This document shows positions 1-64,000 of a stretch of DNA of 64,000 nucleotides, one piece after another (positions within the stretch are counted from its first letter, which is position 1; every line of letters begins with the position of its first letter). The stretch spans positions 595,926-659,925 of the forward strand of contig NZ_CP014226.1 in the NCBI RefSeq assembly GCF_001545155.1. Direction: 5' to 3'. A program made the translations under genes and the position numbers. Source of the stretch: Halomonas chromatireducens. Its GTDB lineage: Bacteria; Pseudomonadota; Gammaproteobacteria; Pseudomonadales; Halomonadaceae. A model generated the notes under the pieces. The model saw nothing but the letters and a program-made list of their open reading frames with translations, was not told where the DNA came from and searched no databases.

Positions 1-207
1 ACAGAGCGCTTCTTCAGGAGCTTGAAGTCGGAGTGGATGCCAGAGATTGGCTATCCCGATGCTGCCATGGCGAAGCAGTCGGTCACTGATTATATGCTCG
101 GTTACTACAGTAGCCTAAGGCCGCACAGGCATAACGATGGACTGCCGCCGAATGTGGCAGAAAAGAACTATTGGAATGCTCAAAACTCAGTGGCCAAAAA
201 TACTTGA
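1..207 (+). CDS. IS3-family transposase (OrfB), C-terminal end, partial
   Basis: The open frame enters from the left edge and ends at a TAA at 205-207. The first residues, TERFFRSLKSEW, match the C-terminal part of the rve/DDE integrase core of IS3-family OrfB, where the E of the ERFF motif is the third catalytic acid. The later YYSSLRPHRHNDGLPPNVAE stretch is the usual tail of this family. Everything upstream lies outside the window, so completeness of the element cannot be judged. The right inverted repeat probably lies within about 205-225, but with one end visible I cannot define it. Confidence 0.85.
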   Translation, partial: TERFFRSLKSEWMPEIGYPDAAMAKQSVTDYMLGYYSSLRPHRHNDGLPPNVAEKNYWNAQNSVAKNT

Positions 208-270
208 CCACTACACTCTGCATCTCACAAGCGGGCTCTGGGATCGGTAAGCGCCGGGGACCGACCACAA

Positions 271-301
271 AAAACCGGTGCCAGACTCTGGCACCGGTTT
301 T
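271..301 (-). terminator. Rho-independent terminator of typA
   Basis: Almost perfect palindrome with a 12-bp core arm (274-285 pairs with 287-298), flanked by A residues on the left and T residues on the right. On the minus strand this gives a GC-rich stem followed by a T run, 54 bases after the typA stop codon. It could also stop transcription arriving from the IS element on the plus strand. Confidence 0.85.
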
Positions 302-354
302 CGGATCGTCCCGCCATGACGCTGATGGCAGCGTCATGACAGGTTGGGATCGGC

Positions 355-2202
355 TTACTTCTTGGCGCGCTTGCGCTCGTTTTCCTTGAGGAATTTCTTG
401 CGCAGGCGGATATGGTTGGGCGTGATCTCGACCAGCTCATCGGAGTCGAGGAACTCGATGGCCTGCTCCAGCGAGAATTTCACCGGCGGGGTCAGGACGA
501 TGTTCTCGTCGTTGCCCGTGGAGCGCATGTTGTCCAGCTTCTTTCCCTTGGTGGGGTTGACCACCATGTCGCTGGCGCGGTTGTTGATGCCCACCAGCAT
601 GCCCTCGTAGACCTCGGTGGCGTGGTCGATGATCAGCTTGCCGCGCTCCTGCAAGGCATAGAGGGCATAAGCCAGGGCCTTGCCGTCGACCATGGAGACC
701 AGCACGCCGTTGCGCCGCTCGATGGAGGCGTCGGGCTTCAGCGGGCCGTAGTGGTCGAAGCGGCTGGTGAGGATGCCGGTGCCCGAGGTCAGGGTCAGGA
801 ACTGGCCGCGAAAGCCGATCAGCCCACGGGCCGGGATCATGAAGTCCAGGCGAACACGGCCCTTGCCGTCGGGGTTCATGTTGGTCAGCTCGCCCTTGCG
901 GTAGCCGAGCTCCTCCATGATGGCGCCCTGATGCTGCTCTTCGCAGTCGATGATCACTTCTTCGTACGGCTCCTGCTTGACGCCGTCGATCTCCTTGATG
1001 ATCACCTCGGGGCGGCCCACCGCCAGCTCGAAGCCTTCGCGGCGCATGGTCTCGATCAGCACCGAGAGGTGCAGCTCGCCGCGGCCGGACACCTTGAACT
1101 TCTCCGGGGTCTCGCCCGGCTCGACGCGTAGCGCCACGTTGTGGATCAGCTCCTGCTCGAGACGCTCCTTGATGTTGCGGCTGGTGACGTACTTGCCGTC
1201 GCGGCCGGCGAAGGGCGAATCGTTGACCTGGAAGGTCATGGAGACCGTGGGCTCGTCCACCGACAGCGGCGGCAGGGCCTCGACGGCGGCCGGATCGCAC
1301 AGGGTGTCGGAGATCGACAGGTTGTCGATACCGGTGATGCAGACGATATCGCCGGCATCGGCCTGCTCGGTCTGCACGCGCTCCAGGCCCATGTGGGTCA
1401 TCACCTGGCCGATCTTGCCCTTGCGGGTGGTGCCGTCGGTGCTGATCACGGTGATCTGCTGGTTGGGACGCACGCTGCCGCGCTTGATGCGGCCAAGGCC
1501 GATGACGCCGACATAGCTGTTGTAGTCGAGCGCCGAGATCTGCATCTGGAACGGTCCGTCGAGCTCGACCTTGGGCGGCTCGACGATGTCGACGATGGAC
1601 TGAAGCATTGGCGTCATGTCGTCGGCCAGCTCTTCCGGATCCAGTCCGGCGATGCCGTTGAGCGCCGAGCAGTAGATGATCGGGAAGTCGAGCTGCTCAT
1701 CGCTGGCGCCAAGGTTGTCGAACAGGTCAAAAATCTGGTCGATGACCCAGTCCGGGCGAGCGCCGGGGCGGTCGATCTTGTTGACCACCACGATCGGCCT
1801 CAGGCCCTGGGCGAAGGCCTTCTGGGTCACGAAGCGGGTCTGGGGCATGGGGCCGTCGACGGCGTCCACCAGCAGCAGCACCGAATCGACCATGGACATG
1901 ACGCGCTCGACCTCGCCGCCGAAATCGGCGTGTCCCGGGGTGTCGACGATGTTGATGTGGTAGACCTGCTCGGCACCGGGGGCCTGCCAGCGAATCGCGG
2001 TGTTCTTGGCCAGGATGGTGATACCGCGTTCCTTTTCCTGGTCGTTGGAATCCATGATGCGCTCTTGCCCCTCGGCCTTGCGGTCCAGCGTGCCGGACTG
2101 GCTGAGGAGCTTGTCGACCAGGGTGGTCTTGCCATGGTCGACGTGGGCAATAATGGCGATATTGCGAAGGCTCTCGATCTGAGAGGGAACAGCTGTGCTC
2201 AT
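355..2202 (-). CDS. typA: Ribosome-associated GTPase TypA/BipA
   Basis: A translational GTPase of 615 residues that acts on the 50S ribosome in assembly and stress adaptation. The G1 motif AHVDHGKTT is near residue 15, G3 [10 protein letters not shown] near 80 and G4 [10 protein letters not shown] near 135. Domain II, the EF-G-like domains III and V and the TypA-specific C-terminal domain ending in [14 protein letters not shown] follow. I chose the ATG at 2202 ([14 protein letters not shown]) because family homology starts there; a frame extending to 2247 adds 15 residues unlike the family. Monocistronic, with a strong terminator directly downstream. Confidence 0.97.
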
Positions 2203-2568
2203 AGGTTGTGGCTCGTCATCATCTACGCACCTATGTACACATAACAAGAAAGTACCCTAGGCGCGGGGGTAGGGAGAGTGGAGGCGCATTGTACAGACTA
2301 GGACGGAAGGGGAATAGCAGAACCTCAGCCATCGTGCCGTTGTGGTAGAGACGCCTCGGCTTCCAGTTGGGGCTATGGCCGCCTTAGGACTGACGCCACG
2401 CTGCCCATCCTGCTGTTTCATGGCGGATTGAACTGGCAGGGAGGGGCGATGAAAACCAGTCTGGATACTTTTCGCTTCCTTTCTACACACAACGATACGT
2501 TATATGACATTTAACGCCCCCTATCCTGCAAGCCTGTCCCCTTCGCTTGCCGTACAGGAGTCGGCCGC
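2203..2568. other. Intergenic region between typA and the next gene
   Basis: It must hold the typA promoter (minus strand) and the promoter for the gene at 2569. Short open frames exist, such as 2257-2490 minus, but none has protein-like composition or a good ribosome binding site. I see no hairpin or repeat worth naming. Confidence 0.5.
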
Positions 2569-3108
2569 ATGTATGCGAGCAGTATTCTCTTCGATGCCCG
2601 CTCCTTCGGCGCCCAACTGCCACGACACCTCGGCGTGCTGAAGCGCGATCCACGATACGGTGAAGGCAAGCATGAGCTGCTGGTGGTCGACGATACCGGT
2701 GACCGGCGGTTGCCCGGGCTGGCCAGCCGCTTCGGCGTCACCCTGTTGCCCTGTCCACGCTGCCCGCTGGGTGAGCGGCTCAACGGTGCCGTGGCGGCCA
2801 GCCAGGGCGAACTTCTGCTCTTCCCCGGCGGGGCGTTGCATGGCTTCCCTGCATGGCTGGACAACCAGCTCAGCGACATTGGCCAGCAGGGGTGGGATGC
2901 CGCGCTCTTGGGGGTGCAGCACAGGAGCGTACTTTTACGCTTACTGAACTGGTTGTATCGAGCCTCGCCCACCGACACCATCTGTGTGACCCGCCCCTGG
3001 TTCGAGCGTATCGGAGGGTTCGATCCCGAGCTGGAGCACGATGCGATACCCGAGCTGATCGAGCGGCTGCGGGCCTGCCAGGCTCGCATATCGATCGAGG
3101 GTGCCTGA
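2569..3108 (+). CDS. Small glycosyltransferase family 2-like protein
   Basis: This 179-residue protein resembles the short GT2-type transferases in which an N-terminal Rossmann-like half (LLVVDDTGD near residue 38) precedes an ERLNGAVAASQGELLLFPGG segment. In the family that segment reads LNxGAxxAxGExLLFLHAD and holds the nucleotide-sugar/metal site. The later RPWFERIGGFDPELEHDAIPE part matches the acceptor-side RRxxFxxxGGFxxxxxxED motif. The DxD-like aspartates are partly replaced (FPGG instead of LHAD), so activity is uncertain. Start ATG has GGAG 8-9 bases upstream. Single gene, followed by a hairpin. Substrate cannot be assigned. Confidence 0.65.
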   Translation: MYASSILFDARSFGAQLPRHLGVLKRDPRYGEGKHELLVVDDTGDRRLPGLASRFGVTLLPCPRCPLGERLNGAVAASQGELLLFPGGALHGFPAWLDNQLSDIGQQGWDAALLGVQHRSVLLRLLNWLYRASPTDTICVTRPWFERIGGFDPELEHDAIPELIERLRACQARISIEGA

Positions 3109-3128
3109 GGCCGGCCTGCGCATAGGAC

Positions 3129-3152
3129 AGCGCCCGCCGAGAGGCGGGCGCT
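3129..3152. terminator. Bidirectional hairpin between convergent genes
   Basis: A 10-bp perfect stem (3129-3138 with 3143-3152) closes a GAGA tetraloop. It lies between the plus-strand glycosyltransferase-like gene and the minus-strand tctC. The T tract is poor, so it may be a weak or Rho-assisted terminator for both. Confidence 0.6.
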
Positions 3153-3177
3153 GAATCGGTGCATCTTGCGTATGGCG

Positions 3178-4149
3178 TTACTCGTCGTCGGGGACACCGC
3201 CCATGTCTTCCAGCAGTTGGCGATAGCTCTCCGACTGGGCATGCAGCATCTCCGTGGCCTCTTCTTCACCCATGAAGTGGACCGGCATCAGGATGCGCTC
3301 TTCGGTGATCTCGATGAAACGCTCGTCCTGGGTCGCCGCTTCAAGCGCCTCGGCAAGGCGTTCTACATGGGCGTCCGGGGTATTCTTCGGCACCACCACC
3401 ACGCGGAAGTCGGAGGTATCCAGGTCGTAGCCGGCTTCCTGAATGGTCGGGGCGTCCGGGAAGGCGAACAGGCGTTCGGAGTCCATGCTCAGCAGCACCG
3501 GCATCTCGCCGCTGTCGGCGTAGCCGGAGTGGGTGCCGCCGCTGTAGCCGAAGTCGACATCACCCGACAGGATCAGCGGGGCCATGCCGGCGCCACCGGA
3601 GGTGGGAATGATGCGCAGGTCGATGCCTTCCTGCTCCATGATGTATTCGATGACCAGCCGATCCAAGGCGTGCTGGGTAGCATAGCTGGTGCCCGGATTC
3701 TCGCGGGCGTACTCGATCAGGTCTTCCCAGCTTTCGCCGAAGGGACGGTTTTCGCCGGTGACAATGGCGTGCTGCACGGTGGTGATGCTGGCGACATAGC
3801 GGAAGTCATCCAGCGTGAAATCGGTGTCGTGGGCATGCGGTGCAAAGGTGAGCGTACCGTTGGTCCCGGCGTAGACGAAGGTATGGCCCTCATCCTGGTT
3901 GTTCATCAGCCGGGTCAGCGAGACGGCGCCACCGGCGCCAGGCTGGTTGACAACGTTGACCGGCTGGCCGAGCTCCTCTTCCAGCACGTTGGCCAGCACG
4001 CGGGCCTGGATATCGGTGCTGCCGCCGGCACCGAAACCGACGACGAGGGTCAGCGGCTTGGTCGGAAATTCGTCGGCCTGTGCCAGGCCGATGGTGCCAA
4101 AGGCCATGCTGGCGGACAGAATGGCAGTGCTCAGAAGCTTCATTTTCAT
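3178..4149 (-). CDS. TctC-type solute-binding protein (TTT transporter), second copy
   Basis: Periplasmic substrate-binding protein of the tripartite tricarboxylate transporter (Bug/TctC) family, 323 residues. A Sec signal peptide ends around AQA-DEF at residues 25-26. The mature start FPTKPLTLVVGFGAGGSTD is the family hallmark, with the glycine-rich loop contacting the ligand carboxylate. It is the same length as the protein encoded at 4307-5278 and similar throughout, so the pair is a tandem duplication. The start has AGAGG 7 bases upstream (plus-strand 4157-4161). A second Met at codon 3 is also possible. The ligand is likely a carboxylic acid but cannot be named. Confidence 0.93.
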   Translation of the reverse strand: MKMKLLSTAILSASMAFGTIGLAQADEFPTKPLTLVVGFGAGGSTDIQARVLANVLEEELGQPVNVVNQPGAGGAVSLTRLMNNQDEGHTFVYAGTNGTLTFAPHAHDTDFTLDDFRYVASITTVQHAIVTGENRPFGESWEDLIEYARENPGTSYATQHALDRLVIEYIMEQEGIDLRIIPTSGGAGMAPLILSGDVDFGYSGGTHSGYADSGEMPVLLSMDSERLFAFPDAPTIQEAGYDLDTSDFRVVVVPKNTPDAHVERLAEALEAATQDERFIEITEERILMPVHFMGEEEATEMLHAQSESYRQLLEDMGGVPDDE

Positions 4150-4306
4150 TGTTGGACCTCTTCATTTCTTGATGGCCTTGCGGATAGCAGGGCCAAAGTG
4201 GCGCGAGCGGTGGCCCGTTCAGGGCCGGTTTCAGCTCGCCGTTGCCGCCGCTCCCGGGTTGCCGGAGCGGCGGGCAGGTTTTGTGGACAGATTGGCGCCT
4301 GAGCGA

Positions 4307-5278
4307 TTACTCCTCGTCTTCGGGCAGGCCGCCGAGTTCTTCCAGCAGGGCCTTGTAGCCCTCGACCTGATCGGCGAGAGTCTGGGTGACCTCATCCTCG
4401 GGAATGTAGGTCACCGGCATCAGGATGCGCTCCTCGGTGATCTCGATGAAGCGCTCGTCCTGGGTTGCCGCTTCCAGTGCCTCGGCGAGTCGCGCCACGT
4501 GGGCGTCCGGTACGTCCTTGGGCACCATCACCACGCGGATCTCGGCGGCGTTGATGTCGTAGCCGGCTTCCTGCAGGGTCGGGGCGTCGGGGAAAGCAAC
4601 CAGGCGATCTTCGGCCAGGCTCAGCAGCACCGGCATCTCGCCGCTGTCGGCATAGCCGGAGTGGGTGCCCCCGCTGTAGCCGAAATCCACGTCGCCGGAG
4701 AGGATCAGCGGCGCCATGCCGGCCCCGCCGGCGGTGGGTACGATTCGCAGGTCGAGGCCTTCCTGACGGGCGATGTACTCGATGATCATGCGATCCAGTG
4801 CGGTCTGGGTGGCATAGCTGGTGCCCGGGTTCTCGCGGGCATATTCGATCAGGCCTTCCCAGGTATCGCCGAACTCACGGTCCTCACCGGTGACCATGGC
4901 CGACTGGCCCAGGGTCACGCCGGCCACGTAGCGGAAGTCATCCAACTGATAGGTGGTCTCGGTGGAGAGCGGGCCGAAGGTGATGGTCATGGAGGTGCCG
5001 AAGACGAAGGTGTAGCCCTCGTCGGTATTGTTGGCCAGGCGCGCCAGTGCCACGCCGCCACCGGCCCCCGGCTGGTTGACTACGTTGACCGGCTGGCCGA
5101 GTTCGTCTTCCAGCACGTTGGCCAGCACGCGGGCCTGGATATCGGTACTGCCACCAGCGCCGAAGCCGACGACAAGGGTCAACGGCTTGGTGGGAAACTC
5201 GTCGGCCTGGGCCGTGCCGGCCATGCCGAGCGCCATGGCGGAAGAGAGGATGGCGGTCGTGAGTAGCTTAATTTTCAT
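4307..5278 (-). CDS. TctC-type solute-binding protein (TTT transporter), first copy
   Basis: 323-residue paralogue of the protein encoded at 3178-4149, with a signal peptide ending near AQA-DEF and the FPTKPLTLVVGFGAGGSTD start. I chose the ATG at 5278, preceded by AGAGGG, rather than the longer frame reaching 5353, because the signal peptide begins here. Upstream on the same strand is only a C-terminal fragment of tctA, and no tctB is visible, so this binding protein has no complete membrane partner in the window. It may still serve a transporter encoded elsewhere. The neighbouring CoA-transferase and lyase suggest an organic acid ligand. Confidence 0.93.
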   Translation of the reverse strand: MKIKLLTTAILSSAMALGMAGTAQADEFPTKPLTLVVGFGAGGSTDIQARVLANVLEDELGQPVNVVNQPGAGGGVALARLANNTDEGYTFVFGTSMTITFGPLSTETTYQLDDFRYVAGVTLGQSAMVTGEDREFGDTWEGLIEYARENPGTSYATQTALDRMIIEYIARQEGLDLRIVPTAGGAGMAPLILSGDVDFGYSGGTHSGYADSGEMPVLLSLAEDRLVAFPDAPTLQEAGYDINAAEIRVVMVPKDVPDAHVARLAEALEAATQDERFIEITEERILMPVTYIPEDEVTQTLADQVEGYKALLEELGGLPEDEE

Positions 5279-5381
5279 GGTGTAACCCTCTTTATTGCTT
5301 CGTTGTTTTGCTTCGTGTCTTGCGTCGTTGTTTTGCTGCGTGTCTTGCTTCACTGCCTTGCGCGGTTGCAGTACGGCCGAC

Positions 5382-5765
5382 TCAACTATCTGTCCTGGCC
5401 TTGTAGCGCGCCTTCATCCGACGGCGATAGCTGCTCCAGCCAAGGTGCAGCACCATCAGCACCGTGAAGACGATGAAGGCCAGGGCGATGGGCCGATCGA
5501 GCAAGATGCCGATCTCACCGCCCGAAAGGATCACCGACTGGCGCAGGTTCATCTCCAGCATGGGCGTGACGATGAAGGCCACCAGGAAGGTGACGAAGGA
5601 GTAATCGAACTTTTTCAGGAAGTAGCCGAAGATCGCGAAGACGAATACCGTAACCAGGCCGAAGGTGCCATAGCCCTGCACCTGGATGCCGGCCAGGCAG
5701 AGGAAGATCACCACCGCAATGACGTGGCCGAGCAGGCGCTGCATGTCGCCGAACTCCCCGCCCAC
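5382..5765 (-). pseudogene. tctA C-terminal remnant (TTT transporter large membrane subunit)
   Basis: About 125 residues, strongly hydrophobic, matching only the end of TctA. The pieces FAIFGYFLKKFDYSF, FIVTPMLEMNLRQS and LSGGEIGILLDRPIA correspond to the family's last membrane segments, including the GPLLExNLRxALLLSGGD region. TctA is normally about 500 residues, so roughly three quarters are missing. Homology begins around QRLLGHVIAVV (about 5740). Further upstream the frame continues as hydrophilic, non-TctA residues until a stop at 5847. The only start near 5765 is a GTG without a good ribosome binding site. I read it as a 5'-deleted, non-functional gene. Confidence 0.8.
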
Positions 5766-5840
5766 GTCAACATCACGCGGCTCGAGGTCACCCCGCTGTG
5801 CCAGCAGTGGTCGCCCTTTACCATCGTGCGCGACAGCTGA
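5766..5840 (+). pseudogene. Possible 3' end of a truncated plus-strand gene
   Basis: Between the tctA remnant and lysR is an 80-base stretch. Read on the plus strand it gives a short protein-like tail (TRLEVTPLCQQWSPFTIVRDS) ending in TGA at 5838-5840, seven bases before the lysR stop codon. It could be the last codons of a gene whose 5' part was lost in the event that cut tctA. I do not recognise the protein and the piece is short, so this is tentative. Confidence 0.25.
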
Positions 5841-5846
5841 GCCGGC

Positions 5847-6737
5847 TCAGGCCGGGGCCGTGAGATGATCCACCAGGTGTCGCGCGATAACCGGCAGGGC
5901 ATCGTACTGCCGGACGCCGATCACCAGTTCACGCCTGGCCCATTCGTCGCTCAGGGGTATGCTTCTCAGCTGCAGATCCCCCAGCTCGCGATAGATCGTC
6001 CGCTCCGGCAGCACGCCGACCCCCATGCCATGATGGATCATGCGACAGATGGCATCGAAGCTGCGCACCTGGATGCGCATGCGCAGCGTCTTTCCCGCGC
6101 GGCCCGCCTGCTCATGCAGCAGGGACTGCAGCGAGGTGTCCTGTTGAAGGCCGATGAAATCGTGATCGGTGGCCTCGTGAAGATAGATGGACGACCGATC
6201 CGCCAGCGGATGATCGCGTGGCGTCATCAGCACCAGTCGATCACTGCGATAGGGCAGCAGTTGGAGGGTGTCGCAGGCAACATGCCCGGCGAAGATACCC
6301 ACGTCGGTCAGGCCATCACGAACAGCAGCGATCACCTCCGAGCTGATACGCTCCTGGAGGTCGATCTTGATCTCGGGGTAGAGCCGGGAGAAGGCACTCA
6401 GGTCCTGGGGCAGAAAGGCAATGATGGCCGAGGTGTTGGAATGGATACGCACGTGCCCCCTCACGCCCTCGCCATATTCGCTCAGCTCCGCCCGAAGGCG
6501 TTCGATGTCTTCGAGGATCCGGCGGGCGTGATGCAGGAAGGCATGCCCTGCCGGGGTCAGCTCCACGCCTCGAGGCCGGCGATACAGCAGCGAGGTGCCG
6601 ACCAGCGACTCGAGATCGCTGATGCGCTTGCTGACTGCCGCCAGCGCCATGTGCTCCCGCTCCGCCGCTGCGGTCAGCCGGCCTTCATCGGCAATCGACA
6701 CGAAGAGCTTGAGCGTCATGAAATCAAAGCGTCGCAC
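5847..6737 (-). CDS. LysR-family transcriptional regulator
   Basis: A 296-residue LysR regulator. The N-terminal winged helix-turn-helix spans residues about 4-63 (FDFMTLKLFVSIADEG, then AAVSKRISDLE), followed by a LysR substrate domain from about residue 90. I place the start at the GTG at 6737 because GGAGG lies about 10 bases upstream (6749-6753) and the length then matches the family. ATG codons at 6719 and 6800 are alternatives. It is divergent from the CoA-transferase gene with 150 bases between, the usual arrangement for a regulator and its target. It probably responds to a substrate or CoA ester of that pathway. Confidence 0.92.
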   Translation of the reverse strand: MRRFDFMTLKLFVSIADEGRLTAAAEREHMALAAVSKRISDLESLVGTSLLYRRPRGVELTPAGHAFLHHARRILEDIERLRAELSEYGEGVRGHVRIHSNTSAIIAFLPQDLSAFSRLYPEIKIDLQERISSEVIAAVRDGLTDVGIFAGHVACDTLQLLPYRSDRLVLMTPRDHPLADRSSIYLHEATDHDFIGLQQDTSLQSLLHEQAGRAGKTLRMRIQVRSFDAICRMIHHGMGVGVLPERTIYRELGDLQLRSIPLSDEWARRELVIGVRQYDALPVIARHLVDHLTAPA

Positions 6738-6887
6738 GGCTTGGTATCCTCCGGGCCGGTTACGGGGCAACCCGTAGATCTTACGCCATGTCTTCGCCAT
6801 GGACGAACCCTGACTTCCCCTTTGCTGAATTGTTGCCACCCTTCCGGTCCCGCATCCTGAAGGGTATCTGTGCAAGGAGTGCTTACC

Positions 6888-8093
6888 ATGTCGAACCCGC
6901 AAGACCGTCGCCTGCCGCTTGAGGGCTTGAAGGTTCTCGAACTCGGCCAGCTGATAGCCGGCCCCTTTGCCACCAAGCTGCTCGGCGAGTTCGGTGCCGA
7001 CGTGATCAAGATCGAGCCGCCGGGAACCGGCGATCCACTTCGCAAATGGCGAATGATAGAGGATGACACCTCGCTCTGGTGGCACGTCCAGACACGCAAC
7101 AAGCGCTCGCTCTCGCTGGACCTTCGCAGCCAGGAAGGACAGGCCCTGGTGCGCCGTCTCGCTGTCGAAGCCGACGTGCTGGTGGAGAACTTCCGCCCCG
7201 GGACCCTGGAGGGCTGGGGGCTAGGCTGGGAGGCGCTCTCGGCCATCAATCCGGCATTGATCATGGTCCGTGTCTCCGGCTATGGCCAGACCGGCCCCTA
7301 CCGGGACAAGCCCGGCTTCGGCGTGATCGGCGAAGCCATGGGCGGGCTGCGCTACCTCACCGGCCACCCTGGCGAGCCCTCGGTTCGGGTGGGCGTCAGT
7401 ATCGGCGACTCGCTCTCCGCCCTCTATGCCGTTATCGGCACCCTGCTTGCGCTACAGGAGCGCGCCCGCAGCGGGCAGGGCCAGGTCATCGACGTCGCGC
7501 TCTACGAATCGGTCTTCGCCATGATGGAGAGCTTGCTGCCGGAATATGACGCCAGCGGCGAGATCCGCGAGCCCAGCGGCAGCGCCCTGCCCGGCATCAC
7601 CCCGTCAAACGCCTACCGCTGCCGAGGGGGCGACTATGTGCTCATCGCCGGCAACGGCGACAGCATCTTCAAGCGCCTGATGGGGGTGATCGGCCGCGAC
7701 GACCTGGCCCAGGAGCCGGCTCTCGCCCATAACGACGGACGCAGCCGGCAGGCCGAACGCATCGACGGCGCCATCGAAGCCTGGACCCAGGCGCGCTCTC
7801 GCGACGAGATCATCGAAAAGCTCGAAGCCGCCCGAGTCCCCGTCGGCTACCCCTATACCGCCGCCGATATCGCCAGCGATCCTCACTACCTGGCCCGGGA
7901 GATGATCCAGACCTTCATCCGACCCAATGGCAAACCGCTCAAGGTTCCCGGTGTCCTCCCCAGGCTGAGCGCCACTCCCGGCAGGCTCGGAAACGGCGGC
8001 CCGTCGCTCGGGCAGCACACCGACGAGGTACTGGACGAGCTGGGTATCGATGACGAGACCCGGGTCAAGCTGCGCCAGGCAGGCATCATCTGA
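6888..8093 (+). CDS. CaiB/BaiF (class III) CoA-transferase
   Basis: A 401-residue class III CoA-transferase, which moves CoA between carboxylates. Family features include GLKVLELGQLIAGPFATKLL near residue 14, ADVIKIEPPGTGDPLR near 40, NKRSLSLDLRSQEGQ near 77 and the GVSIGDSLSALYAV region near 165, where the Asp is the expected catalytic residue forming the anhydride. Start ATG at 6888 has AAGGAG 8 bases upstream; a frame from 6870 is less likely. It is followed after 19 bases by a lyase gene. Together they suggest activation of a short dicarboxylic or branched acid and cleavage of its CoA ester. Exact substrate unknown. Confidence 0.93.
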   Translation: MSNPQDRRLPLEGLKVLELGQLIAGPFATKLLGEFGADVIKIEPPGTGDPLRKWRMIEDDTSLWWHVQTRNKRSLSLDLRSQEGQALVRRLAVEADVLVENFRPGTLEGWGLGWEALSAINPALIMVRVSGYGQTGPYRDKPGFGVIGEAMGGLRYLTGHPGEPSVRVGVSIGDSLSALYAVIGTLLALQERARSGQGQVIDVALYESVFAMMESLLPEYDASGEIREPSGSALPGITPSNAYRCRGGDYVLIAGNGDSIFKRLMGVIGRDDLAQEPALAHNDGRSRQAERIDGAIEAWTQARSRDEIIEKLEAARVPVGYPYTAADIASDPHYLAREMIQTFIRPNGKPLKVPGVLPRLSATPGRLGNGGPSLGQHTDEVLDELGIDDETRVKLRQAGII

Positions 8094-8112
8094 AGAATCC
8101 CAGGAGAGCCCC

Positions 8113-9048
8113 ATGACACCCTTGCAGATCAACGAGGTGGCACCCCGCGACGGCCTGCAGATCGAAGCCGCCTTCGTCCCCACGGCAGACAAGATCCGCC
8201 TGATCGACGCCCTGTCGGCCACTGGCCTGGCACGAGTCGAGGCGACTTCGTTTACCTCGCCGAAAGCCATTCCCCAACTGCGGGACGCCGAAGAGGTCGT
8301 ACGCGGCATCCGTCGCCGGGAAGCGGTGGGCATAACCGTGCTGGTCCCCAACCTGCGCGGCTGCGAGCGAGCCCTCTCCTGCGGCGTGGATGAGATCAAC
8401 CTGGTGATGTCGTCGAGCGACTCCCACGGCCTGGCCAACCTTCGCATGACACCGGCCCAGTCGCTGGAGCGATTCGCCACTATTCTCGAAGTGACGACCG
8501 GAAGCGGCGTGTTCGTCAACGCTTCGCTCTCCACCGCCTTTGGCTGCCCTTTCGAAGGCGACGTACCACAGGCGCGGGTACTGGAACTGATTGGCGAACT
8601 GGTCGATATGGGCATCGACGGCATTACGATCTGCGACACCACCGGCATGGCCAATCCGGTGCAGGTCGACAGGCTGTGCGAAGACGTGCTGGCGCGCTGG
8701 CCGAACACGCCCTTCACCCTGCACTTCCACAATACCCGGGGCATGGGGCTGGCCAACGCCCTCTCCGCCTGGCAGGCGGGAGTCACCCGCTTCGATGCCT
8801 CGCTGGGCGGGCTGGGCGGCTGTCCCTACGCACCCGGTGCCACCGGCAACGTCTGCACCGAGGACCTGGTACACATGTTCGAGCAGATGGGGGTGGATAC
8901 AGGCGTCGACCTGGATGCGCTGCTGGCCGTTTCGGCCACCCTTCCCGCACTGATCGGCCATGAGACCCCCGGGCAGGTGGTCAAGGCGGGCAAGGCGGAT
9001 CGCCGCTATCCCATGCCCCGAATCACTAGGCCCATGCCGAACAACTAG
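8113..9048 (+). CDS. Hydroxymethylglutaryl-CoA lyase-type enzyme
   Basis: A 311-residue TIM-barrel lyase of the HMG-CoA lyase/DRE-TIM family. EVAPRDGLQ at residue 6 carries the metal-binding Asp and catalytic Arg, the HFHNTRGMGLAN region provides metal-ligand His residues, and GLGGCPYAPGATGNVCTEDL matches the family signature with its catalytic Cys. HMG-CoA lyase cleaves HMG-CoA to acetyl-CoA and acetoacetate; close relatives cleave other beta-hydroxyacyl-CoA esters. ATG at 8113 follows GGAG; the longer frame from 8050 overlaps the upstream gene. Likely operonic with the CoA-transferase. Confidence 0.92.
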   Translation: MTPLQINEVAPRDGLQIEAAFVPTADKIRLIDALSATGLARVEATSFTSPKAIPQLRDAEEVVRGIRRREAVGITVLVPNLRGCERALSCGVDEINLVMSSSDSHGLANLRMTPAQSLERFATILEVTTGSGVFVNASLSTAFGCPFEGDVPQARVLELIGELVDMGIDGITICDTTGMANPVQVDRLCEDVLARWPNTPFTLHFHNTRGMGLANALSAWQAGVTRFDASLGGLGGCPYAPGATGNVCTEDLVHMFEQMGVDTGVDLDALLAVSATLPALIGHETPGQVVKAGKADRRYPMPRITRPMPNN

Positions 9049-9063
9049 TACCAAGCCGAAGCG

Positions 9064-9747
9064 TCAGGCGGTCTCTCCAATGCCCTGGACAACGTAATCC
9101 CGTGCCACGCCGATATGGTAGTCGATGGCCTCGCGACAGCGTTCGGGGTCGCCGCTGGCGAGGGCATCGAGCAGCAGCCAATGGCAGGTCGAGATACTGT
9201 CGGGGTCGGCATGGGTCTTGCCGATCAGTGCGATGCAGAGACGTAGCTCGTGGGTGATGTCATCGAACGCCTTGAGCAGGCGCCGATTGCCGGAAAAAGC
9301 GATCACCATGCGGTGGAAGACCAGGTCCTCCTCGATCTTGCGGCTCTCGCTGTCGCCGCTGGCGACCTCGCACATGACCTCCACCTGGCGTCGCAGCTTC
9401 TCTTCCTTGTCGACGTCGAAATTATCCACCAGGCGCGCCATGGCATGGCGCTCAAGGCACAGGCGGAGATCGAAGATGTCGTTGAGCTCGGCGGCGTCCA
9501 GCGCGCGGACGAAGAAGCCCCGCCGGGGCTGGGATACGAGCAGGCCACGGCTTTCCAGCAGGCGCGCCGCCTCGCGTACCGGGGCGCGGCTGACTCCGAG
9601 GTCGCGGGCCAGCTGGACCTCGGACAGGCGTTCGCCTGGCGCAAATTTCTGGCCGATGATCGCCTGGGTCAGGTAATCGGCGACTTGCTCCACCAGGTTG
9701 CGCTGCTGAATGAACGTGGAATCACCTATAGCGTTACTTGAAGACAT
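9064..9747 (-). CDS. GntR-family regulator, FCD (FadR) type
   Basis: A 227-residue regulator. The N-terminal winged helix is at residues about 15-75 (GERLSEVQLARDLGVSRAPV is the recognition part), followed by an all-helical FCD domain with metal-site residues such as the D/H pair in EEDLVFHRM and the later His-rich CHWLLLDAL and DYHIGVARDY helices. I use the ATG at 9747; in-frame starts at 9762 and 9798 exist and the ribosome site is weak. It converges on the lyase gene and is divergent from a peptide-type binding protein, so it could control either. A dyad lies in the divergent promoter region. Confidence 0.9.
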   Translation of the reverse strand: MSSSNAIGDSTFIQQRNLVEQVADYLTQAIIGQKFAPGERLSEVQLARDLGVSRAPVREAARLLESRGLLVSQPRRGFFVRALDAAELNDIFDLRLCLERHAMARLVDNFDVDKEEKLRRQVEVMCEVASGDSESRKIEEDLVFHRMVIAFSGNRRLLKAFDDITHELRLCIALIGKTHADPDSISTCHWLLLDALASGDPERCREAIDYHIGVARDYVVQGIGETA

Positions 9748-9803
9748 GCTGACTAGTCTCATGGAAGAGATGTTGAGCCTAGAGTATGACCCAAGCACAC
9801 TAG

Positions 9804-9835
9804 CTGTCGACCGTCGATTGCCGACTGTCGACAGT
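9804..9835. promoter_or_regulatory. Candidate GntR operator in divergent promoter region
   Basis: TGTCGAC occurs twice, at 9805-9811 and 9826-9832, exactly 21 bases (two helical turns) apart. The second lies in a perfect 12-bp palindrome, ACTGTCGACAGT (9824-9835). The position, just upstream of the FCD regulator and before the binding-protein gene, suits an autoregulatory operator. This is inference from symmetry only. Confidence 0.45.
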
Positions 9836-9938
9836 TTAAATTTCGACTGCTATGGTCAATAGGAATGCTCAAGAATGTCACCAATCTCTCGGCATCGTTA
9901 AACAAGACAGCAACGATAAAACAAAAAGGAAAGCCATA

Positions 9939-11078
9939 ATGATGATGAAGACACCGTTGGCCATCGCCATCGCCGCCTTGGCCTTTACGTCCACAGCCGC
10001 CATCGCCGAGGAGCCCCGATCCGGCGGCACCATCAACACCATCATCCAACCCGAGCCCCCGGGCCTGGTACTTGGCATGGTACAGAACGCGCCGACCCGA
10101 GTCGTGGCAGGCAATATCTACGAGGGTCTGCTGCGCTACAGCACCGACCTCGAGCCAATGCCACAACTGGCCGAATCCTGGGACGTCAGCGATGACGGCC
10201 TGACCTGGACCTTCCATCTGCGCGAAGGCGTACTCTGGCACGATGGCGAACCCTTCACGTCCGCCGACGTGGTCTTCTCGGCCGACGTCTTTCACCGTGA
10301 GCTGAACCCCAGTGCCCGTGCCGTGCTGCAGCACGTCGAGAGCATTGAGGCGACCGACGACCATACCGTGGTCTTCACCCTGTCCGACCCCTTCGGTCCC
10401 TTCCTGCTCTCCTTCGAGGCCGGCACCTTCACCATGGTGCCCAAGCACCTCTATGAGGGCACCGACTTCCGCGACAACGAACACAACAACCACCCCATCG
10501 GCACCGGTGCGTTCAAGTTCAAGAACTGGGACCGTGGCACCGTCATCGAACTGGTTCGCAACGACGACTACTACGAGGACGACCTGCCTTACCTTGACGG
10601 CATCAACTGGCACATCATTCCCGATGGCGCCTCCCGTGCCGTGGCCTACGAGAACGGCACCGTCGATGTCCTGCCCAACGGCACGGTTGAGAACTTCGAT
10701 ATCCCGCGGTTGTCCGCCATGGACAACACCTGCATCACCGACGAGGGTCACGAGTACTTCAGTCCCTTCGCCATGCTGTGGATGAACAACCGCGAGGGTC
10801 CCACCGCCGACAAGCGGTTCCGCCAGGCGGTGATGTACGCCATGGACCGTGAATTCGCCCATGAAGTCCTCTGGAACGAGCTCGGTAACGTTCCGCTTTC
10901 CGCCTTCGGTTCCAATGCCCGTTTCCAGAACGACGAGCTCGAGCCCTACGACCATAATCCGGAGCGGGCCCGTGAGCTGCTCGAAGAGATGGGCTATGAC
11001 GGCGAGGAGGTTCGCTTGCTGCCGCTGCCCTACGGCGAGACCTGGACCCGCTGGGCCGAGGCCGTGCAGCAGAATTGA
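9939..11078 (+). pseudogene. ABC peptide/solute-binding protein, family 5, 3'-truncated
   Basis: Only 379 residues where family 5 binding proteins (DppA/OppA type) have about 500-530. A signal peptide ends near AIA-EEP. The body carries family blocks such as NIYEGLLRYSTDLEPMPQLAESW and GLTWTFHLREGVLWHDGEPFTSADV. It stops after WTRWAEAVQQN, a point where relatives continue with another lobe segment of well over 100 residues. The start ATG (9939) has AAAAGGA upstream. No permease or ATPase genes follow; instead there is an unrelated short frame. A deletion probably removed the 3' end and the rest of the operon. Product likely non-functional. Confidence 0.8.
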
Positions 11079-11233
11079 TGCGCTACGGCAGCCAGGAGGT
11101 AACCGATACCTTCCTCGACACCCGCTGTGCCAACCTAAGCAGCGCCTGGGGCTCGCACTTTGGCACACTAGCGATGAGTATCGACAAAGCCGCTGCATGG
11201 CGAATCGTGGAACGGGCTATCGTGGCGAGCTAA
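11078..11233 (+). pseudogene. Unidentified C-terminal gene fragment
   Basis: An open frame of about 51 codons begins at the point where the binding-protein gene breaks off. It ends at TAA 11231-11233, three bases before the convergent lysE stop. Its composition is protein-like (FLDTRCANLSSAWGSHFG, then AMSIDKAAAWRIVERAIVAS). I do not recognise the family. It most likely represents the 3' end of a plus-strand gene whose beginning was removed by the same event that truncated the binding protein. Confidence 0.35.
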
Positions 11234-11236
11234 GGC

Positions 11237-11839
11237 TCATTTCAGGATGAAGTAGACGCAGGCCGCGGTAAGCCCGCCCATGACACCATTGAATATGCGC
11301 CACGCCCGCGGTGTTTGTAGCCAGCGGCCGATGGCAGTGCCGAACCCTGCCCACAGCGCAATGCAAGGCAGCGCCACCAGTTCGGCGAAGCCTGCAAGCA
11401 TCAAGGCGTTCATGACCGTATCGCCGCCCTGGGGGAGGAAGCCCGCCATCAGCGCCAGCCCCATGACCCAGGCCTTGGGATTGGCGAACTGGAAGGCCGC
11501 TGCCTGCCAGAAGCTCAGCGGTCGCCCTTCGCCACGACGGCGCAGATCGGGCGGCGGTGCCGTGGCGATCTTCCAGGCGAGGTAGAGCAGGTAGCCGCTG
11601 CCCACGATACGCAGGGTGGTCTGGACCAGCGGGTAGCGCTCGAAGATCAGCCCCAGCCCCAGGGCGATACCGGCGAAAAGCAGGAAACAGCCCCCCAGAA
11701 TACCGAAGATATGCGGCAGGGTGCGCATGAAGCCGTAGTTGGCCCCCGAGGCCGTCAGCATGACGTTGTTCGGCCCGGGGGTGATGGTCATGGAAATCAT
11801 GTAGAGGGCCGCCGGCCCCAGTAACGCCAAAGCTTCCAT
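11237..11839 (-). CDS. LysE/RhtB-family amino acid exporter
   Basis: A 200-residue inner-membrane exporter with about six hydrophobic segments. The signature ITPGPNNVM near residue 19 and FQFANPKAWVMGLALMAGF around 115 are family hallmarks. The ATG at 11839 is supported by homology; the frame runs open much further but without LysE similarity. It is divergent from a MocR-type regulator, a pairing often seen for exporters of amino acids or their derivatives. The substrate is probably an amino acid, but which one cannot be said. Confidence 0.93.
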   Translation of the reverse strand: MEALALLGPAALYMISMTITPGPNNVMLTASGANYGFMRTLPHIFGILGGCFLLFAGIALGLGLIFERYPLVQTTLRIVGSGYLLYLAWKIATAPPPDLRRRGEGRPLSFWQAAAFQFANPKAWVMGLALMAGFLPQGGDTVMNALMLAGFAELVALPCIALWAGFGTAIGRWLQTPRAWRIFNGVMGGLTAACVYFILK

Positions 11840-11840
11840 T

Positions 11841-11872
11841 ATTGTATCCCTACAATATTGCCTATATTGGTT
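11841..11872. promoter_or_regulatory. Candidate MocR operator between lysE and mocR
   Basis: Immediately upstream of lysE lies ATTGTA-TCCC-TACAAT (11841-11856), a 6-bp inverted repeat. It overlaps two direct copies of ATATTG (11855-11860 and 11864-11869). MocR proteins are known to bind direct and inverted repeats between themselves and their divergent target. Assignment is by position and symmetry. Confidence 0.4.
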
Positions 11873-11935
11873 GGATTCGCGCACACTTCCCAGCATAATG
11901 GGCACAATTATGGCGTCAAAGGTTTTATTGTCACC

Positions 11936-13330
11936 ATGACAATCTGGCACCCCACCATCACGACCCAAGGACCCCGCTACCGTGGCATCGCCGATGCCAT
12001 TGCCCGGGCGATACAGGCCGGTGAACTGGCGCCGGGTCAGCGCCTGCCACCCCAGCGGCGGCTGGCCGACTCGCTTGGCGTCACCGTAGGAACGGTGACC
12101 CGCGGCTATGCCGAGGCCGAACGCCAGGGCTGGGTAACCGCTCGGATAGGCAGTGGCACCTATGTGCGCAATGGCGATACCTCGCCAATGACACCCTTGC
12201 GGCACAGCCACCCCATGGATGCCGGCACGATCGATCTCAGCCTCAGCCTGCCACCGCCTCACCCACTGCGTGCCGCATCCCTGGGCAGAGCGCTAAAGGG
12301 TATCGCCAAGGACGACGAAGTGCTTCAGCGCGCCGTGGCGTTCCAGTCCGAGCGCGGCATTCCTGCCCACCGCGAGCAGTTGGCAGCCTGGATGACAAAC
12401 CTGGGCATGCCTGTCGAAGGCGAGGAACTGCTGATTACCCAGGGCGGGCAGCACGGCATCAGCCTGGCCCTGCAGGCCCTGACACGCCCGGGCGAACGCA
12501 TCGCTGCCGATGTGCTTACCTATCCGGGCCTGATCGACGCTGCCCAGCAGTCGCATCTCAAGGTGGTGGGCGTTCCCATGGACGACGAAGGCATGGACAT
12601 GGAGGCCTTGGCCCGCCTCTGCACCCAGCAGCAGCCCCGACTGATCTATCTGACGCCGGACCAGAACAATCCTACCGGCACGGTACTCAGCCAGAATCGC
12701 CGCGAGCGCCTGGTCGAGTTGGCCCGCCGGCATGATTTCCTGATCCTGGAGGACGCTGTTCAGTACCTGCCGGAACAGGAGCGCGGCACCCCGCTCTATC
12801 GCCTGGCACCGGAGCGAACCCTGTTCATCTTCAGTACCGCCAAGGTGCTGGCTGGCGGGCTGCGCATTGGTGCCCTGGTGGCCCCTCCCGCGCTGCGGGA
12901 GCGCCTCGCCGCTGCACTACGTGCCCAGAGTTGGATGGTGCCCTCGCTGATGGTAGAGGCCGTGTGTCGCTGGGTGGCAAGCGACGACAACACGACGCTG
13001 CTCGACTGGCAAACACGGGAATTGGGGGAGCGTCAGTCACTTGCCCGGGAGATGCTCACCGGCTTCGACGTCGGCGGCCGACCCCATGCCGCCAACCTGT
13101 GGCTGCCATTACCGGAAGGGCTGCGCAGCGCAGTGCTGCAGGAAGCACTGGCACGACGCGACGTCCTGGTCACCAGCGCCGAACCCTTCTGCGTCGGCAG
13201 CGAGCCCGCTCCCCAGGCGCTGCGTCTGTGTCTCAGTGCCGCCCCATCACGGGAGGCACTGGCCAAGGCGCTGGATATCTTGGTGGAGCTGTTGAATGAG
13301 CCCCCCGCCGCGCCTTGGCGAATGGTGTGA
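11936..13330 (+). CDS. MocR-type regulator (GntR helix-turn-helix + aminotransferase-like domain)
   Basis: A 464-residue fusion. Residues about 12-75 form a GntR winged helix (YRGIADAIARAIQAGEL, then RLADSLGVTVGTVTRGYAEA). Residues about 100-460 form a fold-type I aminotransferase domain. The PLP lysine is expected in STAKVLAGGLRIGAL near residue 300, and TPDQNNPTG near 240 is the usual Asn-Pro-Thr-Gly contact. MocR proteins sense PLP adducts of amino acids and rarely catalyse. The ATG at 11936 was chosen because the helix-turn-helix starts shortly after. Divergent from lysE, its probable target. Confidence 0.93.
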   Translation: MTIWHPTITTQGPRYRGIADAIARAIQAGELAPGQRLPPQRRLADSLGVTVGTVTRGYAEAERQGWVTARIGSGTYVRNGDTSPMTPLRHSHPMDAGTIDLSLSLPPPHPLRAASLGRALKGIAKDDEVLQRAVAFQSERGIPAHREQLAAWMTNLGMPVEGEELLITQGGQHGISLALQALTRPGERIAADVLTYPGLIDAAQQSHLKVVGVPMDDEGMDMEALARLCTQQQPRLIYLTPDQNNPTGTVLSQNRRERLVELARRHDFLILEDAVQYLPEQERGTPLYRLAPERTLFIFSTAKVLAGGLRIGALVAPPALRERLAAALRAQSWMVPSLMVEAVCRWVASDDNTTLLDWQTRELGERQSLAREMLTGFDVGGRPHAANLWLPLPEGLRSAVLQEALARRDVLVTSAEPFCVGSEPAPQALRLCLSAAPSREALAKALDILVELLNEPPAAPWRMV

Positions 13331-13352
13331 GCAACGACGTCTCGCCTCAGGG

Positions 13353-14579
13353 TCAGGCGCGTTGGTCCAGAAGGGCTGACGCATGCCAGGCGATCATGCG
13401 CTCCTCGTCGGTGGGTATCACCCACAGGCCCACCCGGCTGTTTGCCGCTGCGATGTCGGGAGCATCGGCCTGATTGGCAGCCGGGTCGAGGGCTGTCCCC
13501 AGCCATTGGCAGCCTTCCACCACCGCAGCACGTACCGGGGCGGCCCGTTCGCCGATCCCGGCGGTGAACACCAGGTGGTCGAGCCCACCGAGGGCGGCGG
13601 CTAGGCTGCCGATCTCGCTGACGATACGGTAGACGAACAGTTCGATAGCCTCGGCCGCCTCGGGTGCATCGCTCTGCAACAGTTCGCGCATGTCGCCGCT
13701 GATGCCTGAGAGCCCGAGCAGGCCGGACTCCTTGTAGAGCATCTGCTGAACGGCTTCGGGCGGCATGCCTTCCTGAAGGATCAGATGTAATACCAGCCCC
13801 GGATCGAGGCTGCCGCTGCGGGTGCCCATCATCAGCCCTTCCACGGCGGTGAAGCCCATGGTGGAAGCCACGCTCTTGCCGTTACGAATGGCGCAGAGGC
13901 TGGCCCCGTTGCCCAGGTGGGCGACGATCACCCTACCCGCCCTTGCTTCACCACCATGCGTCGGCTGTATCCGGTCGTTCAGGGAACGGTTGATGTAGTC
14001 GTAGGAGAGCCCGTGGAAGCCGTAGCGGATGACCCCGGCGTCGCGATACCGCCGCGGCAGGGGAAAGGTCCGAGCCACGCCGGGCTGGTCGGCATGAAAG
14101 GCGGTGTCGAAGCAGGCCACCTGGGGCAGGTCGGGCCGAAGTGTCGCAAGGGCACGAACCGGCGCCAGGCCGTAGGGCTGGTGCAGTGGCGCCAGCGGCA
14201 CCAGTGCCTCGAGGGCATCCAGCGTGTCGGCGTCGAGGCGAATTGGTTCGACGTAGTCGCGGCCGCCATGCACGATGCGATGCCCTATCGCACCGATATC
14301 GCCGAGATCCGGGTGCGCCTCGATCCAGGCCAGCAGCTTGGACAGCGCCCCATCGTGGTCGAGATCGGCTGGCACTTCGCTCAGCGCAGAGCCGGCCAAG
14401 CCAGGGTCCAGCGCCTCGCCCTCCCCATCCTTGAGGCTCAGTCGAGCCTGGCTGCCGAGCCCGGCAAAGTGGCCGCGATAGCGCAGCTGCAGGTCCTTCG
14501 GCTGGGCCTCCGACGTGGCGCCGAACAGGGCGAACTTGATGCTGGAGGAGCCGCTGTTGATGACCAGTATCTCTCGCAT
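13353..14579 (-). CDS. ackA: Acetate kinase, first copy
   Basis: A 408-residue acetate kinase converting acetyl phosphate and ADP to acetate and ATP. Family motifs are NSGSSSIKFAL at the N terminus, [38 protein letters not shown] (phosphate site) and FTAGIGERAAPVRA near the end. The start overlaps the stop of the upstream maoC-pta gene (TGATG), so translation is probably coupled. A second ackA paired with a classical pta lies at 24997-26181. Confidence 0.96.
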   Translation of the reverse strand: MREILVINSGSSSIKFALFGATSEAQPKDLQLRYRGHFAGLGSQARLSLKDGEGEALDPGLAGSALSEVPADLDHDGALSKLLAWIEAHPDLGDIGAIGHRIVHGGRDYVEPIRLDADTLDALEALVPLAPLHQPYGLAPVRALATLRPDLPQVACFDTAFHADQPGVARTFPLPRRYRDAGVIRYGFHGLSYDYINRSLNDRIQPTHGGEARAGRVIVAHLGNGASLCAIRNGKSVASTMGFTAVEGLMMGTRSGSLDPGLVLHLILQEGMPPEAVQQMLYKESGLLGLSGISGDMRELLQSDAPEAAEAIELFVYRIVSEIGSLAAALGGLDHLVFTAGIGERAAPVRAAVVEGCQWLGTALDPAANQADAPDIAAANSRVGLWVIPTDEERMIAWHASALLDQRA

Positions 14580-15979
14580 CAGCCGTGCTCCCGCTTCTTG
14601 TACTCGGCCACCAGCAGCGCCAGGGCGCAGGAAGCCATACGGGTGATGGCGTCGTCGGCACGGCTGGTGAGCACGATGGGCACCCGCGCCCCCACCACCA
14701 GGCCGGCGCCGGTGGCATCGGCCAGGTAGGTCAGCTGTTTCATCAGCATGTTGGCTGATTCGAGATCCGGTGCCACCAGGATATCCGCCCGACCCGCCAC
14801 CGGCGAGACGATCCCCTTGGCGGCAGCAGCAGCCTCGGAAACGGCATTGTCGAAGGCCAGCGGACCGTCGATGGTTCCGCCACGTATCTGCCCCCGCTCG
14901 GCCATCTTGCACAGCGCAGCGGCTTCCAGGGTGGAGGCGATCTTGGGGTTGACGGTTTCAACCGCCGAAAGTATTGCCACATTGGGGTTGGCGTTACCCA
15001 GTGCGTGGGCCAGGTCGATGGCGTTCTGGACGATATCCATCTTGTTGGCCAGCGTAGGGTAGATATTGATCGCGGCATCGGTGATGAACAGTGGCCGCGG
15101 ATAGGTCGGCACGTCGAAGGCCATCACATGGCTCAAGCAGCGCTCGGTTCGCAGCCCCGTGTCGCGCTTGACCACTTCATGAAGCAGCTCCTCGGTGTGC
15201 AGCGCCCCTTTCATCAGCGCCCCCACCCTGCCGGAGCGGGTCATGGCAACCGCTTCGGCGGCTGCCGCATGGCTGTGGGGGACATCGACCAGTTCGAACT
15301 CGGCAATATCGATGCCAGCCGCCTCGGCGGCGGCACGGATTTTCATCTCGGGTCCCACCAGTACCGGCCGAATCAGTCCTTGGCGGGCCGACTCGGCAGC
15401 CCCCAGGATCGAGACCTCGTCCACCGGATGCACCACGGCCATATCGACCGGCTCGGGATGCTCCGCCGCCGCCAGCATCTCATGCAGTCGCGCTCGCTCG
15501 GCCATGCGAATCTGCGGCAACACGGTACGAGTGCGACGAATCTTCTCGGTGGGCGCCTGTACCTCTGCCTCGCCTTCGATCACCGTATCGCCATTCTGGT
15601 TGGTACAGCGACAGTCGAAGACGATACGCTTGCGCTGCTCATCCTTGGCGCGTACACGAACGCTGACTCGCAGCACATCGCCTAGCCTCACCGGCTTGAG
15701 AAAGCGCAGGGTCTGTCCCAGGTAGATCGTCCCAGGACCCGGCAGCTCGGTGCCGAGCACGGTGGAAATCAGGGCCCCACCCCACATGCCATGGGCGACG
15801 ACTTCCTGGAACCGAGTACTCTTGGCAAAGTCGTCATCAAGATGGGCCGGGTTGATGTCTCCCGACATGATGGCAAACAGCTTGATGTCATCCAGCGTAA
15901 GTCGCTTCTCGATCGATGCGCTCTCGCCTGGCTCGATCTCGTCGAATGTCCGATTCTCGATCTGGTCACTGCTGTCCAT
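14579..15979 (-). CDS. MaoC-like dehydratase / phosphotransacetylase fusion
   Basis: Two-domain protein of about 466 residues. The first ~150 residues form a MaoC-type hot-dog hydratase; FAIMSGDINPAHLDDDFA carries the catalytic Asp/His of R-specific enoyl-CoA hydratases, and VAHGMWGGALISTVLG follows. Residues about 160-466 are a phosphate acetyl/butyryltransferase domain (SRADDAITRMASCALALL near the end). The fusion links acyl-CoA to acyl phosphate, which the coupled ackA could convert to acid plus ATP. I chose the ATG at 15979 with AAGGAG 11 bases upstream; an in-frame ATG at 16009 is possible. Known as bifunctional enoyl-CoA hydratase/phosphate acetyltransferase in relatives. Confidence 0.92.
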   Translation of the reverse strand: MDSSDQIENRTFDEIEPGESASIEKRLTLDDIKLFAIMSGDINPAHLDDDFAKSTRFQEVVAHGMWGGALISTVLGTELPGPGTIYLGQTLRFLKPVRLGDVLRVSVRVRAKDEQRKRIVFDCRCTNQNGDTVIEGEAEVQAPTEKIRRTRTVLPQIRMAERARLHEMLAAAEHPEPVDMAVVHPVDEVSILGAAESARQGLIRPVLVGPEMKIRAAAEAAGIDIAEFELVDVPHSHAAAAEAVAMTRSGRVGALMKGALHTEELLHEVVKRDTGLRTERCLSHVMAFDVPTYPRPLFITDAAINIYPTLANKMDIVQNAIDLAHALGNANPNVAILSAVETVNPKIASTLEAAALCKMAERGQIRGGTIDGPLAFDNAVSEAAAAAKGIVSPVAGRADILVAPDLESANMLMKQLTYLADATGAGLVVGARVPIVLTSRADDAITRMASCALALLVAEYKKREHG

Positions 15980-16149
15980 AAGCCCTAAGTCTCCTTGCGC
16001 TTCGTTCATCCCAGCATACTGCGGCGCAGCAAATCCTGTCAGTGTTTATCCCCAACTATATGACCGATATCAAGCTATGAGCCGACTTGCGCATGCGGTT
16101 AACTGTCCAACTATAGTGAGTGAGTTACGCAAATCACGGGGAATACAAC

Positions 16150-16560
16150 ATGCATCAGTATCTCAACGACCCCACTCTCGCCGTGCCTGTCTTTCCCGGG
16201 AGCCACATCGTCATGGATGACGGTTACATCTTTCTATCGGGACTGACGGTTACCGATATTCAGGGTGGCGAATCGGTGGTGGGCGACATTGCCGAAGAGA
16301 CCCGGTGGGTCATGCGACGCCTGGCACGCATGCTGGAATACGCCGGCGCGAGCCTGGCACACACCGTGAGAGTGGACATTCACCTGACAAACCTGGATAC
16401 GATTCACACCATGGATGCGGCCTATGCCGAGTTCTTCGAAGGCCATCGCTACCCGGCCCGGACCTGTACCGAATCGGCACGCCTCAGCGGTTCCTCGAAC
16501 GTGGAGATAACCCTTGTTGCCCGCCGCCCTGGAGAAAAGGACTCAGACAACAAACGCTGA
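16150..16560 (+). CDS. RidA-family protein (enamine/imine deaminase-like)
   Basis: A 136-residue RidA/YjgF-type protein. RidA members hydrolyse reactive enamines and imines released by PLP enzymes. The ARTCTESARL segment supplies the conserved Arg and the NVEITLVARRP end supplies the conserved Glu. Start ATG at 16150 follows GGGGA. It is divergent from maoC-pta and converges on the LacI-type regulator. Subfamily and true substrate are not clear from sequence alone. Confidence 0.88.
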   Translation: MHQYLNDPTLAVPVFPGSHIVMDDGYIFLSGLTVTDIQGGESVVGDIAEETRWVMRRLARMLEYAGASLAHTVRVDIHLTNLDTIHTMDAAYAEFFEGHRYPARTCTESARLSGSSNVEITLVARRPGEKDSDNKR

Positions 16561-16595
16561 TCAGGCTCACCGGCCGCAGCGGCATCGAGGCAGCC

Positions 16596-17591
16596 TCAAA
16601 GCGTCATGCCAGGCTCGACCGTATACCCAAGGTCGATCACGGCCTCACCCATGGCATTACCGTGGATACGATTGAGCAGCTCACTGGCCGCCCTGTGCCC
16701 GATCGCCTGACGCGGGGTGATGACACTCGCCAGCCGCGGTGACATCACCTGACCCACGTCGTGGCCATGGAAGCCGGCGATAGCCATCTGCTTCGGCACT
16801 CGGATTCCGCGGCGCAGGCACTCAAAATAGGCGCCGACGGCGACATCGTCGTTGGTACAGAATATGCCATCGGTTTCGGGATGCTCTGCCAGAATTTCAT
16901 CCAGCAGCGCGGCTCCCACACTATAGGACGAACGCTGGCTCCGCTGTAGGGTGATGGGCTGCAGTCCATGCTCCTCCATCGCCTGACGATACCCCTGTTC
17001 GCGCTGGCGGGTGCGCTCGTCCAAGCGCACGGCCAAGTAAACGATATGGCGCCGTCCGCGTCGTACCATCTCGCTGATCATGTCATAGCCGGCGCGGACA
17101 TTATCGAAACCCACCGCCTGGTGCAGCGGCGGCGTCAGCGAATCCATGATCTCCACGGTGGGTATGCCGGCAGTTTCCAGCATCCGGCAGGTGCGAGCGG
17201 TATGCAGGCTGTCGGAGAGGATCACCCCGTCAACGTTGTAGGAGAGCAGTGACGCCAGGCTGCGCTCTTCAAGCTCCTGGCTGTAACCGTAGTGGGAAAG
17301 CATCAAGTGATAGCCGAGGGGTTCAGTGACCTCCTCAATGCCGACCAGCACATCGGCAAACACCTGGTTGGTCAACGACGGCACCAGCACGCCAATGGAG
17401 TGGCTCGTTGCCCGGGAGAGCAGGTCGGGAGCACGATTGGGGATATAGCCGACCTGCTCCGCCGCGGCGAAGATACGCTCACACAGTCCTTCGGAGACGG
17501 TGGTCGGGTCGCGCAGGGCACGGCTGACGGTCATCTTCGTCGCACCGACGCGGTCGGCGATATCCTGGAGTGTTGGGCGTTTTTTCTTCAC
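16596..17591 (-). CDS. gntR: LacI-family regulator, gluconate (GntR) type
   Basis: A 331-residue LacI/GalR repressor. The helix-turn-helix LQDIADRVGATKMTVSRALR is at residues about 8-27, followed by the hinge with its minor-groove helix and a periplasmic-binding-like sensor domain (GVLVPSLTNQVFADVLVGIEE onward). Start at the GTG at 17591 gives the family's usual length; a longer frame reaches 17693. It lies 98 bases after gntK on the same strand, so the pair probably encodes gluconate-responsive control of gluconate phosphorylation. Confidence 0.9.
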   Translation of the reverse strand: MKKKRPTLQDIADRVGATKMTVSRALRDPTTVSEGLCERIFAAAEQVGYIPNRAPDLLSRATSHSIGVLVPSLTNQVFADVLVGIEEVTEPLGYHLMLSHYGYSQELEERSLASLLSYNVDGVILSDSLHTARTCRMLETAGIPTVEIMDSLTPPLHQAVGFDNVRAGYDMISEMVRRGRRHIVYLAVRLDERTRQREQGYRQAMEEHGLQPITLQRSQRSSYSVGAALLDEILAEHPETDGIFCTNDDVAVGAYFECLRRGIRVPKQMAIAGFHGHDVGQVMSPRLASVITPRQAIGHRAASELLNRIHGNAMGEAVIDLGYTVEPGMTL

Positions 17592-17689
17592 GGCGTCCCG
17601 GCCTGCTGGTGAGTATCCTGAGCAAGGGGTCGGCTCAGAGCCGAATACCTTAAACCATTCATGCTCCGACAGCATTACCCGGCCTGGCG

Positions 17690-18211
17690 TCACGACATTT
17701 CATGCTGCCTTAGCCAACGCGCGAATTCACCGGCAATCGTTTCCGGCGGCAGCGAGATGTCCAACCCCAGTGCCTCGTCATCATCGGGCGGCTCCAGGTC
17801 GGCCAGTTGGCTATCCAACATGCTATCGCCCTTGAAGAAGTGGCCCTGCCGCGTAGACAGACGCTCAAGCAGCAGATCGCGGTCACCCCGCAGGTAGAGA
17901 ATGGCCAGCACCGGATCTCCCTGGCGCAATATGTCCCGATATCGCGCCTTCAGCGCGGAGCAGGCAATCACTACCGACTCATTGCGCCGTCGATGTTCGT
18001 CAAACAGGCCGGCCAGGGTGTCGAGCCACTCCTGACGATCCGCATCGGTGAGGGGCACGCCACGGCCCATCTTTTCGATGTTCCCAGGCGAGTGATAGCC
18101 GTCACCGTCGATGAAATTGACCCCCAGATTCTCAGCCAGCAACCGCCCGATGTGCGACTTGCCCGAGCCGGAGACGCCCATGACCAGGATGCGATACGAA
18201 GTTGCCTTCAC
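17690..18211 (-). CDS. gntK: Gluconokinase
   Basis: A 173-residue gluconokinase of the GntK/GntV type, phosphorylating D-gluconate to 6-phosphogluconate for the Entner-Doudoroff or pentose phosphate route. The P-loop GVSGSGKSHIG is at residues about 12-22, with the family blocks FIDGDGYHSPGNIEKMGRG and VIACSALKARYRD. The GTG start at 18211 has GGGAGG five bases upstream. The next gene upstream on this strand survives only as a few codons (see 18225-18275), so its natural promoter may be lost. Confidence 0.95.
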   Translation of the reverse strand: MKATSYRILVMGVSGSGKSHIGRLLAENLGVNFIDGDGYHSPGNIEKMGRGVPLTDADRQEWLDTLAGLFDEHRRRNESVVIACSALKARYRDILRQGDPVLAILYLRGDRDLLLERLSTRQGHFFKGDSMLDSQLADLEPPDDDEALGLDISLPPETIAGEFARWLRQHEMS

Positions 18212-18224
18212 GGAAGCCTCCCGG

Positions 18225-18275
18225 TCAGTTGCCGCGCACGGCGGTGATATCGGGCAGCCAGGTGACGATGCCGGG
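18225..18275 (-). pseudogene. Last codons of a truncated upstream transporter gene (possibly TRAP large subunit)
   Basis: On the minus strand an open frame ends PGIVTWLPDITAVRGN with its stop at 18225-18227, only 13 bases before the gntK start. That is operon-like spacing. The ending resembles the C-terminal tail of TRAP large permeases (DctM), and TRAP transporters often accompany gntK in marine gammaproteobacteria. Similarity disappears around 18270-18278, where plus-strand binding-protein sequence begins. The assignment rests on about 16 residues and is weak. Confidence 0.35.
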
Positions 18276-19266
18276 GCTGGCCGTTTCCGCTGGCGCCCAG
18301 GCACTGACCGTCATCTCCTTTGGCGGTGCGTCCGGTGACGCCATGCAGCAGGCCTACTACGGCCCCTTCCAGGAGAGCACGGGTGTCAATCTCACGCCGG
18401 GCGACTACAACGGTGAGCTGTCGCGCATCCGGGCCATGGTCGAGACCGGCAATGTCAGCTGGGATCTCGTGGAGATGGAGTCACCCGAGCTGGTCCGCGG
18501 CTGTTTCGAGGGGCTGTTCGAGCCCATCGACTGGGGCCGGCTTGGCCTGGGTAATGAACTGATCGACTCGGCATTCGATGAGTGCGGTGTCGGCACCTTC
18601 GTCTGGTCCACGGTGCTGGCCTACGATGCCGACGCCCTGGATACGCCGCCGACATCCTGGGCCGATTTCTGGGATGTGGAGCAGTTCCCCGGTACCCGTG
18701 GCCTGCGTCGCGGCGCCAAGTACACGCTGGAGTTCGCGCTCATGGCCGATGGCGTGCCGGCCGATGAGGTCTATGAGGTGCTCGAGTCGCCGGAAGGCGT
18801 CGACCGCGCCTTTGCCAAGCTCGACGAGATCAAGGAGCACATCCAGTGGTGGGAGGCGGGTGCACAGCCGCCCCAGTGGCTGGTTGCCGGTGACGTGGTC
18901 ATGACCTCTTCCTACAACGGCCGCATCGCCGCCGCCCAGGAAGAAGGCAGCAACCTGGAGATCGTCTGGAACGAAAGCATCTACGACCTGGATTACTGGG
19001 CCATCGTGGCGGGCAGCGAGTATGTCGACGAAGCCTACGACTTCATCATCTTCGCCAGCCAGCCTGAGAACCAGGCCGCCTACTCCAGCCTGATTCCCTA
19101 TGGCCCGGTGCATCCGGATGCCATTGCCCAGCTCGATGAAGAGCAGGCGCGGCGCATGCCAACCCATGAAGAGAACATGGAAGGTGCGCTGGCCGTGGAT
19201 ACCGCTTTCTGGGTCGACTACGGCGAGGAGCTGGAGCAGCGCTTCAACGCCTGGGCGGCGCGCTGA
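18268..19266 (+). pseudogene. PotD-like ABC substrate-binding protein, 5'-truncated
   Basis: About 330 residues of a polyamine-type (family 1, PotD/PotF-like) binding protein: LTVISFGGASGDAMQQAYYGPF at the mature start, then ETGNVSWDLVEME and RRGAKYTLEFALMADG. Before it only LAVSAGAQA remains, the end of a signal peptide; the basic and hydrophobic parts are missing. The nearest ATG (18268) has no convincing ribosome site and would give a cytoplasmic protein. The ATPase gene usual in such operons is also absent. I infer a deletion that fused this gene head to head with the gnt operon. Confidence 0.75.
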
Positions 19267-19365
19267 TCCCACGACGTCGGCAGCGGCTTACCGGCCGCTG
19301 CCCCGTTTCTTGCGGCGTGTCCCGACCCGCTGGGTCACGCCGGTCTTCATCAGTGGGAGAAGGCC

Positions 19366-20625
19366 ATGACCACGACCATTGCGGCTTCGCAGCCGCCATC
19401 CAGGCCGGCGGGTACGCTCAAGGCCCAGCTACGTCGCGCCGAGCGGCTGCGTAAGTGGAAGGCCTTCGGGCTGGTCGCACCGCTGGCGCTGTTTCTGATT
19501 GTCGTCTTTGTCATGCCCATCGGCAGCATGCTGTGGCGCAGCGTCGACAACACCGAGCTGGAATCCGTCATGCCGCTCACCACGGCCGGTTTGCAGCGAT
19601 GGGACGGTACCGGACTGCCCGATGAGTCCACCATGGCATCCTTCGCCGCAGAGCTGCGCGACTCGCGCCAGGGGGGCGGGCTGGGGCGCATCGGGCGCCG
19701 CCTCAACTATGAGGATACTCAGTACCGCAGCCTGCTGATGCGCACCTTGCGCGGCCTGCCTGCGAGCCTGGAGGGCGATGCCGATTGGACCACCACCCTT
19801 ATCGAGATCGATGAGGCCTGGGGCGAAACTGCCACCTGGCTGGGTATCCAACGCGCAGCACCGCCGACCACGGACCGCTATCTGCTGGCGTCGGTGGATC
19901 TCGAGCGCGGCGACACCGGCCAGATTCAACGTATCGGTGAAGGCGACCGTCTCTATCAGGCGGTATTCCAGCGTACCCTGGTGATCGCCGGAGGCGTCAC
20001 GCTGATCTGCCTCGCACTGGGTTTTCCGCTGGCCTACCTGCTGGCCACGCTGCCGGCGAAAACCAGTAACCTGCTGATGATACTGGTGCTATTGCCATTC
20101 TGGACATCGCTGCTGGTGCGCACAGCGGCCTGGATCATCCTGTTGCAGTCCAATGGCCTGGTGAACCAGTCACTGATGGCCACGGGCGTAATCGACTCTC
20201 CGCTACAGCTGGTGTTCAACCGCATCGGCGTCTTCTTCGCCATGGTGCATATCCTGCTGCCGTTCATGGTGCTGCCGCTGTACAGCGTGATGAAGGGCAT
20301 CTCGCCCAGCTACCAGCGCGCTGCCGTGTCGCTGGGCGCGCATCCCTTTGCCGCCTTCTGGCAGGTCTACGTTCCCCAGACGATTTCCGGCATCGCGGCA
20401 GGCACGATCCTCGTCTTCATCATGGCGCTGGGCTACTACATCACTCCGGCCCTGGTAGGCGGACCGGCAGACCAGATGGTCAGCTACTACGTGGCCTACT
20501 ACACCAACAGCACCAATAACTGGGGTATGGCAGCGGCACTTGGCAGCATCCTGCTGGTGGTAACGCTGATGCTCTACCTGGTTTACCACCGCTTGGTGAA
20601 CCGCAAGCAGATGATCCGGCACTGA
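19366..20625 (+). CDS. ABC transporter permease, PotB-like, with large insertion
   Basis: A 419-residue BPD-type permease. The first membrane segment (FGLVAPLALFLIVVFVMPIG) is at residues about 34-53. Some 140 hydrophilic residues follow before the remaining five segments, so a large periplasmic loop is predicted; classical PotB has about 280 residues. The EAA loop, contacting the ATPase, is VSLGAHPFAAFWQVYVPQT near 320. Start ATG follows AGAAGG. Co-transcribed with the next permease (18-base gap). Confidence 0.9.
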   Translation: MTTTIAASQPPSRPAGTLKAQLRRAERLRKWKAFGLVAPLALFLIVVFVMPIGSMLWRSVDNTELESVMPLTTAGLQRWDGTGLPDESTMASFAAELRDSRQGGGLGRIGRRLNYEDTQYRSLLMRTLRGLPASLEGDADWTTTLIEIDEAWGETATWLGIQRAAPPTTDRYLLASVDLERGDTGQIQRIGEGDRLYQAVFQRTLVIAGGVTLICLALGFPLAYLLATLPAKTSNLLMILVLLPFWTSLLVRTAAWIILLQSNGLVNQSLMATGVIDSPLQLVFNRIGVFFAMVHILLPFMVLPLYSVMKGISPSYQRAAVSLGAHPFAAFWQVYVPQTISGIAAGTILVFIMALGYYITPALVGGPADQMVSYYVAYYTNSTNNWGMAAALGSILLVVTLMLYLVYHRLVNRKQMIRH

Positions 20626-20643
20626 CCGCTCAGGAGAAGAATA

Positions 20644-21471
20644 ATGGCTCTGCCTCCCTATGCATCGCCGATAGAAAAGGTCTGGTTCTGGGTCTTCCGC
20701 GGATTCTGCGGTCTGGTCCTGCTGTTTCTGATCACCCCGGTGCTGGTGATCATTCCGCTATCGTTCAGCAGCAGCTCTTTCCTGACCTATCCACTGCCGG
20801 GGTTCTCGCTGCGATGGTATGCGGCCATCTTCGATACATCCGGCCCATGGATGGGGGCGCTGAAGAACAGCCTGATCGTGGCGCCACTGGCGACCCTGCT
20901 GGCGATGACCTTCGGCACCCTGGCCGCGGTAGGGCTCAATCGGGCCGATTTTCCCGGCAAGGGGCTGATCATTGCGCTGTTGATCTCGCCCATGGTGGTG
21001 CCGCTGGTGATCGTCGCCGTGGGCATGTACTTCTTCTTCGCCCAGGTGGGCCTGCTCAACTCCTATGCCGGCCTGGTCCTGGCTCATACCGTGCTGGGGG
21101 TGCCCTTCGTCGTGATTACCGTGAACGCCACCCTGCAGGGATTCGACTTCAATCAGGTGCGGGCCGGCGCCAGTCTCGGTGCCAACCCGCTGCGGGTCTT
21201 CTTCACCATCATCCTGCCGCAGATCGTCCCCGGGGTGGTCTCCGGCGGCCTGTTCGCCTTTGCCACCTCGTTCGATGAGGTAGTGGTGGCGCTGTTCATC
21301 GCCAGCCCCACCGAGCGCACGCTGCCGATCCAGATGTTCTCTGGTATTCGCGAGAACATCAGCCCGGCCATCGCCGCCATGGCCACCATCCTGATCCTGA
21401 TGTCGACCCTGCTGCTGGTGACCATGGAACTGCTGAGACGGCGCAGCGAGCGGTTGAAAGGGGCAATCTGA
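20644..21471 (+). CDS. ABC transporter permease, PotC-like
   Basis: A 275-residue BPD-type permease with six predicted membrane segments and the EAA loop ASLGANPLRVFFTIILPQI near residue 177. AGGAGAAG precedes the ATG. It forms a heterodimer with the upstream PotB-like protein. The importer lacks an ATPase gene in the window and its binding protein is truncated, so the system is probably inactive unless complemented from elsewhere. Substrate class polyamine or similar cation, by family only. Confidence 0.92.
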   Translation: MALPPYASPIEKVWFWVFRGFCGLVLLFLITPVLVIIPLSFSSSSFLTYPLPGFSLRWYAAIFDTSGPWMGALKNSLIVAPLATLLAMTFGTLAAVGLNRADFPGKGLIIALLISPMVVPLVIVAVGMYFFFAQVGLLNSYAGLVLAHTVLGVPFVVITVNATLQGFDFNQVRAGASLGANPLRVFFTIILPQIVPGVVSGGLFAFATSFDEVVVALFIASPTERTLPIQMFSGIRENISPAIAAMATILILMSTLLLVTMELLRRRSERLKGAI

Positions 21472-21505
21472 ACAGCGCGCCTATAATTTTGTTGTGGCAC
21501 CTCTG

Positions 21506-21525
21506 CGCCCCGCCTTCGCGGGGCG
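21506..21525 (+). terminator. Hairpin after the ABC permease genes
   Basis: Perfect 8-bp GC stem (21506-21513 with 21518-21525) with a CTTC loop, 34 bases after the permease stop. No long T run follows, so termination strength is uncertain. Confidence 0.6.
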
Positions 21526-21665
21526 TATCGCGTTTGGAGCCTATGTGCAGCGACGCATGTACTGAAGACGACAGGGAAGCTGGCAAGGTAAGCTATGGCG
21601 GCAGGTGGACTGGCGATGCCGGCCGGGCCGCTGGTTGGATTCTCGGCTTCACGACTTAAGGGGTC

Positions 21666-22823
21666 ATGGTGAAAGACTTTCTGATTATCGGTGGAGGCGT
21701 CATCGGCATGATGACCGCCTGGCAGCTGGCTGCTGCCGGGCATACCGTCACCCTGGTGGAGCGAGGAAAGTGCGGGCAGGAAGCGTCATGGTCCGGGGGA
21801 GGTATCGTCTCGCCCCTCTACCCCTGGCGCTACAGCGAGCCGGTCTCCAACCTGGCGCAGCAGGCCGGGGACGAGTACGCCGCGCTGACGGCACAGCTGT
21901 TGGAGGCGACGGGTATCGATGCCGAGTATCGCCAGAAGGGGCTGCTCTACCTGCGGGTCGACGATGGCGACAGGGCATTCGAGTGGGCGAAACGTGCCAA
22001 CAAGCCGCTTGAGGCTGTCGATGCGGCATTCATCTACCGGAAGGAGCCCTGGTTGGCGGCAGGCCTGCCCAGTGGCCTTTGGATGCCGACCCTGGGCAGT
22101 GTCCGCAACCCACGGCTCTGTCAGGCACTGCGAGCCCATCTCATGACGTTGCCCGGCGTTACCCTGCATGAGGGGGCATCGGTCGAAGCACTGTGCATGG
22201 AAGAAGGGCGTGTCACAGGGGCGGTTACCTCCCAGGGACGTATCACGGGAGGGCAGGTGATTGTGTGCGGCGGTGCCTGGAGCGGGGTCCTGCTGGGTAG
22301 CATCGGGGTCGCGCTACCTGTGCGCCCCGTGAAGGGCCAGATGATGCTGTTCCGCACGCCGCCGATGCCCGGAGGCAGGCAGCTGCTGGAGCGCGTGGTG
22401 CTCGCCGATGGACGCTATCTGATTCCGCGAGCCGACGGCCGTGTGCTTGTCGGCTCGACCCTGGAGCAGGTGGATTTCGACAAACGCCCCACCGAGGCGG
22501 CGCGGGACTCGCTGCGACAGAGCGCCATTGCCATGTTGCCGGCACTGGCCGAGTGCGAGATCGAGCACCACTGGGCCGGGCTCCGGCCCGCGGCGCCGGA
22601 TGGCATTCCGTTCATCGGCGCGGTGCCCGGCATCGAGGGACTCCATGTCAATGCCGGGCACTATCGCAACGGTCTGGTGCTGGCGCCGGCGGCGACACGG
22701 CTGCTGGTCGACCAGCTGTTGGGTCGACCCACCCGGATCGACCCCGCGCCCTACCAGCCCTCGAAGCGCCTCCGGGAGCGGGGTTGTAGCGAAACAGAGG
22801 ATGGCGAGACTTTCTTGCTCTAG
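21666..22823 (+). CDS. FAD-dependent amine/amino acid oxidase, ThiO-like
   Basis: A 385-residue DAO-family flavoenzyme. The Rossmann motif FLIIGGGVIGMMTAWQLA at residues 5-22 binds FAD, and SWSGGGIVSPLYPW near 42 is typical of glycine oxidase/ThiO and D-amino acid dehydrogenases. The C-terminal block WAGLRPAAPDGIPFIG, then HYRNGLVLAP completes the FAD site. ThiO oxidises glycine for the thiazole of thiamine; sarcosine or D-amino acid activity is also possible. Its stop codon TAG overlaps the convergent pta stop in the palindrome CTAG. Confidence 0.88.
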   Translation: MVKDFLIIGGGVIGMMTAWQLAAAGHTVTLVERGKCGQEASWSGGGIVSPLYPWRYSEPVSNLAQQAGDEYAALTAQLLEATGIDAEYRQKGLLYLRVDDGDRAFEWAKRANKPLEAVDAAFIYRKEPWLAAGLPSGLWMPTLGSVRNPRLCQALRAHLMTLPGVTLHEGASVEALCMEEGRVTGAVTSQGRITGGQVIVCGGAWSGVLLGSIGVALPVRPVKGQMMLFRTPPMPGGRQLLERVVLADGRYLIPRADGRVLVGSTLEQVDFDKRPTEAARDSLRQSAIAMLPALAECEIEHHWAGLRPAAPDGIPFIGAVPGIEGLHVNAGHYRNGLVLAPAATRLLVDQLLGRPTRIDPAPYQPSKRLRERGCSETEDGETFLL

Positions 22824-25000
22824 GGGTTCATCCGCTGCGCTGCCTGGATCGCCGTCAAGGCGATGGTATAGACGATGTCGTCTACCAGGGCGCCTCGGGA
22901 GAGATCGTTCACCGGCTTGTTGAGGCCCTGCAGCATGGGGCCGACGCTGACCACCCGGGCGCTGCGCTGTACCGCCTTGTAGGTGGTGTTGCCGGTGTTG
23001 AGGTCGGGGAAGACGAACACCGTGGCGCGCCCGGCCACCGGTGAATCGGGCGCCTTCTGGCGGCCGACGCTCTCGATGGCGGCGGCATCGTACTGCAGCG
23101 GCCCGTCGATCAGCAGGTCCGGCGCCTGCTGGCGGGCCAGCCGGGTGGCCTCGCGCACCTTCTCCACGTCGACGCCGCTGCCCGACTCGCCGGTGGAGTA
23201 GCTGATCATGGCGACCCGGGGCTCGATACCGAAGGCCTGGGCGGAGCGGGCGCTCTGGATGGCGATCTCGGCCAGCGCCTCGGCGTCGGGGTCGGGATTG
23301 ACCGCGCAGTCGCCATAGACCACCACCTGCTCGGGCAGCAGCATGAAGAAGATCGACGATACCTGGCGGTAGTCGGGGGCGGTCTTGATCAGCTGGAAGG
23401 CCGGGCGCACCGTATTGGCGGTGGTATGGATCGCCCCCGAAACCAGGCCATCGACCTCGTCGAGCTGCAGCATCATGGTGCCCAGTACCACATTGTCCTG
23501 GAGCTGATCCTCGGCGGTCAGCGCGTTAACCTTGCCGCCGCGCCGTTCGACCATGGGCGCGATGTAGCGGACCCGTATCGATTCCGGGTCGATGATCTCC
23601 AGCCCTTCCGGCAGCTCGATGCCGCGGTTTCGCGCCACCTCCTCGACCTCTTCTCGACGTGCCAGCAGCACGCAGCGGGCGATCCCTCGCTGTTGGCAGA
23701 TGGCGGCGGCTTCCACGGTGCGCGGTTCGCTGCCTTCGGGCAGGACGATGCGTCGGTCCGCCTGCTGGGCGAGCTTGACCAGCTGGTAGCGGAAGGCCGA
23801 GGGCGAGAGCCGGCTGGCATAGCCTCGGCTCAGGTGGTCCTTCAGCCACTGCAGGTCGATGTGTTCGGCCACGAAGCGCGTCACCTGTTCGGCGCGTTCC
23901 AGGTCGTCCATGGGAATGTCATTGCCCATCCGCCCCAGGTCCTTGGCCGTGGTGAAGCTGTCGGTATCCACGGCCAGCACGGGCATGCCTGTCTTCAGGG
24001 CGGGACGGCACATCTCGATCATGTTGTCGTTGGGCATGTAGCCGTTGGTCAGCAGGACCCCGGCCATGGGCACACCGTTCATGGTGGCCAGCGCCGAGGC
24101 GAGCACGATGTCGTCACGATCGCCCGAGGTGACGATGAGGTTGCCGGGACGGAAGGCATGGAGGGCGTTGGCGGCGCTACGGGCGCAGAGACTGGTGGAG
24201 AGCACCCGGCGGTTGGCCGCATCGCCCTCACTGAGGAAGCGCGCGTTCAGGGCACGGGCCACGTCGACGACCCGCGGGGCGATCAGGGCGGCGTTATAGG
24301 GCACCACGCCGATCAGGTGGAAGCGGTCGGTGGCCAGGGCTGGCGAATAACGTCGCAGCTCGGCCAGCAGGCGCTCATCGACCTGCATGCGGCCGCCGGG
24401 AGCGAGCAGGGGCGGCGCTTCGCTGCCGGGCGGGTTGGGCATGCGCATGAGGATGCAGCCCAGGGTGCGAGCGGAGCCGATGCCGCCGAAGGCCTGGGCA
24501 TGCATGTCCAACTGCTCGGCCAGGACTCGGGGTTCGACCGTGTCACCGCTGCCCACCAGGATGATGCGGGCATTGAGGGCGTGGGCCAAGTGGGTGTTGA
24601 GCTGTGTGGCGTAGGTGCCATGAGCCGTCGGCACCACCCCTTCCACCACGATCAGTTCCGGTGCTGTTCCCGCCTGGCGCTCGATGGCCTGGTCATGCAG
24701 TTCGATCACCTGCTCCATGAGCACATCGAGCCGGTCCTGGCGCAGCAGCCGCTCCATCTCGGCCTGGGGCATGGGTGGCGGCGCCTCCAGCCCCAGGGTA
24801 CTGCTGACCAAGGCGGTGGAACGGTCGGGTCCGGGGCCGTTGAGTTCGTCCTGGCGAAACGGCTTCAGGAAGCCGGCCTTGAGGCCGATGGTGTCGAGGG
24901 CCTGCATCAGGCCCAGGCTAGCCGATGTCAGCCCGACACCCACGCTGGTCGGCACCATCAGCAGGACCTGGGGTTGCGGGCGGGCATTGCGTGGTGTCAT
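22820..25000 (-). CDS. pta: Phosphate acetyltransferase, long form
   Basis: A 726-residue Pta converting acetyl-CoA and phosphate to acetyl phosphate. It has the three-part architecture of the enterobacterial enzyme: an N-terminal BioD-like P-loop-derived domain ([20 protein letters not shown]), a DRTGG domain in the middle ([19 protein letters not shown]) and the C-terminal PTA_PTB catalytic domain from about residue 400 ([37 protein letters not shown]). The start overlaps the ackA stop by four bases (ATGA), so the order is ackA-pta with coupled translation. Confidence 0.97.
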
Positions 25001-26181
25001 GGGGTGGTCTCGTCCAGTAGCTGGCGGGTTTCTTTGGCGATGCGGCCCTCTTCATCGGTGGGGATGACCCAGAGGCGAGGTGCCGCCGGATGCCCCCCGT
25101 CGATGCGGCCTTCGCGTCCACGCACCGTCTGGGCGTTGACGGCACGATCCAGGCCCAGGCCGAAGTGGGGCAGATGGCTGACGACCTTTTCGCGGACCAG
25201 CGGCGAGTTCTCGCCGATGCCGCCGGTAAAGACAATACCGTCGAGGCGGGGCAGGGCGCAGGAGAGCGCTGCCAGTGATTTGGCGATGCGATAGCAGAAG
25301 ACCTCAATGGCCAGCCGGGCGTTCTCGTGCCCTTCGCTGGCGGCGATTTCCAGCTCGCGCATGTCGTTGGTCAGCCCGGAGAGACCCAGCAGGCCACTGC
25401 CGCGATTGAGGACCTCATCGATGCGCTCCAGGCTCCAGCCGAGCTGGCGTGCCAGGTGGGCGTGAAGCCCGGGATCCACGTCGCCGCTTCGGGTGCCCAT
25501 CACCAAGCCTTCGAGCGGGGTCAGGCCCATGCTGGTGTCGAGGCTGCGGCCCTCCCAGACGGCACAGGTGGAGCAGCCATTTCCCAAGTGTGCGGTCAGC
25601 CAGCCACCTTCGATGCCGCTCAGGGCATCGGCACGCTCGCTGACGTAAGCGTGGCTGGTGCCATGGAAGCCGTAGCGACGGATGCCGTGATCACGGTAGA
25701 GCGCTTCCGGCAGAGCGTAGCGGAAGGCTTGGGGTGGCAATGACTGGTGAAAGGCCGTATCGAACACGGCCACTTGCGGGAGATCGGGAAACAGCTTGCA
25801 TGTGGCCGCCACGCCTTCCAGGTTGGCGGGGTTGTGCAGCGGGGCCAGGGCGGCGGTGGCCTCGATGGCTGCTATCACTTCATCGTCGAGCCGCGCGGCC
25901 CGCGTGAAGCGCTCGCCGCCGTGAACGATGCGATGGCCAACGGCGGCGGGCCGGTGGCCCTCGAGATGCTCCAGGATGGCCTCTAGCGCCCGGGTATGAT
26001 CGGCGCCGGGCAGGGCCTTCTCGAAACGCTCGCTGCGGCTGTCGATACCCTTCAGGAAGGCGTCGCTGCTGCCCAGGCGTTCGGCAATGCCAGCGAGGCG
26101 CGGCTGGTCCGCTGCGGCGGGTATCAGCGCGTACTTGATCGAGGACGAGCCACAGTTGATGACCAGTACCGAAGCGTTCAT
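24997..26181 (-). CDS. ackA: Acetate kinase, second copy
   Basis: A 394-residue acetate kinase with [53 protein letters not shown] and [14 protein letters not shown]. It differs widely from the copy at 13353-14579, so the two are not a recent duplication. Upstream lies a repeat-like element instead of a recognisable promoter. Confidence 0.96.
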
Positions 26182-26204
26182 CGGTTCTCCCGGTGGTATG
26201 AGTT

Positions 26205-26433
26205 AGGGAAACACTGCATAAATGTCTGCGCGTGCGAATCACTGCGTTGCGCGGTGCTGGTGCGCCAGCCCGGTCGAAATCCTCACCTATACCCCATAGG
26301 CTCCGGTTGACTCTCAGCCTACGGCTTCTCGCCCCTTCGGGGCCAGCCTACGGCTGTTTGTCGCTTCGCTCGGTTCTGTGCTCCGTGCGCCTTGTGCTTC
26401 ATCCCGCTCGCCGATTTATTCAGCGCTTCATTG
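26205..26433. repeat. MITE-like non-coding element with terminal inverted repeats
   Basis: About 230 bases without a credible gene between ackA and the EamA gene. The left end reads ACACTGCATAAATGTC and the right end, on the opposite strand, AGCGCTGAATAAATCGG, forming imperfect terminal inverted repeats. The inside includes CACCTATACCCCATAGG and short self-complementary pieces such as GCCCCTTCGGGGC. The arrangement resembles dispersed non-coding repeats seen in Halomonas-type genomes, but that is recollection and copy number cannot be tested here. Confidence 0.45.
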
Positions 26434-26585
26434 GGGGGTAGCATAGACATTAGACCTTAGTCTACCATGAGATGCTTTGCAGGCTATCATTCGATTCGCT
26501 CATTGTGCATGACCAGGGAAGAATGGGCTTCTGTTGAAAACGCTGGCATGCTGACCGCCATCCTTCAAACACGGAAAAACCACTC

Positions 26586-27512
26586 ATGTCGTCATCGGCG
26601 ATGGCCGTACCCGTATTGCTGCCCCGCCATGTTGCCGTCTTGCTTCTGGCCGGTGTCGCCACGCTGTTTGCCGGTAATCATGTGGCGGCTCGCCTGGCCT
26701 TCGACGAGGGTACCGGGCTACTGCTGGCCGTACTTGTCCGCTCCGCCGTTGCGCTGGCTGTGCTTGTCATCCTGTTCATGGCCCAGGGCAAGCGCCTGGT
26801 GTTGCCGGCGGGGGCGCGACGATGGCAGCTGCTGGCGGGGCTGATGGTGGCGGTACAGAGCCTCTGCCTCTACTCGTCGGTGGCCCGCATACCGGTGGTG
26901 GTGGCGCTGTTGCTGATGAACACCTTTCCCATACAGCTGGCACTGCTGTCCTGGGCGTTGGGGGGGCCGCGTCCGACCCTGCGGGCGGCGTTGATCATGG
27001 CCGTGATCCTGGCGGGGCTGGTGGTGGTACTCGACGTGCCGACCCTGGTGGCTTCGCCCCAGGCCCTGGGAGAGGAGTGGCTGACGGGCGTGGCCTTCGG
27101 TCTCGGCGCCGCTACCGCCTTCTCCTTTGCGCTGTGGATCACCGAGCATCGCCTTGCCGAGGTGGGCAGCACCCTGCGCAGCCTGCTCACCATGCTGACG
27201 GTGCTTGTCGCCATGCTGCTGGCCGGTGCGATGAGCCTGGTGCCCGGTGGAATGGCGCTGCCGGCGAGTGCCACCGGCTGGGCGGGGCTGGTGTCACTGG
27301 CCGTACTCTACAGCGTGGCGTTTTCGGTACTCTTCATCAGCGTGCCGCGGCTGGAGATGGCCCGCAATGCGCCGGTGATGAACGTTGAACCGGTGGCCTC
27401 GCTGGTGCTGGGCTACCTGGTGCTGGGGCAGATGTTGAGCAGCATACAACTGATCGGCGGGGGGATCGTGCTGGGTGGCATCGTGCTGTTGAGTCTTTCA
27501 CGGCGTCCCTGA
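26586..27512 (+). CDS. EamA/DMT-family transporter
   Basis: A 308-residue inner-membrane protein with about ten hydrophobic segments in two EamA repeats (residues about 15-145 and 160-305), the RhaT/DMT layout. The second repeat has the usual EP-containing motif (MNVEPVASLVLGYLVLGQ). Members export amino acids or other metabolites; the substrate is not predictable. No obvious operon partner. Confidence 0.9.
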   Translation: MSSSAMAVPVLLPRHVAVLLLAGVATLFAGNHVAARLAFDEGTGLLLAVLVRSAVALAVLVILFMAQGKRLVLPAGARRWQLLAGLMVAVQSLCLYSSVARIPVVVALLLMNTFPIQLALLSWALGGPRPTLRAALIMAVILAGLVVVLDVPTLVASPQALGEEWLTGVAFGLGAATAFSFALWITEHRLAEVGSTLRSLLTMLTVLVAMLLAGAMSLVPGGMALPASATGWAGLVSLAVLYSVAFSVLFISVPRLEMARNAPVMNVEPVASLVLGYLVLGQMLSSIQLIGGGIVLGGIVLLSLSRRP

Positions 27513-27618
27513 CAAGGAGGAAGTTTTTTCAGTCGGGAAATTCACTTGCGTGATTGCCACAGTTGTACCAGACTTCCTCTGCGTGTAAGGAAACGCTGTT
27601 TCTTAATGGAGGTGCATC

Positions 27619-28119
27619 ATGAAACTGCTAGCCATTCCCGCTGCCCTATTGATCACCGGCGCCTTCGCAACCGCAGCCCAGGCCCAGTATCAGGTACCGA
27701 TGTACCCTCAAGGCTATGTCGGTGGTGATGCCATGTTCTGGGATCTCAATCCCGATGGCGCTTCGTCCACCAACTCGACGGGGCTACGCATCAGAGGTGG
27801 CGCCCAGTTCAACGAATTCTTCGCCGCAGAGGCTCACGTGGGTGCCGGCGGCTCCGACGGGGATGTCGAGCTGGACTACCTGGTGGGTGCTTATGCAAAG
27901 GGCATTGCGCCTATTTCAGAAGAGTTTCGGCTTTACGGCCTGGTGGGCATGACTGAAGTCGATTTCGATATGGACCGTGAGAACGGTTTCTCCTATGGAG
28001 CCGGCGCCGAGTTCGATGTGGCACCGAACCTGGCGGTGGGTGCTGACTACATGCGCTACCTGGACAAGTCCGACTACACCTTCGATGCGGCAAGTGTCGG
28101 TGTACGCTTCCGCTTCTGA
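27619..28119 (+). CDS. Outer membrane beta-barrel protein
   Basis: A 166-residue protein with a signal peptide (cleavage near AQA-QYQ at 22-23). Alternating hydrophobic/hydrophilic strands of an eight-stranded OmpA/OmpX-like barrel follow, ending in VGVRFRF with the terminal Phe recognised by the BAM machinery. Repeated G-A-x-F/Y patterns and a tyrosine-rich last strand support this. Monocistronic, with a strong terminator downstream. Specific role unknown. Confidence 0.82.
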   Translation: MKLLAIPAALLITGAFATAAQAQYQVPMYPQGYVGGDAMFWDLNPDGASSTNSTGLRIRGGAQFNEFFAAEAHVGAGGSDGDVELDYLVGAYAKGIAPISEEFRLYGLVGMTEVDFDMDRENGFSYGAGAEFDVAPNLAVGADYMRYLDKSDYTFDAASVGVRFRF

Positions 28120-28163
28120 TCGGACGGCATCAGCCAGGTTCCGGAGTTCATAAGCCATTTTCT

Positions 28164-28194
28164 CGCCCCTGTCGCCTGACGGGGGCGTTTTGTT
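28164..28194 (+). terminator. Rho-independent terminator
   Basis: A 10-bp stem (28164-28173 with 28178-28187, one G-T pair) with a GCCT loop, followed by TTTTGTTT. It ends the outer membrane protein gene. Confidence 0.85.
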
Positions 28195-28238
28195 TAATGG
28201 GCTCCGTGTGTTCCACAAGCTCATGGCTGTTTACAAGC

Positions 28239-29489
28239 TCAGGGCTGTGGCCAGCGGCCGGTCTCCATCCAGTGTCGAAGATAGTCGGGCAGCAGCTTCA
28301 GCTCGCTGCACTCAATGACAGCCACCTCGAGCCCCTGGTTGCGCTGCAGGTCGGTCAGGTGCTGGCGGGCGCAGTCGAATTCGCCGCAGGCCAGCAGTAG
28401 GCGGGTGCTGACCAGTCCGGCCGAGTGGTCGAGCATGGCGTGGAGCCGCTTGAGTCCCTGCTCAAGACAGGCATCGGGGCCGGGTCCTGTGGTCAGGCAC
28501 TCTATGAACAGCAGCTGGTTGTGGTGCGCGGCGAGGCAGTCGGAGACCACGGGCTCGCCGTTGTGCTGCCCGCTGAGATCGAGTATATGGGCCCCACAGC
28601 AGGCCTGGTGCAGCCCGACTTCCTGGGCGCAGAGCCAGGTAAATTCGGTTAGCCATCCGCCGCCGAGGTAGAGTGCCCCCGTCAGAGAGGAAAAGCTCAC
28701 CCGCTGAGGGTCGGCACTCGACCACTCGAGCAAGCCGGCAGCATTCAACTCGCTTAGCGCGTCGGTGCAAGGGAAGTGCGGTGCGCGACTCAGCCGCTGA
28801 TGGCGGGCGGATGGGTCGAGGCGTAGGCCTTCGCGTGCGTCCGTCGTAACCAGTACGCCCTGGGAACCGTGAACCCGCTCATGGAACTCGCTCAAGAGCC
28901 ATGCCAGCTTGTCGGCCTGGTGGCCCAAGTAGTGGGTCAAAGCCTTGTGGCGTTCGGCGGCGCTGCGCCAGGCCGGGTTGTCGGACAGCGCCTTGATGCG
29001 CTTGCGTCCGTTGGCCTGCAGGAAGGTATCGACATCAAGCACGGACTCGATGGCCACGGCTTCCAGCGTCGAGGGATTCAGTCCCGGCCCCAAGCGATAG
29101 AGCGCGCCGGCACGGGTGTCGACATACAGCCAGTCGGCCTTGCAGTGCCTCATGGCCTGCTGGAATAGCAGGGCGGTGAGCTTGTCACTGTCGGCCAGGT
29201 CATAGGTGACCGTAAGCCCTGGGGCGTCCTGCTGTTGCTGAGATAGCCATTGGGCCAGGCGAGTGGCGAACTCACTGATGTGTTTCGGATCTCGCTCCGG
29301 CATCTCGTCCCACCGATGGAACTCGGTATGGGAGGACAGCTCGTGCTGCAGCAGGATCTGCAGCCGCTCGGCGGTCTGTTGCTGCTGCCGTCCGGCAACC
29401 AGCACGACCCGCTGGGGTCGCAGCTGCAGCAGGGGGATCAGGCTGGCTTCGGGGCGCTCTGTCACTAGCGCTACATGCAGGTGGGGCAT
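28239..29489 (-). CDS. DUF1887 (Card1/Can2-like) protein with degenerate motifs
   Basis: A 416-residue protein laid out like the DUF1887 family: an N-terminal CARF-like Rossmann domain (HVALVTERPEASLIPLLQLR, then VVLVAG), a central winged-helix region and a C-terminal PD-(D/E)xK nuclease-like domain (ALYLGGGWLTEFTWLCAQEVG, then SDCLAAHHNQLLFIECLTTG). In Card1/Can2 the ligand loop reads NLTGGTK and the nuclease motif IECKT. Here these positions read DLADSDK and IECLT, so the glycines and the catalytic lysine are missing, while GGW, the following Glu, the Asp and the Glu of IEC remain. ATG 29489 has AAGGA seven bases upstream. No CRISPR-cas genes lie nearby. Function unknown; see findings. Confidence 0.75.
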   Translation of the reverse strand: MPHLHVALVTERPEASLIPLLQLRPQRVVLVAGRQQQQTAERLQILLQHELSSHTEFHRWDEMPERDPKHISEFATRLAQWLSQQQQDAPGLTVTYDLADSDKLTALLFQQAMRHCKADWLYVDTRAGALYRLGPGLNPSTLEAVAIESVLDVDTFLQANGRKRIKALSDNPAWRSAAERHKALTHYLGHQADKLAWLLSEFHERVHGSQGVLVTTDAREGLRLDPSARHQRLSRAPHFPCTDALSELNAAGLLEWSSADPQRVSFSSLTGALYLGGGWLTEFTWLCAQEVGLHQACCGAHILDLSGQHNGEPVVSDCLAAHHNQLLFIECLTTGPGPDACLEQGLKRLHAMLDHSAGLVSTRLLLACGEFDCARQHLTDLQRNQGLEVAVIECSELKLLPDYLRHWMETGRWPQP

Positions 29490-29600
29490 GGTTTTGTCCT
29501 TCTGCACTATATCCTTGCACAAGGGGTGGCATAAGCAGGTACCGGCCACCGTCATGGGTACAGGCTACATCCGCACCTTCTTCGCTGTCGCCATGGGATG

Positions 29601-29631
29601 AAAAAAAACACGCCGACCAGTGGCCGGCGTG
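29601..29631 (-). terminator. Terminator of thiC
   Basis: On the minus strand, a GC-rich 10-bp stem with one mismatch (29609-29618 with 29622-29631) is followed by eight T residues, about 40 bases after the thiC stop codon. Confidence 0.85.
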
Positions 29632-29672
29632 CAGAGTTTTCCAAGCATCGGGAAAGAAAGCATCGGGAAAGA

Positions 29673-31589
<1,917 letters not shown>

Positions 31590-31675
31590 CTAGGGTATTG
31601 CGGCTGTTGTGCGTTGTCAGGGAGGACAGCTGGGAGGACAGGGGCAGAGCGGCCTTGGCCTCTCTGCGTGTCGCT

Positions 31676-31775
31676 TGATCCCTACGCTGGTCCTAGCCAG
31701 TTCAGGTTCAACGGGATCCATGCTCCATCGCCGGCTGGCGCTGCATGATCTCAGCCGTTTTCAACGGCACCCCGT
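31676..31775 (-). promoter_or_regulatory. TPP riboswitch (THI element) controlling thiC
   Basis: On the minus strand the order is GGGGTGCC, then GGCTGAGATCAT, CCGTTGAACCTGAACTGG and TAGGACCAGCGTAGGGA. These are the conserved P2/J and P4-P5 strands of the TPP aptamer. The spacing and the roughly 100-base distance to the thiC start fit a translational or terminator-based switch; I do not see an unambiguous expression-platform hairpin. Confidence 0.95.
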
Positions 31776-31851
31776 CAAGCGTGGTGGTGCCCGCCATCAT
31801 CGGCGGGCAGGTTCGTCGCCGCTACGTTTCTGCCTCAAGCCCGGGGCTGAT

Positions 31852-31946
31852 CCGGTGACAGGTCTGCGAGGGGGCGCTGTGAACCCCTCCCTGGGCGCTA
31901 CCGATTCCATCCCTGGAATAGGACCCCCTCTTAGACCTGTCTCCGG
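31852..31946 (+). repeat. 95-bp structured dispersed repeat, copy A
   Basis: The outer 23 bases of each end pair as an imperfect inverted repeat (20 of 23 positions), starting CCGGTGACAGGTCT and ending AGACCTGTCTCCGG. Inside is a second hairpin (ATTCC-ATCCCT-GGAAT) and the conserved block CCCTGGGCGCTACCGATTCC. A second copy of the same 95-bp length lies inverted at 38718-38812. Located between the tenA remnant and the thiC riboswitch. Confidence 0.85.
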
Positions 31947-31992
31947 CGCCCCTCACGTCTTCGCAGCGGCAACGGTCTTGCATGGCTGTGGG

Positions 31993-32288
31993 CTAGTCCG
32001 CGCGGTCCAGCCCCATCTGCCAGAAATCGATCTCCAGTCGCGTGGCATCGCGGAATACCTCCGACAGCTCCTGGAAGCGCGAAGGGGTGACGTCGGCCAG
32101 TCGCGCATCGAGCCACTCCAGCTCGGTACGCATGGCGCCCTGGAACTCTTCGCCTTCGTACATGGCGATCCAGGCGTCATAGGGGTTGGCCTCGCCGCGG
32201 ACGGTGTCCGGTCGGCCATTCAGCCAGTTGGCGATCTCGCCGTAGCCGATCAGGCAGGGCGCCAGGGCCACGTGCAGGTCGAGCAGGT
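31993..32288 (-). pseudogene. tenA: tenA remnant (aminopyrimidine aminohydrolase), 5'-truncated
   Basis: The last ~99 codons of a TenA-type thiamine salvage enzyme. [16 protein letters not shown], then [16 protein letters not shown] and [17 protein letters not shown] match the C-terminal half of the helical TenA fold, including the conserved Y and E of the active-site region. TenA normally has about 220-230 residues. The reading frame continues past 32288 only as antisense of purL, so the first half of the gene is missing. Thiamine context (thiC next door) fits. Confidence 0.85.
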
Positions 32289-32289
32289 C

Positions 32290-35055
32290 GCCGCGATTGC
32301 CGGTTACTTCCGCACCTTCGAGCAGGATGCCATGGGCGCCGGGGGCATCGAGCGGCGTGGCTACCACAAGCCGATCATGATCGCCGGCAGCTACGGCAGC
32401 ATTCGCGATGGCCATGTCCAGAAGGGCGTGATTCCCGTCGGTGGCAAGCTGATCGTCATGGGTGGCCCGGCCATGCTGATCGGCCTGGGCGGCGGCGCCG
32501 CTTCCTCCATGGCCTCGGGTACCTCGAGTGCCGATCTCGACTTCGCCTCGGTGCAGCGCGAGAACCCCGAGATCGAGCGCCGCGCCCAGGAGGTAATCGA
32601 TCGCTGCTGGGCCCTGGGCGAGGCCAACCCCATTCGCTTCTTCCACGACGTGGGCGCAGGCGGCCTCTCCAATGCACTGCCGGAGCTGGTCAAGGACGGC
32701 AACCGTGGCGGGCGCTTCGACCTGCGTGCCGTGCCCAATGCCGAGCCGGGCATGAGTCCGCTGGAGATCTGGTGCAACGAGGCCCAGGAGCGCTATGTGC
32801 TGGCGGTGGCGCCGGAGGACCTGGAGACCTTCGATGCGCTCTGTGCGCGGGAGCGATGCCCGTACGCCGTGGTCGGCGAGGCCATTGAGGCCCATCACCT
32901 GGAAGTGCGCGACGGCCATTTCGAAAGCCAGCCGGTCGACCTGCCCATGAGCGTGCTGTTCGGCAAGCCACCAAAGATGCAGCGCGAATTCGAGCGGGAA
33001 AGCCGGGATCTGTCGGGTGTGATGCTCGACAACCTGGACCTGCGCGAGGCGATGGAGCGCGTGCTGCGCTTGCCCACCGTCGCTTCCAAGGGCTTCCTGA
33101 TCACCATCGGGGACCGCTCCATCACCGGCATGGTGGCCCGCGACCAGATGGTCGGCCCCTGGCAGGTGCCCGTGGCCGACGTGGCGGTGACCACCGCCAG
33201 CTACGATACCCATGCCGGGGAGGCCATGGCCATGGGCGAGCGGCCGCCGGTGGCGTTGATCGATCCCGCCGCCAGCGCACGACTGGCGGTCGCCGAGGCG
33301 ATTACCAACCTGGCGGCGGCGCCCATCGCCAAGCTGGGTGATATCAAGCTCTCCGCCAACTGGATGAGCGCCGCCGACCACGTCGGCGAAAACCAGGCGT
33401 TGTACGACGCTGTCCATGCCGTGGGGATGGAGCTCTGCCCGGCGCTGGGCATTGCGATTCCGGTGGGCAAGGACTCCATGTCGATGCGTACCGCCTGGAC
33501 GACGCAGGACACCAAGGGCGAGCCGGAAGAGCGGAGTGTCACCTCGCCGCTCTCCCTGGTCGTTACCGGCTTTGCCCCGGTTACCGATGCCATGGCCACC
33601 CTGACGCCGCAGATCAACCTGGAGCAGGACGAGTCCGACCTGATCCTGATCGACCTGGGCGCTGGCAAGAATCGCCTGGGCGGCTCGGCCCTGGCCCAGG
33701 TCTATGGCCAGGTGGGTGATGCCTGCCCCGACCTGGACGACCCGGAGGACCTCAAGGCGTTCTTCGCGGTGATCCAGGGCCTCAACCGTGACGGCAAGCT
33801 GCTCGCCTATCACGATCGCAGTGACGGCGGGCTTCTGGTGACGTTGCTGGAGATGGCCTTTGCCGCCCACGCTGGCCTGGAGATCAAGCTCGACTGGTTG
33901 ATCGACGAGCCGGCCGACGCCGTGGATGCGCTGTTTGCCGAGGAGCTCGGTGCGGTGATTCAGGTTAATCGCCAGTACACCGAGGAAGTGCTGGCCCAGT
34001 TCGCCGGCGCGGGTATCGAGACCTGCGGCGTCATTGCCCGGCCGCGCTACGACGATCAGGTCCGCGTGACCCTCTTCGAGGAGCCGCTGCTGGAGACCAC
34101 GCGGCTGCTGGCCCAGCGCACCTGGGCCGAGACCAGCTACCGGATGCAGGCACTGCGCGACAATCCGGAGTGCGCCAAGAGCGAGTTCGATGGCCTGCTC
34201 GACAGCCGCGACCCGGGTCTTTCCGCGAGTCCTGCCTTTGACGTGGATGAGGATATCGCCGCGCCCTACGTGAATACGGCTCGACCGGCGGTGGCAGTCC
34301 TGCGCGAACAGGGCGTGAACGGCCAGCTGGAAATGGCCTGGGCCTTTGACCGTGCGGGTTTCGAGGCCGTTGACGTGCATATGAGCGATATCCTCGAGGG
34401 GCGCGTCGGTCTCGAGTCGTTCAAGGGCCTGGTTGCCTGTGGCGGCTTCTCCTATGGCGACGTGCTGGGCGCCGGCGGCGGCTGGGCCAAGTCGGTACTG
34501 TTCAACGAGCGGGCTCGCGAGCAGTTTGCCGCCTTCTTCGCCCGGGACGACAGCTTCGGCCTGGGCGTCTGCAACGGCTGCCAGATGTTCGCCCAGCTGC
34601 GGGAGCTGATTCCCGGCACCGAAGACTGGCCGCGCTTCGTGCGCAATGAGTCCGAGCAGTTCGAGGCGCGGGTGGCCATGGTCCAGGTGGAGAAGAGCCC
34701 CTCGATCCTGCTGGCTGGCATGGAGGGCTCACGCCTGCCGATCGCTGTGGCCCATGGGGAGGGGCGTGCGGAATTCCGCGACAGCGCCCACCTGCGCAGC
34801 ATGCAGGTCGGGACCCAGGTGGCGCTGCGCTACGTGGACAACTACGGGCAGGTGACCAGCCACTATCCGGCCAACCCCAACGGTTCACCCTCCGGCATTA
34901 CCGGTCTGACGACGCCGGATGGCAGGGTAACGATCATGATGCCGCATCCGGAGCGGGTGGTCCGGGCCGTCACCAACTCCTGGCGTCCGGCGGAGTGGAG
35001 CCAGGAAGGCGCCTGGATGCGGCTGTTCCGCAACGCTCGGGTCTGGTTGGACTGA
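32290..35055 (+). pseudogene. purL: purL, 5'-truncated (phosphoribosylformylglycinamidine synthase)
   Basis: About 921 residues of FGAM synthase, normally near 1300. Similarity starts at [11 protein letters not shown] and continues through [23 protein letters not shown] and [12 protein letters not shown] (glutaminase Cys) to MPHPERVVR (glutaminase His/Glu) and a normal C terminus. By comparison with the E. coli enzyme roughly the first 340 residues are absent, including the N-terminal PurS-like domain and part of the first AIRS domain. No start with a ribosome site exists at the junction; ATG 32377 is the first in-frame. Fused head to head with truncated tenA. Loss of purL would cause purine auxotrophy unless an intact copy exists. 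Confidence 0.9.
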
Positions 35056-35097
35056 CAGGCATCAGTGAAGCAAGGGCGCGAAACAAGTGCGTGAAAA

Positions 35098-35133
35098 GAA
35101 TGAGGCGACCGTCAGGTCGCCTCATTCGTTTTT
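35098..35133 (+). terminator. Terminator of purL
   Basis: A 13-bp perfect stem (35098-35110 with 35115-35127), GTCA loop, then GTTTTTG. Strong intrinsic terminator 43 bases after the purL stop. Confidence 0.9.
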
Positions 35134-35164
35134 GTGGTGGATTGTGACTTGCAAGATACGGGTT

Positions 35165-35668
35165 CTATGACGCCATCATTGTCAGGTCCAGGCAGCTTCG
35201 GCTACTCATGAAACCCTCAAGTACGGCATGTTCCGCCTGCTTTTGCTTGATGATGACCGACATGGCGGGATAGAGCGCCGGTATAGCGGTGGCCTCGCGG
35301 AGATGCTGGTGAAACCGCAGCGAGTACTTCGCATCGATGATGGCCTGTTCCAGGACATCGCTTGCCATGTCCGGACTACAGATGAAGTAGGGCTGGGCGG
35401 CGCTGGGCTGCTCTCCGCGGGTGGGCAATTCTGTCAGCCCATCCGACAGCCCAAGCTGACGGGACACGCGTTGCAGCTCTTCGATGCGCATCTCACACTG
35501 GATGCCCAAGGATGCCATCAGGCGGCTTACCGAAGTATCGAAGGTCAGGAAGCTGAAGGCGAGCTGGCGGTAGCGGGATAGCTCGGCTTTCTCATGGGCC
35601 TCGGCCAAGGTCAACAATTCATCCAGTACCAATACGAGCCTGGCGATCTTTGTTCTAGTTTCAGGCAT
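35165..35668 (-). CDS. Hypothetical helical protein
   Basis: A 167-residue soluble, mostly helical protein rich in Leu, Glu, Gln and Arg; no signal peptide or membrane segment. AGAGGA lies upstream of the ATG. Heptad-like spacing of Leu residues around residues 1-60 could form a coiled coil. I do not recognise the family. It is the only gene between purL and the crotonase gene and has its own 325-base upstream region. Confidence 0.6.
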   Translation of the reverse strand: MPETRTKIARLVLVLDELLTLAEAHEKAELSRYRQLAFSFLTFDTSVSRLMASLGIQCEMRIEELQRVSRQLGLSDGLTELPTRGEQPSAAQPYFICSPDMASDVLEQAIIDAKYSLRFHQHLREATAIPALYPAMSVIIKQKQAEHAVLEGFMSSRSCLDLTMMAS

Positions 35669-35994
35669 GGCAGTGTCCTCTAAACGGGGTAGGGCAGCAG
35701 CGTCCTTTCATGGAAGGAGACTGGCGACCGTATTGCCCGTTTTACATGATTTGCATCAACTGCCACGACGTTTTTAAGCGCTGTGGCAACGATTCCATTC
35801 GCTGGGTATTACGAAAACCATTACCACCATCCCCCATTGCCCGATGAGTGGACTACGGCTTTCGTCTGACACGGCTCTAAACTTCCACTATAGACGAGCG
35901 CTGGGGAAGCCGCCTATCGAGAAATAAAACAGTTGTTTGAATAGTGCGCTGAAAGCCGCCAAACTATCGAAAAGCGCTTGAATGGAAAGACGAT
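35669..35994. other. Intergenic region, probable divergent promoters
   Basis: Holds the 5' regions of the hypothetical gene (minus) and the crotonase gene (plus). It is more AT-rich than its surroundings. I see no gene, repeat or strong hairpin. Confidence 0.5.
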
Positions 35995-36789
35995 ATGGAA
36001 AATGAAATTTTTTGTGACCGAGTGGTGCTTACCTTTTCGCACCATGTGGCCGAGGTGACCCTGAAGCGTGCGCGAGAGCACAATGGGCTCGATTGGGCGA
36101 TGATCGACGGCCTGCTCGCGGCGCAGCAGCGCCTGACCGAGCTCGATGGCCTGCGTGCCGTGGTGCTGGCTGGAGAGGGCAAGAGTTTCTGTGCGGGACT
36201 CGACATGGCGGCCATCATGACGCAGCCACAGCGATTGTCCTCGCTACTGGCAGCGGATGAGCGGGGGGTCAATCCGGTACAGCGCCTGGCGCTGGGCTGG
36301 CGTGACGCCGGGGTGCCGGTGATTGCCGCCCTGCATGGCCATGTCTACGGTGGCGGCCTGCAGATTGCGCTGGGGGCGGACATCCGGGTGGCTCACCCCG
36401 ACGTCAGCCTGGCGCTGTTGGAAATCGTCTGGGGCATCATTCCGGATATGGCAATCAGTGTGACGGCGAGTGATATTCGGACGGACGTCCTGCGTGAGCT
36501 GGCCTGGACGGGGCGCAAGCTGGATGGGGCCGAAGGCCTGGCGCTCGGCATCGTGACCCGGCTTGCCGATGATCCGCAGGAAATCGCCCGGACTATCGCG
36601 GCTTCGGTCGCGGCGCGCTCGCCAAAGGCGGTGGCTGCCGCCCGCGAGCTTTTCACGCTTGCCCCCGGGCTTCCTCAGCGGGAGCGGCTGGCTCTAGAAG
36701 CGCGCCTGCAGGGTGGCCTGCTGGGCGGCGAGGAGCAGATGGAGGCCGTGGCCGCCCGAATGGAGGGCAGAGAGCCCCATTTCCCTTGA
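35995..36789 (+). CDS. Enoyl-CoA hydratase/isomerase (crotonase family)
   Basis: A 264-residue crotonase-fold protein. VVLAGEGKSFCAGLDMAA near residue 57 forms the first oxyanion-hole strand, and AALHGHVYGGGLQIALGADIRVA near 110 the second. The hydratase Glu pair is only partly evident (YGGGLQIAL lacks the first Glu), while LLEIVWGIIPDM supplies a Glu at the second position. Substrate unclear; annotated in relatives as enoyl-CoA hydratase/isomerase. Single gene. Confidence 0.88.
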   Translation: MENEIFCDRVVLTFSHHVAEVTLKRAREHNGLDWAMIDGLLAAQQRLTELDGLRAVVLAGEGKSFCAGLDMAAIMTQPQRLSSLLAADERGVNPVQRLALGWRDAGVPVIAALHGHVYGGGLQIALGADIRVAHPDVSLALLEIVWGIIPDMAISVTASDIRTDVLRELAWTGRKLDGAEGLALGIVTRLADDPQEIARTIAASVAARSPKAVAAARELFTLAPGLPQRERLALEARLQGGLLGGEEQMEAVAARMEGREPHFP

Positions 36790-36878
36790 GGCCGAGTCAA
36801 GCCTGACGATGGCTGGGTTGACCGGGTAAGATGGCGGCTTCGTGCCGCCATGCCTGACCTGCCCATGTTGATCTGCCA

Positions 36879-38687
36879 ATGACGTTGTCGTCCACTGTCT
36901 CGCCGCCTGCCCGTCAACCTGCGTTGCGCCCCTACCAGCAGCAGGCGGTGAAGCGGGTCGTTGAGCACTTTCGCGCAGGCCACGAGCCGGCCGTGGTGGT
37001 GTTGCCCACCGGCAGCGGCAAGTCGCTGGTGATCGCCGAGTTGGCGAGGCTGGCCCGGGGGCGGGTGCTGGTGCTCGCTCACGTGCGTGAACTCGTCGTA
37101 CAGAACCATGCCAAGTACCAGGACTACGGGCTCGAGGCCGATATCTTCAGCGCCGGTCTCGGGCTCAAGGAGAGCGCCCGCCAGGTGGTGTTCGGCTCGG
37201 TGCAGTCGGTGATGCGCAACCTCGACCGTTTCGCCGCTGGCGATCACCCCCGTGGCGCCTTCACCCTGCTGGTGATCGACGAGTGTCATCGTGTCTCCAT
37301 GGACGAGGATTCGAGCTACCGCCGGGTGATAGACCGGCTGCGCCGGCACAATCCGAGCCTCAAGATCCTGGGCCTCACGGCGACGCCCTACCGGCTGGGG
37401 CAGGGATTCATCTACCACCGTCACCATCACGGCATGGTGCGTGGTGACGACGACTGCTTCTTCCGAGATTGCGTCTTCGAGCAACCCCTGCGACTGATGG
37501 TCAAGCAGGGCTATCTGGCTCCACCGGCACGTGTCGATGCGGCGCTTTTCAAGGATGGTAAAGAACTGCGCTATGATTTCTCGGCGCTTCGGCCTGCCGA
37601 CGGCGGGCTATATCGGGAAGACGAGCTGAATCGAGTGGTGGCTGCCAGCCGTGCGACCCCGGGCATCGTCGCCGAAGTCATCGAGCGTGCCCGGGAGCGG
37701 CAAGGGGTGATGCTGTTCGCCGCCACGGTGGCCCATGCCGAGGAGATCCTTGGCTACCTGCCGGCTGGTGAGGCGGCGCTGATTACCGGCGAGACGGCAT
37801 CGCAGCAGCGCGAGGCGGTCATCGCCGCGTTCAAGGCCCGACGGCTCAAGTTCCTGGTCAACGTCGCGGTGCTGACCACCGGTTTCGATGCCCCCCACGT
37901 CGACCTGATCGCCATCCTGCGGCCTACCGAGTCGGTGAGCCTCTATCAGCAGATCGTCGGTCGCGGCCTGCGGCCTTCGCCGGGCAAGCGCGACTGTCTC
38001 ATTCTCGACTATGCCGGTAATTCCTGGGACCTCTACGCACCCGAGGTGGGTAGCCCCCGCCCGGCCTCGGATACCGAGCCGGTGCAGGTCGCATGCCCCG
38101 CTTGCGGCCACGCCAACCTCTACTGGGGGCGGCGCGACGGCGAGCTGGTCATCGAGCACTTCGGGCGCCGCTGCCAGGGGCTGATCGACAACCAGCAGTG
38201 CGACTTTCGCTTTCGCTTCAAGGTGTGTGGCGACTGCGGCGCGGAGAACGATATCGCCGCCCGGCGCTGCCATGGCTGCGACACCCTGCTGGTGGACGCC
38301 GACGACAAGCTGAAGGAGGCGCTGCGCCTGAAGGATGCCCGGGTGCTTCGCGTCAGTGGAATGCAGCTCGAGGCGACCGTGAACGGCCGTGGCCTGCCGC
38401 GGCTCAAGGTGACCTACCATGACGAGGACGGGGCGAGCCTGAGTGAATGGTTCGCCCTGGAGACCCCGGCCCAGCGCGCCGCCTTCGGCGCCGTGTTCCT
38501 GCGCGACCACCTGCGCGCGCCCGGAATCCCCTGGCGTCCGACTTCCCCGTATGAGGTGGTGGCCGAGCAGCGTCGCCTGCGGGCACCGGACTTCGTGGTG
38601 GGGCGCAAGATGGGCCGCCACTGGCAGGTGCGTGAGAAGCTGTTCGACTACACCGGGCGCTATCGCAAGGCTGAGGCGGCGGAATAG
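36879..38687 (+). CDS. radD: DEAD/DEAH-box helicase RadD (YejH)
   Basis: A 602-residue SF2 helicase-like ATPase. Walker A is LPTGSGKS near residue 44, motif II is VIDECHRVS near 130 and motif III/Ib [11 protein letters not shown] follows. Motif [15 protein letters not shown] is near 360. After the helicase core comes a cysteine-rich zinc domain ([29 protein letters not shown]) typical of RadD, which works with RecA in double-strand break repair. Length fits E. coli RadD (586). Single gene. Confidence 0.93.
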
Positions 38688-38717
38688 AGGAGAGCATCTA
38701 GATTGGAGCAAGGTGCG

Positions 38718-38812
38718 CCGGGGGCAGGCTGAAGAGGAGGTCCGATTCCAGGGATGGAATCGGTAGCGCCCAGGGAAGGGTTTACAGCGCCTCCTCGCAG
38801 GCCTGTCGCCGG
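38718..38812 (-). repeat. 95-bp structured dispersed repeat, copy B
   Basis: Same length as copy A at 31852-31946 and in opposite orientation, roughly 85 percent identical by eye. The core CCCTGGGCGCTACCGATTCC is unchanged. The outer stem keeps pairing although bases differ: GAGGAGG/CCTCCTC here against GAGGGGG/CCCCCTC in copy A. Lies between radD and scpA. Confidence 0.85.
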
Positions 38813-38928
38813 AGTAGCCCCGAGCGACGTGGAAGTTGCAGCCTCGGAGAGTGTCATGCTGTCTCTCGTTCCACCATCTTGCTAGACTGCCCCGTTGATC
38901 GACTCTTCCCCCGAGAGGCCAGCCCCGC

Positions 38929-39885
38929 GTGAGCGAGACGCCCCAGACGGACGCGCCTGAACAGCGTGACATGCCGGATGCCGCCGTTCCAGCGGAGGCC
39001 CTGGCGCGGCTGTTCGACGAGCCGATCACTGAGCTGCCGGACGATCTCTACATTCCGCCGGAGGCGCTTCGGATATTCCTCGAGGCCTTCGAAGGCCCGC
39101 TGGACCTACTGCTCTACCTGATCCGCCGCCAGAACCTGGATATCCTGGCCATCAACGTGGCCGCCATCACCCATCAGTACATCGAGTATGTGGAGCTGAT
39201 GAAGGCCATGGAGATCGAGCTGGCCGGGGAGTACCTGCTGATGGCCGCGATGCTGGCCGAGATCAAGTCGCGTACCCTGTTGCCGCGGCCGGCCAAGGCG
39301 AACGGCGACGTCGAGGAGGACGACCCGCGGGCCGAGCTGATCCGTCGCCTGCAGGAGTACGAGCAGCTCAAGAGTGCCGCCGAGGCGTTGGCCGAGCTGC
39401 CGCGGGTGGGGCGCGACTGGTTCCCGGCCCGCGCCACGTTGCCGCCGCTGCAGGCCCGGGTGCTCCATCCCGACGTGGAACTCGATGAGCTGCTCGGTGC
39501 CCTGGCCGGCATCCTGCGGCGCGCCGAACTCAATCAGGCGCACCATATCGGTCGCGAGACGCTCTCCACCCGGGAGCGGATGCTGGCGATCATGGAGCGC
39601 CTGACCCACGAGCACTACACGCCCTTCGAAGCGCTTTTCACGCTGGAGGAGGGCAGGTCCGGGGTGATCGTCACCTTCATGGCCATCCTGGAGCTGGCCA
39701 AGGAGGCCATGATCGAGATCGTTCAGAATGCGCCGCTCTCGCCGATCCATGTGCGGGCGCGAGCGCCGCGAGAGGAGGCGGGTGAGACGGCCTTCGACGA
39801 TGAGGGAGCCGATGTCGAAAGCCCCTATGATGTCGAGAGTCCCTTTGAAGAGGAGGTCGACACGCCGCAGGAGGGAGGGGCATGA
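38929..39885 (+). CDS. scpA: Segregation and condensation protein ScpA
   Basis: A 318-residue kleisin that bridges SMC heads in chromosome condensation. FEGPLDLLLYLIRRQNLDI near residue 58 is the family N-terminal signature, and ELAKEAMIEIVQNAPLSPIHV near the C terminus forms the winged helix that binds the SMC cap. It has an N-terminal extension of ~40 residues and an acidic C-terminal tail. GTG start at 38929. Overlaps scpB by four bases. Confidence 0.95.
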   Translation: MSETPQTDAPEQRDMPDAAVPAEALARLFDEPITELPDDLYIPPEALRIFLEAFEGPLDLLLYLIRRQNLDILAINVAAITHQYIEYVELMKAMEIELAGEYLLMAAMLAEIKSRTLLPRPAKANGDVEEDDPRAELIRRLQEYEQLKSAAEALAELPRVGRDWFPARATLPPLQARVLHPDVELDELLGALAGILRRAELNQAHHIGRETLSTRERMLAIMERLTHEHYTPFEALFTLEEGRSGVIVTFMAILELAKEAMIEIVQNAPLSPIHVRARAPREEAGETAFDDEGADVESPYDVESPFEEEVDTPQEGGA

Positions 39886-40787
39886 GCGCCATGGAATTGC
39901 CGGACAGCCTCGACGAGATTCTCGAGGCGGCCTTGCTGGCGGCAGCGGAGCCGCTGTCGCTGGGGCGTCTCGAGGGCCTGTTCGACGACAACGAACGACC
40001 GCCGCGCCGCGCCCTGCGTGAAGCGCTGGAGCGCGTCGAGGGGCGCCACGAGGCAGGGGCCATGGAACTGATCGAGACCGCCTCCGGCTACCAGCTGCGT
40101 ATCCGGCCGCGTCTCTCCCCCTGGGTCTCCCGGCTGTGGGACGAGCGGCCCCAGCGCTATTCGCGAGCGCTGCTCGAGACCCTGGCGCTGATCGCCTATC
40201 GGCAACCGGTGACCAGAGGCGATATCGAAGAGGTGCGGGGCGTGGCGGTGAGCAGCTCGATCATGCGCACGCTGGCCGAGCGGGGCTGGATTCGCGTGGT
40301 CGGCCACCGGGATGTGCCTGGCCGGCCGTCGGTCTATGCCACCACCCGTTCGTTCCTCGACGATTTCGGACTCAAGACCCTGGACGAGCTGCCGCCCATG
40401 CATGAACTGAAAGGGGTCGCTGAGCCCTTCTTCGAGGACGAGGCGCCGCCTCCGCCCAGCCCCGTGCTGGCCCAGGCCGACGAGCCGGTCGAAGAGGACG
40501 AGGAGGACCCCGGCGACGGCAGCGAAGCGGTTGCTGGCGCGGTGAGCGGTGAAGCGCACGAAAGCCAGGAGGAGACAGCGCTGGCGGCCACGCGGGAAAC
40601 TGGCGAGAATCACGACACGACGGCCGGGATGGCCGACGCGACACACGCCGGGAAGGCGTCCGACAGGCCCGGGCTGAGCTTTGCCGATCTGGAAGCCCGC
40701 CTGGCCGAACGTGCCCGCACCAGCGTCGATGATGACGGCGGAGCGGGGGCGGAATTCACACCTGATGAGACATCTGACGAACCATGA
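39882..40787 (+). CDS. scpB: Segregation and condensation protein ScpB
   Basis: A 301-residue ScpB. Two winged-helix domains cover residues about 8-175 ([23 protein letters not shown] is the hallmark), followed by a long acidic, low-complexity tail of about 120 residues not needed by the family. Start overlaps scpA (ATGA), stop overlaps rluB (ATGA), so all three are translationally coupled. Confidence 0.95.
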
Positions 40788-41641
40788 CGACCACCACGGA
40801 AAAACTGCAGAAGGTACTGGCCCGCGCCGGGCTGGGCTCGCGTCGCGAAATGGAAACTGCCATCGCGGCGGGTCGCGTCAAGATCAACGGCAAGGTGGCC
40901 ACCCTTGGCGACCGCATCGAGATGCGCGACCGGGTCAGCTTCGATGACCGCCCCGTCACCCTGCGTGGCGTCGAGGAGACTCCCCGGCGGGTGATCATGT
41001 ATAACAAGCCGGAAGGCGAGCTGTGCACCCGCAAGGACCCGGAAGGGCGGCGTACCGTGTTCGAGCGCCTACCGCGCCTGAAAGGCGAGCGCTGGGTCGC
41101 CATAGGGCGCCTGGACATTAATACCAGTGGCCTGTTGCTGTTCACCACCGACGGCGAGCTGGCCAACCGACTCATGCATCCTTCCACGCAGGTGGAGCGT
41201 GAGTACGCCGTGCGGGTCATGGGCGAGGTGAAGAAGGAGCAGGTCGTGGCCATGGTCCAGGGCGTCATGCTCGAGGATGGCCCGGCACGCTTCACCGATG
41301 TGCAGGAGTTTGGCGGCGAGGGCATCAACACCTGGTTCCACGTGGTGATCACCGAGGGGCGCAATCGCGAAGTGCGGCGGCTGTGGGAATCCCAGGGGCT
41401 GACGGTGAGCCGCCTGAAGCGTGTGCGCTACGGCAATATCTTCCTCGACAAGCGGGCCAAGGCCGGGGAGTGGGTGGAGCTCTCCCAGGCCGAGATCGAC
41501 GACCTGGCCGAGAGTGCGGGCCTGGCTTCGCGCAAGGTCCCGGAGCTGACGCCCGACGAGAAGAACCGCTGGAGCCGCGACAAGAACAAGCGTCGGCCGG
41601 TACAGGCAATGCGTAAGCCGAAGAGCCCTCGCGGCCGCTGA
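40784..41641 (+). CDS. rluB: 23S rRNA pseudouridine synthase RluB
   Basis: A 285-residue RsuA/RluB-type synthase. The S4 RNA-binding domain is at residues about 3-60 ([22 protein letters not shown]). The catalytic Asp lies in [16 protein letters not shown] near residue 110, and [22 protein letters not shown] near 190 is the family motif II/III region. The enzyme modifies U2605-equivalent in 23S rRNA. scpA-scpB-rluB is a common gammaproteobacterial order. Confidence 0.95.
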
Positions 41642-41728
41642 GCCGGTCGGCGGGAAGCCGTTGGACAGGCTGCCAGAAACCCCTTGCTTTCAGGGGGCTG
41701 GATAGGTAATATCTGCCCCCGTTCGGAC

Positions 41729-41804
41729 GGGTCGTTAGCTCAGTTGGTAGAGCAGTTGGCTTTTAACCAATTGGTCGTAGGTTCGAATCCTACACGACCC
41801 ACCA
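41729..41804 (+). tRNA. tRNA-Lys(TTT), copy 1
   Basis: A 76-base cloverleaf: acceptor GGGTCGT/ACGACCC, D arm GCTC/GAGC, anticodon loop CTTTTAA (anticodon TTT), T arm GTAGG-TTCGAAT-CCTAC and encoded CCA. Confidence 0.97.
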
Positions 41805-41834
41805 TCTGAACCTGTATGCTTGCACGCGAGCACC

Positions 41835-41910
41835 GGGTCGTTAGCTCAGTTGGTAGAGCAGTTGGCTTTTAACCAATTGGTCGTAGGTTCGAATCCTACA
41901 CGACCCACCA
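41835..41910 (+). tRNA. tRNA-Lys(TTT), copy 2
   Basis: Identical to the copy at 41729-41804, 30 bases downstream, with the same CTTTTAA loop and encoded CCA. Probably one transcript with copy 1. Confidence 0.97.
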
Positions 41911-41917
41911 GATTGAC

Positions 41918-41957
41918 AAAAAAGCGCCCTCGCTTTCTGAAGCGAGGGCGCTTTTTC
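41918..41957 (+). terminator. Terminator of the tRNA-Lys pair
   Basis: Long perfect stem GCGCCCTCGCTT/AAGCGAGGGCGC with a four-base loop, flanked by A residues upstream and TTTTT downstream. Works in both directions. Confidence 0.92.
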
Positions 41958-42034
41958 TATGGCGGTTAATTAAAAAATCTATGTAAATTCCCTCATGCCC
42001 GAGCTGCACTAGGTGGGGGTTATTCTCGCTTGTC

Positions 42035-42109
42035 TCAACGAAGGCCGAGGACGGATAAAATCACCACCACGATGACGATGGCGCCGACGATATAAACGAT
42101 GTTGTTCAT
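42035..42109 (-). CDS. Small single-span membrane peptide (24 aa)
   Basis: ATG at 42109 with AGAGGAA upstream encodes MNNIVYIVGAIVIVVVILSV followed by LGLR and a stop at 42035-42037. One hydrophobic helix and a short positive C terminus. Similar tiny peptides are often annotated as hypothetical stress-associated membrane proteins. A stress-block dyad lies 162 bases upstream, oriented toward it. Too short for ordinary gene callers. Confidence 0.6.
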   Translation of the reverse strand: MNNIVYIVGAIVIVVVILSVLGLR

Positions 42110-42270
42110 AATGGATTCCTCTGCGGCGCATGTTCCTGTTTCAGGATACTGCGGTATGGTTCGTGTTCTGATGGCGTCGCAGTCCTTGCGACGCGTAGCG
42201 TAACTCCCTGTACCGGCTGTTCCCTGCCTCACTCACACCAAGAATATGTCTTGGGCAGGGCCGCCGTCTG

Positions 42271-42284
42271 TGCGTTGGCGTACA
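42271..42284 (-). promoter_or_regulatory. Stress-block dyad, site 1 (upstream of 42109 peptide)
   Basis: Minus strand GTACGCCAACGCAC followed by AGAC. Fits the consensus GTnnG-N4-CnnAC-MGAC. A TATTCT-like -10 hexamer follows about 25 bases on. Confidence 0.6.
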
Positions 42285-42289
42285 CTCGA

Positions 42290-43399
42290 CTAAAAGTTGA
42301 AGAAGAGTTGGGCTGAATCGAGTGACCGATGCACCCCCGGTTCGGTTCGTCTCCGCTGGATGGGCAGGGTATTCATCTCAGTGGTGTAGCACTGGTGCCC
42401 ATTTCGGCCATTTCGTTTGGTGTGATACATGGCCATGTCGGCGTTATGCATGAGGGTTTCGGCATCGTCGGCGTCATCGGGGTAGAGGCTGATGCCGATA
42501 CTGAGCGTGATGAGGAGTTCATGACCCTCGATACGGTACGGCCTGCTCAGAACGGCAAGCAGTTTTTTCGCAACCTTGGTGGCGTCTTCTGGCTTCTTGA
42601 TCTCGGCAAGCAGGATGGCGAATTCGTCACCGCCCTGGCGGCAGACAGTATCGATGTCGCGCATGCAATCGCGTAGGCGAGCGGCAACTGCCTGGAGCAA
42701 ACTGTCACCCACGGCATGGCCGAGCGAGTCATTGATGGGCTTGAAGGCATCAAGGTCAAGATAGAGCAGGGCGACCAGGTGCCGGTGTCGTCGGGCTAGG
42801 CCGATGGCGTGGGAGAGCCGTTCCGTCATCAGCGCGCGATTGGCCAGGCCGGTGAGGGCATCGTGCTGCGCCAGGTAGGCCATCCTGTCCAGCATGACCT
42901 GAGACATGGAAGCGTCGCGAAACACGATCACGGCACCGGTGACGCGGCCGTCTCGGTCGTGGATCGGTGCGGCTGAATCCTCGATCTCAAGCTTGCTGCC
43001 ATCCTGGCGGAGCAGTGCGCCATCCAGGGCGAGGCCTACCGCTCTGTTCTCTTCGATGGCCCGCCGCCCGGAGGTGATGGTTGTTTGCTGTGTCTTGCTG
43101 TCGACAAGGAGGAGCACTCGGGAAATGGGCTGGCCGATCGCCTCCGGTTCCGACCAGCCTGACAGAATTTCAGCCATTCGGTTCATGTAGGTGATTGCGC
43201 CCTGAAGGTCGATGGTCAGGACCGCATCGCCGACGGTGTTGAGGGCCACCCGAGTCCATGCCCGCTCGGTGTCCAGGGCCGCTGCGACGTCCCGCCTCGA
43301 GGCGTGGATCTGGGTGTGTCCTTGCCGCACAGGGTCCTGGGAGCGTACCGAGTGCAAGGAGGCTGATGGAGGCTGTTCAACCAGCGATTCGTCCCTCAT
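42290..43399 (-). CDS. PAS-GGDEF diguanylate cyclase
   Basis: A 369-residue cytoplasmic protein: a PAS domain at residues about 45-165 (VLTIDLQGAITYMNRMAE; GAVIVFRDAS), then a GGDEF domain at about 175-335 with an intact active site (RQGGDEFAIL) that makes cyclic-di-GMP from two GTP. The inhibitory I-site RDID lies five residues before GGDEF, so product feedback is expected. No EAL domain. Start ATG 43399 overlaps the stop of a short upstream frame. The PAS may sense redox or a ligand. Confidence 0.92.
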   Translation of the reverse strand: MRDESLVEQPPSASLHSVRSQDPVRQGHTQIHASRRDVAAALDTERAWTRVALNTVGDAVLTIDLQGAITYMNRMAEILSGWSEPEAIGQPISRVLLLVDSKTQQTTITSGRRAIEENRAVGLALDGALLRQDGSKLEIEDSAAPIHDRDGRVTGAVIVFRDASMSQVMLDRMAYLAQHDALTGLANRALMTERLSHAIGLARRHRHLVALLYLDLDAFKPINDSLGHAVGDSLLQAVAARLRDCMRDIDTVCRQGGDEFAILLAEIKKPEDATKVAKKLLAVLSRPYRIEGHELLITLSIGISLYPDDADDAETLMHNADMAMYHTKRNGRNGHQCYTTEMNTLPIQRRRTEPGVHRSLDSAQLFFNF

Positions 43400-43527
43400 T
43401 CAGTCGGCCCGGAAGCTGGCAGAGTCCATGGTGCGCGCGCCCAGGTGGGCAAGGGTGGCGTGGCCCACTGAGGTGCTCGAGCCCGAGTGGCAGGAGGCGA
43501 GATCAACAGAAACGTTGGCGTTGCCAT
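43396..43527 (-). CDS. Possible 43-aa leader peptide coupled to the diguanylate cyclase
   Basis: ATG at 43527 with GGAAAGGAA about 9 bases upstream starts MATPTFLLISPPATRARAPQ. It ends at TGA 43396-43398, overlapping the cyclase ATG (ATGA). The product is rich in Pro, Ala and Trp and resembles no family known to me. The ribosome site and stop/start overlap argue for translation, but another frame is also open here. Confidence 0.35.
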   Translation of the reverse strand: MATPTFLLISPPATRARAPQWATPPLPTWARAPWTLPASGPTE

Positions 43528-43644
43528 GAGTCGAATTCCTTTCCGCCTGCGTATGAGCCCCGGTGGAGCGGCATGGCCTGGCCAGGCCGGGCGCGCGGCT
43601 TGGCCAATATCCCGCGAGCGTAGTAGCGTGACGGCATCGCTTCC

Positions 43645-43658
43645 GTGCGTTAGCGTAC
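43645..43658 (+). promoter_or_regulatory. Stress-block dyad, site 2 (between crp-like 1 and the cyclase leader)
   Basis: GTGCGTTAGCGTAC followed by ATAG, 91 bases before the Crp-like gene at 43750. Nearly perfect palindrome, so it may also act on the divergent cyclase unit. A TATACC/TATGC region follows about 25 bases downstream. Confidence 0.6.
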
Positions 43659-43749
43659 ATAGCAATTGCTTGTTGTTCGCTATACCTTATGCGTCGGGAC
43701 TACTATTTCTCCCGCACTCGGGGAGCTTTACCGACAAGGAGTGTCAGTC

Positions 43750-44469
43750 ATGGCCCTGAAACAAGAACCGCGTCAGAATCATTTGCTTGCGGCCCTGCCC
43801 AAGGATGAATACCAGCGCCTGGAGCCCCACCTCAAGTTGGTAGAGTTGACGCTGGGAGACTCGCTGGCCGAGTCGGGAAAGGCGATGCGGCACGTCTATT
43901 TCCCGCTGGACTGCATCGTATCGCTGCTTTGCGTCATGGAGGATGGGGATTCGACGGAAATTGCCGTCGTCGGTGGAGAGGGTATCGTCGGTATCGCGCT
44001 GTTCATGGGAGGTGAGTCCACACCGAGCCGTGCCATCGTGCAGAGTGCCGGCAGCGCCTATCGCCTTGATGGGCAACTGCTGAAGGACGAGTTCGATCGC
44101 GCGTCAACGTTCCAGTATCTGTTATTGCGTTACACCCAGGCCCTGATCACCCAGATGGCGCAGACTGCAGTGTGCAACCGGCATCACAGCCTGGATCAAC
44201 AGCTGTGTCGCTGGCTGCTGCTGAGCCTGGATCGCTTGCCGGTCAACGAGCTGGTCATGACCCAGGAACTGATCGCCAACATGCTTGGCGTCCGCCGAGA
44301 AGGCGTCACCGAGGCGGCCGGCAAGCTGCAGCGGGCCGGACTGATTTCCTACCGCCGCGGGCACATCAGCATTCTCGACAGGCCTGGCCTGGAAGCGCGT
44401 GTCTGTGAGTGCTACTCGGTCGTCAGGCAGGAGTACGACCGTCTGCTGAGCTTCCATCGCCCCGGCTGA
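43750..44469 (+). CDS. Crp/Fnr-family regulator 1
   Basis: A 239-residue regulator with an N-terminal cyclic-nucleotide-binding-like barrel (residues about 15-140; HVYFPLDCIVSLL; IAVVGGEGIVG) and a C-terminal winged helix. Its recognition region is TQELIANMLGVRREGVTEAAGKL, residues about 178-200. No Cys cluster of FNR type and no conserved cAMP-contact set, so the signal is unknown. ATG 43750 has AAGGAG upstream. It is preceded by a copy of the stress-block dyad and followed by a second, related regulator. Candidate master regulator of the block. Confidence 0.9.
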   Translation: MALKQEPRQNHLLAALPKDEYQRLEPHLKLVELTLGDSLAESGKAMRHVYFPLDCIVSLLCVMEDGDSTEIAVVGGEGIVGIALFMGGESTPSRAIVQSAGSAYRLDGQLLKDEFDRASTFQYLLLRYTQALITQMAQTAVCNRHHSLDQQLCRWLLLSLDRLPVNELVMTQELIANMLGVRREGVTEAAGKLQRAGLISYRRGHISILDRPGLEARVCECYSVVRQEYDRLLSFHRPG

Positions 44470-44525
44470 AGGCCCCTTTCCTTATCGGGCCGGGTGGGTT
44501 CTCGCGCAGTGCCTGTCCTGCGTAT

Positions 44526-44539
44526 GTATCCTGGCGCAC
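44526..44539 (+). promoter_or_regulatory. Stress-block dyad, site 3 (upstream of crp-like 2)
   Basis: GTATCCTGGCGCAC followed by CGAC, 110 bases before the ATG at 44650. The left half-site is weaker than in the other copies (C instead of G at position 5). Confidence 0.5.
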
Positions 44540-44649
44540 CGACGGCATGTGAAGGACATGCCAGTGTTCTCTCAGCGGTCTATTGGTAATTTCCTGATCC
44601 CTTGCTTGCCATGTGCCCATCACCGATGTTTTCCACCGGGAGCGCGCCC

Positions 44650-45420
44650 ATGAATTCTACACCCCCAAGTCCGATCACCAATCATCTTATTGACAGGTTG
44701 CCACAACAGGAGAGGGCATCGTTCCTTGCCGATTGCCAGGTCATTGACCTGGTGTTCGGTGAAGTGATTACCGAGCACGGAGGGCGGATTTCGCATGTCC
44801 ATTTTCCCCTCGACAGCTTCATCTCCCAGATTGCCAACCTGAGCAGTGACCGGGAGCAGCTGGAAGTGGCGATGGTCGGCAGTGAAGGGATGTTGGGAAC
44901 GCCCCTGATTCTGGGGGTCGATGAGTCACCCTGGCTCGCACTGGTACAGGGGGCAGGCCCGGCGCTGCGCATGCCGGCGGCTGTCTTTGGTCGCCACCTG
45001 GCGCAGAGCCCCACGCTTCAGGCGCTGCTGAAGCGCTATCTATATGTGGTCATGCACCAGCTATCCCGGGTGGCGGCATGTACCCACTTCCATCAGGTGG
45101 AGGCCCGGCTGGCGCGCTGGCTGCTGATGACCCAGGATCGTGCACACTCGGATGAGCTGCATCTTACCCACGAGTTCCTGGCCATGATGCTGGGGGTGCG
45201 TCGCGCCGGCATCACTTTGGCTGCCATGGCACTTCAGTCGCGCCGCCTGATTCGCTATCAGCGAGGAGACATCGTGGTGCTGGACCGAACGGGGCTGATC
45301 GAGGCTTCCTGCGGCTGCTATGCCTCTGATCGCAGCCTTTACCGTCGGCACATCACCGGAGGTGGCGCAGCATTAGACCTGCTGACGCGCCCTGGGGAGG
45401 CGTCAGCTGGAAAATCATGA
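44650..45420 (+). CDS. Crp/Fnr-family regulator 2
   Basis: A 256-residue paralogue of the preceding regulator: effector barrel (HVHFPLDSFISQIANL; VAMVGSEGMLG) and winged helix with HEFLAMMLGVRRAGITLAAMAL. The two share the unusual MLGVRR turn, so they could bind the same sites or form heterodimers. ATG 44650 has no strong ribosome site. Signal unknown. Position next to the dyad-carrying genes suggests a shared regulon. Confidence 0.9.
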   Translation: MNSTPPSPITNHLIDRLPQQERASFLADCQVIDLVFGEVITEHGGRISHVHFPLDSFISQIANLSSDREQLEVAMVGSEGMLGTPLILGVDESPWLALVQGAGPALRMPAAVFGRHLAQSPTLQALLKRYLYVVMHQLSRVAACTHFHQVEARLARWLLMTQDRAHSDELHLTHEFLAMMLGVRRAGITLAAMALQSRRLIRYQRGDIVVLDRTGLIEASCGCYASDRSLYRRHITGGGAALDLLTRPGEASAGKS

Positions 45421-45524
45421 GGTGACGGTTGCCTTGCGATCCAGGCTACGCCGAGAGTGTTGCCTTCGGCGGCATGCCAGGCAGTTTCGTCGCCTCGCAG
45501 GTTTTGGCATCCTGCATGCCGAGA

Positions 45525-45809
45525 TTACCGGCGGCGCCTCAACGATGAGTACAGCGCGCCAGCGATAAAGGCGATGCCAATGGACATCAGCGGGTTTTCG
45601 CGGACGTGGGCGCTCACGCGTTCAAGCACATCATCGGCCCGCTGGCGCCCATGGACAGTTGCCTCTCGAATGTGCTCTTCGGCGCGGGATGCCTGCTCCC
45701 GAGTGTACTCCTCGGCCTTGCCAGCGGTTTCGGCTGCCCTGTCTACTGCTTCATGAGCCTTGCCCGCAACCTGATCGATGGTCTCGTGTCCGCTTGTTTT
45801 CATAGTCAT
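45525..45809 (-). CDS. DUF883 (ElaB/YqjD-type) membrane-anchored protein
   Basis: A 94-residue protein: a charged helical N-terminal part with Glu/Arg/Ala heptads, then ENPLMSIGIAFIAGALYSSL as one C-terminal membrane helix and a RRRR end. This is the ElaB/YqjD layout; members are RpoS-linked, inner-membrane anchored and some bind ribosomes. AAGGAAG lies 9 bases before the ATG. It follows the AI-2E-type gene by 43 bases on the same strand, so co-transcription is likely. Confidence 0.88.
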   Translation of the reverse strand: MTMKTSGHETIDQVAGKAHEAVDRAAETAGKAEEYTREQASRAEEHIREATVHGRQRADDVLERVSAHVRENPLMSIGIAFIAGALYSSLRRRR

Positions 45810-45852
45810 GATCGTATCTTCCTTGTTGCTGTAGACGGGTTAAGGTGACCTG

Positions 45853-47016
45853 TCAGGTATGACGCTCATCGTCGCCAATGGTTTCTCTGACTATCTGCTG
45901 GTCGAGGGCGTCAGGCCCGGTCGTGGTGGTTAGCCGGCTTTTCACGTGCTCCCCGAGGGTGAGGAGGAACGCTGTCAGGGGAACGGCGAGGATCATGCCG
46001 ACGACCCCACCCAGCACCGTTCCCCAGAACAGGATGGAGATCACGACCAGGGCCGGGTGCAGGCCTGAGCGATCGGCCATGATCTTGGGCGTGAGCAGCA
46101 TGCTCTCCACCAGCTGTGTGACAGCGATGACCGCCAGCACCAGCATGACGAGCTGTGAGCCCCCTCCTGGCTGAAAATAGGCGATGGGAAGCACGGTGAC
46201 AATGCCGACAATGAAGCCAAGGTAGGGCACGATGTTCAACAGCCCCAGGGCGAGACCCAGGAAAATTGCGGCCTCGAGGCCGATGACGGTAAAACCAACT
46301 GCCATCATCACTCCCATGATCAAGGCGATGGTCAGCTGTCCGCGGAAAAAGGCGGTGACGTAATTGATAAAGAGCTGAACCAGGTACACAACTTCGTTCT
46401 GCCGCTGCTTTGTGAACAAGAACAGCATCCCCTTGGCATGCTGCTTCATGCGACCACCGGAGAGTAGCGCAAAGAAGAGATACAGGGGCACGAAACCGAG
46501 GCCCACCAGGAAACCGATGTATTTCATGGTGCGATCAGTGGCCTCCTCTGCATCCGGAAGCATCGAATGGATCTCCATTTCGACGATGGCGTCTTCCACC
46601 AATGGCAATGCTCTCGGGAACCGGGCTGACAGGCTGGCGTGTCCGCGCTCGGCGATCTCAGGCACAGACTGGAAGAATTGGCTGCCCTGATGGATAGCCG
46701 TCGGCAGGATCAGCACCATCACCGTGAGAAACAGGCCGAAAAGGATCACAAAAAGAGAGATCACGGCGCCGAGCCGGTTCATACGTAGGTGGCGCTCGAA
46801 GCGTTCTACGATCGGGAGCAAGATCAAGGCCATCACCCCCGCGATGGCAAGAGGGAAGACCAGGGAGTGCAGGGCGCCGATGATCTGCCCCAGAACCCAG
46901 ATGATGAACACGACGGTGCCAACCAGGGTGACGGCGCTGAGTGCGACAATGGTGTAACGAAGCAGCCGTTGTTCGCCGGGTGCAAAGTCGATTTGCGTTC
47001 TCTTTTCGAAGCTCAT
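45853..47016 (-). CDS. AI-2E-type (PerM/YdiK) membrane transporter, copy 1
   Basis: A 387-residue inner-membrane protein with about eight hydrophobic segments in the usual pattern: two-plus-one at the N terminus, a cytoplasmic stretch, then the paired C-terminal segments with the VGMILAVPLTAFLLTL motif. GAGGAAA precedes the ATG. Family members include autoinducer-2 exporters and Na+/H+ antiporters of halophiles, so either export or ion exchange is possible. A stress-block dyad lies 151 bases upstream. Confidence 0.9.
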   Translation of the reverse strand: MSFEKRTQIDFAPGEQRLLRYTIVALSAVTLVGTVVFIIWVLGQIIGALHSLVFPLAIAGVMALILLPIVERFERHLRMNRLGAVISLFVILFGLFLTVMVLILPTAIHQGSQFFQSVPEIAERGHASLSARFPRALPLVEDAIVEMEIHSMLPDAEEATDRTMKYIGFLVGLGFVPLYLFFALLSGGRMKQHAKGMLFLFTKQRQNEVVYLVQLFINYVTAFFRGQLTIALIMGVMMAVGFTVIGLEAAIFLGLALGLLNIVPYLGFIVGIVTVLPIAYFQPGGGSQLVMLVLAVIAVTQLVESMLLTPKIMADRSGLHPALVVISILFWGTVLGGVVGMILAVPLTAFLLTLGEHVKSRLTTTTGPDALDQQIVRETIGDDERHT

Positions 47017-47166
47017 GGGTTTCCTCTACCGCTCAATATGCGGTCCTGACACCCCTTGACCCATATATGGATAGCGGTGTATGGGCACAAGATGTCGGCC
47101 CTCTGGGCCTGGAGATCATGAAAAGAAAAGATATTTCAGCTTAGGCGCAAGCGGGCGACTCTTCGG

Positions 47167-47180
47167 TGCGCTACCACACA
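47167..47180 (-). promoter_or_regulatory. Stress-block dyad, site 4 (upstream of AI-2E/DUF883 unit)
   Basis: Minus strand GTGTGGTAGCGCAC followed by CGAA. Oriented toward the gene starting at 47016. Confidence 0.55.
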
Positions 47181-47243
47181 CAGCGCCGCCGTCCGGTGAT
47201 GCAGAAACTCGTGGACCTGTCTGAAAAAAATGGATTCTCATAA

Positions 47244-47257
47244 GTTAGGCACCGCAC
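47244..47257 (+). promoter_or_regulatory. Stress-block dyad, site 5 (upstream of csbD 1)
   Basis: GTTAGGCACCGCAC followed by AGAC, 106 bases before the csbD-like ATG. The AACTATTTT further on may be the -10 region. Confidence 0.55.
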
Positions 47258-47363
47258 AGACCAGGCCGGGATCAGCAACTATTTTCTCAGTATCACCCTG
47301 TTTTTACATGCGTTCATGGTTAGAAGAAGAATCCAGGTTAAACGAGCGTCTGGAGTAAAGGTC

Positions 47364-47525
47364 ATGAACAAGGATCAGGTCAAAGATAGTTCGAGTAAGG
47401 ATATGGCTAAGGAAGTTGCCGACGACACGCGCACGGAGAAGAAGGGTAAAGTCGAGAATAATGGCGACAAGGGTGGCTCCGTGTTGGGAAAAATCAATGA
47501 CGATGCCAAGAAGGAAAAGAAATGA
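47364..47525 (+). CDS. CsbD-like small stress protein 1
   Basis: A 53-residue, highly charged, Lys/Asp/Gly-rich protein beginning MNKDQVKDSSSKDMAKEVAD. The MNKDQVK opening and KKGKVENNGDKGG pattern match CsbD, a general stress protein of intrinsically disordered type, although the central helix motif is degenerate. AAAGG lies upstream. Its stop overlaps the next gene's ATG. Function within stress protection unknown. Confidence 0.75.
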   Translation: MNKDQVKDSSSKDMAKEVADDTRTEKKGKVENNGDKGGSVLGKINDDAKKEKK

Positions 47526-47929
47526 ACGATCCAGCAGTACAATCAAAGAGTAGTTACGCCGTCGCCGACGATATGCAGGCAGGCGCCATGTTGCTCAGTG
47601 CTTCCACCATAACTGGCGATGACGTATATAACATGCAGGATGAAGAGCTAGGCAAGGTTCTGGACGTTATGCTTGATATAACCGAGGGCAAGATACGTTA
47701 CGCAGTCTTGGCATCGGGCGGTTTTCTGGGCATGGGTGATCGCCTGTTCGCTGTGCCCTGGAAGGCATTGAAGCTCGACACGCAGAACAGACGGTTCTTG
47801 CTAGACGTCGATGTCGAGCGCCTAAAGAACGCACCGGGCTTCGACAAGGATCAATGGCCGAACATGGCTGACGCTACCTGGAATTCGACCATTGAGTCCT
47901 ACTACGCAGCTGATCGGATTTCTCAGTAG
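47522..47929 (+). CDS. PRC-barrel domain protein
   Basis: A 135-residue protein with one PRC-barrel (residues about 25-100: SASTITGDDVYNMQDEELGK, then VLDVMLDITEGKIRYAVL, FLGMGDRLFAVPW). The barrel binds partner proteins or RNA in other contexts. Soluble, no signal. ATGA overlap with csbD 1 shows translational coupling, and CsbD plus PRC pairs recur in stress loci. Confidence 0.9.
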   Translation: MNDPAVQSKSSYAVADDMQAGAMLLSASTITGDDVYNMQDEELGKVLDVMLDITEGKIRYAVLASGGFLGMGDRLFAVPWKALKLDTQNRRFLLDVDVERLKNAPGFDKDQWPNMADATWNSTIESYYAADRISQ

Positions 47930-47944
47930 GCATAGTGCGGAAGG

Positions 47945-47968
47945 TCCGGGTAGTAGTATCTACCCGGA
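47945..47968. terminator. Stem-loop between convergent units
   Basis: A 9-bp perfect stem (47945-47953 with 47960-47968), TAGTAT loop, between the PRC-barrel stop and the CheB-CheR stop. No T tract; probable bidirectional attenuation. Confidence 0.55.
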
Positions 47969-48003
47969 TCCATCGTGCCGACGAGATTATTCTGGCCTTA
48001 CCG

Positions 48004-50550
48004 TCACGATTGCAAATCCTTGCGCAGGGACTGTTCCAACTTCTTGGTCGCGGTGATATCCAAAAGGGTGATCACCACGCCGTCTATGACATTGTCCAGC
48101 CGGCGATAGGGCATGATCCGTACTGTAAACCAGCGGTCGTCGGTGGTAGTGATCTGCTTCTCGGAGAAGGCCAGGGTGTTCAAGGTGTCAAGGGCGTCGT
48201 CGTTAAGTTCCGGGTACTGCAGGGTGGTGGTGAGGTCACTAAGGGGGCGGCCGATGTCGCTTTCGCGAATGCTGATGATCTTTGATGCCCGGTCGGTGAA
48301 GCGACGGAGGTTCAAGTTCTGGTCGAGAAACAGAATGGCTATCTCAATGCTGTTGAGCAGGTTGTTCATATCGCTCTGAGCGAGGGCGAGATCGTCGAGC
48401 TTGGTCTGCATCTCCGCGTTGATGGTTTGCAGCTCTTCATTCATGGACTGCATCTCCTCCTTCGAGGTGGTCAGCTCTTCGTTGGTGGACTGCAATTCCT
48501 CATTGGTCGATTGCAATTCCTCGTTGGCTGACTGCAACTCCTCCCGGGAAGCCCGGTTTTCCTCACGCAGGGTCTGGATTTCATCCTGGCACTGTTGCAG
48601 CTCGGCGGCATGGGCCCGTTGCGCTGCTGTTGCCGACTTGCTTTTGCTGGCCGGGCCGGCATGAGTCTGGGCGATGTCGCGAAATACGATCATCGTCATC
48701 CCGCGCAGGGTGGAGGGCTCTCGCAGCGCCTGTACGGTGATGTCGACGCTCTGCATGCCGCCGCCGGGCAGCTGCACCTGAAGGCCTTGCAACTGTAGCG
48801 GCTCGCGCTGGTCCGCAGCCTGGCGCAGGGCGCTGCCGATGGGCGTTCGCAGGCCTTCCCGCACCATGGCGTGAAAATTCCAGTTGGCCTTGCCGGCGGC
48901 AGGCTCCAGGTACTTTCCCGTGCGCCCGCTGATGTAGACGATATCACCCTCATCGTTGACCACCACCGCGGCAGGGGCGTAGACCTGCAGTAACACCTGG
49001 TCGGCCGCCGCTTGCAGGTTATCCTTTGGCTGGGAGGGTGAGTGATTGGCGGGCACGGGAAGCTCCTTGGCTATCCAGGAGAGGGGTGGAAACGCCTTTA
49101 CCGGCAATCGGGTGTCACCGCTCCGGGTATTATCCTGGCGCCGATAAAGCCGCAGCTTGGCTTGAATGGGAGCAAACAACTGAGTGTTGCGCCCTACCGT
49201 CTCCGAGCTCCCCAGTAACAGTACGCCCCCGGCGCGCAAGCTGTAGTGAAACAGGGGAATGAGTCTGCTTTGCAGGCTCTGGTCGAAGTAGATCAGCAGG
49301 TTGCGGCAGGAAATGAGGTCGAGGCGGGTGAAGGGGGGGTCAAGTACCACATCCTGCTGGGCGAACAGCACCAGGTCGCGGATATTGCTGTTGATGTGAT
49401 AGCCGTTCTCATGGGCGCTGAAGAAGCGCGCCAGGCGCTCCGCCGAGACGCTCGTTTCGATATCGGCGGTGTAGTGCCCACGGCGTGCGGTGGCAATGGC
49501 GTCCGGGCTCAGGTCCGAGGCGAATATCTGCAGGGTAACGCCATGGGCTTGTGGCAGCTTTTCCAGCACCTCGGTAAAGACCATCGCCAGGGAGTAGGCC
49601 TCTTCACCGGTTGAGCAGCCGACCACCCAGGCACGCAGGTGGGGCTCCCTGGGCTGTTGCGTCAGCAATTCGGGCAGGGTGGTTTCCGCCAGATGCTGCC
49701 AGACCGGGGCATCGCGGAAAAAACTGGTGACTCCGATGAGCACTTCCTTGAACAGCAGGTCGATCTCCTGGGGATTGTGCTGGAGATAATCTGCGTAAAG
49801 CGCCAAGGTGGCGATTTCGTGGATCGCCATGCGCCGCTCCATGCGGCGGTGCAGGGTGCTTGGCTTGTAGAGGGAGAAATCGTGGCGAGTTTGCAGTTGA
49901 AGCAGGCGAAGAATGCGCTTCAAGGGCGTTGAATCGACTTCAGGTTCCGGTTCTTCTGCTTCCACACCGGAGGTGCCTGGGTTGGACGCCTGGGCAACGC
50001 AGGCCAGGATGCGGGTGGGCAAGTCGCCAGGCGGGGCAATGATATCGGCACAGTTTGCAGCGATGGCACTGTTGGGCATGGCATCGAACTGAGCTGAGTC
50101 GGGCTGTTGCGCTGCCGTGATACCGCCCACGGCCTTGATCGCCTGCAAGCCCAGAGTGCCGTCGGAGCCCATGCCGGACAATACCACACCGATGGCTTGC
50201 TCCCCCTGGGCGATGGCCAGGGAAGAAAACAGCACGTTGATGGGCAGGCGCAGCCCCCTGGGTTCCATGGGCGCTGCGAGCTTCAGCAAGCCGTCGACAA
50301 CGCTGATTTCCGCATTCGGCGGAATTACATACACGCAGTCGGGCTCGATGGGCATGCCCTGGGTGGCTTCCCGTACGGGCATCGGGGTGACGCGCTGGAG
50401 TAATTCCGGGAGCAACGCCTTATGGGTGGGATCGAGGTGCTGTACCACCACATAGGCCATATGGCTATGGGGAGGGACCTGGGCCAGAAACTGTTCCAGC
50501 GGCGCCAGGCCACCGGCGGAGGCGCCAATGCCCAGAATGCGTGCGGTCAC
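48004..50550 (-). CDS. CheB-CheR-PAS fusion protein
   Basis: An 848-residue multi-domain signalling protein. Residues about 1-190 form a CheB methylesterase with Ser in GIGASAGGLAP, His in VVQHLDPTHK and Asp in LSGMGSDGTLG. About 205-480 is a CheR methyltransferase (SAM motif VVGCSTGEEAYSLAM). About 510-620 is a PAS domain, followed by a coiled coil with repeated ELQSANEELQSTNEEL units and a second PAS near 740-840. No receiver, kinase or GGDEF domain is attached, unlike many relatives, so output must go through a partner. GTG or ATG near 50550; a PAS protein gene lies 63 bases upstream on the same strand. Confidence 0.92.
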   Translation of the reverse strand: MTARILGIGASAGGLAPLEQFLAQVPPHSHMAYVVVQHLDPTHKALLPELLQRVTPMPVREATQGMPIEPDCVYVIPPNAEISVVDGLLKLAAPMEPRGLRLPINVLFSSLAIAQGEQAIGVVLSGMGSDGTLGLQAIKAVGGITAAQQPDSAQFDAMPNSAIAANCADIIAPPGDLPTRILACVAQASNPGTSGVEAEEPEPEVDSTPLKRILRLLQLQTRHDFSLYKPSTLHRRMERRMAIHEIATLALYADYLQHNPQEIDLLFKEVLIGVTSFFRDAPVWQHLAETTLPELLTQQPREPHLRAWVVGCSTGEEAYSLAMVFTEVLEKLPQAHGVTLQIFASDLSPDAIATARRGHYTADIETSVSAERLARFFSAHENGYHINSNIRDLVLFAQQDVVLDPPFTRLDLISCRNLLIYFDQSLQSRLIPLFHYSLRAGGVLLLGSSETVGRNTQLFAPIQAKLRLYRRQDNTRSGDTRLPVKAFPPLSWIAKELPVPANHSPSQPKDNLQAAADQVLLQVYAPAAVVVNDEGDIVYISGRTGKYLEPAAGKANWNFHAMVREGLRTPIGSALRQAADQREPLQLQGLQVQLPGGGMQSVDITVQALREPSTLRGMTMIVFRDIAQTHAGPASKSKSATAAQRAHAAELQQCQDEIQTLREENRASREELQSANEELQSTNEELQSTNEELTTSKEEMQSMNEELQTINAEMQTKLDDLALAQSDMNNLLNSIEIAILFLDQNLNLRRFTDRASKIISIRESDIGRPLSDLTTTLQYPELNDDALDTLNTLAFSEKQITTTDDRWFTVRIMPYRRLDNVIDGVVITLLDITATKKLEQSLRKDLQS

Positions 50551-50613
50551 CGGAGCATCGCCGTTGGCTTGGCAGGTGTCACAGCGTCCATGGCGCAGAG
50601 CGGTAGACCGGGG

Positions 50614-51213
50614 TTACTCGGCATTGGCGCACTCGCAGCAGACCAAAAGTAAATGCTTGCGTTCTGGTGCGAGGGAGGCAAAGCACTGCATGTGCCGGGT
50701 CCCTGTGCTTCCTGCTGTCTCGGCTACGCAGGAAGCCCTGGCGCCGCTCTGTGCGACCTGCTGCAGCAAGCCAAGCAGCTTTGGCCGGCTTTGAGCGAGC
50801 AGGAGCGTGTCGATGGGATGTCCCTCGAACTCGTCTCGTTCGATTCCAAAAAGCTCCGCGGCGGCAAAGTTACCCTGAATAACGTTACCCTCGAGGTCGA
50901 CGAGCAAGTAGCCAAGAGGGGCGGAGTCGAAAAGTGTCCGGTAAAGGCTCAAATCCTCGACAAGCGCACGTTCATTGGCAGCAATTTCCTCGTTCTGCAA
51001 GTCAAGCTCCACCTGGTGAACCTGCAATTCATGGAGCAGCTTGAGGGCATCGTCCGCGTTATCGGGATTACTGGACAGGCGATGGAGCAGGCGCAGGGCG
51101 TCAACGCCCACCGACCCGTGACTCGCGGACGGTGCCGTGCCCGCCTGCAGCTGCGCTTCAGCCTTGTCTCGCAGCTGTATATAGGCATTGGTTTCATTAA
51201 TGATTATGGGCAT
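50614..51213 (-). CDS. Single PAS-domain protein
   Basis: A 199-residue protein. A predicted helical N-terminal part (residues about 1-75, LLHELQVHQVELDLQNEEI) resembles the dimerising segment before many PAS sensors. A PAS domain follows at about 80-195 (LFDSAPLGYLLVDLEGNVIQ). Start ATG 51213 has GGAG 8 bases upstream. No output domain; it probably works with the CheB-CheR-PAS protein encoded just downstream in the same unit. Confidence 0.85.
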   Translation of the reverse strand: MPIIINETNAYIQLRDKAEAQLQAGTAPSASHGSVGVDALRLLHRLSSNPDNADDALKLLHELQVHQVELDLQNEEIAANERALVEDLSLYRTLFDSAPLGYLLVDLEGNVIQGNFAAAELFGIERDEFEGHPIDTLLLAQSRPKLLGLLQQVAQSGARASCVAETAGSTGTRHMQCFASLAPERKHLLLVCCECANAE

Positions 51214-51859
51214 ACGAGACTCCAAATCTCACTCACCGGATACAGTTTTCATTGTAGCTTAACGCGACAGAGATAAAAATGCACTTTTCAGGTGTTTTCG
51301 GGAGGTTCTTATTGTTCAAGGCAATTAAATGATTGGCAGAGATAGCCCTGTCGTGCTGATTCTGCGTGGTTAGTGACATAAATTAATTGCGGTGTTTCGG
51401 AAACTTTTTTCCGGCATTTGGACAAAGAAAAAGGTGCTTCCCTCCCAGATTTTTACTGTTGCCTGTCACTTTAAGTTACAGGAGTTCAGGTGCCGTTGAA
51501 TGAAGAAATGGTGGGTTCGAGTTTTATTTTTACAATAGCGAAGATTGCCTTTTCAGGTGTAGTGATTATGGCCCTCTATCTCTGAATTTCGAACCTTTCC
51601 ACGAATCTGTCATTCTCGTGCTATTAATGCTGGCTGTGGACCGTGCAAACCGTGGACTGTTGAGTGCAAACGTGTGGATGGACAGTCTGACTCGCAGGCT
51701 TATCTGGATATTGGACGTTCGGTAACCAACGTAAAGGCCGTCTATCTGGCGAATTCGATCAGCGAGGTGCGCTTCGAGCCAGATAGGCATCCATCAGGCG
51801 CGCGAGTCGGTGTACGGCCGATCGGCGCTGCGGTGCGTCAGTTGGCGGCAACGCCGCGT
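51214..51859. other. AT-rich intergenic region
   Basis: About 650 bases clearly richer in A+T than the flanks. It holds the promoter of the PAS/CheB-CheR unit (minus) and one candidate tiny gene at 51490-51585. Other short frames, such as 51566-51790 minus, look non-coding. I do not find the stress-block dyad here in a convincing form. Confidence 0.5.
51490..51585 (+). CDS. Candidate 31-aa hydrophobic peptide
   Basis: GTG start with AGGAG five to six bases upstream. It encodes a short polar head (VPLNEEMVGSS, first residue Met if used as start) and one hydrophobic helix (FIFTIAKIAFSGVVIMALYL), then TGA. The ribosome site and coherent membrane segment support translation; no homologue is known to me. 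Confidence 0.35.
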   Translation: MPLNEEMVGSSFIFTIAKIAFSGVVIMALYL

Positions 51860-52018
51860 TCATCGCTTGGCGATGATCCACACGGCGTGAACGATGCCGG
51901 GAATGTAGCCGAGCAGCGTGAGCAGAATATTGATCCAGAAGTGCTTGCCAAAACCTTCCTGCAGGAAGACGCCGAGCGGTGGCAAGAGGATCGCAACGAT
52001 AATGCGTAACAGGTCCAT
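51860..52018 (-). CDS. YqaE/Pmp3-family small membrane protein
   Basis: A 52-residue protein: MDLLRIIVAILLPPLGVFLQ, then EGFGKHFWINILLTLLGYIP and GIVHAVWIIAKR. The two membrane helices with PPLGVFL and LLTLLGYIPGIVHAVW are the Pmp3/UPF0057 signature. These proteins are induced by salt, cold and membrane stress and affect membrane potential. ATG 52018 has CAGGAG 8 bases upstream. Co-oriented with the ferritin-like gene 56 bases upstream, so probably in one unit. Confidence 0.93.
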   Translation of the reverse strand: MDLLRIIVAILLPPLGVFLQEGFGKHFWINILLTLLGYIPGIVHAVWIIAKR

Positions 52019-52074
52019 TGGCTGCGCTCCTGAGTGAGATGGGTTACTTTTTGGTCGCCACGGCCCGGCATTTG

Positions 52075-52695
52075 TCAGTGCTTTGTCTGCAGCATCTCTT
52101 CGCGCTGGCTCTCCGCCCGCGCAGCGCCGATCGCGGTTTCAACCTTTTTCACTTCCTCGGGGGGCGGCAGGACCGCCGGCAACCCGAGCGAATCGATCCA
52201 CAATTCGCGGAGGAACCCCTTCGTGTGGTGGAGGTGGTGCTCTTCTTCCTCCCCCACCGCGTCAAACGCGGCCTTGAGCGGGCTGGTTTCTTCCCCCTTG
52301 CCTTGATCGGCCAGATGCCCAATCAGTTGCCAGTTCTGAAGATCCTTGGTTTCCGCCAGAACCACGCACTCACCGGCCACGAGTTGAGCGGCCGCAGCAC
52401 TGGCGTTCGCCTTTGCCATTTCCATCGCGGTGACCAGCGAATCGCCGAGGTGGGCAACCACTTCCCGGCCGGGCGTTACGGTGTCCGGATTCAGTCCCAG
52501 TTCCTCGAACACCTTCAGCAGTAGTTGCTCGTGGGTGCGGGTCTGCTCAAGGTACTCCTCCCATTCACCTTTCAAGTCTTCGTTCTGTGCACATCCCAAC
52601 GCGGCCTCGTAGATCTTTATCCCACCGCGTTCCGTTTCAAGAGCCTGATACAACAACTCATGCAGCTGTTCCTTGATATACGGATCCCTTTTCAC
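52075..52695 (-). CDS. Ferritin-like domain protein
   Basis: A 206-residue all-helical protein with iron-ligand-like patterns: ETERGGIKIYEAAL near residue 21, EEYLEQTRTHEQLL near 46, AGECVVLAETKDL near 107 and EEEEHHLHHTKGFLREL near 150. The E-x6-Y and ExxH spacing is that of ferritin-like four-helix bundles. Possible role in iron storage or peroxide defence, or as a structural stress protein. No signal peptide. A stress-block dyad lies 130 bases upstream. Confidence 0.8.
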   Translation of the reverse strand: MKRDPYIKEQLHELLYQALETERGGIKIYEAALGCAQNEDLKGEWEEYLEQTRTHEQLLLKVFEELGLNPDTVTPGREVVAHLGDSLVTAMEMAKANASAAAAQLVAGECVVLAETKDLQNWQLIGHLADQGKGEETSPLKAAFDAVGEEEEHHLHHTKGFLRELWIDSLGLPAVLPPPEEVKKVETAIGAARAESQREEMLQTKH

Positions 52696-52824
52696 GGTCT
52701 TCTCCTTACCACGTGCAAGACGGCGCGCCGACAGGCGGGCTGCGTCACTCGGCTGGGTTCAACAATGCGGCAGATGCCGGCCAGTTGAATGTCCAACAAT
52801 AGGTAAGGAGGCGCTACCGCGTCG

Positions 52825-52838
52825 GTGCAGTTGCGCAC
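52825..52838 (-). promoter_or_regulatory. Stress-block dyad, site 6 (upstream of ferritin-like unit)
   Basis: Minus strand GTGCGCAACTGCAC followed by CGAC, oriented toward the gene starting at 52695. Confidence 0.55.
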
Positions 52839-52987
52839 ATAGCCATTCGGCTTTTTGGGCGTGAGTCGACTGGCCAGCAGTAACTTTCTGGTCCGTCCTC
52901 AGAGCTTGGCGCCTGGGCCCAGTTTCGAGGTCCACTGAAGGGTGCTAAGTGATCTGGATACCAGTGGGCAGGGGACAGCGTTGTTGT

Positions 52988-53001
52988 GTCTGGTAGCGCA
53001 C
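52988..53001 (+). promoter_or_regulatory. Stress-block dyad, site 7 (upstream of the DUF883-like operon)
   Basis: GTCTGGTAGCGCAC followed by AGAC, 188 bases before the ATG at 53190. Confidence 0.6.
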
Positions 53002-53189
53002 AGACGCTACGCCGAAAGCTGGCAAAACTCAGCTTGGAAGCACGTCGATTACGATGCTGCATACGCGTCGCAACCCTTCTCTTGCGCGTCATGCGCACAT
53101 GCCGCGCTTCTTGTGAGCACCTTCTGTGCACGTGCGAATTGGAAATCCATCAGAGAGCGAGCATTCGACTGAATGCTGAGGAGTGTGTA

Positions 53190-53825
53190 ATGACACCATC
53201 GAATCCAGGTCCCAATCGCCGCAGCGCGAGCAGCATGCCCGACCCCACTGGTAACGTGGCGCCGAAACAGAAAATTGATGAAGACACCCGCGAAGCGAAA
53301 CGCGAAGTGGGCGCCGAGGCGCGCGAGAAGGCCGAAGCCGGACAGCACCGGCTCGCGGATGAGACCGACGCCCTGTCGGATGCCATCGATGCAGCGGCAT
53401 CCAGTCTCGACGATCAAGACCGCGAAGGCCTGGCGCGCTATGCGCGCGAGTTGAGCAGCAACCTCGCGAAGGCGGCCGAACAGCTCGAAGGCCGCAGCGT
53501 CGATGAGCTGGCGAATGATGCCAAGCGCCTGGCGCGGGACAATCCCGCGCTTTACATGCTTGGCAGCATTGCAGTCGGCTTTGGCTTGTCGCGGTTCTTC
53601 AAGGCGAGCGCGGAGCGCGACCACGACGATGACGGCACATACCGGAACGATGACACTTCACGGGATGACGACGCCTATCGGCCCGACGCTTACCGCAGCG
53701 ATAGAACTTTTCTGGATGACGACATCTCGACAGGCACGCCGGTGCAGCCACGTGAACGGGACATGATGGAAATGGACAGCACATCGACTGCCCCGCGCAG
53801 CGGTGACGGGAGGGAGATGCCATGA
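53190..53825 (+). CDS. DUF883-like membrane-anchored stress protein
   Basis: A 211-residue protein. A long, highly charged helical region (Glu/Arg/Ala-rich, residues about 25-125) leads to NPALYMLGSIAVGFGLSRFF, a single membrane segment near 128-148, then an Asp/Arg/Tyr-rich disordered tail. The layout is that of ElaB/YqjD-like proteins with an added tail. GAGGAG precedes the ATG at 53190; the longer frame from 52986 has no such site. First gene of a three-gene coupled operon. Confidence 0.75.
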   Translation: MTPSNPGPNRRSASSMPDPTGNVAPKQKIDEDTREAKREVGAEAREKAEAGQHRLADETDALSDAIDAAASSLDDQDREGLARYARELSSNLAKAAEQLEGRSVDELANDAKRLARDNPALYMLGSIAVGFGLSRFFKASAERDHDDDGTYRNDDTSRDDDAYRPDAYRSDRTFLDDDISTGTPVQPRERDMMEMDSTSTAPRSGDGREMP

Positions 53826-54259
53826 AGCAGAAACACGAAATGGCGCAGGGCGGCTCGGCGCCAGCGGAGAGCCGCGAACACGGTACCGAATCAATTGCCG
53901 ATCTGATTCGCAACCTCGCCACAGACCTGTCCACGCTGCTCGGCAAAGAGATCGAGTTGGCGAAATCTGAAGTCGGGGAGTCCGTCTCGGAAGCGAAAAC
54001 GGCAGTCGGCGCGATAGCGACGGGCGCTGCCATCGCCATGGCGGGGCTCGTTGTGCTGCTCATGAGCGCGGTTATTGGGCTCAGCAACGTCGTGGACCCC
54101 TGGCTCGCGGCGCTGATCGTCGGCACGGTAGCACTCCTAGTCGGTTACCTGATGGTTAGTTCGGCCAAGAAAAAAATGAGCGCTCACTCGATCGTTCCGG
54201 ATCGCACGCTGGCGTCCACAAGGAAAGATAAAGAAACATTAAAGAGGGCAACCCGATGA
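53822..54259 (+). CDS. Phage holin family protein (holin-X / DUF1469 type)
   Basis: A 145-residue protein: an amphipathic N-terminal helix (ESIADLIRNLATDLSTLLGK) of the family type, then two membrane helices (GAIATGAAIAMAGLVVLLMS and PWLAALIVGTVALLVGYLM) and a basic tail. Despite the family name these are chromosomal envelope proteins of unknown function. ATGA overlaps on both sides tie it to the neighbouring genes. Confidence 0.88.
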   Translation: MKQKHEMAQGGSAPAESREHGTESIADLIRNLATDLSTLLGKEIELAKSEVGESVSEAKTAVGAIATGAAIAMAGLVVLLMSAVIGLSNVVDPWLAALIVGTVALLVGYLMVSSAKKKMSAHSIVPDRTLASTRKDKETLKRATR

Positions 54260-54939
54260 ACAACGCTACCGATACGCACAGCGATGACATTCACCGCGAC
54301 GAGGATCAACATGACGGGGCGAAAAGCCCGGAACAGCTGGAGCGTGAAGTCGACCAGGCCCGCGCCCGCCTCGGCAGGACCGCGAGCGAGCTGTCCGATC
54401 GGCTTTCCCCTGGCGAGCTCATCGACCAGGCGCTCGGCATGGCCCGCGAACACGGAGGAGAGTTTGGCCGCAACCTGGGAGCCCAGGTGAAAAACAACCC
54501 GATGCCGGTGATACTCACCAGCATCGGCATCTCGTGGATGATGATGTCGTCCCGCAACAATGTCGCTGGGCGTGCCGATGACACATATGATAAGAGCACA
54601 GGCATGGACGGGCACAGTGTCAAGAACGCGCTTGGAGATATCGCCGCGAAATCTCAGGACAAGGCCGCCGCAGTGGGTGATCGCGTGCACGGTGCAACCG
54701 CGAACATGAATGAATCGATGCAGAACGCCCGGGAAAATCTGGTGCAGTTCTATCGGGACCAGCCGCTGATCGCGGGAAGCCTCGGCATCGCTATCGGCGC
54801 TGCCCTGGGGGCGCTGGTACCGCCGACCGAGATCGAGGACGACATGCTTGGCGAAGCGAGAGATCGCAGCGTCGGTGCCGCGAAGTCCAAAGCTGCAAGG
54901 ACGTACGGCGAGGTTCGCGAGTCGGCGCGGAAGGAATGA
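54256..54939 (+). CDS. DUF3618 domain protein
   Basis: A 227-residue protein. SPEQLEREVDQARARLGRTA near residue 24 is the DUF3618 signature. A hydrophobic stretch (NPMPVILTSIGISWMMMS, near 82-99) and a second C-terminal one (QPLIAGSLGIAIGAALGAL) suggest membrane association. Third gene of the DUF883-like/holin-X/DUF3618 operon, a conserved trio in proteobacteria whose function is not established; envelope stress is inferred. Confidence 0.88.
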   Translation: MNNATDTHSDDIHRDEDQHDGAKSPEQLEREVDQARARLGRTASELSDRLSPGELIDQALGMAREHGGEFGRNLGAQVKNNPMPVILTSIGISWMMMSSRNNVAGRADDTYDKSTGMDGHSVKNALGDIAAKSQDKAAAVGDRVHGATANMNESMQNARENLVQFYRDQPLIAGSLGIAIGAALGALVPPTEIEDDMLGEARDRSVGAAKSKAARTYGEVRESARKE

Positions 54940-55036
54940 ACCGTTCCTGCGTCAGATACCGATTTGGGGCAATTGCGTCGAGTCGATCAGGCGCGCTAGC
55001 GCTGATGCAGTCGTCTGGTTCTGCTATGTACACTCA

Positions 55037-55050
55037 GTGTGGCAGCGCAC
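55037..55050 (+). promoter_or_regulatory. Stress-block dyad, site 8 (upstream of the FAD oxidoreductase)
   Basis: GTGTGGCAGCGCAC followed by CGAC, 48 bases before the ATG at 55099. Confidence 0.6.
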
Positions 55051-55098
55051 CGACGCGGCTATCGTCCCGGCTGACACTACCGGATCTACACTCCAGGA

Positions 55099-56337
55099 AT
55101 GATGCGGCGGGAGTTGCCGGTGGACTTGAAAAGCGGTTATCCGTTCTGGGCGGTCAAGAATGGCCTGATGTATGCCTTCCCGCAGGTTGATGCCGATCTG
55201 AGCTGCGATGTCGCGGTGGTGGGCGCTGGCATCACCGGCGCGCTGATCGCTGATGAGCTGGCTGGCCATGGCCACGATGTCGTCGTGCTCGATCAGCGCG
55301 ACGTGTGCTGGGGCAGCACATCTGCCAGCACCGCCTTGCTGCAGTATGAAATCGATACCCATGCGATAGATCTCGCCAGGCGTTTCGACCAAGCCTCAGC
55401 ACTGCTTGCTTATCAGTCCAGTTTGCGTGCGATCAGCATGATCGAAGCAGTCGCGCATGCGGTCGGCGATGTCGATTTCGCCAATTGTGAAAGCCTCTAC
55501 TACGCCAGCAATCGCGCCGATCATCCACGCTTGGCTGACGAATTTGCCTGGCGGAAACAGCACGGATTTCCGGTTCGCTGGCTGAGCCGTGTTGCGCTCA
55601 AGGATGAATACGAACTGACGGCGCCATCTGCCATCCTCAGCTCGGTGGCCGCCAGGGTCGATCCCTACCGGCTCGCCTCACGATTGCTGCGTAGAATGCA
55701 GCGACAGGGCACGCGCGTGTTCGATCGCACGCAGGTGAAAGCCATCACAGCGACGACGCGCTCGGTACAGCTCACTACAGCCAGTGGCGTCTCGATCAGG
55801 GCGAAGCACGCCGTGATTGCCAGCGGTTACGAAGCGCAATGCTGGTTGCGCCAGCGGGTCGCGACGAATCTCAGCAGCTACGCTTACATCAGCGACCCCG
55901 TCGATCCTACCGAGCTGGGCTGGTTGGCAAACACGATGCTGTGGGAGTCCGCGCGACCGTATCTGTATCTGCGTAGCACTGGCGATGGACGGCTGTTGGT
56001 CGGCGGGGAAGACGATGACCGCGATATCCCGGCTCGGCGTGATCGATCGGTCGACCGCAAGGCGGCGACGCTGCAGCGCAAGGTCTCCCGTTTGTTCCCC
56101 CACCTTCATGCACGACCGGCGTTTGCCTGGGCAGGTACGTTTGCTGAAACCAGCGACGGACTGCCGCTGTTTGGTGGCCACCCGCAGTACGGCCCCCGTG
56201 TTCTGTTCGCGCTGGCTTATGGGGGTAACGGCATCACTTACAGCATGCTTGGTGCCGAATTGCTGCGCGCGCAAATCGAACGCCGCCGGCACCCATTGAC
56301 TGCGCTGTTCTCCTTCGCACGGTTGGAACGTCATTGA
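55099..56337 (+). CDS. FAD-dependent oxidoreductase (DAO family)
   Basis: A 412-residue flavoenzyme. CDVAVVGAGITGALIADELA at residues about 36-55 is the FAD Rossmann motif, and GSTSASTALLQYEIDT near 74 and LFALAYGGNGITYSML near 372 complete the DAO fold. The N-terminal LPVDLKSGYPFWAVKNGL is typical of the DadA-like group. Substrate unknown. CAGGA lies just before two consecutive ATG codons. Followed after 17 bases by the phospholipase D gene. Confidence 0.88.
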   Translation: MMRRELPVDLKSGYPFWAVKNGLMYAFPQVDADLSCDVAVVGAGITGALIADELAGHGHDVVVLDQRDVCWGSTSASTALLQYEIDTHAIDLARRFDQASALLAYQSSLRAISMIEAVAHAVGDVDFANCESLYYASNRADHPRLADEFAWRKQHGFPVRWLSRVALKDEYELTAPSAILSSVAARVDPYRLASRLLRRMQRQGTRVFDRTQVKAITATTRSVQLTTASGVSIRAKHAVIASGYEAQCWLRQRVATNLSSYAYISDPVDPTELGWLANTMLWESARPYLYLRSTGDGRLLVGGEDDDRDIPARRDRSVDRKAATLQRKVSRLFPHLHARPAFAWAGTFAETSDGLPLFGGHPQYGPRVLFALAYGGNGITYSMLGAELLRAQIERRRHPLTALFSFARLERH

Positions 56338-56354
56338 CTGGGGGGCGAAAATCA

Positions 56355-57620
56355 ATGCTCTGGGTTATCGGAGCCACTATTCTGGCCACCAGCTTGGTGC
56401 TCGTATTGTTGCAGAACTTCATGACACCCGGGGACGTGATGGAGCGCAAGATCGAACACCACCACGCTGTCTCGGATCCGCAGTTTCGGCGCGAGATGTC
56501 GGTTTTGCTTGGCCCTGCGATAGTGGCCGGCAATCAAGTGGCCGCGCTGCAAAACGGCGACGAGATTTTTCCGGCGATGCTGGAGGCCATTCGCTCGGCG
56601 CAGGCTTCAATCACGTTCGAGACCTTCATTTACTGGTCTGGTGACATTGGTGAAACATTCTCGAAAGCGCTCTCCGAACGTGCCCGTGCGGGCGTGCCGG
56701 TTCGCGTCACCATCGACTGGGTCGGCAGCAACAAGATGGAGCAGTCACTGCTGGACTCCATGCAGGCCGCGGGTGTGCAGTTGCATCGCTATCGGCCGTT
56801 GCACTGGTACAACCTGGGCCGCATGAACAACCGCACGCATCGCAAGCTGCTGGTGGTCGATGGCCGCATCGGGTTCACCGGCGGGGTAGGCATCGCGGAT
56901 CTGTGGACTGGCGACGGAGGCGATCCCGAAAACTGGCGGGACACACACTTCCGGATTGAAGGGCCGGTAGTGGCGCAGTTGCAAGCGGCCTTCAACGACA
57001 ACTGGATCAAGACCACTGGCCAGGTGCTGAACGGCCCGAGCTATTTTCCGCCCCTAGAGGAGGCGGGTGGGATGGACGCGCATGTCTTCGTTGCCTCGCC
57101 ATCCGGCGGGAGCGAGAGCATGCATCTGATGTTTCTGCTGGCCATCGCGGCGGCCGAGGAGACCATCGACCTGGCGGCATCCTACTTTGTGCCCGACAGC
57201 ATGTTAATCGAAGCCCTGATCGCCGCCCGTGGTCGTGAGGTTCGCGTTCGCATCCTGTTGCCTGGGCCGCACATCGATGCTGTGACTGTAAAGATCGCTT
57301 CCAAGTCGGATTGGGGCGCGCTGCTTGGCGCCGGTGCCGAGATCCACATCTATCAGCCGACCATGCTGCACACGAAACTGCTGGTCATCGATGACGAGTT
57401 TGTGTCGGTGGGTTCAACCAATTTTGACATGCGTTCGATTCGGCTCAATGACGAAGCCAGCTTGAATATCTACAGCAACGATTTCGCCACTCAGATGACC
57501 GCAGTGTTCGAGGCCGATCTCCTGTCGGCTGAACCGTATTCCCTGGCTGACTGGAAGAGCCGTCCATGGCGCGAAAAGCTGTCAGAAAAGATTCTTCTAC
57601 CCATTAGATCGCAGCTTTGA
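56355..57620 (+). CDS. Phospholipase D-family cardiolipin synthase
   Basis: A 421-residue PLD-superfamily enzyme with one N-terminal membrane helix (residues about 2-20) and two HKD motifs: THRKLLVVDGRIGFTGG near 155 and LHTKLLVIDDEFVSVGSTNF near 340. Two such motifs form one active site. Best fit is cardiolipin synthase B/C type, joining or exchanging phospholipid head groups, which suits membrane remodelling under stress. ATG 56355 was chosen over an upstream TTG at 56334. Confidence 0.9.
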   Translation: MLWVIGATILATSLVLVLLQNFMTPGDVMERKIEHHHAVSDPQFRREMSVLLGPAIVAGNQVAALQNGDEIFPAMLEAIRSAQASITFETFIYWSGDIGETFSKALSERARAGVPVRVTIDWVGSNKMEQSLLDSMQAAGVQLHRYRPLHWYNLGRMNNRTHRKLLVVDGRIGFTGGVGIADLWTGDGGDPENWRDTHFRIEGPVVAQLQAAFNDNWIKTTGQVLNGPSYFPPLEEAGGMDAHVFVASPSGGSESMHLMFLLAIAAAEETIDLAASYFVPDSMLIEALIAARGREVRVRILLPGPHIDAVTVKIASKSDWGALLGAGAEIHIYQPTMLHTKLLVIDDEFVSVGSTNFDMRSIRLNDEASLNIYSNDFATQMTAVFEADLLSAEPYSLADWKSRPWREKLSEKILLPIRSQL

Positions 57621-57704
57621 AAACAGGGGAAAATTCAGTCCTGAGGCCTATGTGCTGAGGTGTTTATTGCCGGAGTTTTGTCTGAATAAAATCACCTCGC
57701 CTAA

Positions 57705-57718
57705 GTTTGGCGCCGTAC
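57705..57718 (+). promoter_or_regulatory. Stress-block dyad, site 9 (upstream of csbD 2)
   Basis: GTTTGGCGCCGTAC followed by GGAC, then a TATAACTATATT region about 12-25 bases on that could hold the -10. The whole region resembles that of csbD 1. Confidence 0.55.
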
Positions 57719-57823
57719 GGACTATGCCCCGGGCTATAACTATATTAAGAGCTCACCCTGCATCGACATGAGTCCATGGTAAGAGGGTGAGTCCAAGTGC
57801 AGCGATCATCTGGAGGTCAGCTC

Positions 57824-58003
57824 ATGAACAAGAATCAGGTCACGGGTCATGCGAAAGAAGCGAAGGGAAAGGCAAAGGAAGTTGCTGGCAAGGTGACGGG
57901 CAATAAAAGCACGGAGTACAAGGGTAAAGCCGAAAAGCAGGGCGGAAAGGCTGAAGCAAAGTACGGCGATATCAAGAGTGAAAGCAAAAAATCAAAGAAA
58001 TGA
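57824..58003 (+). CDS. CsbD family stress protein 2
   Basis: A 59-residue, Lys/Gly/Glu-rich protein with clear CsbD features: MNKNQVTGHAKEAKGKAKEV, then AGKVTGNKSTEYKGKAEKQG. TGGAGG lies upstream of the ATG. CsbD proteins are abundant, disordered general-stress proteins of unknown mechanism. Closer to the family consensus than the copy at 47364. Confidence 0.92.
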   Translation: MNKNQVTGHAKEAKGKAKEVAGKVTGNKSTEYKGKAEKQGGKAEAKYGDIKSESKKSKK

Positions 58004-58079
58004 ACGATTAATGGCACAGTCGCAGTCCGGCTTGGCGGGCTCAACCCGTGGCTGAGCCACTACCGTAGGAGGCACTCCG

Positions 58080-58124
58080 ATGAAATCGGCTGGCGCGCCC
58101 ATCAAGGACGCGACAGCCGAGAAA
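58080..58124 (+). pseudogene. Possible truncated gene after csbD 2
   Basis: AGGAGG sits seven bases before an ATG starting MKSAGAPIKDATAEK. The open frame runs to 58364, but from about 58125 it is simply antisense to a more convincing minus-strand gene. I read it as the first codons of a gene cut off near 58125, or a short non-functional frame. Confidence 0.3.
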
Positions 58125-58367
58125 TCAGGAGGGCACGTCGGAGACGGTGGCGTTGGGATCCTGACTCATCAGGTCATCGTCGCCTTCGGCGGCGCGGGGG
58201 GCAGGTTCGTCGAGCGCCTCGTCGGGAGGTGTGGCAAGCGGTGCTTCCGGCAAGCGTTCCGGCTTGAAAGGATAGCCGTGCTGCTGTTCGCCTGGCGCTT
58301 GGTCGGGCCGGCGCGTGACTTTCTTGAACGTATTCGCGGGAGCGGGGGGCTGAATTGGGGATGACAT
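58125..58367 (-). CDS. Small Pro-rich hypothetical protein (80 aa)
   Basis: ATG 58367 with GAGG six bases upstream encodes 80 residues: MSSPIQPPAPANTFKKVTRR, then GYPFKPERLPEAPLATPPDE and an acidic end (EGDDDLMSQDPNATVSDVPS). No membrane helix; likely disordered. I do not recognise it. A near-perfect stress-block dyad 83 bases upstream points at it, supporting expression as part of the same regulon. Confidence 0.55.
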   Translation of the reverse strand: MSSPIQPPAPANTFKKVTRRPDQAPGEQQHGYPFKPERLPEAPLATPPDEALDEPAPRAAEGDDDLMSQDPNATVSDVPS

Positions 58368-58716
58368 GGTGGCCTCGCGTTCTTAACGGCTTTCACGATG
58401 TCGTGAAGCATCGTTAGCACGATTCTGGCACGACGTCAGGCCGCAGTCGGTGCGCTAACGCACCCTCGGCACCGGTTGTGAAAGCGCTTCGAGCGCCCTT
58501 GAACCTGGCGGACGAAGCCCGCATCCTATTCGCATGCCACTTTAATCTGACCGGAACTGGCCAATACCGCACCGTTCTGGTCTAGAATAAGGGTATGGGT
58601 CAAAATAGCGAGAGACGCAATCTTGGCCCCAGGCGCATCGCCTGCACGGAGTGTGCAATTCGCGATGTACCCGATACATGCAGGGGGAGCCCCTGCCAGT
58701 CACAGTGGTAGACACG
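58368..58716. other. Intergenic region before nadA
   Basis: Contains the dyad at 58450-58463 (toward the minus-strand gene) and, near 58560-58600, the probable nadA promoter (GAATAAGGGTATGG is a -10-like stretch). No gene seen. This is the right edge of the stress block. Confidence 0.5.
58450..58463 (-). promoter_or_regulatory. Stress-block dyad, site 10 (upstream of the 80-aa gene)
   Basis: Minus strand GTGCGTTAGCGCAC followed by CGAC, the most symmetrical copy (plus strand GGTGCGCTAACGCACC). Confidence 0.65.
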
Positions 58717-59745
58717 ATGACGATCATGACTTCCAGAATTGAGGTGCGCGAGCACCTTGCCCGCGCCTACTGCCCCACCCGGATTCCCGCCGAGGACGAT
58801 GCTCGCGTCGCCGAGATCAAGCGGCTGCTCCAGGAGCAGAATGCCGTGCTGGTGGCCCACTACTATACCGACGACGCCATCCAGCAGCTGGCAGAAGAGA
58901 CCGGCGGCTGCGTCGCCGACTCTCTCGAAATGGCTCGCTTCGGCGCGCGCCACGAAGCCGACACCCTGGTAGTGGCCGGGGTGCGCTTCATGGGCGAGAC
59001 CGCCAAGATCCTCTCTCCCGAGAAGCGAGTGTTGATGCCGAGCCTGGAGGCGACCTGCTCGCTCGACATCGGCTGTCCCGCCGACGAGTTCGGTGCTTTC
59101 TGCGACGCGCATCCCGATCGTACCGTGGTGGTCTATGCCAATACCTCTGCGGCGGTGAAGGCGCGTGCCGACTGGGTGGTGACCTCCTCCATCGCGGTAG
59201 ACGTCATCGAGCACCTGCAGGCCCGCGGCGAGAAGATACTCTGGGCGCCGGACAAGCACCTGGGTGGCTATATCCAGCAGAAGACCGGTGCCGACATGCT
59301 GCTGTGGGACGGTGCCTGCATCGTCCACGAGGAGTTCAAGGCCAAGGGTATCGAGGACTTGAAGGCGCTCTACCCGGAAGCGGCAGTCCTGGTGCATCCC
59401 GAGTCGCCGGCCGCGGTGGTCGAACTTGCCGATGTGACGGGGTCGACGTCGCAGCTGATCAAGGCGGCCAAGGAGCTGCCCCACGACACGCTGATCGTGG
59501 CCACCGACCGCGGCATCTTCTTCAAGATGCAGCAGGCGGTGCCCGGCAAGACCCTGTTCGAGGCGCCCACCGCCGGTAGCGGTGCGACCTGCAAGAGTTG
59601 CGCCCACTGCCCCTGGATGGCGATGAATGCGCTGGACAACATGGCCGGCGCCCTGCGCGAGGGTAGCGGCGAGATCTTCGTCGACGACGCCTTGCGTCAC
59701 GCCGCCCTCAAGCCACTGGAGCGTATGCTCAACTTCCAGAGGTAG
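58717..59745 (+). CDS. nadA: Quinolinate synthase NadA
   Basis: A 342-residue 4Fe-4S enzyme condensing iminoaspartate and dihydroxyacetone phosphate to quinolinate for NAD synthesis. Cluster cysteines are expected in [17 protein letters not shown], near 110-125, and [13 protein letters not shown] near 300. [19 protein letters not shown] near residue 45 and [20 protein letters not shown] near 225 are family blocks. Start is uncertain: ATG 58717 or 58726; an upstream frame to 58651 looks unlikely. Single gene. Confidence 0.95.
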
Positions 59746-59947
59746 CCAGCAAGAATGACTTCGAAGCAGGCATGCTCGCTTGCGCCGTGACGAAACCCTG
59801 ACGCTCCACGAGCCGGACCGCGTCGGACTGGAACAAGGTCCCTCTTGCCAGTCCTCAATCGACATCCCTGTCGATTGACGCTGTCCGGCTCGTTTGCGTC
59901 AGCGTCCCGGCTAAACCGCTTACATGCCGCTTCTCTCCTTATCGCGG

Positions 59948-61396
59948 CTAGAACTTCTCCAGCGTTTCGCGGTAGCCCACGAAGTCCTCACGCCGCTGCG
60001 CGATGCGCGCTGCAGCGTTGCCATCGGCGCTTCGCTCGGCGACCTGCTTGGCTATGTCGAGCTGCCGAATGGCCTGGTCGATGCTGCCGGTCAGCTGCAT
60101 ATGCTCGGCTCGGGCCAGGTGGCCCCAGGCCTCGCGATCGCTGCGGCCTGCGGCCTCGGCGAGCAGGGTGAAGACCTGGGGGTCCTCCGGACGTCGCTCG
60201 GCCAGTTCGCGCAGGACGCGGTATGCCTCGTTGGGATCCCGTTGCAGCAGCGCTTCGCCCATGATGCGGGTGGCAGGCATATAGCCAGGCATCAGCCTCA
60301 GCTGGCGTCGGCTTCGCTCGATGGCATCCTCATAGCGACCGGCATCGAAGGCGACCTCCGCGGCGCTGGCGGGAATCATGGCGAGGTCGGGTAGCTCACG
60401 GGCCAGGCCATCCAGGGCGGCGAGAGCGCTCTCGGTATTGCCCCGCTGGGCCTCGATCAGAGCGTCGAGATAGCGTCGTGCCGTATCCGGGGCGTCGTCC
60501 TGTGCCAGGCGATTGACCGCTTGCTGCGGATCGCGCTGGTGGATCGTCAGCAGGGCGCGGGCGCGAATCAGGTGATAGGTTGGCCCGCTATTGCGAGACT
60601 CAGCGGCTTCCAGCTGCGAGGCTCGTGATTCGGCGTCGCTGATCCGGGATTCGGTCAGCGGGTGGGTGAGAAGGAACTCCGGAGGGTTGCCGCCCTGGAG
60701 GCTGGCCTGTCGCTGCATGGCGCGGAACATGCGGACCATGGCCTGTGGGTCGAAGCCAGCCTGGGACATGGCTTGCAGGCCGATGCGATCGGCCTCTTGC
60801 TCGAAGCGCCGGGAGTAGCTCAACTGATCCTGTATAAAGGCCGCCTGTGAGCCCATGGCGGCGGCCACGCCGGCGTCGCCGCCGCCGCTGGCAGCGATCA
60901 GCATGCCGGCCAGCATGGCCGCCATGGCGGGGATCTGGGTCTGCTCGGCACGGGCCTGGCCGCGTGCATAGTGGCGTTGAGAGAGATGGCCCAGTTCATG
61001 GGCCAGCACCGAGGCCACCGCATCCTCTTCGTCGGCGAAGGCGAACAGGCCAGCGTTCAGGCCAATGACGCCGCCCGGTACGGCGAAGGCATTGAGGGTG
61101 CGACTATCGACCAGGGTCACGACCGTGCGGGATCCATCAACACCGCTGTGGGGAACCAGGCGTGCCAGCAGTGACTCCACATAGTCCTGGGCGATGGGAT
61201 CCTGCCACTGAGGCGCACGGGCGCGGAACTGGCGCAGCCAGGCGCGGCCCAGGCGATACTCTTCACCGCTTATGGCCTGGCTGCCGGTGGTCAGGCTGGG
61301 CAAGCCATAGTCATCCGCGGCGCTAGCCGGACCGGTAAGAACAAGCGCCAGCACCAAGGCGCTGCCGGTCAGGAAGGTGCGGATGTTACGCAGCAT
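59948..61396 (-). CDS. bepA: M48-family periplasmic metalloprotease BepA
   Basis: A 482-residue zinc protease and chaperone for outer-membrane protein assembly. A signal peptide ends near ASA-ADD; the zinc motif HELGH is in VASVLAHELGHLSQRHYA near residue 130, with the third ligand Glu in SRRFEQEADRIGLQAM. The C-terminal third is a tetratricopeptide repeat domain. ATG 61396 follows GAGG by six bases and fits BepA length (487 in E. coli); longer frames start at 61411, 61438 or 61513. Divergent from the TusA-like gene. Confidence 0.94.
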   Translation of the reverse strand: MLRNIRTFLTGSALVLALVLTGPASAADDYGLPSLTTGSQAISGEEYRLGRAWLRQFRARAPQWQDPIAQDYVESLLARLVPHSGVDGSRTVVTLVDSRTLNAFAVPGGVIGLNAGLFAFADEEDAVASVLAHELGHLSQRHYARGQARAEQTQIPAMAAMLAGMLIAASGGGDAGVAAAMGSQAAFIQDQLSYSRRFEQEADRIGLQAMSQAGFDPQAMVRMFRAMQRQASLQGGNPPEFLLTHPLTESRISDAESRASQLEAAESRNSGPTYHLIRARALLTIHQRDPQQAVNRLAQDDAPDTARRYLDALIEAQRGNTESALAALDGLARELPDLAMIPASAAEVAFDAGRYEDAIERSRRQLRLMPGYMPATRIMGEALLQRDPNEAYRVLRELAERRPEDPQVFTLLAEAAGRSDREAWGHLARAEHMQLTGSIDQAIRQLDIAKQVAERSADGNAAARIAQRREDFVGYRETLEKF

Positions 61397-61536
61397 GGCC
61401 AACCTCGTCATAATGGGGATCGAATGCTTATCCGACATTGATTCGACCTGTAAAGTGCCTTTAAATCTCAGGGGCTTTGACGTTCGCAAGAGCGTCACCC
61501 TTATTTGCGACAACCTGCATTCTCCCGGGAGTTACC

Positions 61537-61785
61537 ATGGCTGTGCAACCAGATGACGTGCTCGACGCCTGCGGCCTGCCGTGCCCGCTACCGCTGCTGA
61601 AGGCGAAGCAGGGACTGGCCAGGCTCAAGGCCGGCCAGCTTCTTGAGGTCATCGCTACCGATGCGGGTTCCTGGCGTGACTTCGAGACCTTCGCCGAGCA
61701 GAGCATTCATGAACTGGTGGCGCGTGAAGAGCGAGGCGAGCGTTTTCACTACTGGATTCGCAAGGGCGAGGAGCCTGTTTCATGA
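61537..61785 (+). CDS. TusA-like sulfurtransferase family protein
   Basis: An 82-residue TusA/SirA-type protein with the family motif DACGLPCPLPLLKAKQGLAR (CPxP with the active Cys) at residues about 10-29. TusA carries persulfide for tRNA thiolation and molybdenum cofactor; which member this is cannot be decided. The extra Cys at position 12 is unusual. GGGAG precedes the ATG. Overlaps the next gene by ATGA. Confidence 0.88.
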   Translation: MAVQPDDVLDACGLPCPLPLLKAKQGLARLKAGQLLEVIATDAGSWRDFETFAEQSIHELVAREERGERFHYWIRKGEEPVS

Positions 61786-62885
61786 CCCTGCGTCAGGTCT
61801 TCAAGAGCTGGGTAGATCATTACTTCTCCGATGAGGAGGCAGTGATCCTGCTGGTGGTGCTGATACTGGGCTTCGCGGTAGTGATCCTGTTCGGTCGCAT
61901 GCTGGCGCCTTTCCTCACCGCCCTCGTGATTGCCTTTCTGCTGCAGGGCGGCGTCAATGCCATGACGCGCCGAGGCGTACCCCACCTGCTGTCGGTGATC
62001 GTGGTATTTCTGGGGTTCATTGGCATACTAATGGCGTTGGCCTTCATCCTGATGCCGCTGATATGGAATCAGCTGGTGGGCCTGGTCCAGGAGACACCGC
62101 GGATGTTCGCCAGCAGCCAGCGCTGGCTGGGCGACCTGCAGGAGCGCTATCCCAATCTGGTGACGCCAGATCAGGTGCAGGAGTGGATCGGTGTCGCCGG
62201 GCGGGAGATGACCCAGTTCGGTCAAAGGATGCTGACCCTGTCGCTAGCCTCGCTGGGCAACGTCCTGTCGTTGATCATTTACCTGGTTCTGGTGCCCATT
62301 CTGGTTTTCTTCCTGCTCAAGGACCGCGACCAATTGGTGGCATTCACGCTCTCGCTGATGCCCCAGAAGCGTCACCTGATGACCCGCATCTGGCATGAGA
62401 TGGACGATCAGATTGCCAACTATGTGCGCGGCAAGTTCATCGAGATCATCATTGTCGGGACCGTGACGTTCTTCACCTTTGCTTTCTTCGGTCTGCCCTA
62501 TTCGGCGCTTCTGGCGGTACTGGTGGGGTTCTCGGTGCTGGTGCCCTACATCGGTGCTGCCGTCGCAACACTACCGGTGGCGGCGGTTGCCGGATTTCAT
62601 TTTGGCCTCAGCGACCAGTTCCTCTATGTCTTGATTGCCTATGGCATCATCCAGGCGCTGGATGGCAATGTACTGGTGCCGATCCTGTTTTCTGAGGCGG
62701 TCAACCTGCACCCGGTTTCCATCATCGTCGCGGTGCTCTTCTTCGGCGGTGTCTGGGGGTTCTGGGGCATCTTCTTTGCCATTCCACTCGCTACCTTGCT
62801 CAAGGCGCTGGTCTACGCCTGGCCTCGTGGCATCCAGCAGCATCAGGCGGAGGAGGGCGTCGTCGAGGAGGTCGTGGAGAAGTGA
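61782..62885 (+). CDS. AI-2E-type (PerM) permease, copy 2
   Basis: A 367-residue inner-membrane protein of the PerM/AI-2E family, about eight hydrophobic segments; FLLKDRDQLVAFTLSLMP, near 175, and VSIIVAVLFFGGVWGFWGI near 310 are typical. Different from the copy at 45853-47016. A tusA-like/perM/bepA neighbourhood is common in gammaproteobacteria. Transported substrate not known. Confidence 0.92.
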   Translation: MTLRQVFKSWVDHYFSDEEAVILLVVLILGFAVVILFGRMLAPFLTALVIAFLLQGGVNAMTRRGVPHLLSVIVVFLGFIGILMALAFILMPLIWNQLVGLVQETPRMFASSQRWLGDLQERYPNLVTPDQVQEWIGVAGREMTQFGQRMLTLSLASLGNVLSLIIYLVLVPILVFFLLKDRDQLVAFTLSLMPQKRHLMTRIWHEMDDQIANYVRGKFIEIIIVGTVTFFTFAFFGLPYSALLAVLVGFSVLVPYIGAAVATLPVAAVAGFHFGLSDQFLYVLIAYGIIQALDGNVLVPILFSEAVNLHPVSIIVAVLFFGGVWGFWGIFFAIPLATLLKALVYAWPRGIQQHQAEEGVVEEVVEK

Positions 62886-62904
62886 GGCAGGCAACAGGAT
62901 GAGA

Positions 62905-62924
62905 GGGCGGAGGGGCCTCCGCCC
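62905..62924. terminator. Hairpin between perM and bcp
   Basis: A 9-bp perfect stem (GGGCGGAGG / CCTCCGCCC) with a 2-base loop between the convergent genes. No long T run. Confidence 0.55.
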
Positions 62925-62947
62925 AGTACACCGGGCGGAAGCTGTCA

Positions 62948-63424
62948 TTAACCAGCGGCATATAGTGCCTGGGCAGCCTCGAGCACTTCATCGGCATGGC
63001 CCGGAACCTTGACGCCACGCCACTCCCGGGCCAGCTTGCCTTCCGCATCGATCAGGAATGTGCTGCGCTCGATGCCCATGTGCTCCTTGCCGTAGAGTTT
63101 CTTGAGCTTGATGACATCGAACAGCCGACAGACGGTCTCATCCTTGTCGGAGATCAGCTCAAAGTTGAAGGCCTGCTTGGCCTTGAAGTTCTCCTGGGCA
63201 CGGATGCCGTCGCGGGACACGCCGAGTACGACCGTATTGGCGGCCTCGAAGTCGCTCATGCGGTCGCGAAAATCGCCGCCCTCGGTGGTGCAGCCGGGCG
63301 TGCTGGCCTTGGGATAGAAAAAGAGGACCACCTGCCGGCCCTTGAGTTCGGACAGGGTGACTGTCGTACCGCCGGTGGCGGTAGCGGTAAAGCTTGGCGC
63401 GGATTGGCCGATGGCAAGCGTCAT
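62948..63424 (-). CDS. bcp: Thioredoxin-dependent peroxiredoxin Bcp
   Basis: A 158-residue peroxiredoxin of the Bcp/PrxQ group. The peroxidatic Cys is in FFYPKASTPGCTTEGGDFRD near residue 45. The resolving Cys found five residues later in E. coli Bcp is replaced by Gly, so the enzyme is 1-Cys or uses Cys near 98 (DETVCRLF). Reduces hydroperoxides with thioredoxin. Start ATG 63424; dapA lies upstream on the other strand. Confidence 0.94.
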   Translation of the reverse strand: MTLAIGQSAPSFTATATGGTTVTLSELKGRQVVLFFYPKASTPGCTTEGGDFRDRMSDFEAANTVVLGVSRDGIRAQENFKAKQAFNFELISDKDETVCRLFDVIKLKKLYGKEHMGIERSTFLIDAEGKLAREWRGVKVPGHADEVLEAAQALYAAG

Positions 63425-63604
63425 GTCGGGGATCCTTGGTTTTTGATAAGGTCTTGATTACACGCAATAGCGCCACGTCTGTCAAAGTCTCCGGTGCGTG
63501 CCGCTGTACAGCCTTCGGCCGCCTGAGTACCATTTACCCTTTGCATCGAGGGGCCTGCCGACAATTGGTACCCGAGAGCGGCATGAGCGGAGAGGAACGA
63601 GAGG

Positions 63605-64000
63605 ATGATCACTGGCAGTATCGTCGCCCTGGCGACGCCGATGAAGGTCAATGGCGACATCGACTGGGAGGCGCTGCGCCGCTTGGTGAACTTTCACCTC
63701 GACAATGGCACCGATGGCATTGTCGCGGCCGGCACCACCGGTGAGCCCACCACCATGTCATTTGCCGAACACTTCGACGTGATACGCACCGTGGTGGAAG
63801 AGGTCAACGGTCGCATCCCGGTTATCGCCGGAACCGGAGCCAATGCTACTTCGGAAGCCGTGGAACTGGCACGCTATGCCAGTGAAGTGGGCGCCGATTA
63901 CTGCCTCTCGGTGTGCCCCTATTACAACAAGCCGACTCAGGAAGGGCTGTATCAGCATTTCAAGGCAGTGGCCGCGGGCAGTCAACTTCCGGTGATTCTC
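63605..64000 (+). CDS. dapA: 4-hydroxy-tetrahydrodipicolinate synthase DapA, partial
   Basis: The first 132 codons of DapA, cut by the window edge. [20 protein letters not shown] is the N terminus, [20 protein letters not shown], near 38, carries the Thr-Thr catalytic pair, and [18 protein letters not shown], near 100, includes the active-site Tyr. The Schiff-base Lys would lie beyond the edge. The enzyme joins pyruvate and aspartate semialdehyde for lysine. AGGA lies upstream of ATG 63605. Confidence 0.95.

Follow-up and report, generated by a model that had tools for sequence, protein, structure and literature searches.

Ten predicted Crp/Fnr-type operator-promoters beside two Crp-like regulator genes in Halomonas chromatireducens

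The 64,000-nucleotide stretch of Halomonas chromatireducens DNA analysed here (the window) contains two adjacent Crp-like genes, crp1 and crp2, and ten copies of the dyad GTnnG-N4-CnnAC upstream of nearby transcription units. This arrangement raises the question of whether the copies are operators of a local regulator. The original prediction answered that they mark a Crp-controlled stress regulon. All ten dyads are present in the sequence, eight of them exactly where first placed; two minus-strand sites were off by one and lie at 42270-42283 and 47166-47179. The GTnnG 5' half is exact in nine sites and reads GTATC at 44526, and the YGYAC ending, originally credited to nine sites, is found in all ten. 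MGAC follows the dyad in seven of the ten sites, which agrees with its description as usual; the other tails are ATAG at 43645 as read on the plus strand, GGAC at 57705 and CGAA at 47179.

The bare 14-mer GTNNGN4CNNAC was not in excess within the window (15 observed versus 15.06 expected), and the dyad alone is therefore no proof. The tailed motif with up to two mismatches was not in excess there either (41 versus 34.4 expected, with 12 of 100 shuffles reaching 41). The strict motif GTNNGN4YGYACMGAC has 14 exact copies in the 3.97 Mb genome compared to 3 in the reversed control. Six of the 14 are inside this 16 kb, where the density elsewhere predicts 0.033 (Poisson P = 1.7e-12). Among the remaining eight, five are in coding-like frames by our own ORF reading, one being rplA (the background match at 113093, in coding sequence); the recurring GTGCGCTACCGCACCGAC matches in other genomes are presumably rplA as well. 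A weight matrix was trained on 158 sites from 69 non-Halomonas Crp1 loci. These sites were gathered with the originally predicted consensus GT..G....C..AC.GAC, so the matrix test is independent of the window sequence and not of that pattern. With this matrix the ten dyads were the ten top scores of the window. Scores of at least 8 occurred 16 times, all within 42.2-58.5 kb; six came from reading one of these dyads in reverse, and the reversed window gave three, the highest 12.4. All ten sites are real, and chance falls far short of explaining them. The statement that no copies exist outside 42-58.5 kb holds for the window by matrix but not for the whole genome. A looser promoter-constrained pattern found 10 distinct places in this genome versus 4 in the reversed control, so genome places beyond this stretch are candidates only.

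Each dyad is coupled to predicted promoter elements (Table 1). A degenerate -35 box (nnGACn) has the GAC tail as its core, and the spacing to the -10 box (xAnnnT) is 17 bp at eight sites and 18 bp at two. This arrangement centers the dyad at about -41.5, where CRP sits in class II promoters, and the predicted starts have the geometry of a class II activator, with the site at -41.5 and the -10 box 17 bp from the -35 box. The original prediction missed the -10 boxes and for that reason saw in the GAC tail no more than a pointer to the gene in every case. The 43645-43658 dyad is better read on the minus strand, toward the PAS-GGDEF gene; it scores 18.7 there versus 11.9 on the plus strand, where TATACC at 17 bp does not match xAnnnT. 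The dyads are near-palindromic. Across 111 strict sites from 80 Crp1-homologue loci the promoter positions alone are shared, and the spacer is near random.

Table 1. Predicted operator-promoters and genes of the cluster. Distances are those of the -10 box from the -35 box.
Feature	Position	Strand	Tail	-10 box	Predicted +1	Target or basis
Site 1	42266..42283	-	AGAC	TATTCT, 18 bp	~42234	24-aa membrane peptide (~42035-42109, read by eye); dyad 42270-42283
Site 2	43645..43658	-	GGAA	TACGCT, 17 bp	~43610	between PAS-GGDEF gene and crp1
Site 3	44526..44543	+		CAGTGT, 17 bp	~44574	crp2
Site 4	47162..47179	-	CGAA	TAAGCT, 17 bp	~47131	AI-2E transporter/DUF883-like genes
Site 5	47244..47261	+		TATTTT, 17 bp	~47292	53-aa gene (no Pfam match; CsbD by position in relatives) and PRC gene
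Site 6	52821..52838	-		TATTGT, 18 bp	~52789	ferritin-like gene; perhaps also Pmp3
Site 7	52988..53005	+		AAAACT, 17 bp	~53036	DUF883-like/holin-X/DUF3618 genes
Site 8	55037..55054	+		GACACT, 17 bp	~55085	FAD oxidoreductase/PLD genes
Site 9	57705..57722	+	GGAC	TATATT, 17 bp	~57753	csbD
Site 10	58446..58463	-		CAGAAT, 17 bp	~58415	80-aa gene
PAS-GGDEF diguanylate cyclase	42290..43399	-				Pfam; divergent from crp1
Crp1, proposed regulator	43750..44469	+				HTH_Crp_2 and cNMP-binding-like domain; recognition helix VRREGVTEAA
Crp2, paired paralogue	44650..45420	+				Pfam HTH_Crp_2; 38% identical to Crp1; recognition helix VRRAGITLAA
DUF883-like protein	45525..45809	-				Pfam DUF883_C, below cut-off (E 0.0074)
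AI-2E family transporter	45853..47016	-				Pfam
PRC-barrel protein	47522..47929	+				Pfam
DUF892/rubrerythrin-like (ferritin-like) protein	52075..52695	-				Pfam
DUF883-like, holin-X and DUF3618 genes	53190..54939	+				Pfam for last two; DUF883-like by eye (no Pfam match in scanned frame 52986-53825)
FAD-dependent oxidoreductase and PLD-like genes	55099..57620	+				Pfam
CsbD	57824..58003	+				Pfam, scanned as 57797-58003
80-aa protein	58125..58367	-				no Pfam family; relatives in loci L029, L030, L036

Several of these promoters recur in related loci. The site beyond the GGDEF gene has a counterpart in 6 of 11 Halomonas-type loci, all with xAnnnT at 17 bp, and a site precedes crp2 in 6 of the 11, each with xAnnnT at a spacing of 17 or 18 bp. 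The minus orientation of site 2 with its -10 box at 17 bp is retained in loci L029, L030, L031, L033 and L035. Site 4 is the minus-strand half of a back-to-back pair, as it is in L029, L032 and L036; site 5 has counterparts in the same three loci, with xAnnnT at 16-18 bp in L032 only. Site 10 is found once in L029 and twice in L036, and L030 has the 80-aa gene and no site scoring at least 12.5 there.

Crp1 and Crp2 score 58.7 and 48.2 bits against HTH_Crp_2 (cut-off 27), and the Crp/Fnr fold of a sensor beta-roll, a long dimer helix and a winged HTH is predicted. A single-sequence structure model of Crp2 had a pLDDT of 36.8, too low for use. The presence of the sites was compared with that of the regulator. 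The 80 Crp1-homologue loci contain 112 strict sites versus 2 in the reversed control, with no strict site in 25 of the loci. A seed-free dyad count near Crp1 homologues found GTGCG-N4-CGCAC the most over-represented. In the 80 loci this dyad numbered 110 versus 6 reversed, counted on both strands so that each palindrome enters twice. Across 140 genomes, the mean number of motif matches was 4.2 with a Crp1-type gene and 0.5 without, and 36 of 75 matches were within 20 kb of such a gene. Of the 18 class-level genomes, two (G081, G124) contain no relative closer than ~42% identity. Within the family, and with this genome set aside, the 17 genomes that carry Crp1 gave 20 promoter-pattern matches (reversed control, 14) and the 43 genomes without Crp1 gave 13 (reversed control, 19). 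The two groups differ (Mann-Whitney P = 0.003), and the Crp1-site link inside the family is weak. Loci L034 and L040 have Crp1 and no site scoring at least 12.5 in the stretch examined.

The base preference of the dyad changes with the recognition residue. Dyad position 3 differs in a clade, Paraburkholderia and Trinickia, that has Ser or Pro in place of the recognition-helix Glu; the shift is confined to one clade and may be a single event. In a tally of downstream genes, CsbD was counted in 9 of 95 versus at most 1 of 95 controls (P = 0.018), BON in 8 (P = 0.035) and PRC in 6 (P = 0.12), a modest result. A Crp1 relative on the conjugative element pKLC102 has four sites nearby, which suggests that regulator and promoters can be transferred jointly. 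Two Crp1 relatives were found in viral contigs.

The ten sites resemble E. coli CRP class II promoters in having a dyad at about -41.5 over the -35 box and a 17-bp spacer, and they share the GTG-N8-CAC core of the E. coli site at the same spacing. They differ in sequence, GTGC/GTAC..G(C/T)AC versus GTGA-N6-TCAC. The half-sites are of the GTGC/GTAC type or of other types, and none of the ten has GTGA-N6-TCAC or the full CRP operator TGTGA-N6-TCACA, and GTGA-N6-TCAC in the 80 loci numbered 44 versus 22 reversed (both strands, palindromes counted twice). The place corresponding to Arg185 of E. coli CRP is Glu in 72 of 83 Crp1-type proteins, and the cAMP-pocket residues of Crp1, compared by eye with the E. 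coli residues, look changed. FNR and Anr operators have the same 5-4-5 geometry. Their TTGAT-N4-ATCAA sequence is not matched by the GTnCG half-site here, and the N-terminal Cys cluster for [4Fe-4S] is absent from Crp1, which has no Cys before residue 55. Identity with NtcA was rejected (NCBIfam TIGR03697, 21.2 bits, far below the cut-off of 244.95). RedB of Rhodobacter capsulatus differs from the system here in its 12-bp site, which is not a palindrome, and in its energy-limiting regulon.

The low-oxygen (lxa) locus of Burkholderia cenocepacia also ties stress genes to a Crp/Fnr protein, according to PMC9104464, PMC6127331 and PMC3759415. The Anr box before the cytochrome bd genes is given as TTGATCTCGATCAA in PMC9104464, and operator sequence rules out the Burkholderia lxa/Anr system as the same one. 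PMC8547461 describes DPR-1 and DPR-2 of Cycloclasticus as Crp/Fnr regulators linked with a diguanylate cyclase. The c-di-GMP-responsive Crp/Fnr proteins (DPR-1/DPR-2, and Bcam1349 and Clp by name) are likened to Crp1 by gene arrangement, since here a PAS-GGDEF gene and crp1 diverge from an interval that holds a site. The accessible portions of PMC5449483, PMC8510549 and PMC12531629 name no such operator. We found no regulon described for the Crp1/Crp2 subfamily in a literature whose slash-spelled CRP/FNR and subscription papers were thinly covered, and a prior description is possible.

Class II geometry, site conservation near Crp1 homologues, genome co-occurrence and the coupled residue and base change all support the predicted Crp-controlled stress regulon. 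The ten sites are probably operators, set within class II sigma70-type promoters, for an activator of the Crp/Fnr family that is most likely Crp1. As a dimer, Crp1 would bind TnTGTGCG-N4-CGCACA-like dyads centered near -41.5, overlap the degenerate -35 box and position recruited RNA polymerase on a weak -10 box 17-18 bp on. It would thereby turn on envelope and stress genes, including crp2 and the PAS-GGDEF gene. The further claim that the local Crp-like proteins autoregulate is weak for crp1, toward which a tailed site points within 400 bp in 3 of 74 loci and away from which it points in 22; crp2, in contrast, is preceded by a site in 6 of the 11 Halomonas-type loci.

We infer binding, activation over repression and Crp1 over Crp2 as the main binder, and several rival readings were weighed. 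Crp2 or a Crp1-Crp2 heterodimer could be the main binder with Crp1 as the upstream switch, a possible though unfavored arrangement. Crp1-type and Crp2-type genes adjoin in several other genomes (G018, G066, G106 and G120, for example), two Arg are retained in the recognition helix of either type, and crp2 carries a site. Sites also occur in loci where a pattern scan detects only a Crp1-type gene (L032, L068, L074 and L083, for example), though a Crp2-type gene may lie elsewhere in those genomes; the shift at dyad position 3 tracks the Crp1-type residue, and near-palindromic dyads look homodimer-like, all of which argue against this arrangement. Crp-family operators often cross-react, and HTH_Crp_2 exceeds its cut-off at ten places in this genome, Crp1 and Crp2 included. 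Another paralogue with Crp1 as a neighborhood passenger is nevertheless quite improbable, because the motif excess tracks Crp1-type genes over the 140 genomes and clusters near them.

The overlap of the dyad with the -35 box would also suit a repressor site, Crp1 covering the -35 until a signal frees the promoter. Centering at -41.5, a weak -10 and a -35 that is poor outside GAC are typical of activator-dependent class II promoters, and repression is improbable. Spread of a promoter cassette by local gene duplication with no trans regulation would explain why the promoters at 47244 and 57705 are similar by eye beyond the dyad, and why the 80-aa gene and its site are in two copies in L036. It is hardly credible when the 111 strict sites have a near-random spacer.

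C142, H146, C219 and C221 are kept in 132 of 132 aligned Crp1/Crp2-type proteins, which suggests a candidate sensor working by redox switching or through a metal that it binds. A broader proposal is that Crp1 and Crp2 represent a widespread and partly mobile subfamily of Crp/Fnr proteins, paired regulators that govern an envelope-stress regulon across Proteobacteria from an operator of their own. These four residues at the hinge and C-terminal helix would do the sensing, for example as a 3Cys-1His metal or [2Fe-2S] center that sets the DNA-binding domain, rather than cAMP or an N-terminal Fe-S cluster. This proposal is speculative and more doubtful than not. CsbD, BON, PRC-barrel, DUF883, DUF3309, DUF1328 and Pmp3 are common stress genes for which few direct regulators are known by name. 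A defined operator-promoter and a defined regulator would give a direct handle on such genes in many Proteobacteria, make regulons predictable from sequence and open the sensing question to tests on two small proteins, Crp1 and Crp2.

All ten dyads that the original prediction placed upstream of ten units at 42271-58463 are present, with two coordinates off by one. Enrichment over shuffled sequence was not found for the bare 14-mer GTNNGN4CNNAC (15 copies in the window and 15.06 expected). The strict form with its tail, GTNNGN4YGYACMGAC, occurs 14 times in the genome (reversed control, 3), and 6 of these fall in a single 16-kb stretch (P = 1.7e-12, computed from the density elsewhere). A weight matrix was built from 158 tailed sites in 69 non-Halomonas loci, and the ten dyads are its ten top scores in the window (16.9-25.8). 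The claim that no copies lie outside 42.2-58.5 kb holds in the window, where matrix scores of at least 8 are absent from the remainder; ranks 11-16, the only others at or above 8, come from these dyads read in reverse. The reversed window gave three scores of at least 8, the highest 12.4. The matrix training sites had been selected with the predicted consensus, so a seed-free count of all 1,024 half-sites at spacers of 2-10 was added for the same 69 loci (1.1 Mb). The largest excess was GTGCG-N4-CGCAC (52 vs a mean of 4.6 at other spacers), and GTACG-N4-CGTAC was found 27 times vs 0.5; two G+C-rich half-sites with a high background rank between them. The rplA coding sequence holds a perfect strict-motif match (genome 113093; locus L001, 1001-1018) and is a source of false positives in motif scans.

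The sequence past the tail defines the predicted promoter. In 111 strict sites from loci carrying homologues of the proposed regulator Crp1, the sole strong signal there lies at offsets 37 (A, 76%) and 41 (T, 70%), which correspond to the two most conserved bases of a sigma70 -10 box. This box would lie 17 bp from a -35 box with a GAC core, placing the dyad center at -41.5 counted from the -10 box. The dyad also extends outward, with T at -3 (63%) mirroring the pattern-fixed A at +16 and T at -1 (50%) mirroring A at +14 (62%). The -10 form xAnnnT is located at exactly 17 bp in 8/10 window sites and at 18 bp in 2/10; shuffled downstream DNA gave a mean of 1.0/10 and a maximum of 6 in 20,000 trials. 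The dyad at 43645 had been assigned to the plus strand, but its xAnnnT is on the minus strand and the plus strand reads TATACC. A looser pattern with a required -10 box matches 10 distinct places genome-wide (reversed control, 4), 6 of them in the stretch. In locus L032, a strict site precedes a gene similar to one outside the stretch, named by eye. At genome 866442, only a 41-aa frame lies within 450 bp, and an aldehyde-dehydrogenase-like frame (by eye) begins 478 bp on; this operator-promoter possibly serves an unannotated small gene or RNA.

Features of the window and promoter-pattern places outside the site-bearing stretch
Feature	Position	Strand	Remark
Twin tRNA-Lys genes	41729-41910		one border of the stretch
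crp1	43750-44469	+	proposed regulator
crp2	44650-45420	+	paired paralogue
nadA	58651		other border of the stretch
Promoter-pattern place	genome 866442		L002/L118; full operator-promoter match
Promoter-pattern place	genome 2284061		probably within coding sequence
Promoter-pattern place	genome 3022409		precedes fatty acid desaturase (by eye)
Promoter-pattern place	genome 3396254	minus	precedes 99-aa phasin-like gene (by eye)

The sites accompany the regulator across genomes. Near the best 80 of 578 confirmed Crp1 homologues there are 112 strict sites vs 2 in reversed sequence, and 55/80 loci have one vs 2 reversed. A Crp1-type gene (E <= 1e-20) is present in 18 of 140 class-level genomes, host included, two of which hold only relatives of about 42% identity. 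GTNCGN4CGYACMGAC has 75 matches in these 18 (control, 15), 36 of them within 20 kb of a Crp1-type gene, vs 65 in the 122 others (control, 72); at least three matches occur in 13/18 vs 4/122. The link is weak at the family level (61 genomes, promoter pattern): 30 matches in 18 Crp1-bearing genomes (control, 14) vs 13 in the 43 others (control, 19), the former falling to 20 in 17 genomes once the host is left out (P = 0.003).

Glu181 of E. coli CRP is one of three base-reading residues according to PMC12531629. Four Paraburkholderia/Trinickia genomes have Ser or Pro at this place in the Crp1-type protein encoded at the locus analyzed, and GTACG..CGTAC makes up 23/32 of their promoter matches vs 2/50 in 14 Glu-type genomes (the search covered 18 of the 80 loci, and 3/14 Glu-type genomes had no match). 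This speaks strongly for co-change of residue and base, but the four genomes are one clade and do not represent independent events.

Structure prediction gave Crp1 a complete Crp/Fnr fold. The FNR cluster is absent from Crp1, and the NtcA model scored far below its cut-off. The Crp1 and Crp2 types are about 40% identical. Alignment of 132 such proteins, collected by recognition-helix pattern from the 80 loci and the window, shows C142, H146, C219 and C221 in 132/132, and H145 and C153 in 82/83 Glu-types. C219 and C221 are at the start of a C-terminal helix in the predicted structure, and the four invariant residues may form a metal or redox site of the 3Cys-1His kind.

Pfam families of the 95 nearest downstream frames include CsbD (9), BON (8), PRC (6), DUF3309 (3) and DUF1328 (3). 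For 95 other frames of the same loci, the 25 listed of 70 control families include DUF3309 once and none of the other four. Assuming at most one each in the control, P is 0.018 for CsbD, 0.035 for BON and 0.12 for PRC. Autoregulation, predicted for one or both regulators, fits Crp2 better because Crp1 is seldom a target: a tailed site within 400 bp points towards crp1 in 3/74 loci and away in 22/74, although the Halomonas-type loci L045 and L047 have a matrix site towards crp1. Among 11 Halomonas-type loci scanned by matrix (threshold, 12.5), a site precedes crp2 in 6/11, lies beyond the divergent PAS-GGDEF gene in 6/11 (all six with a -10 at 17 bp) and is directed at that gene in 5/11. Each of the two back-to-back sites, minus and plus, occurs in 3/11, the plus one having xAnnnT in 1/3, and the site of the 80-aa gene occurs in 2/11. 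At this threshold L030 has the 80-aa gene and lacks its site, and L034 and L040 have Crp1 and lack any site; these absences are soft because several contigs end early.

The host genome is a single 3.97-Mb contig, of which the window covers positions 595926-659925. The nearest Crp1 relatives, 87% identical, come from Halomonas species in a genome contig collection from which own-genome records are possibly absent. G+C is reduced in the site stretch (0.545-0.609 in its eight 2-kb windows vs 0.596-0.676 in the rest). Gene content between the twin tRNA-Lys genes and nadA (41729-58651) is variable; L029, L030 and L036 share these borders, and the crp2-to-nadA gap in L030 is only about 1 kb. No integrase was seen by eye in this interval. 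The cluster also encodes an 848-aa CheB-CheR-PAS fusion and a PAS protein (48004-51225), with none of the ten sites upstream of them. Crp1 relatives (E <= 1e-60) are on 28 of 72,556 plasmid records. The conjugative P. aeruginosa element pKLC102 (L122, 7122-9774) carries a homologue (74%) surrounded by four tailed sites, each followed by AnnnT at a distance of 17 or 18 bp; its neighbors are hypothetical proteins, a methyltransferase, a desaturase, a relaxase and an integrase.

A prior description of such a conserved regulator-operator pair was not found in the literature searched. As far as can be judged from sequence, the reading of the sites as a Crp-controlled stress regulon is borne out, the layout of its promoters can now be spelled out, and the comparisons across genomes identify it as belonging to a conserved regulator-operator pair.
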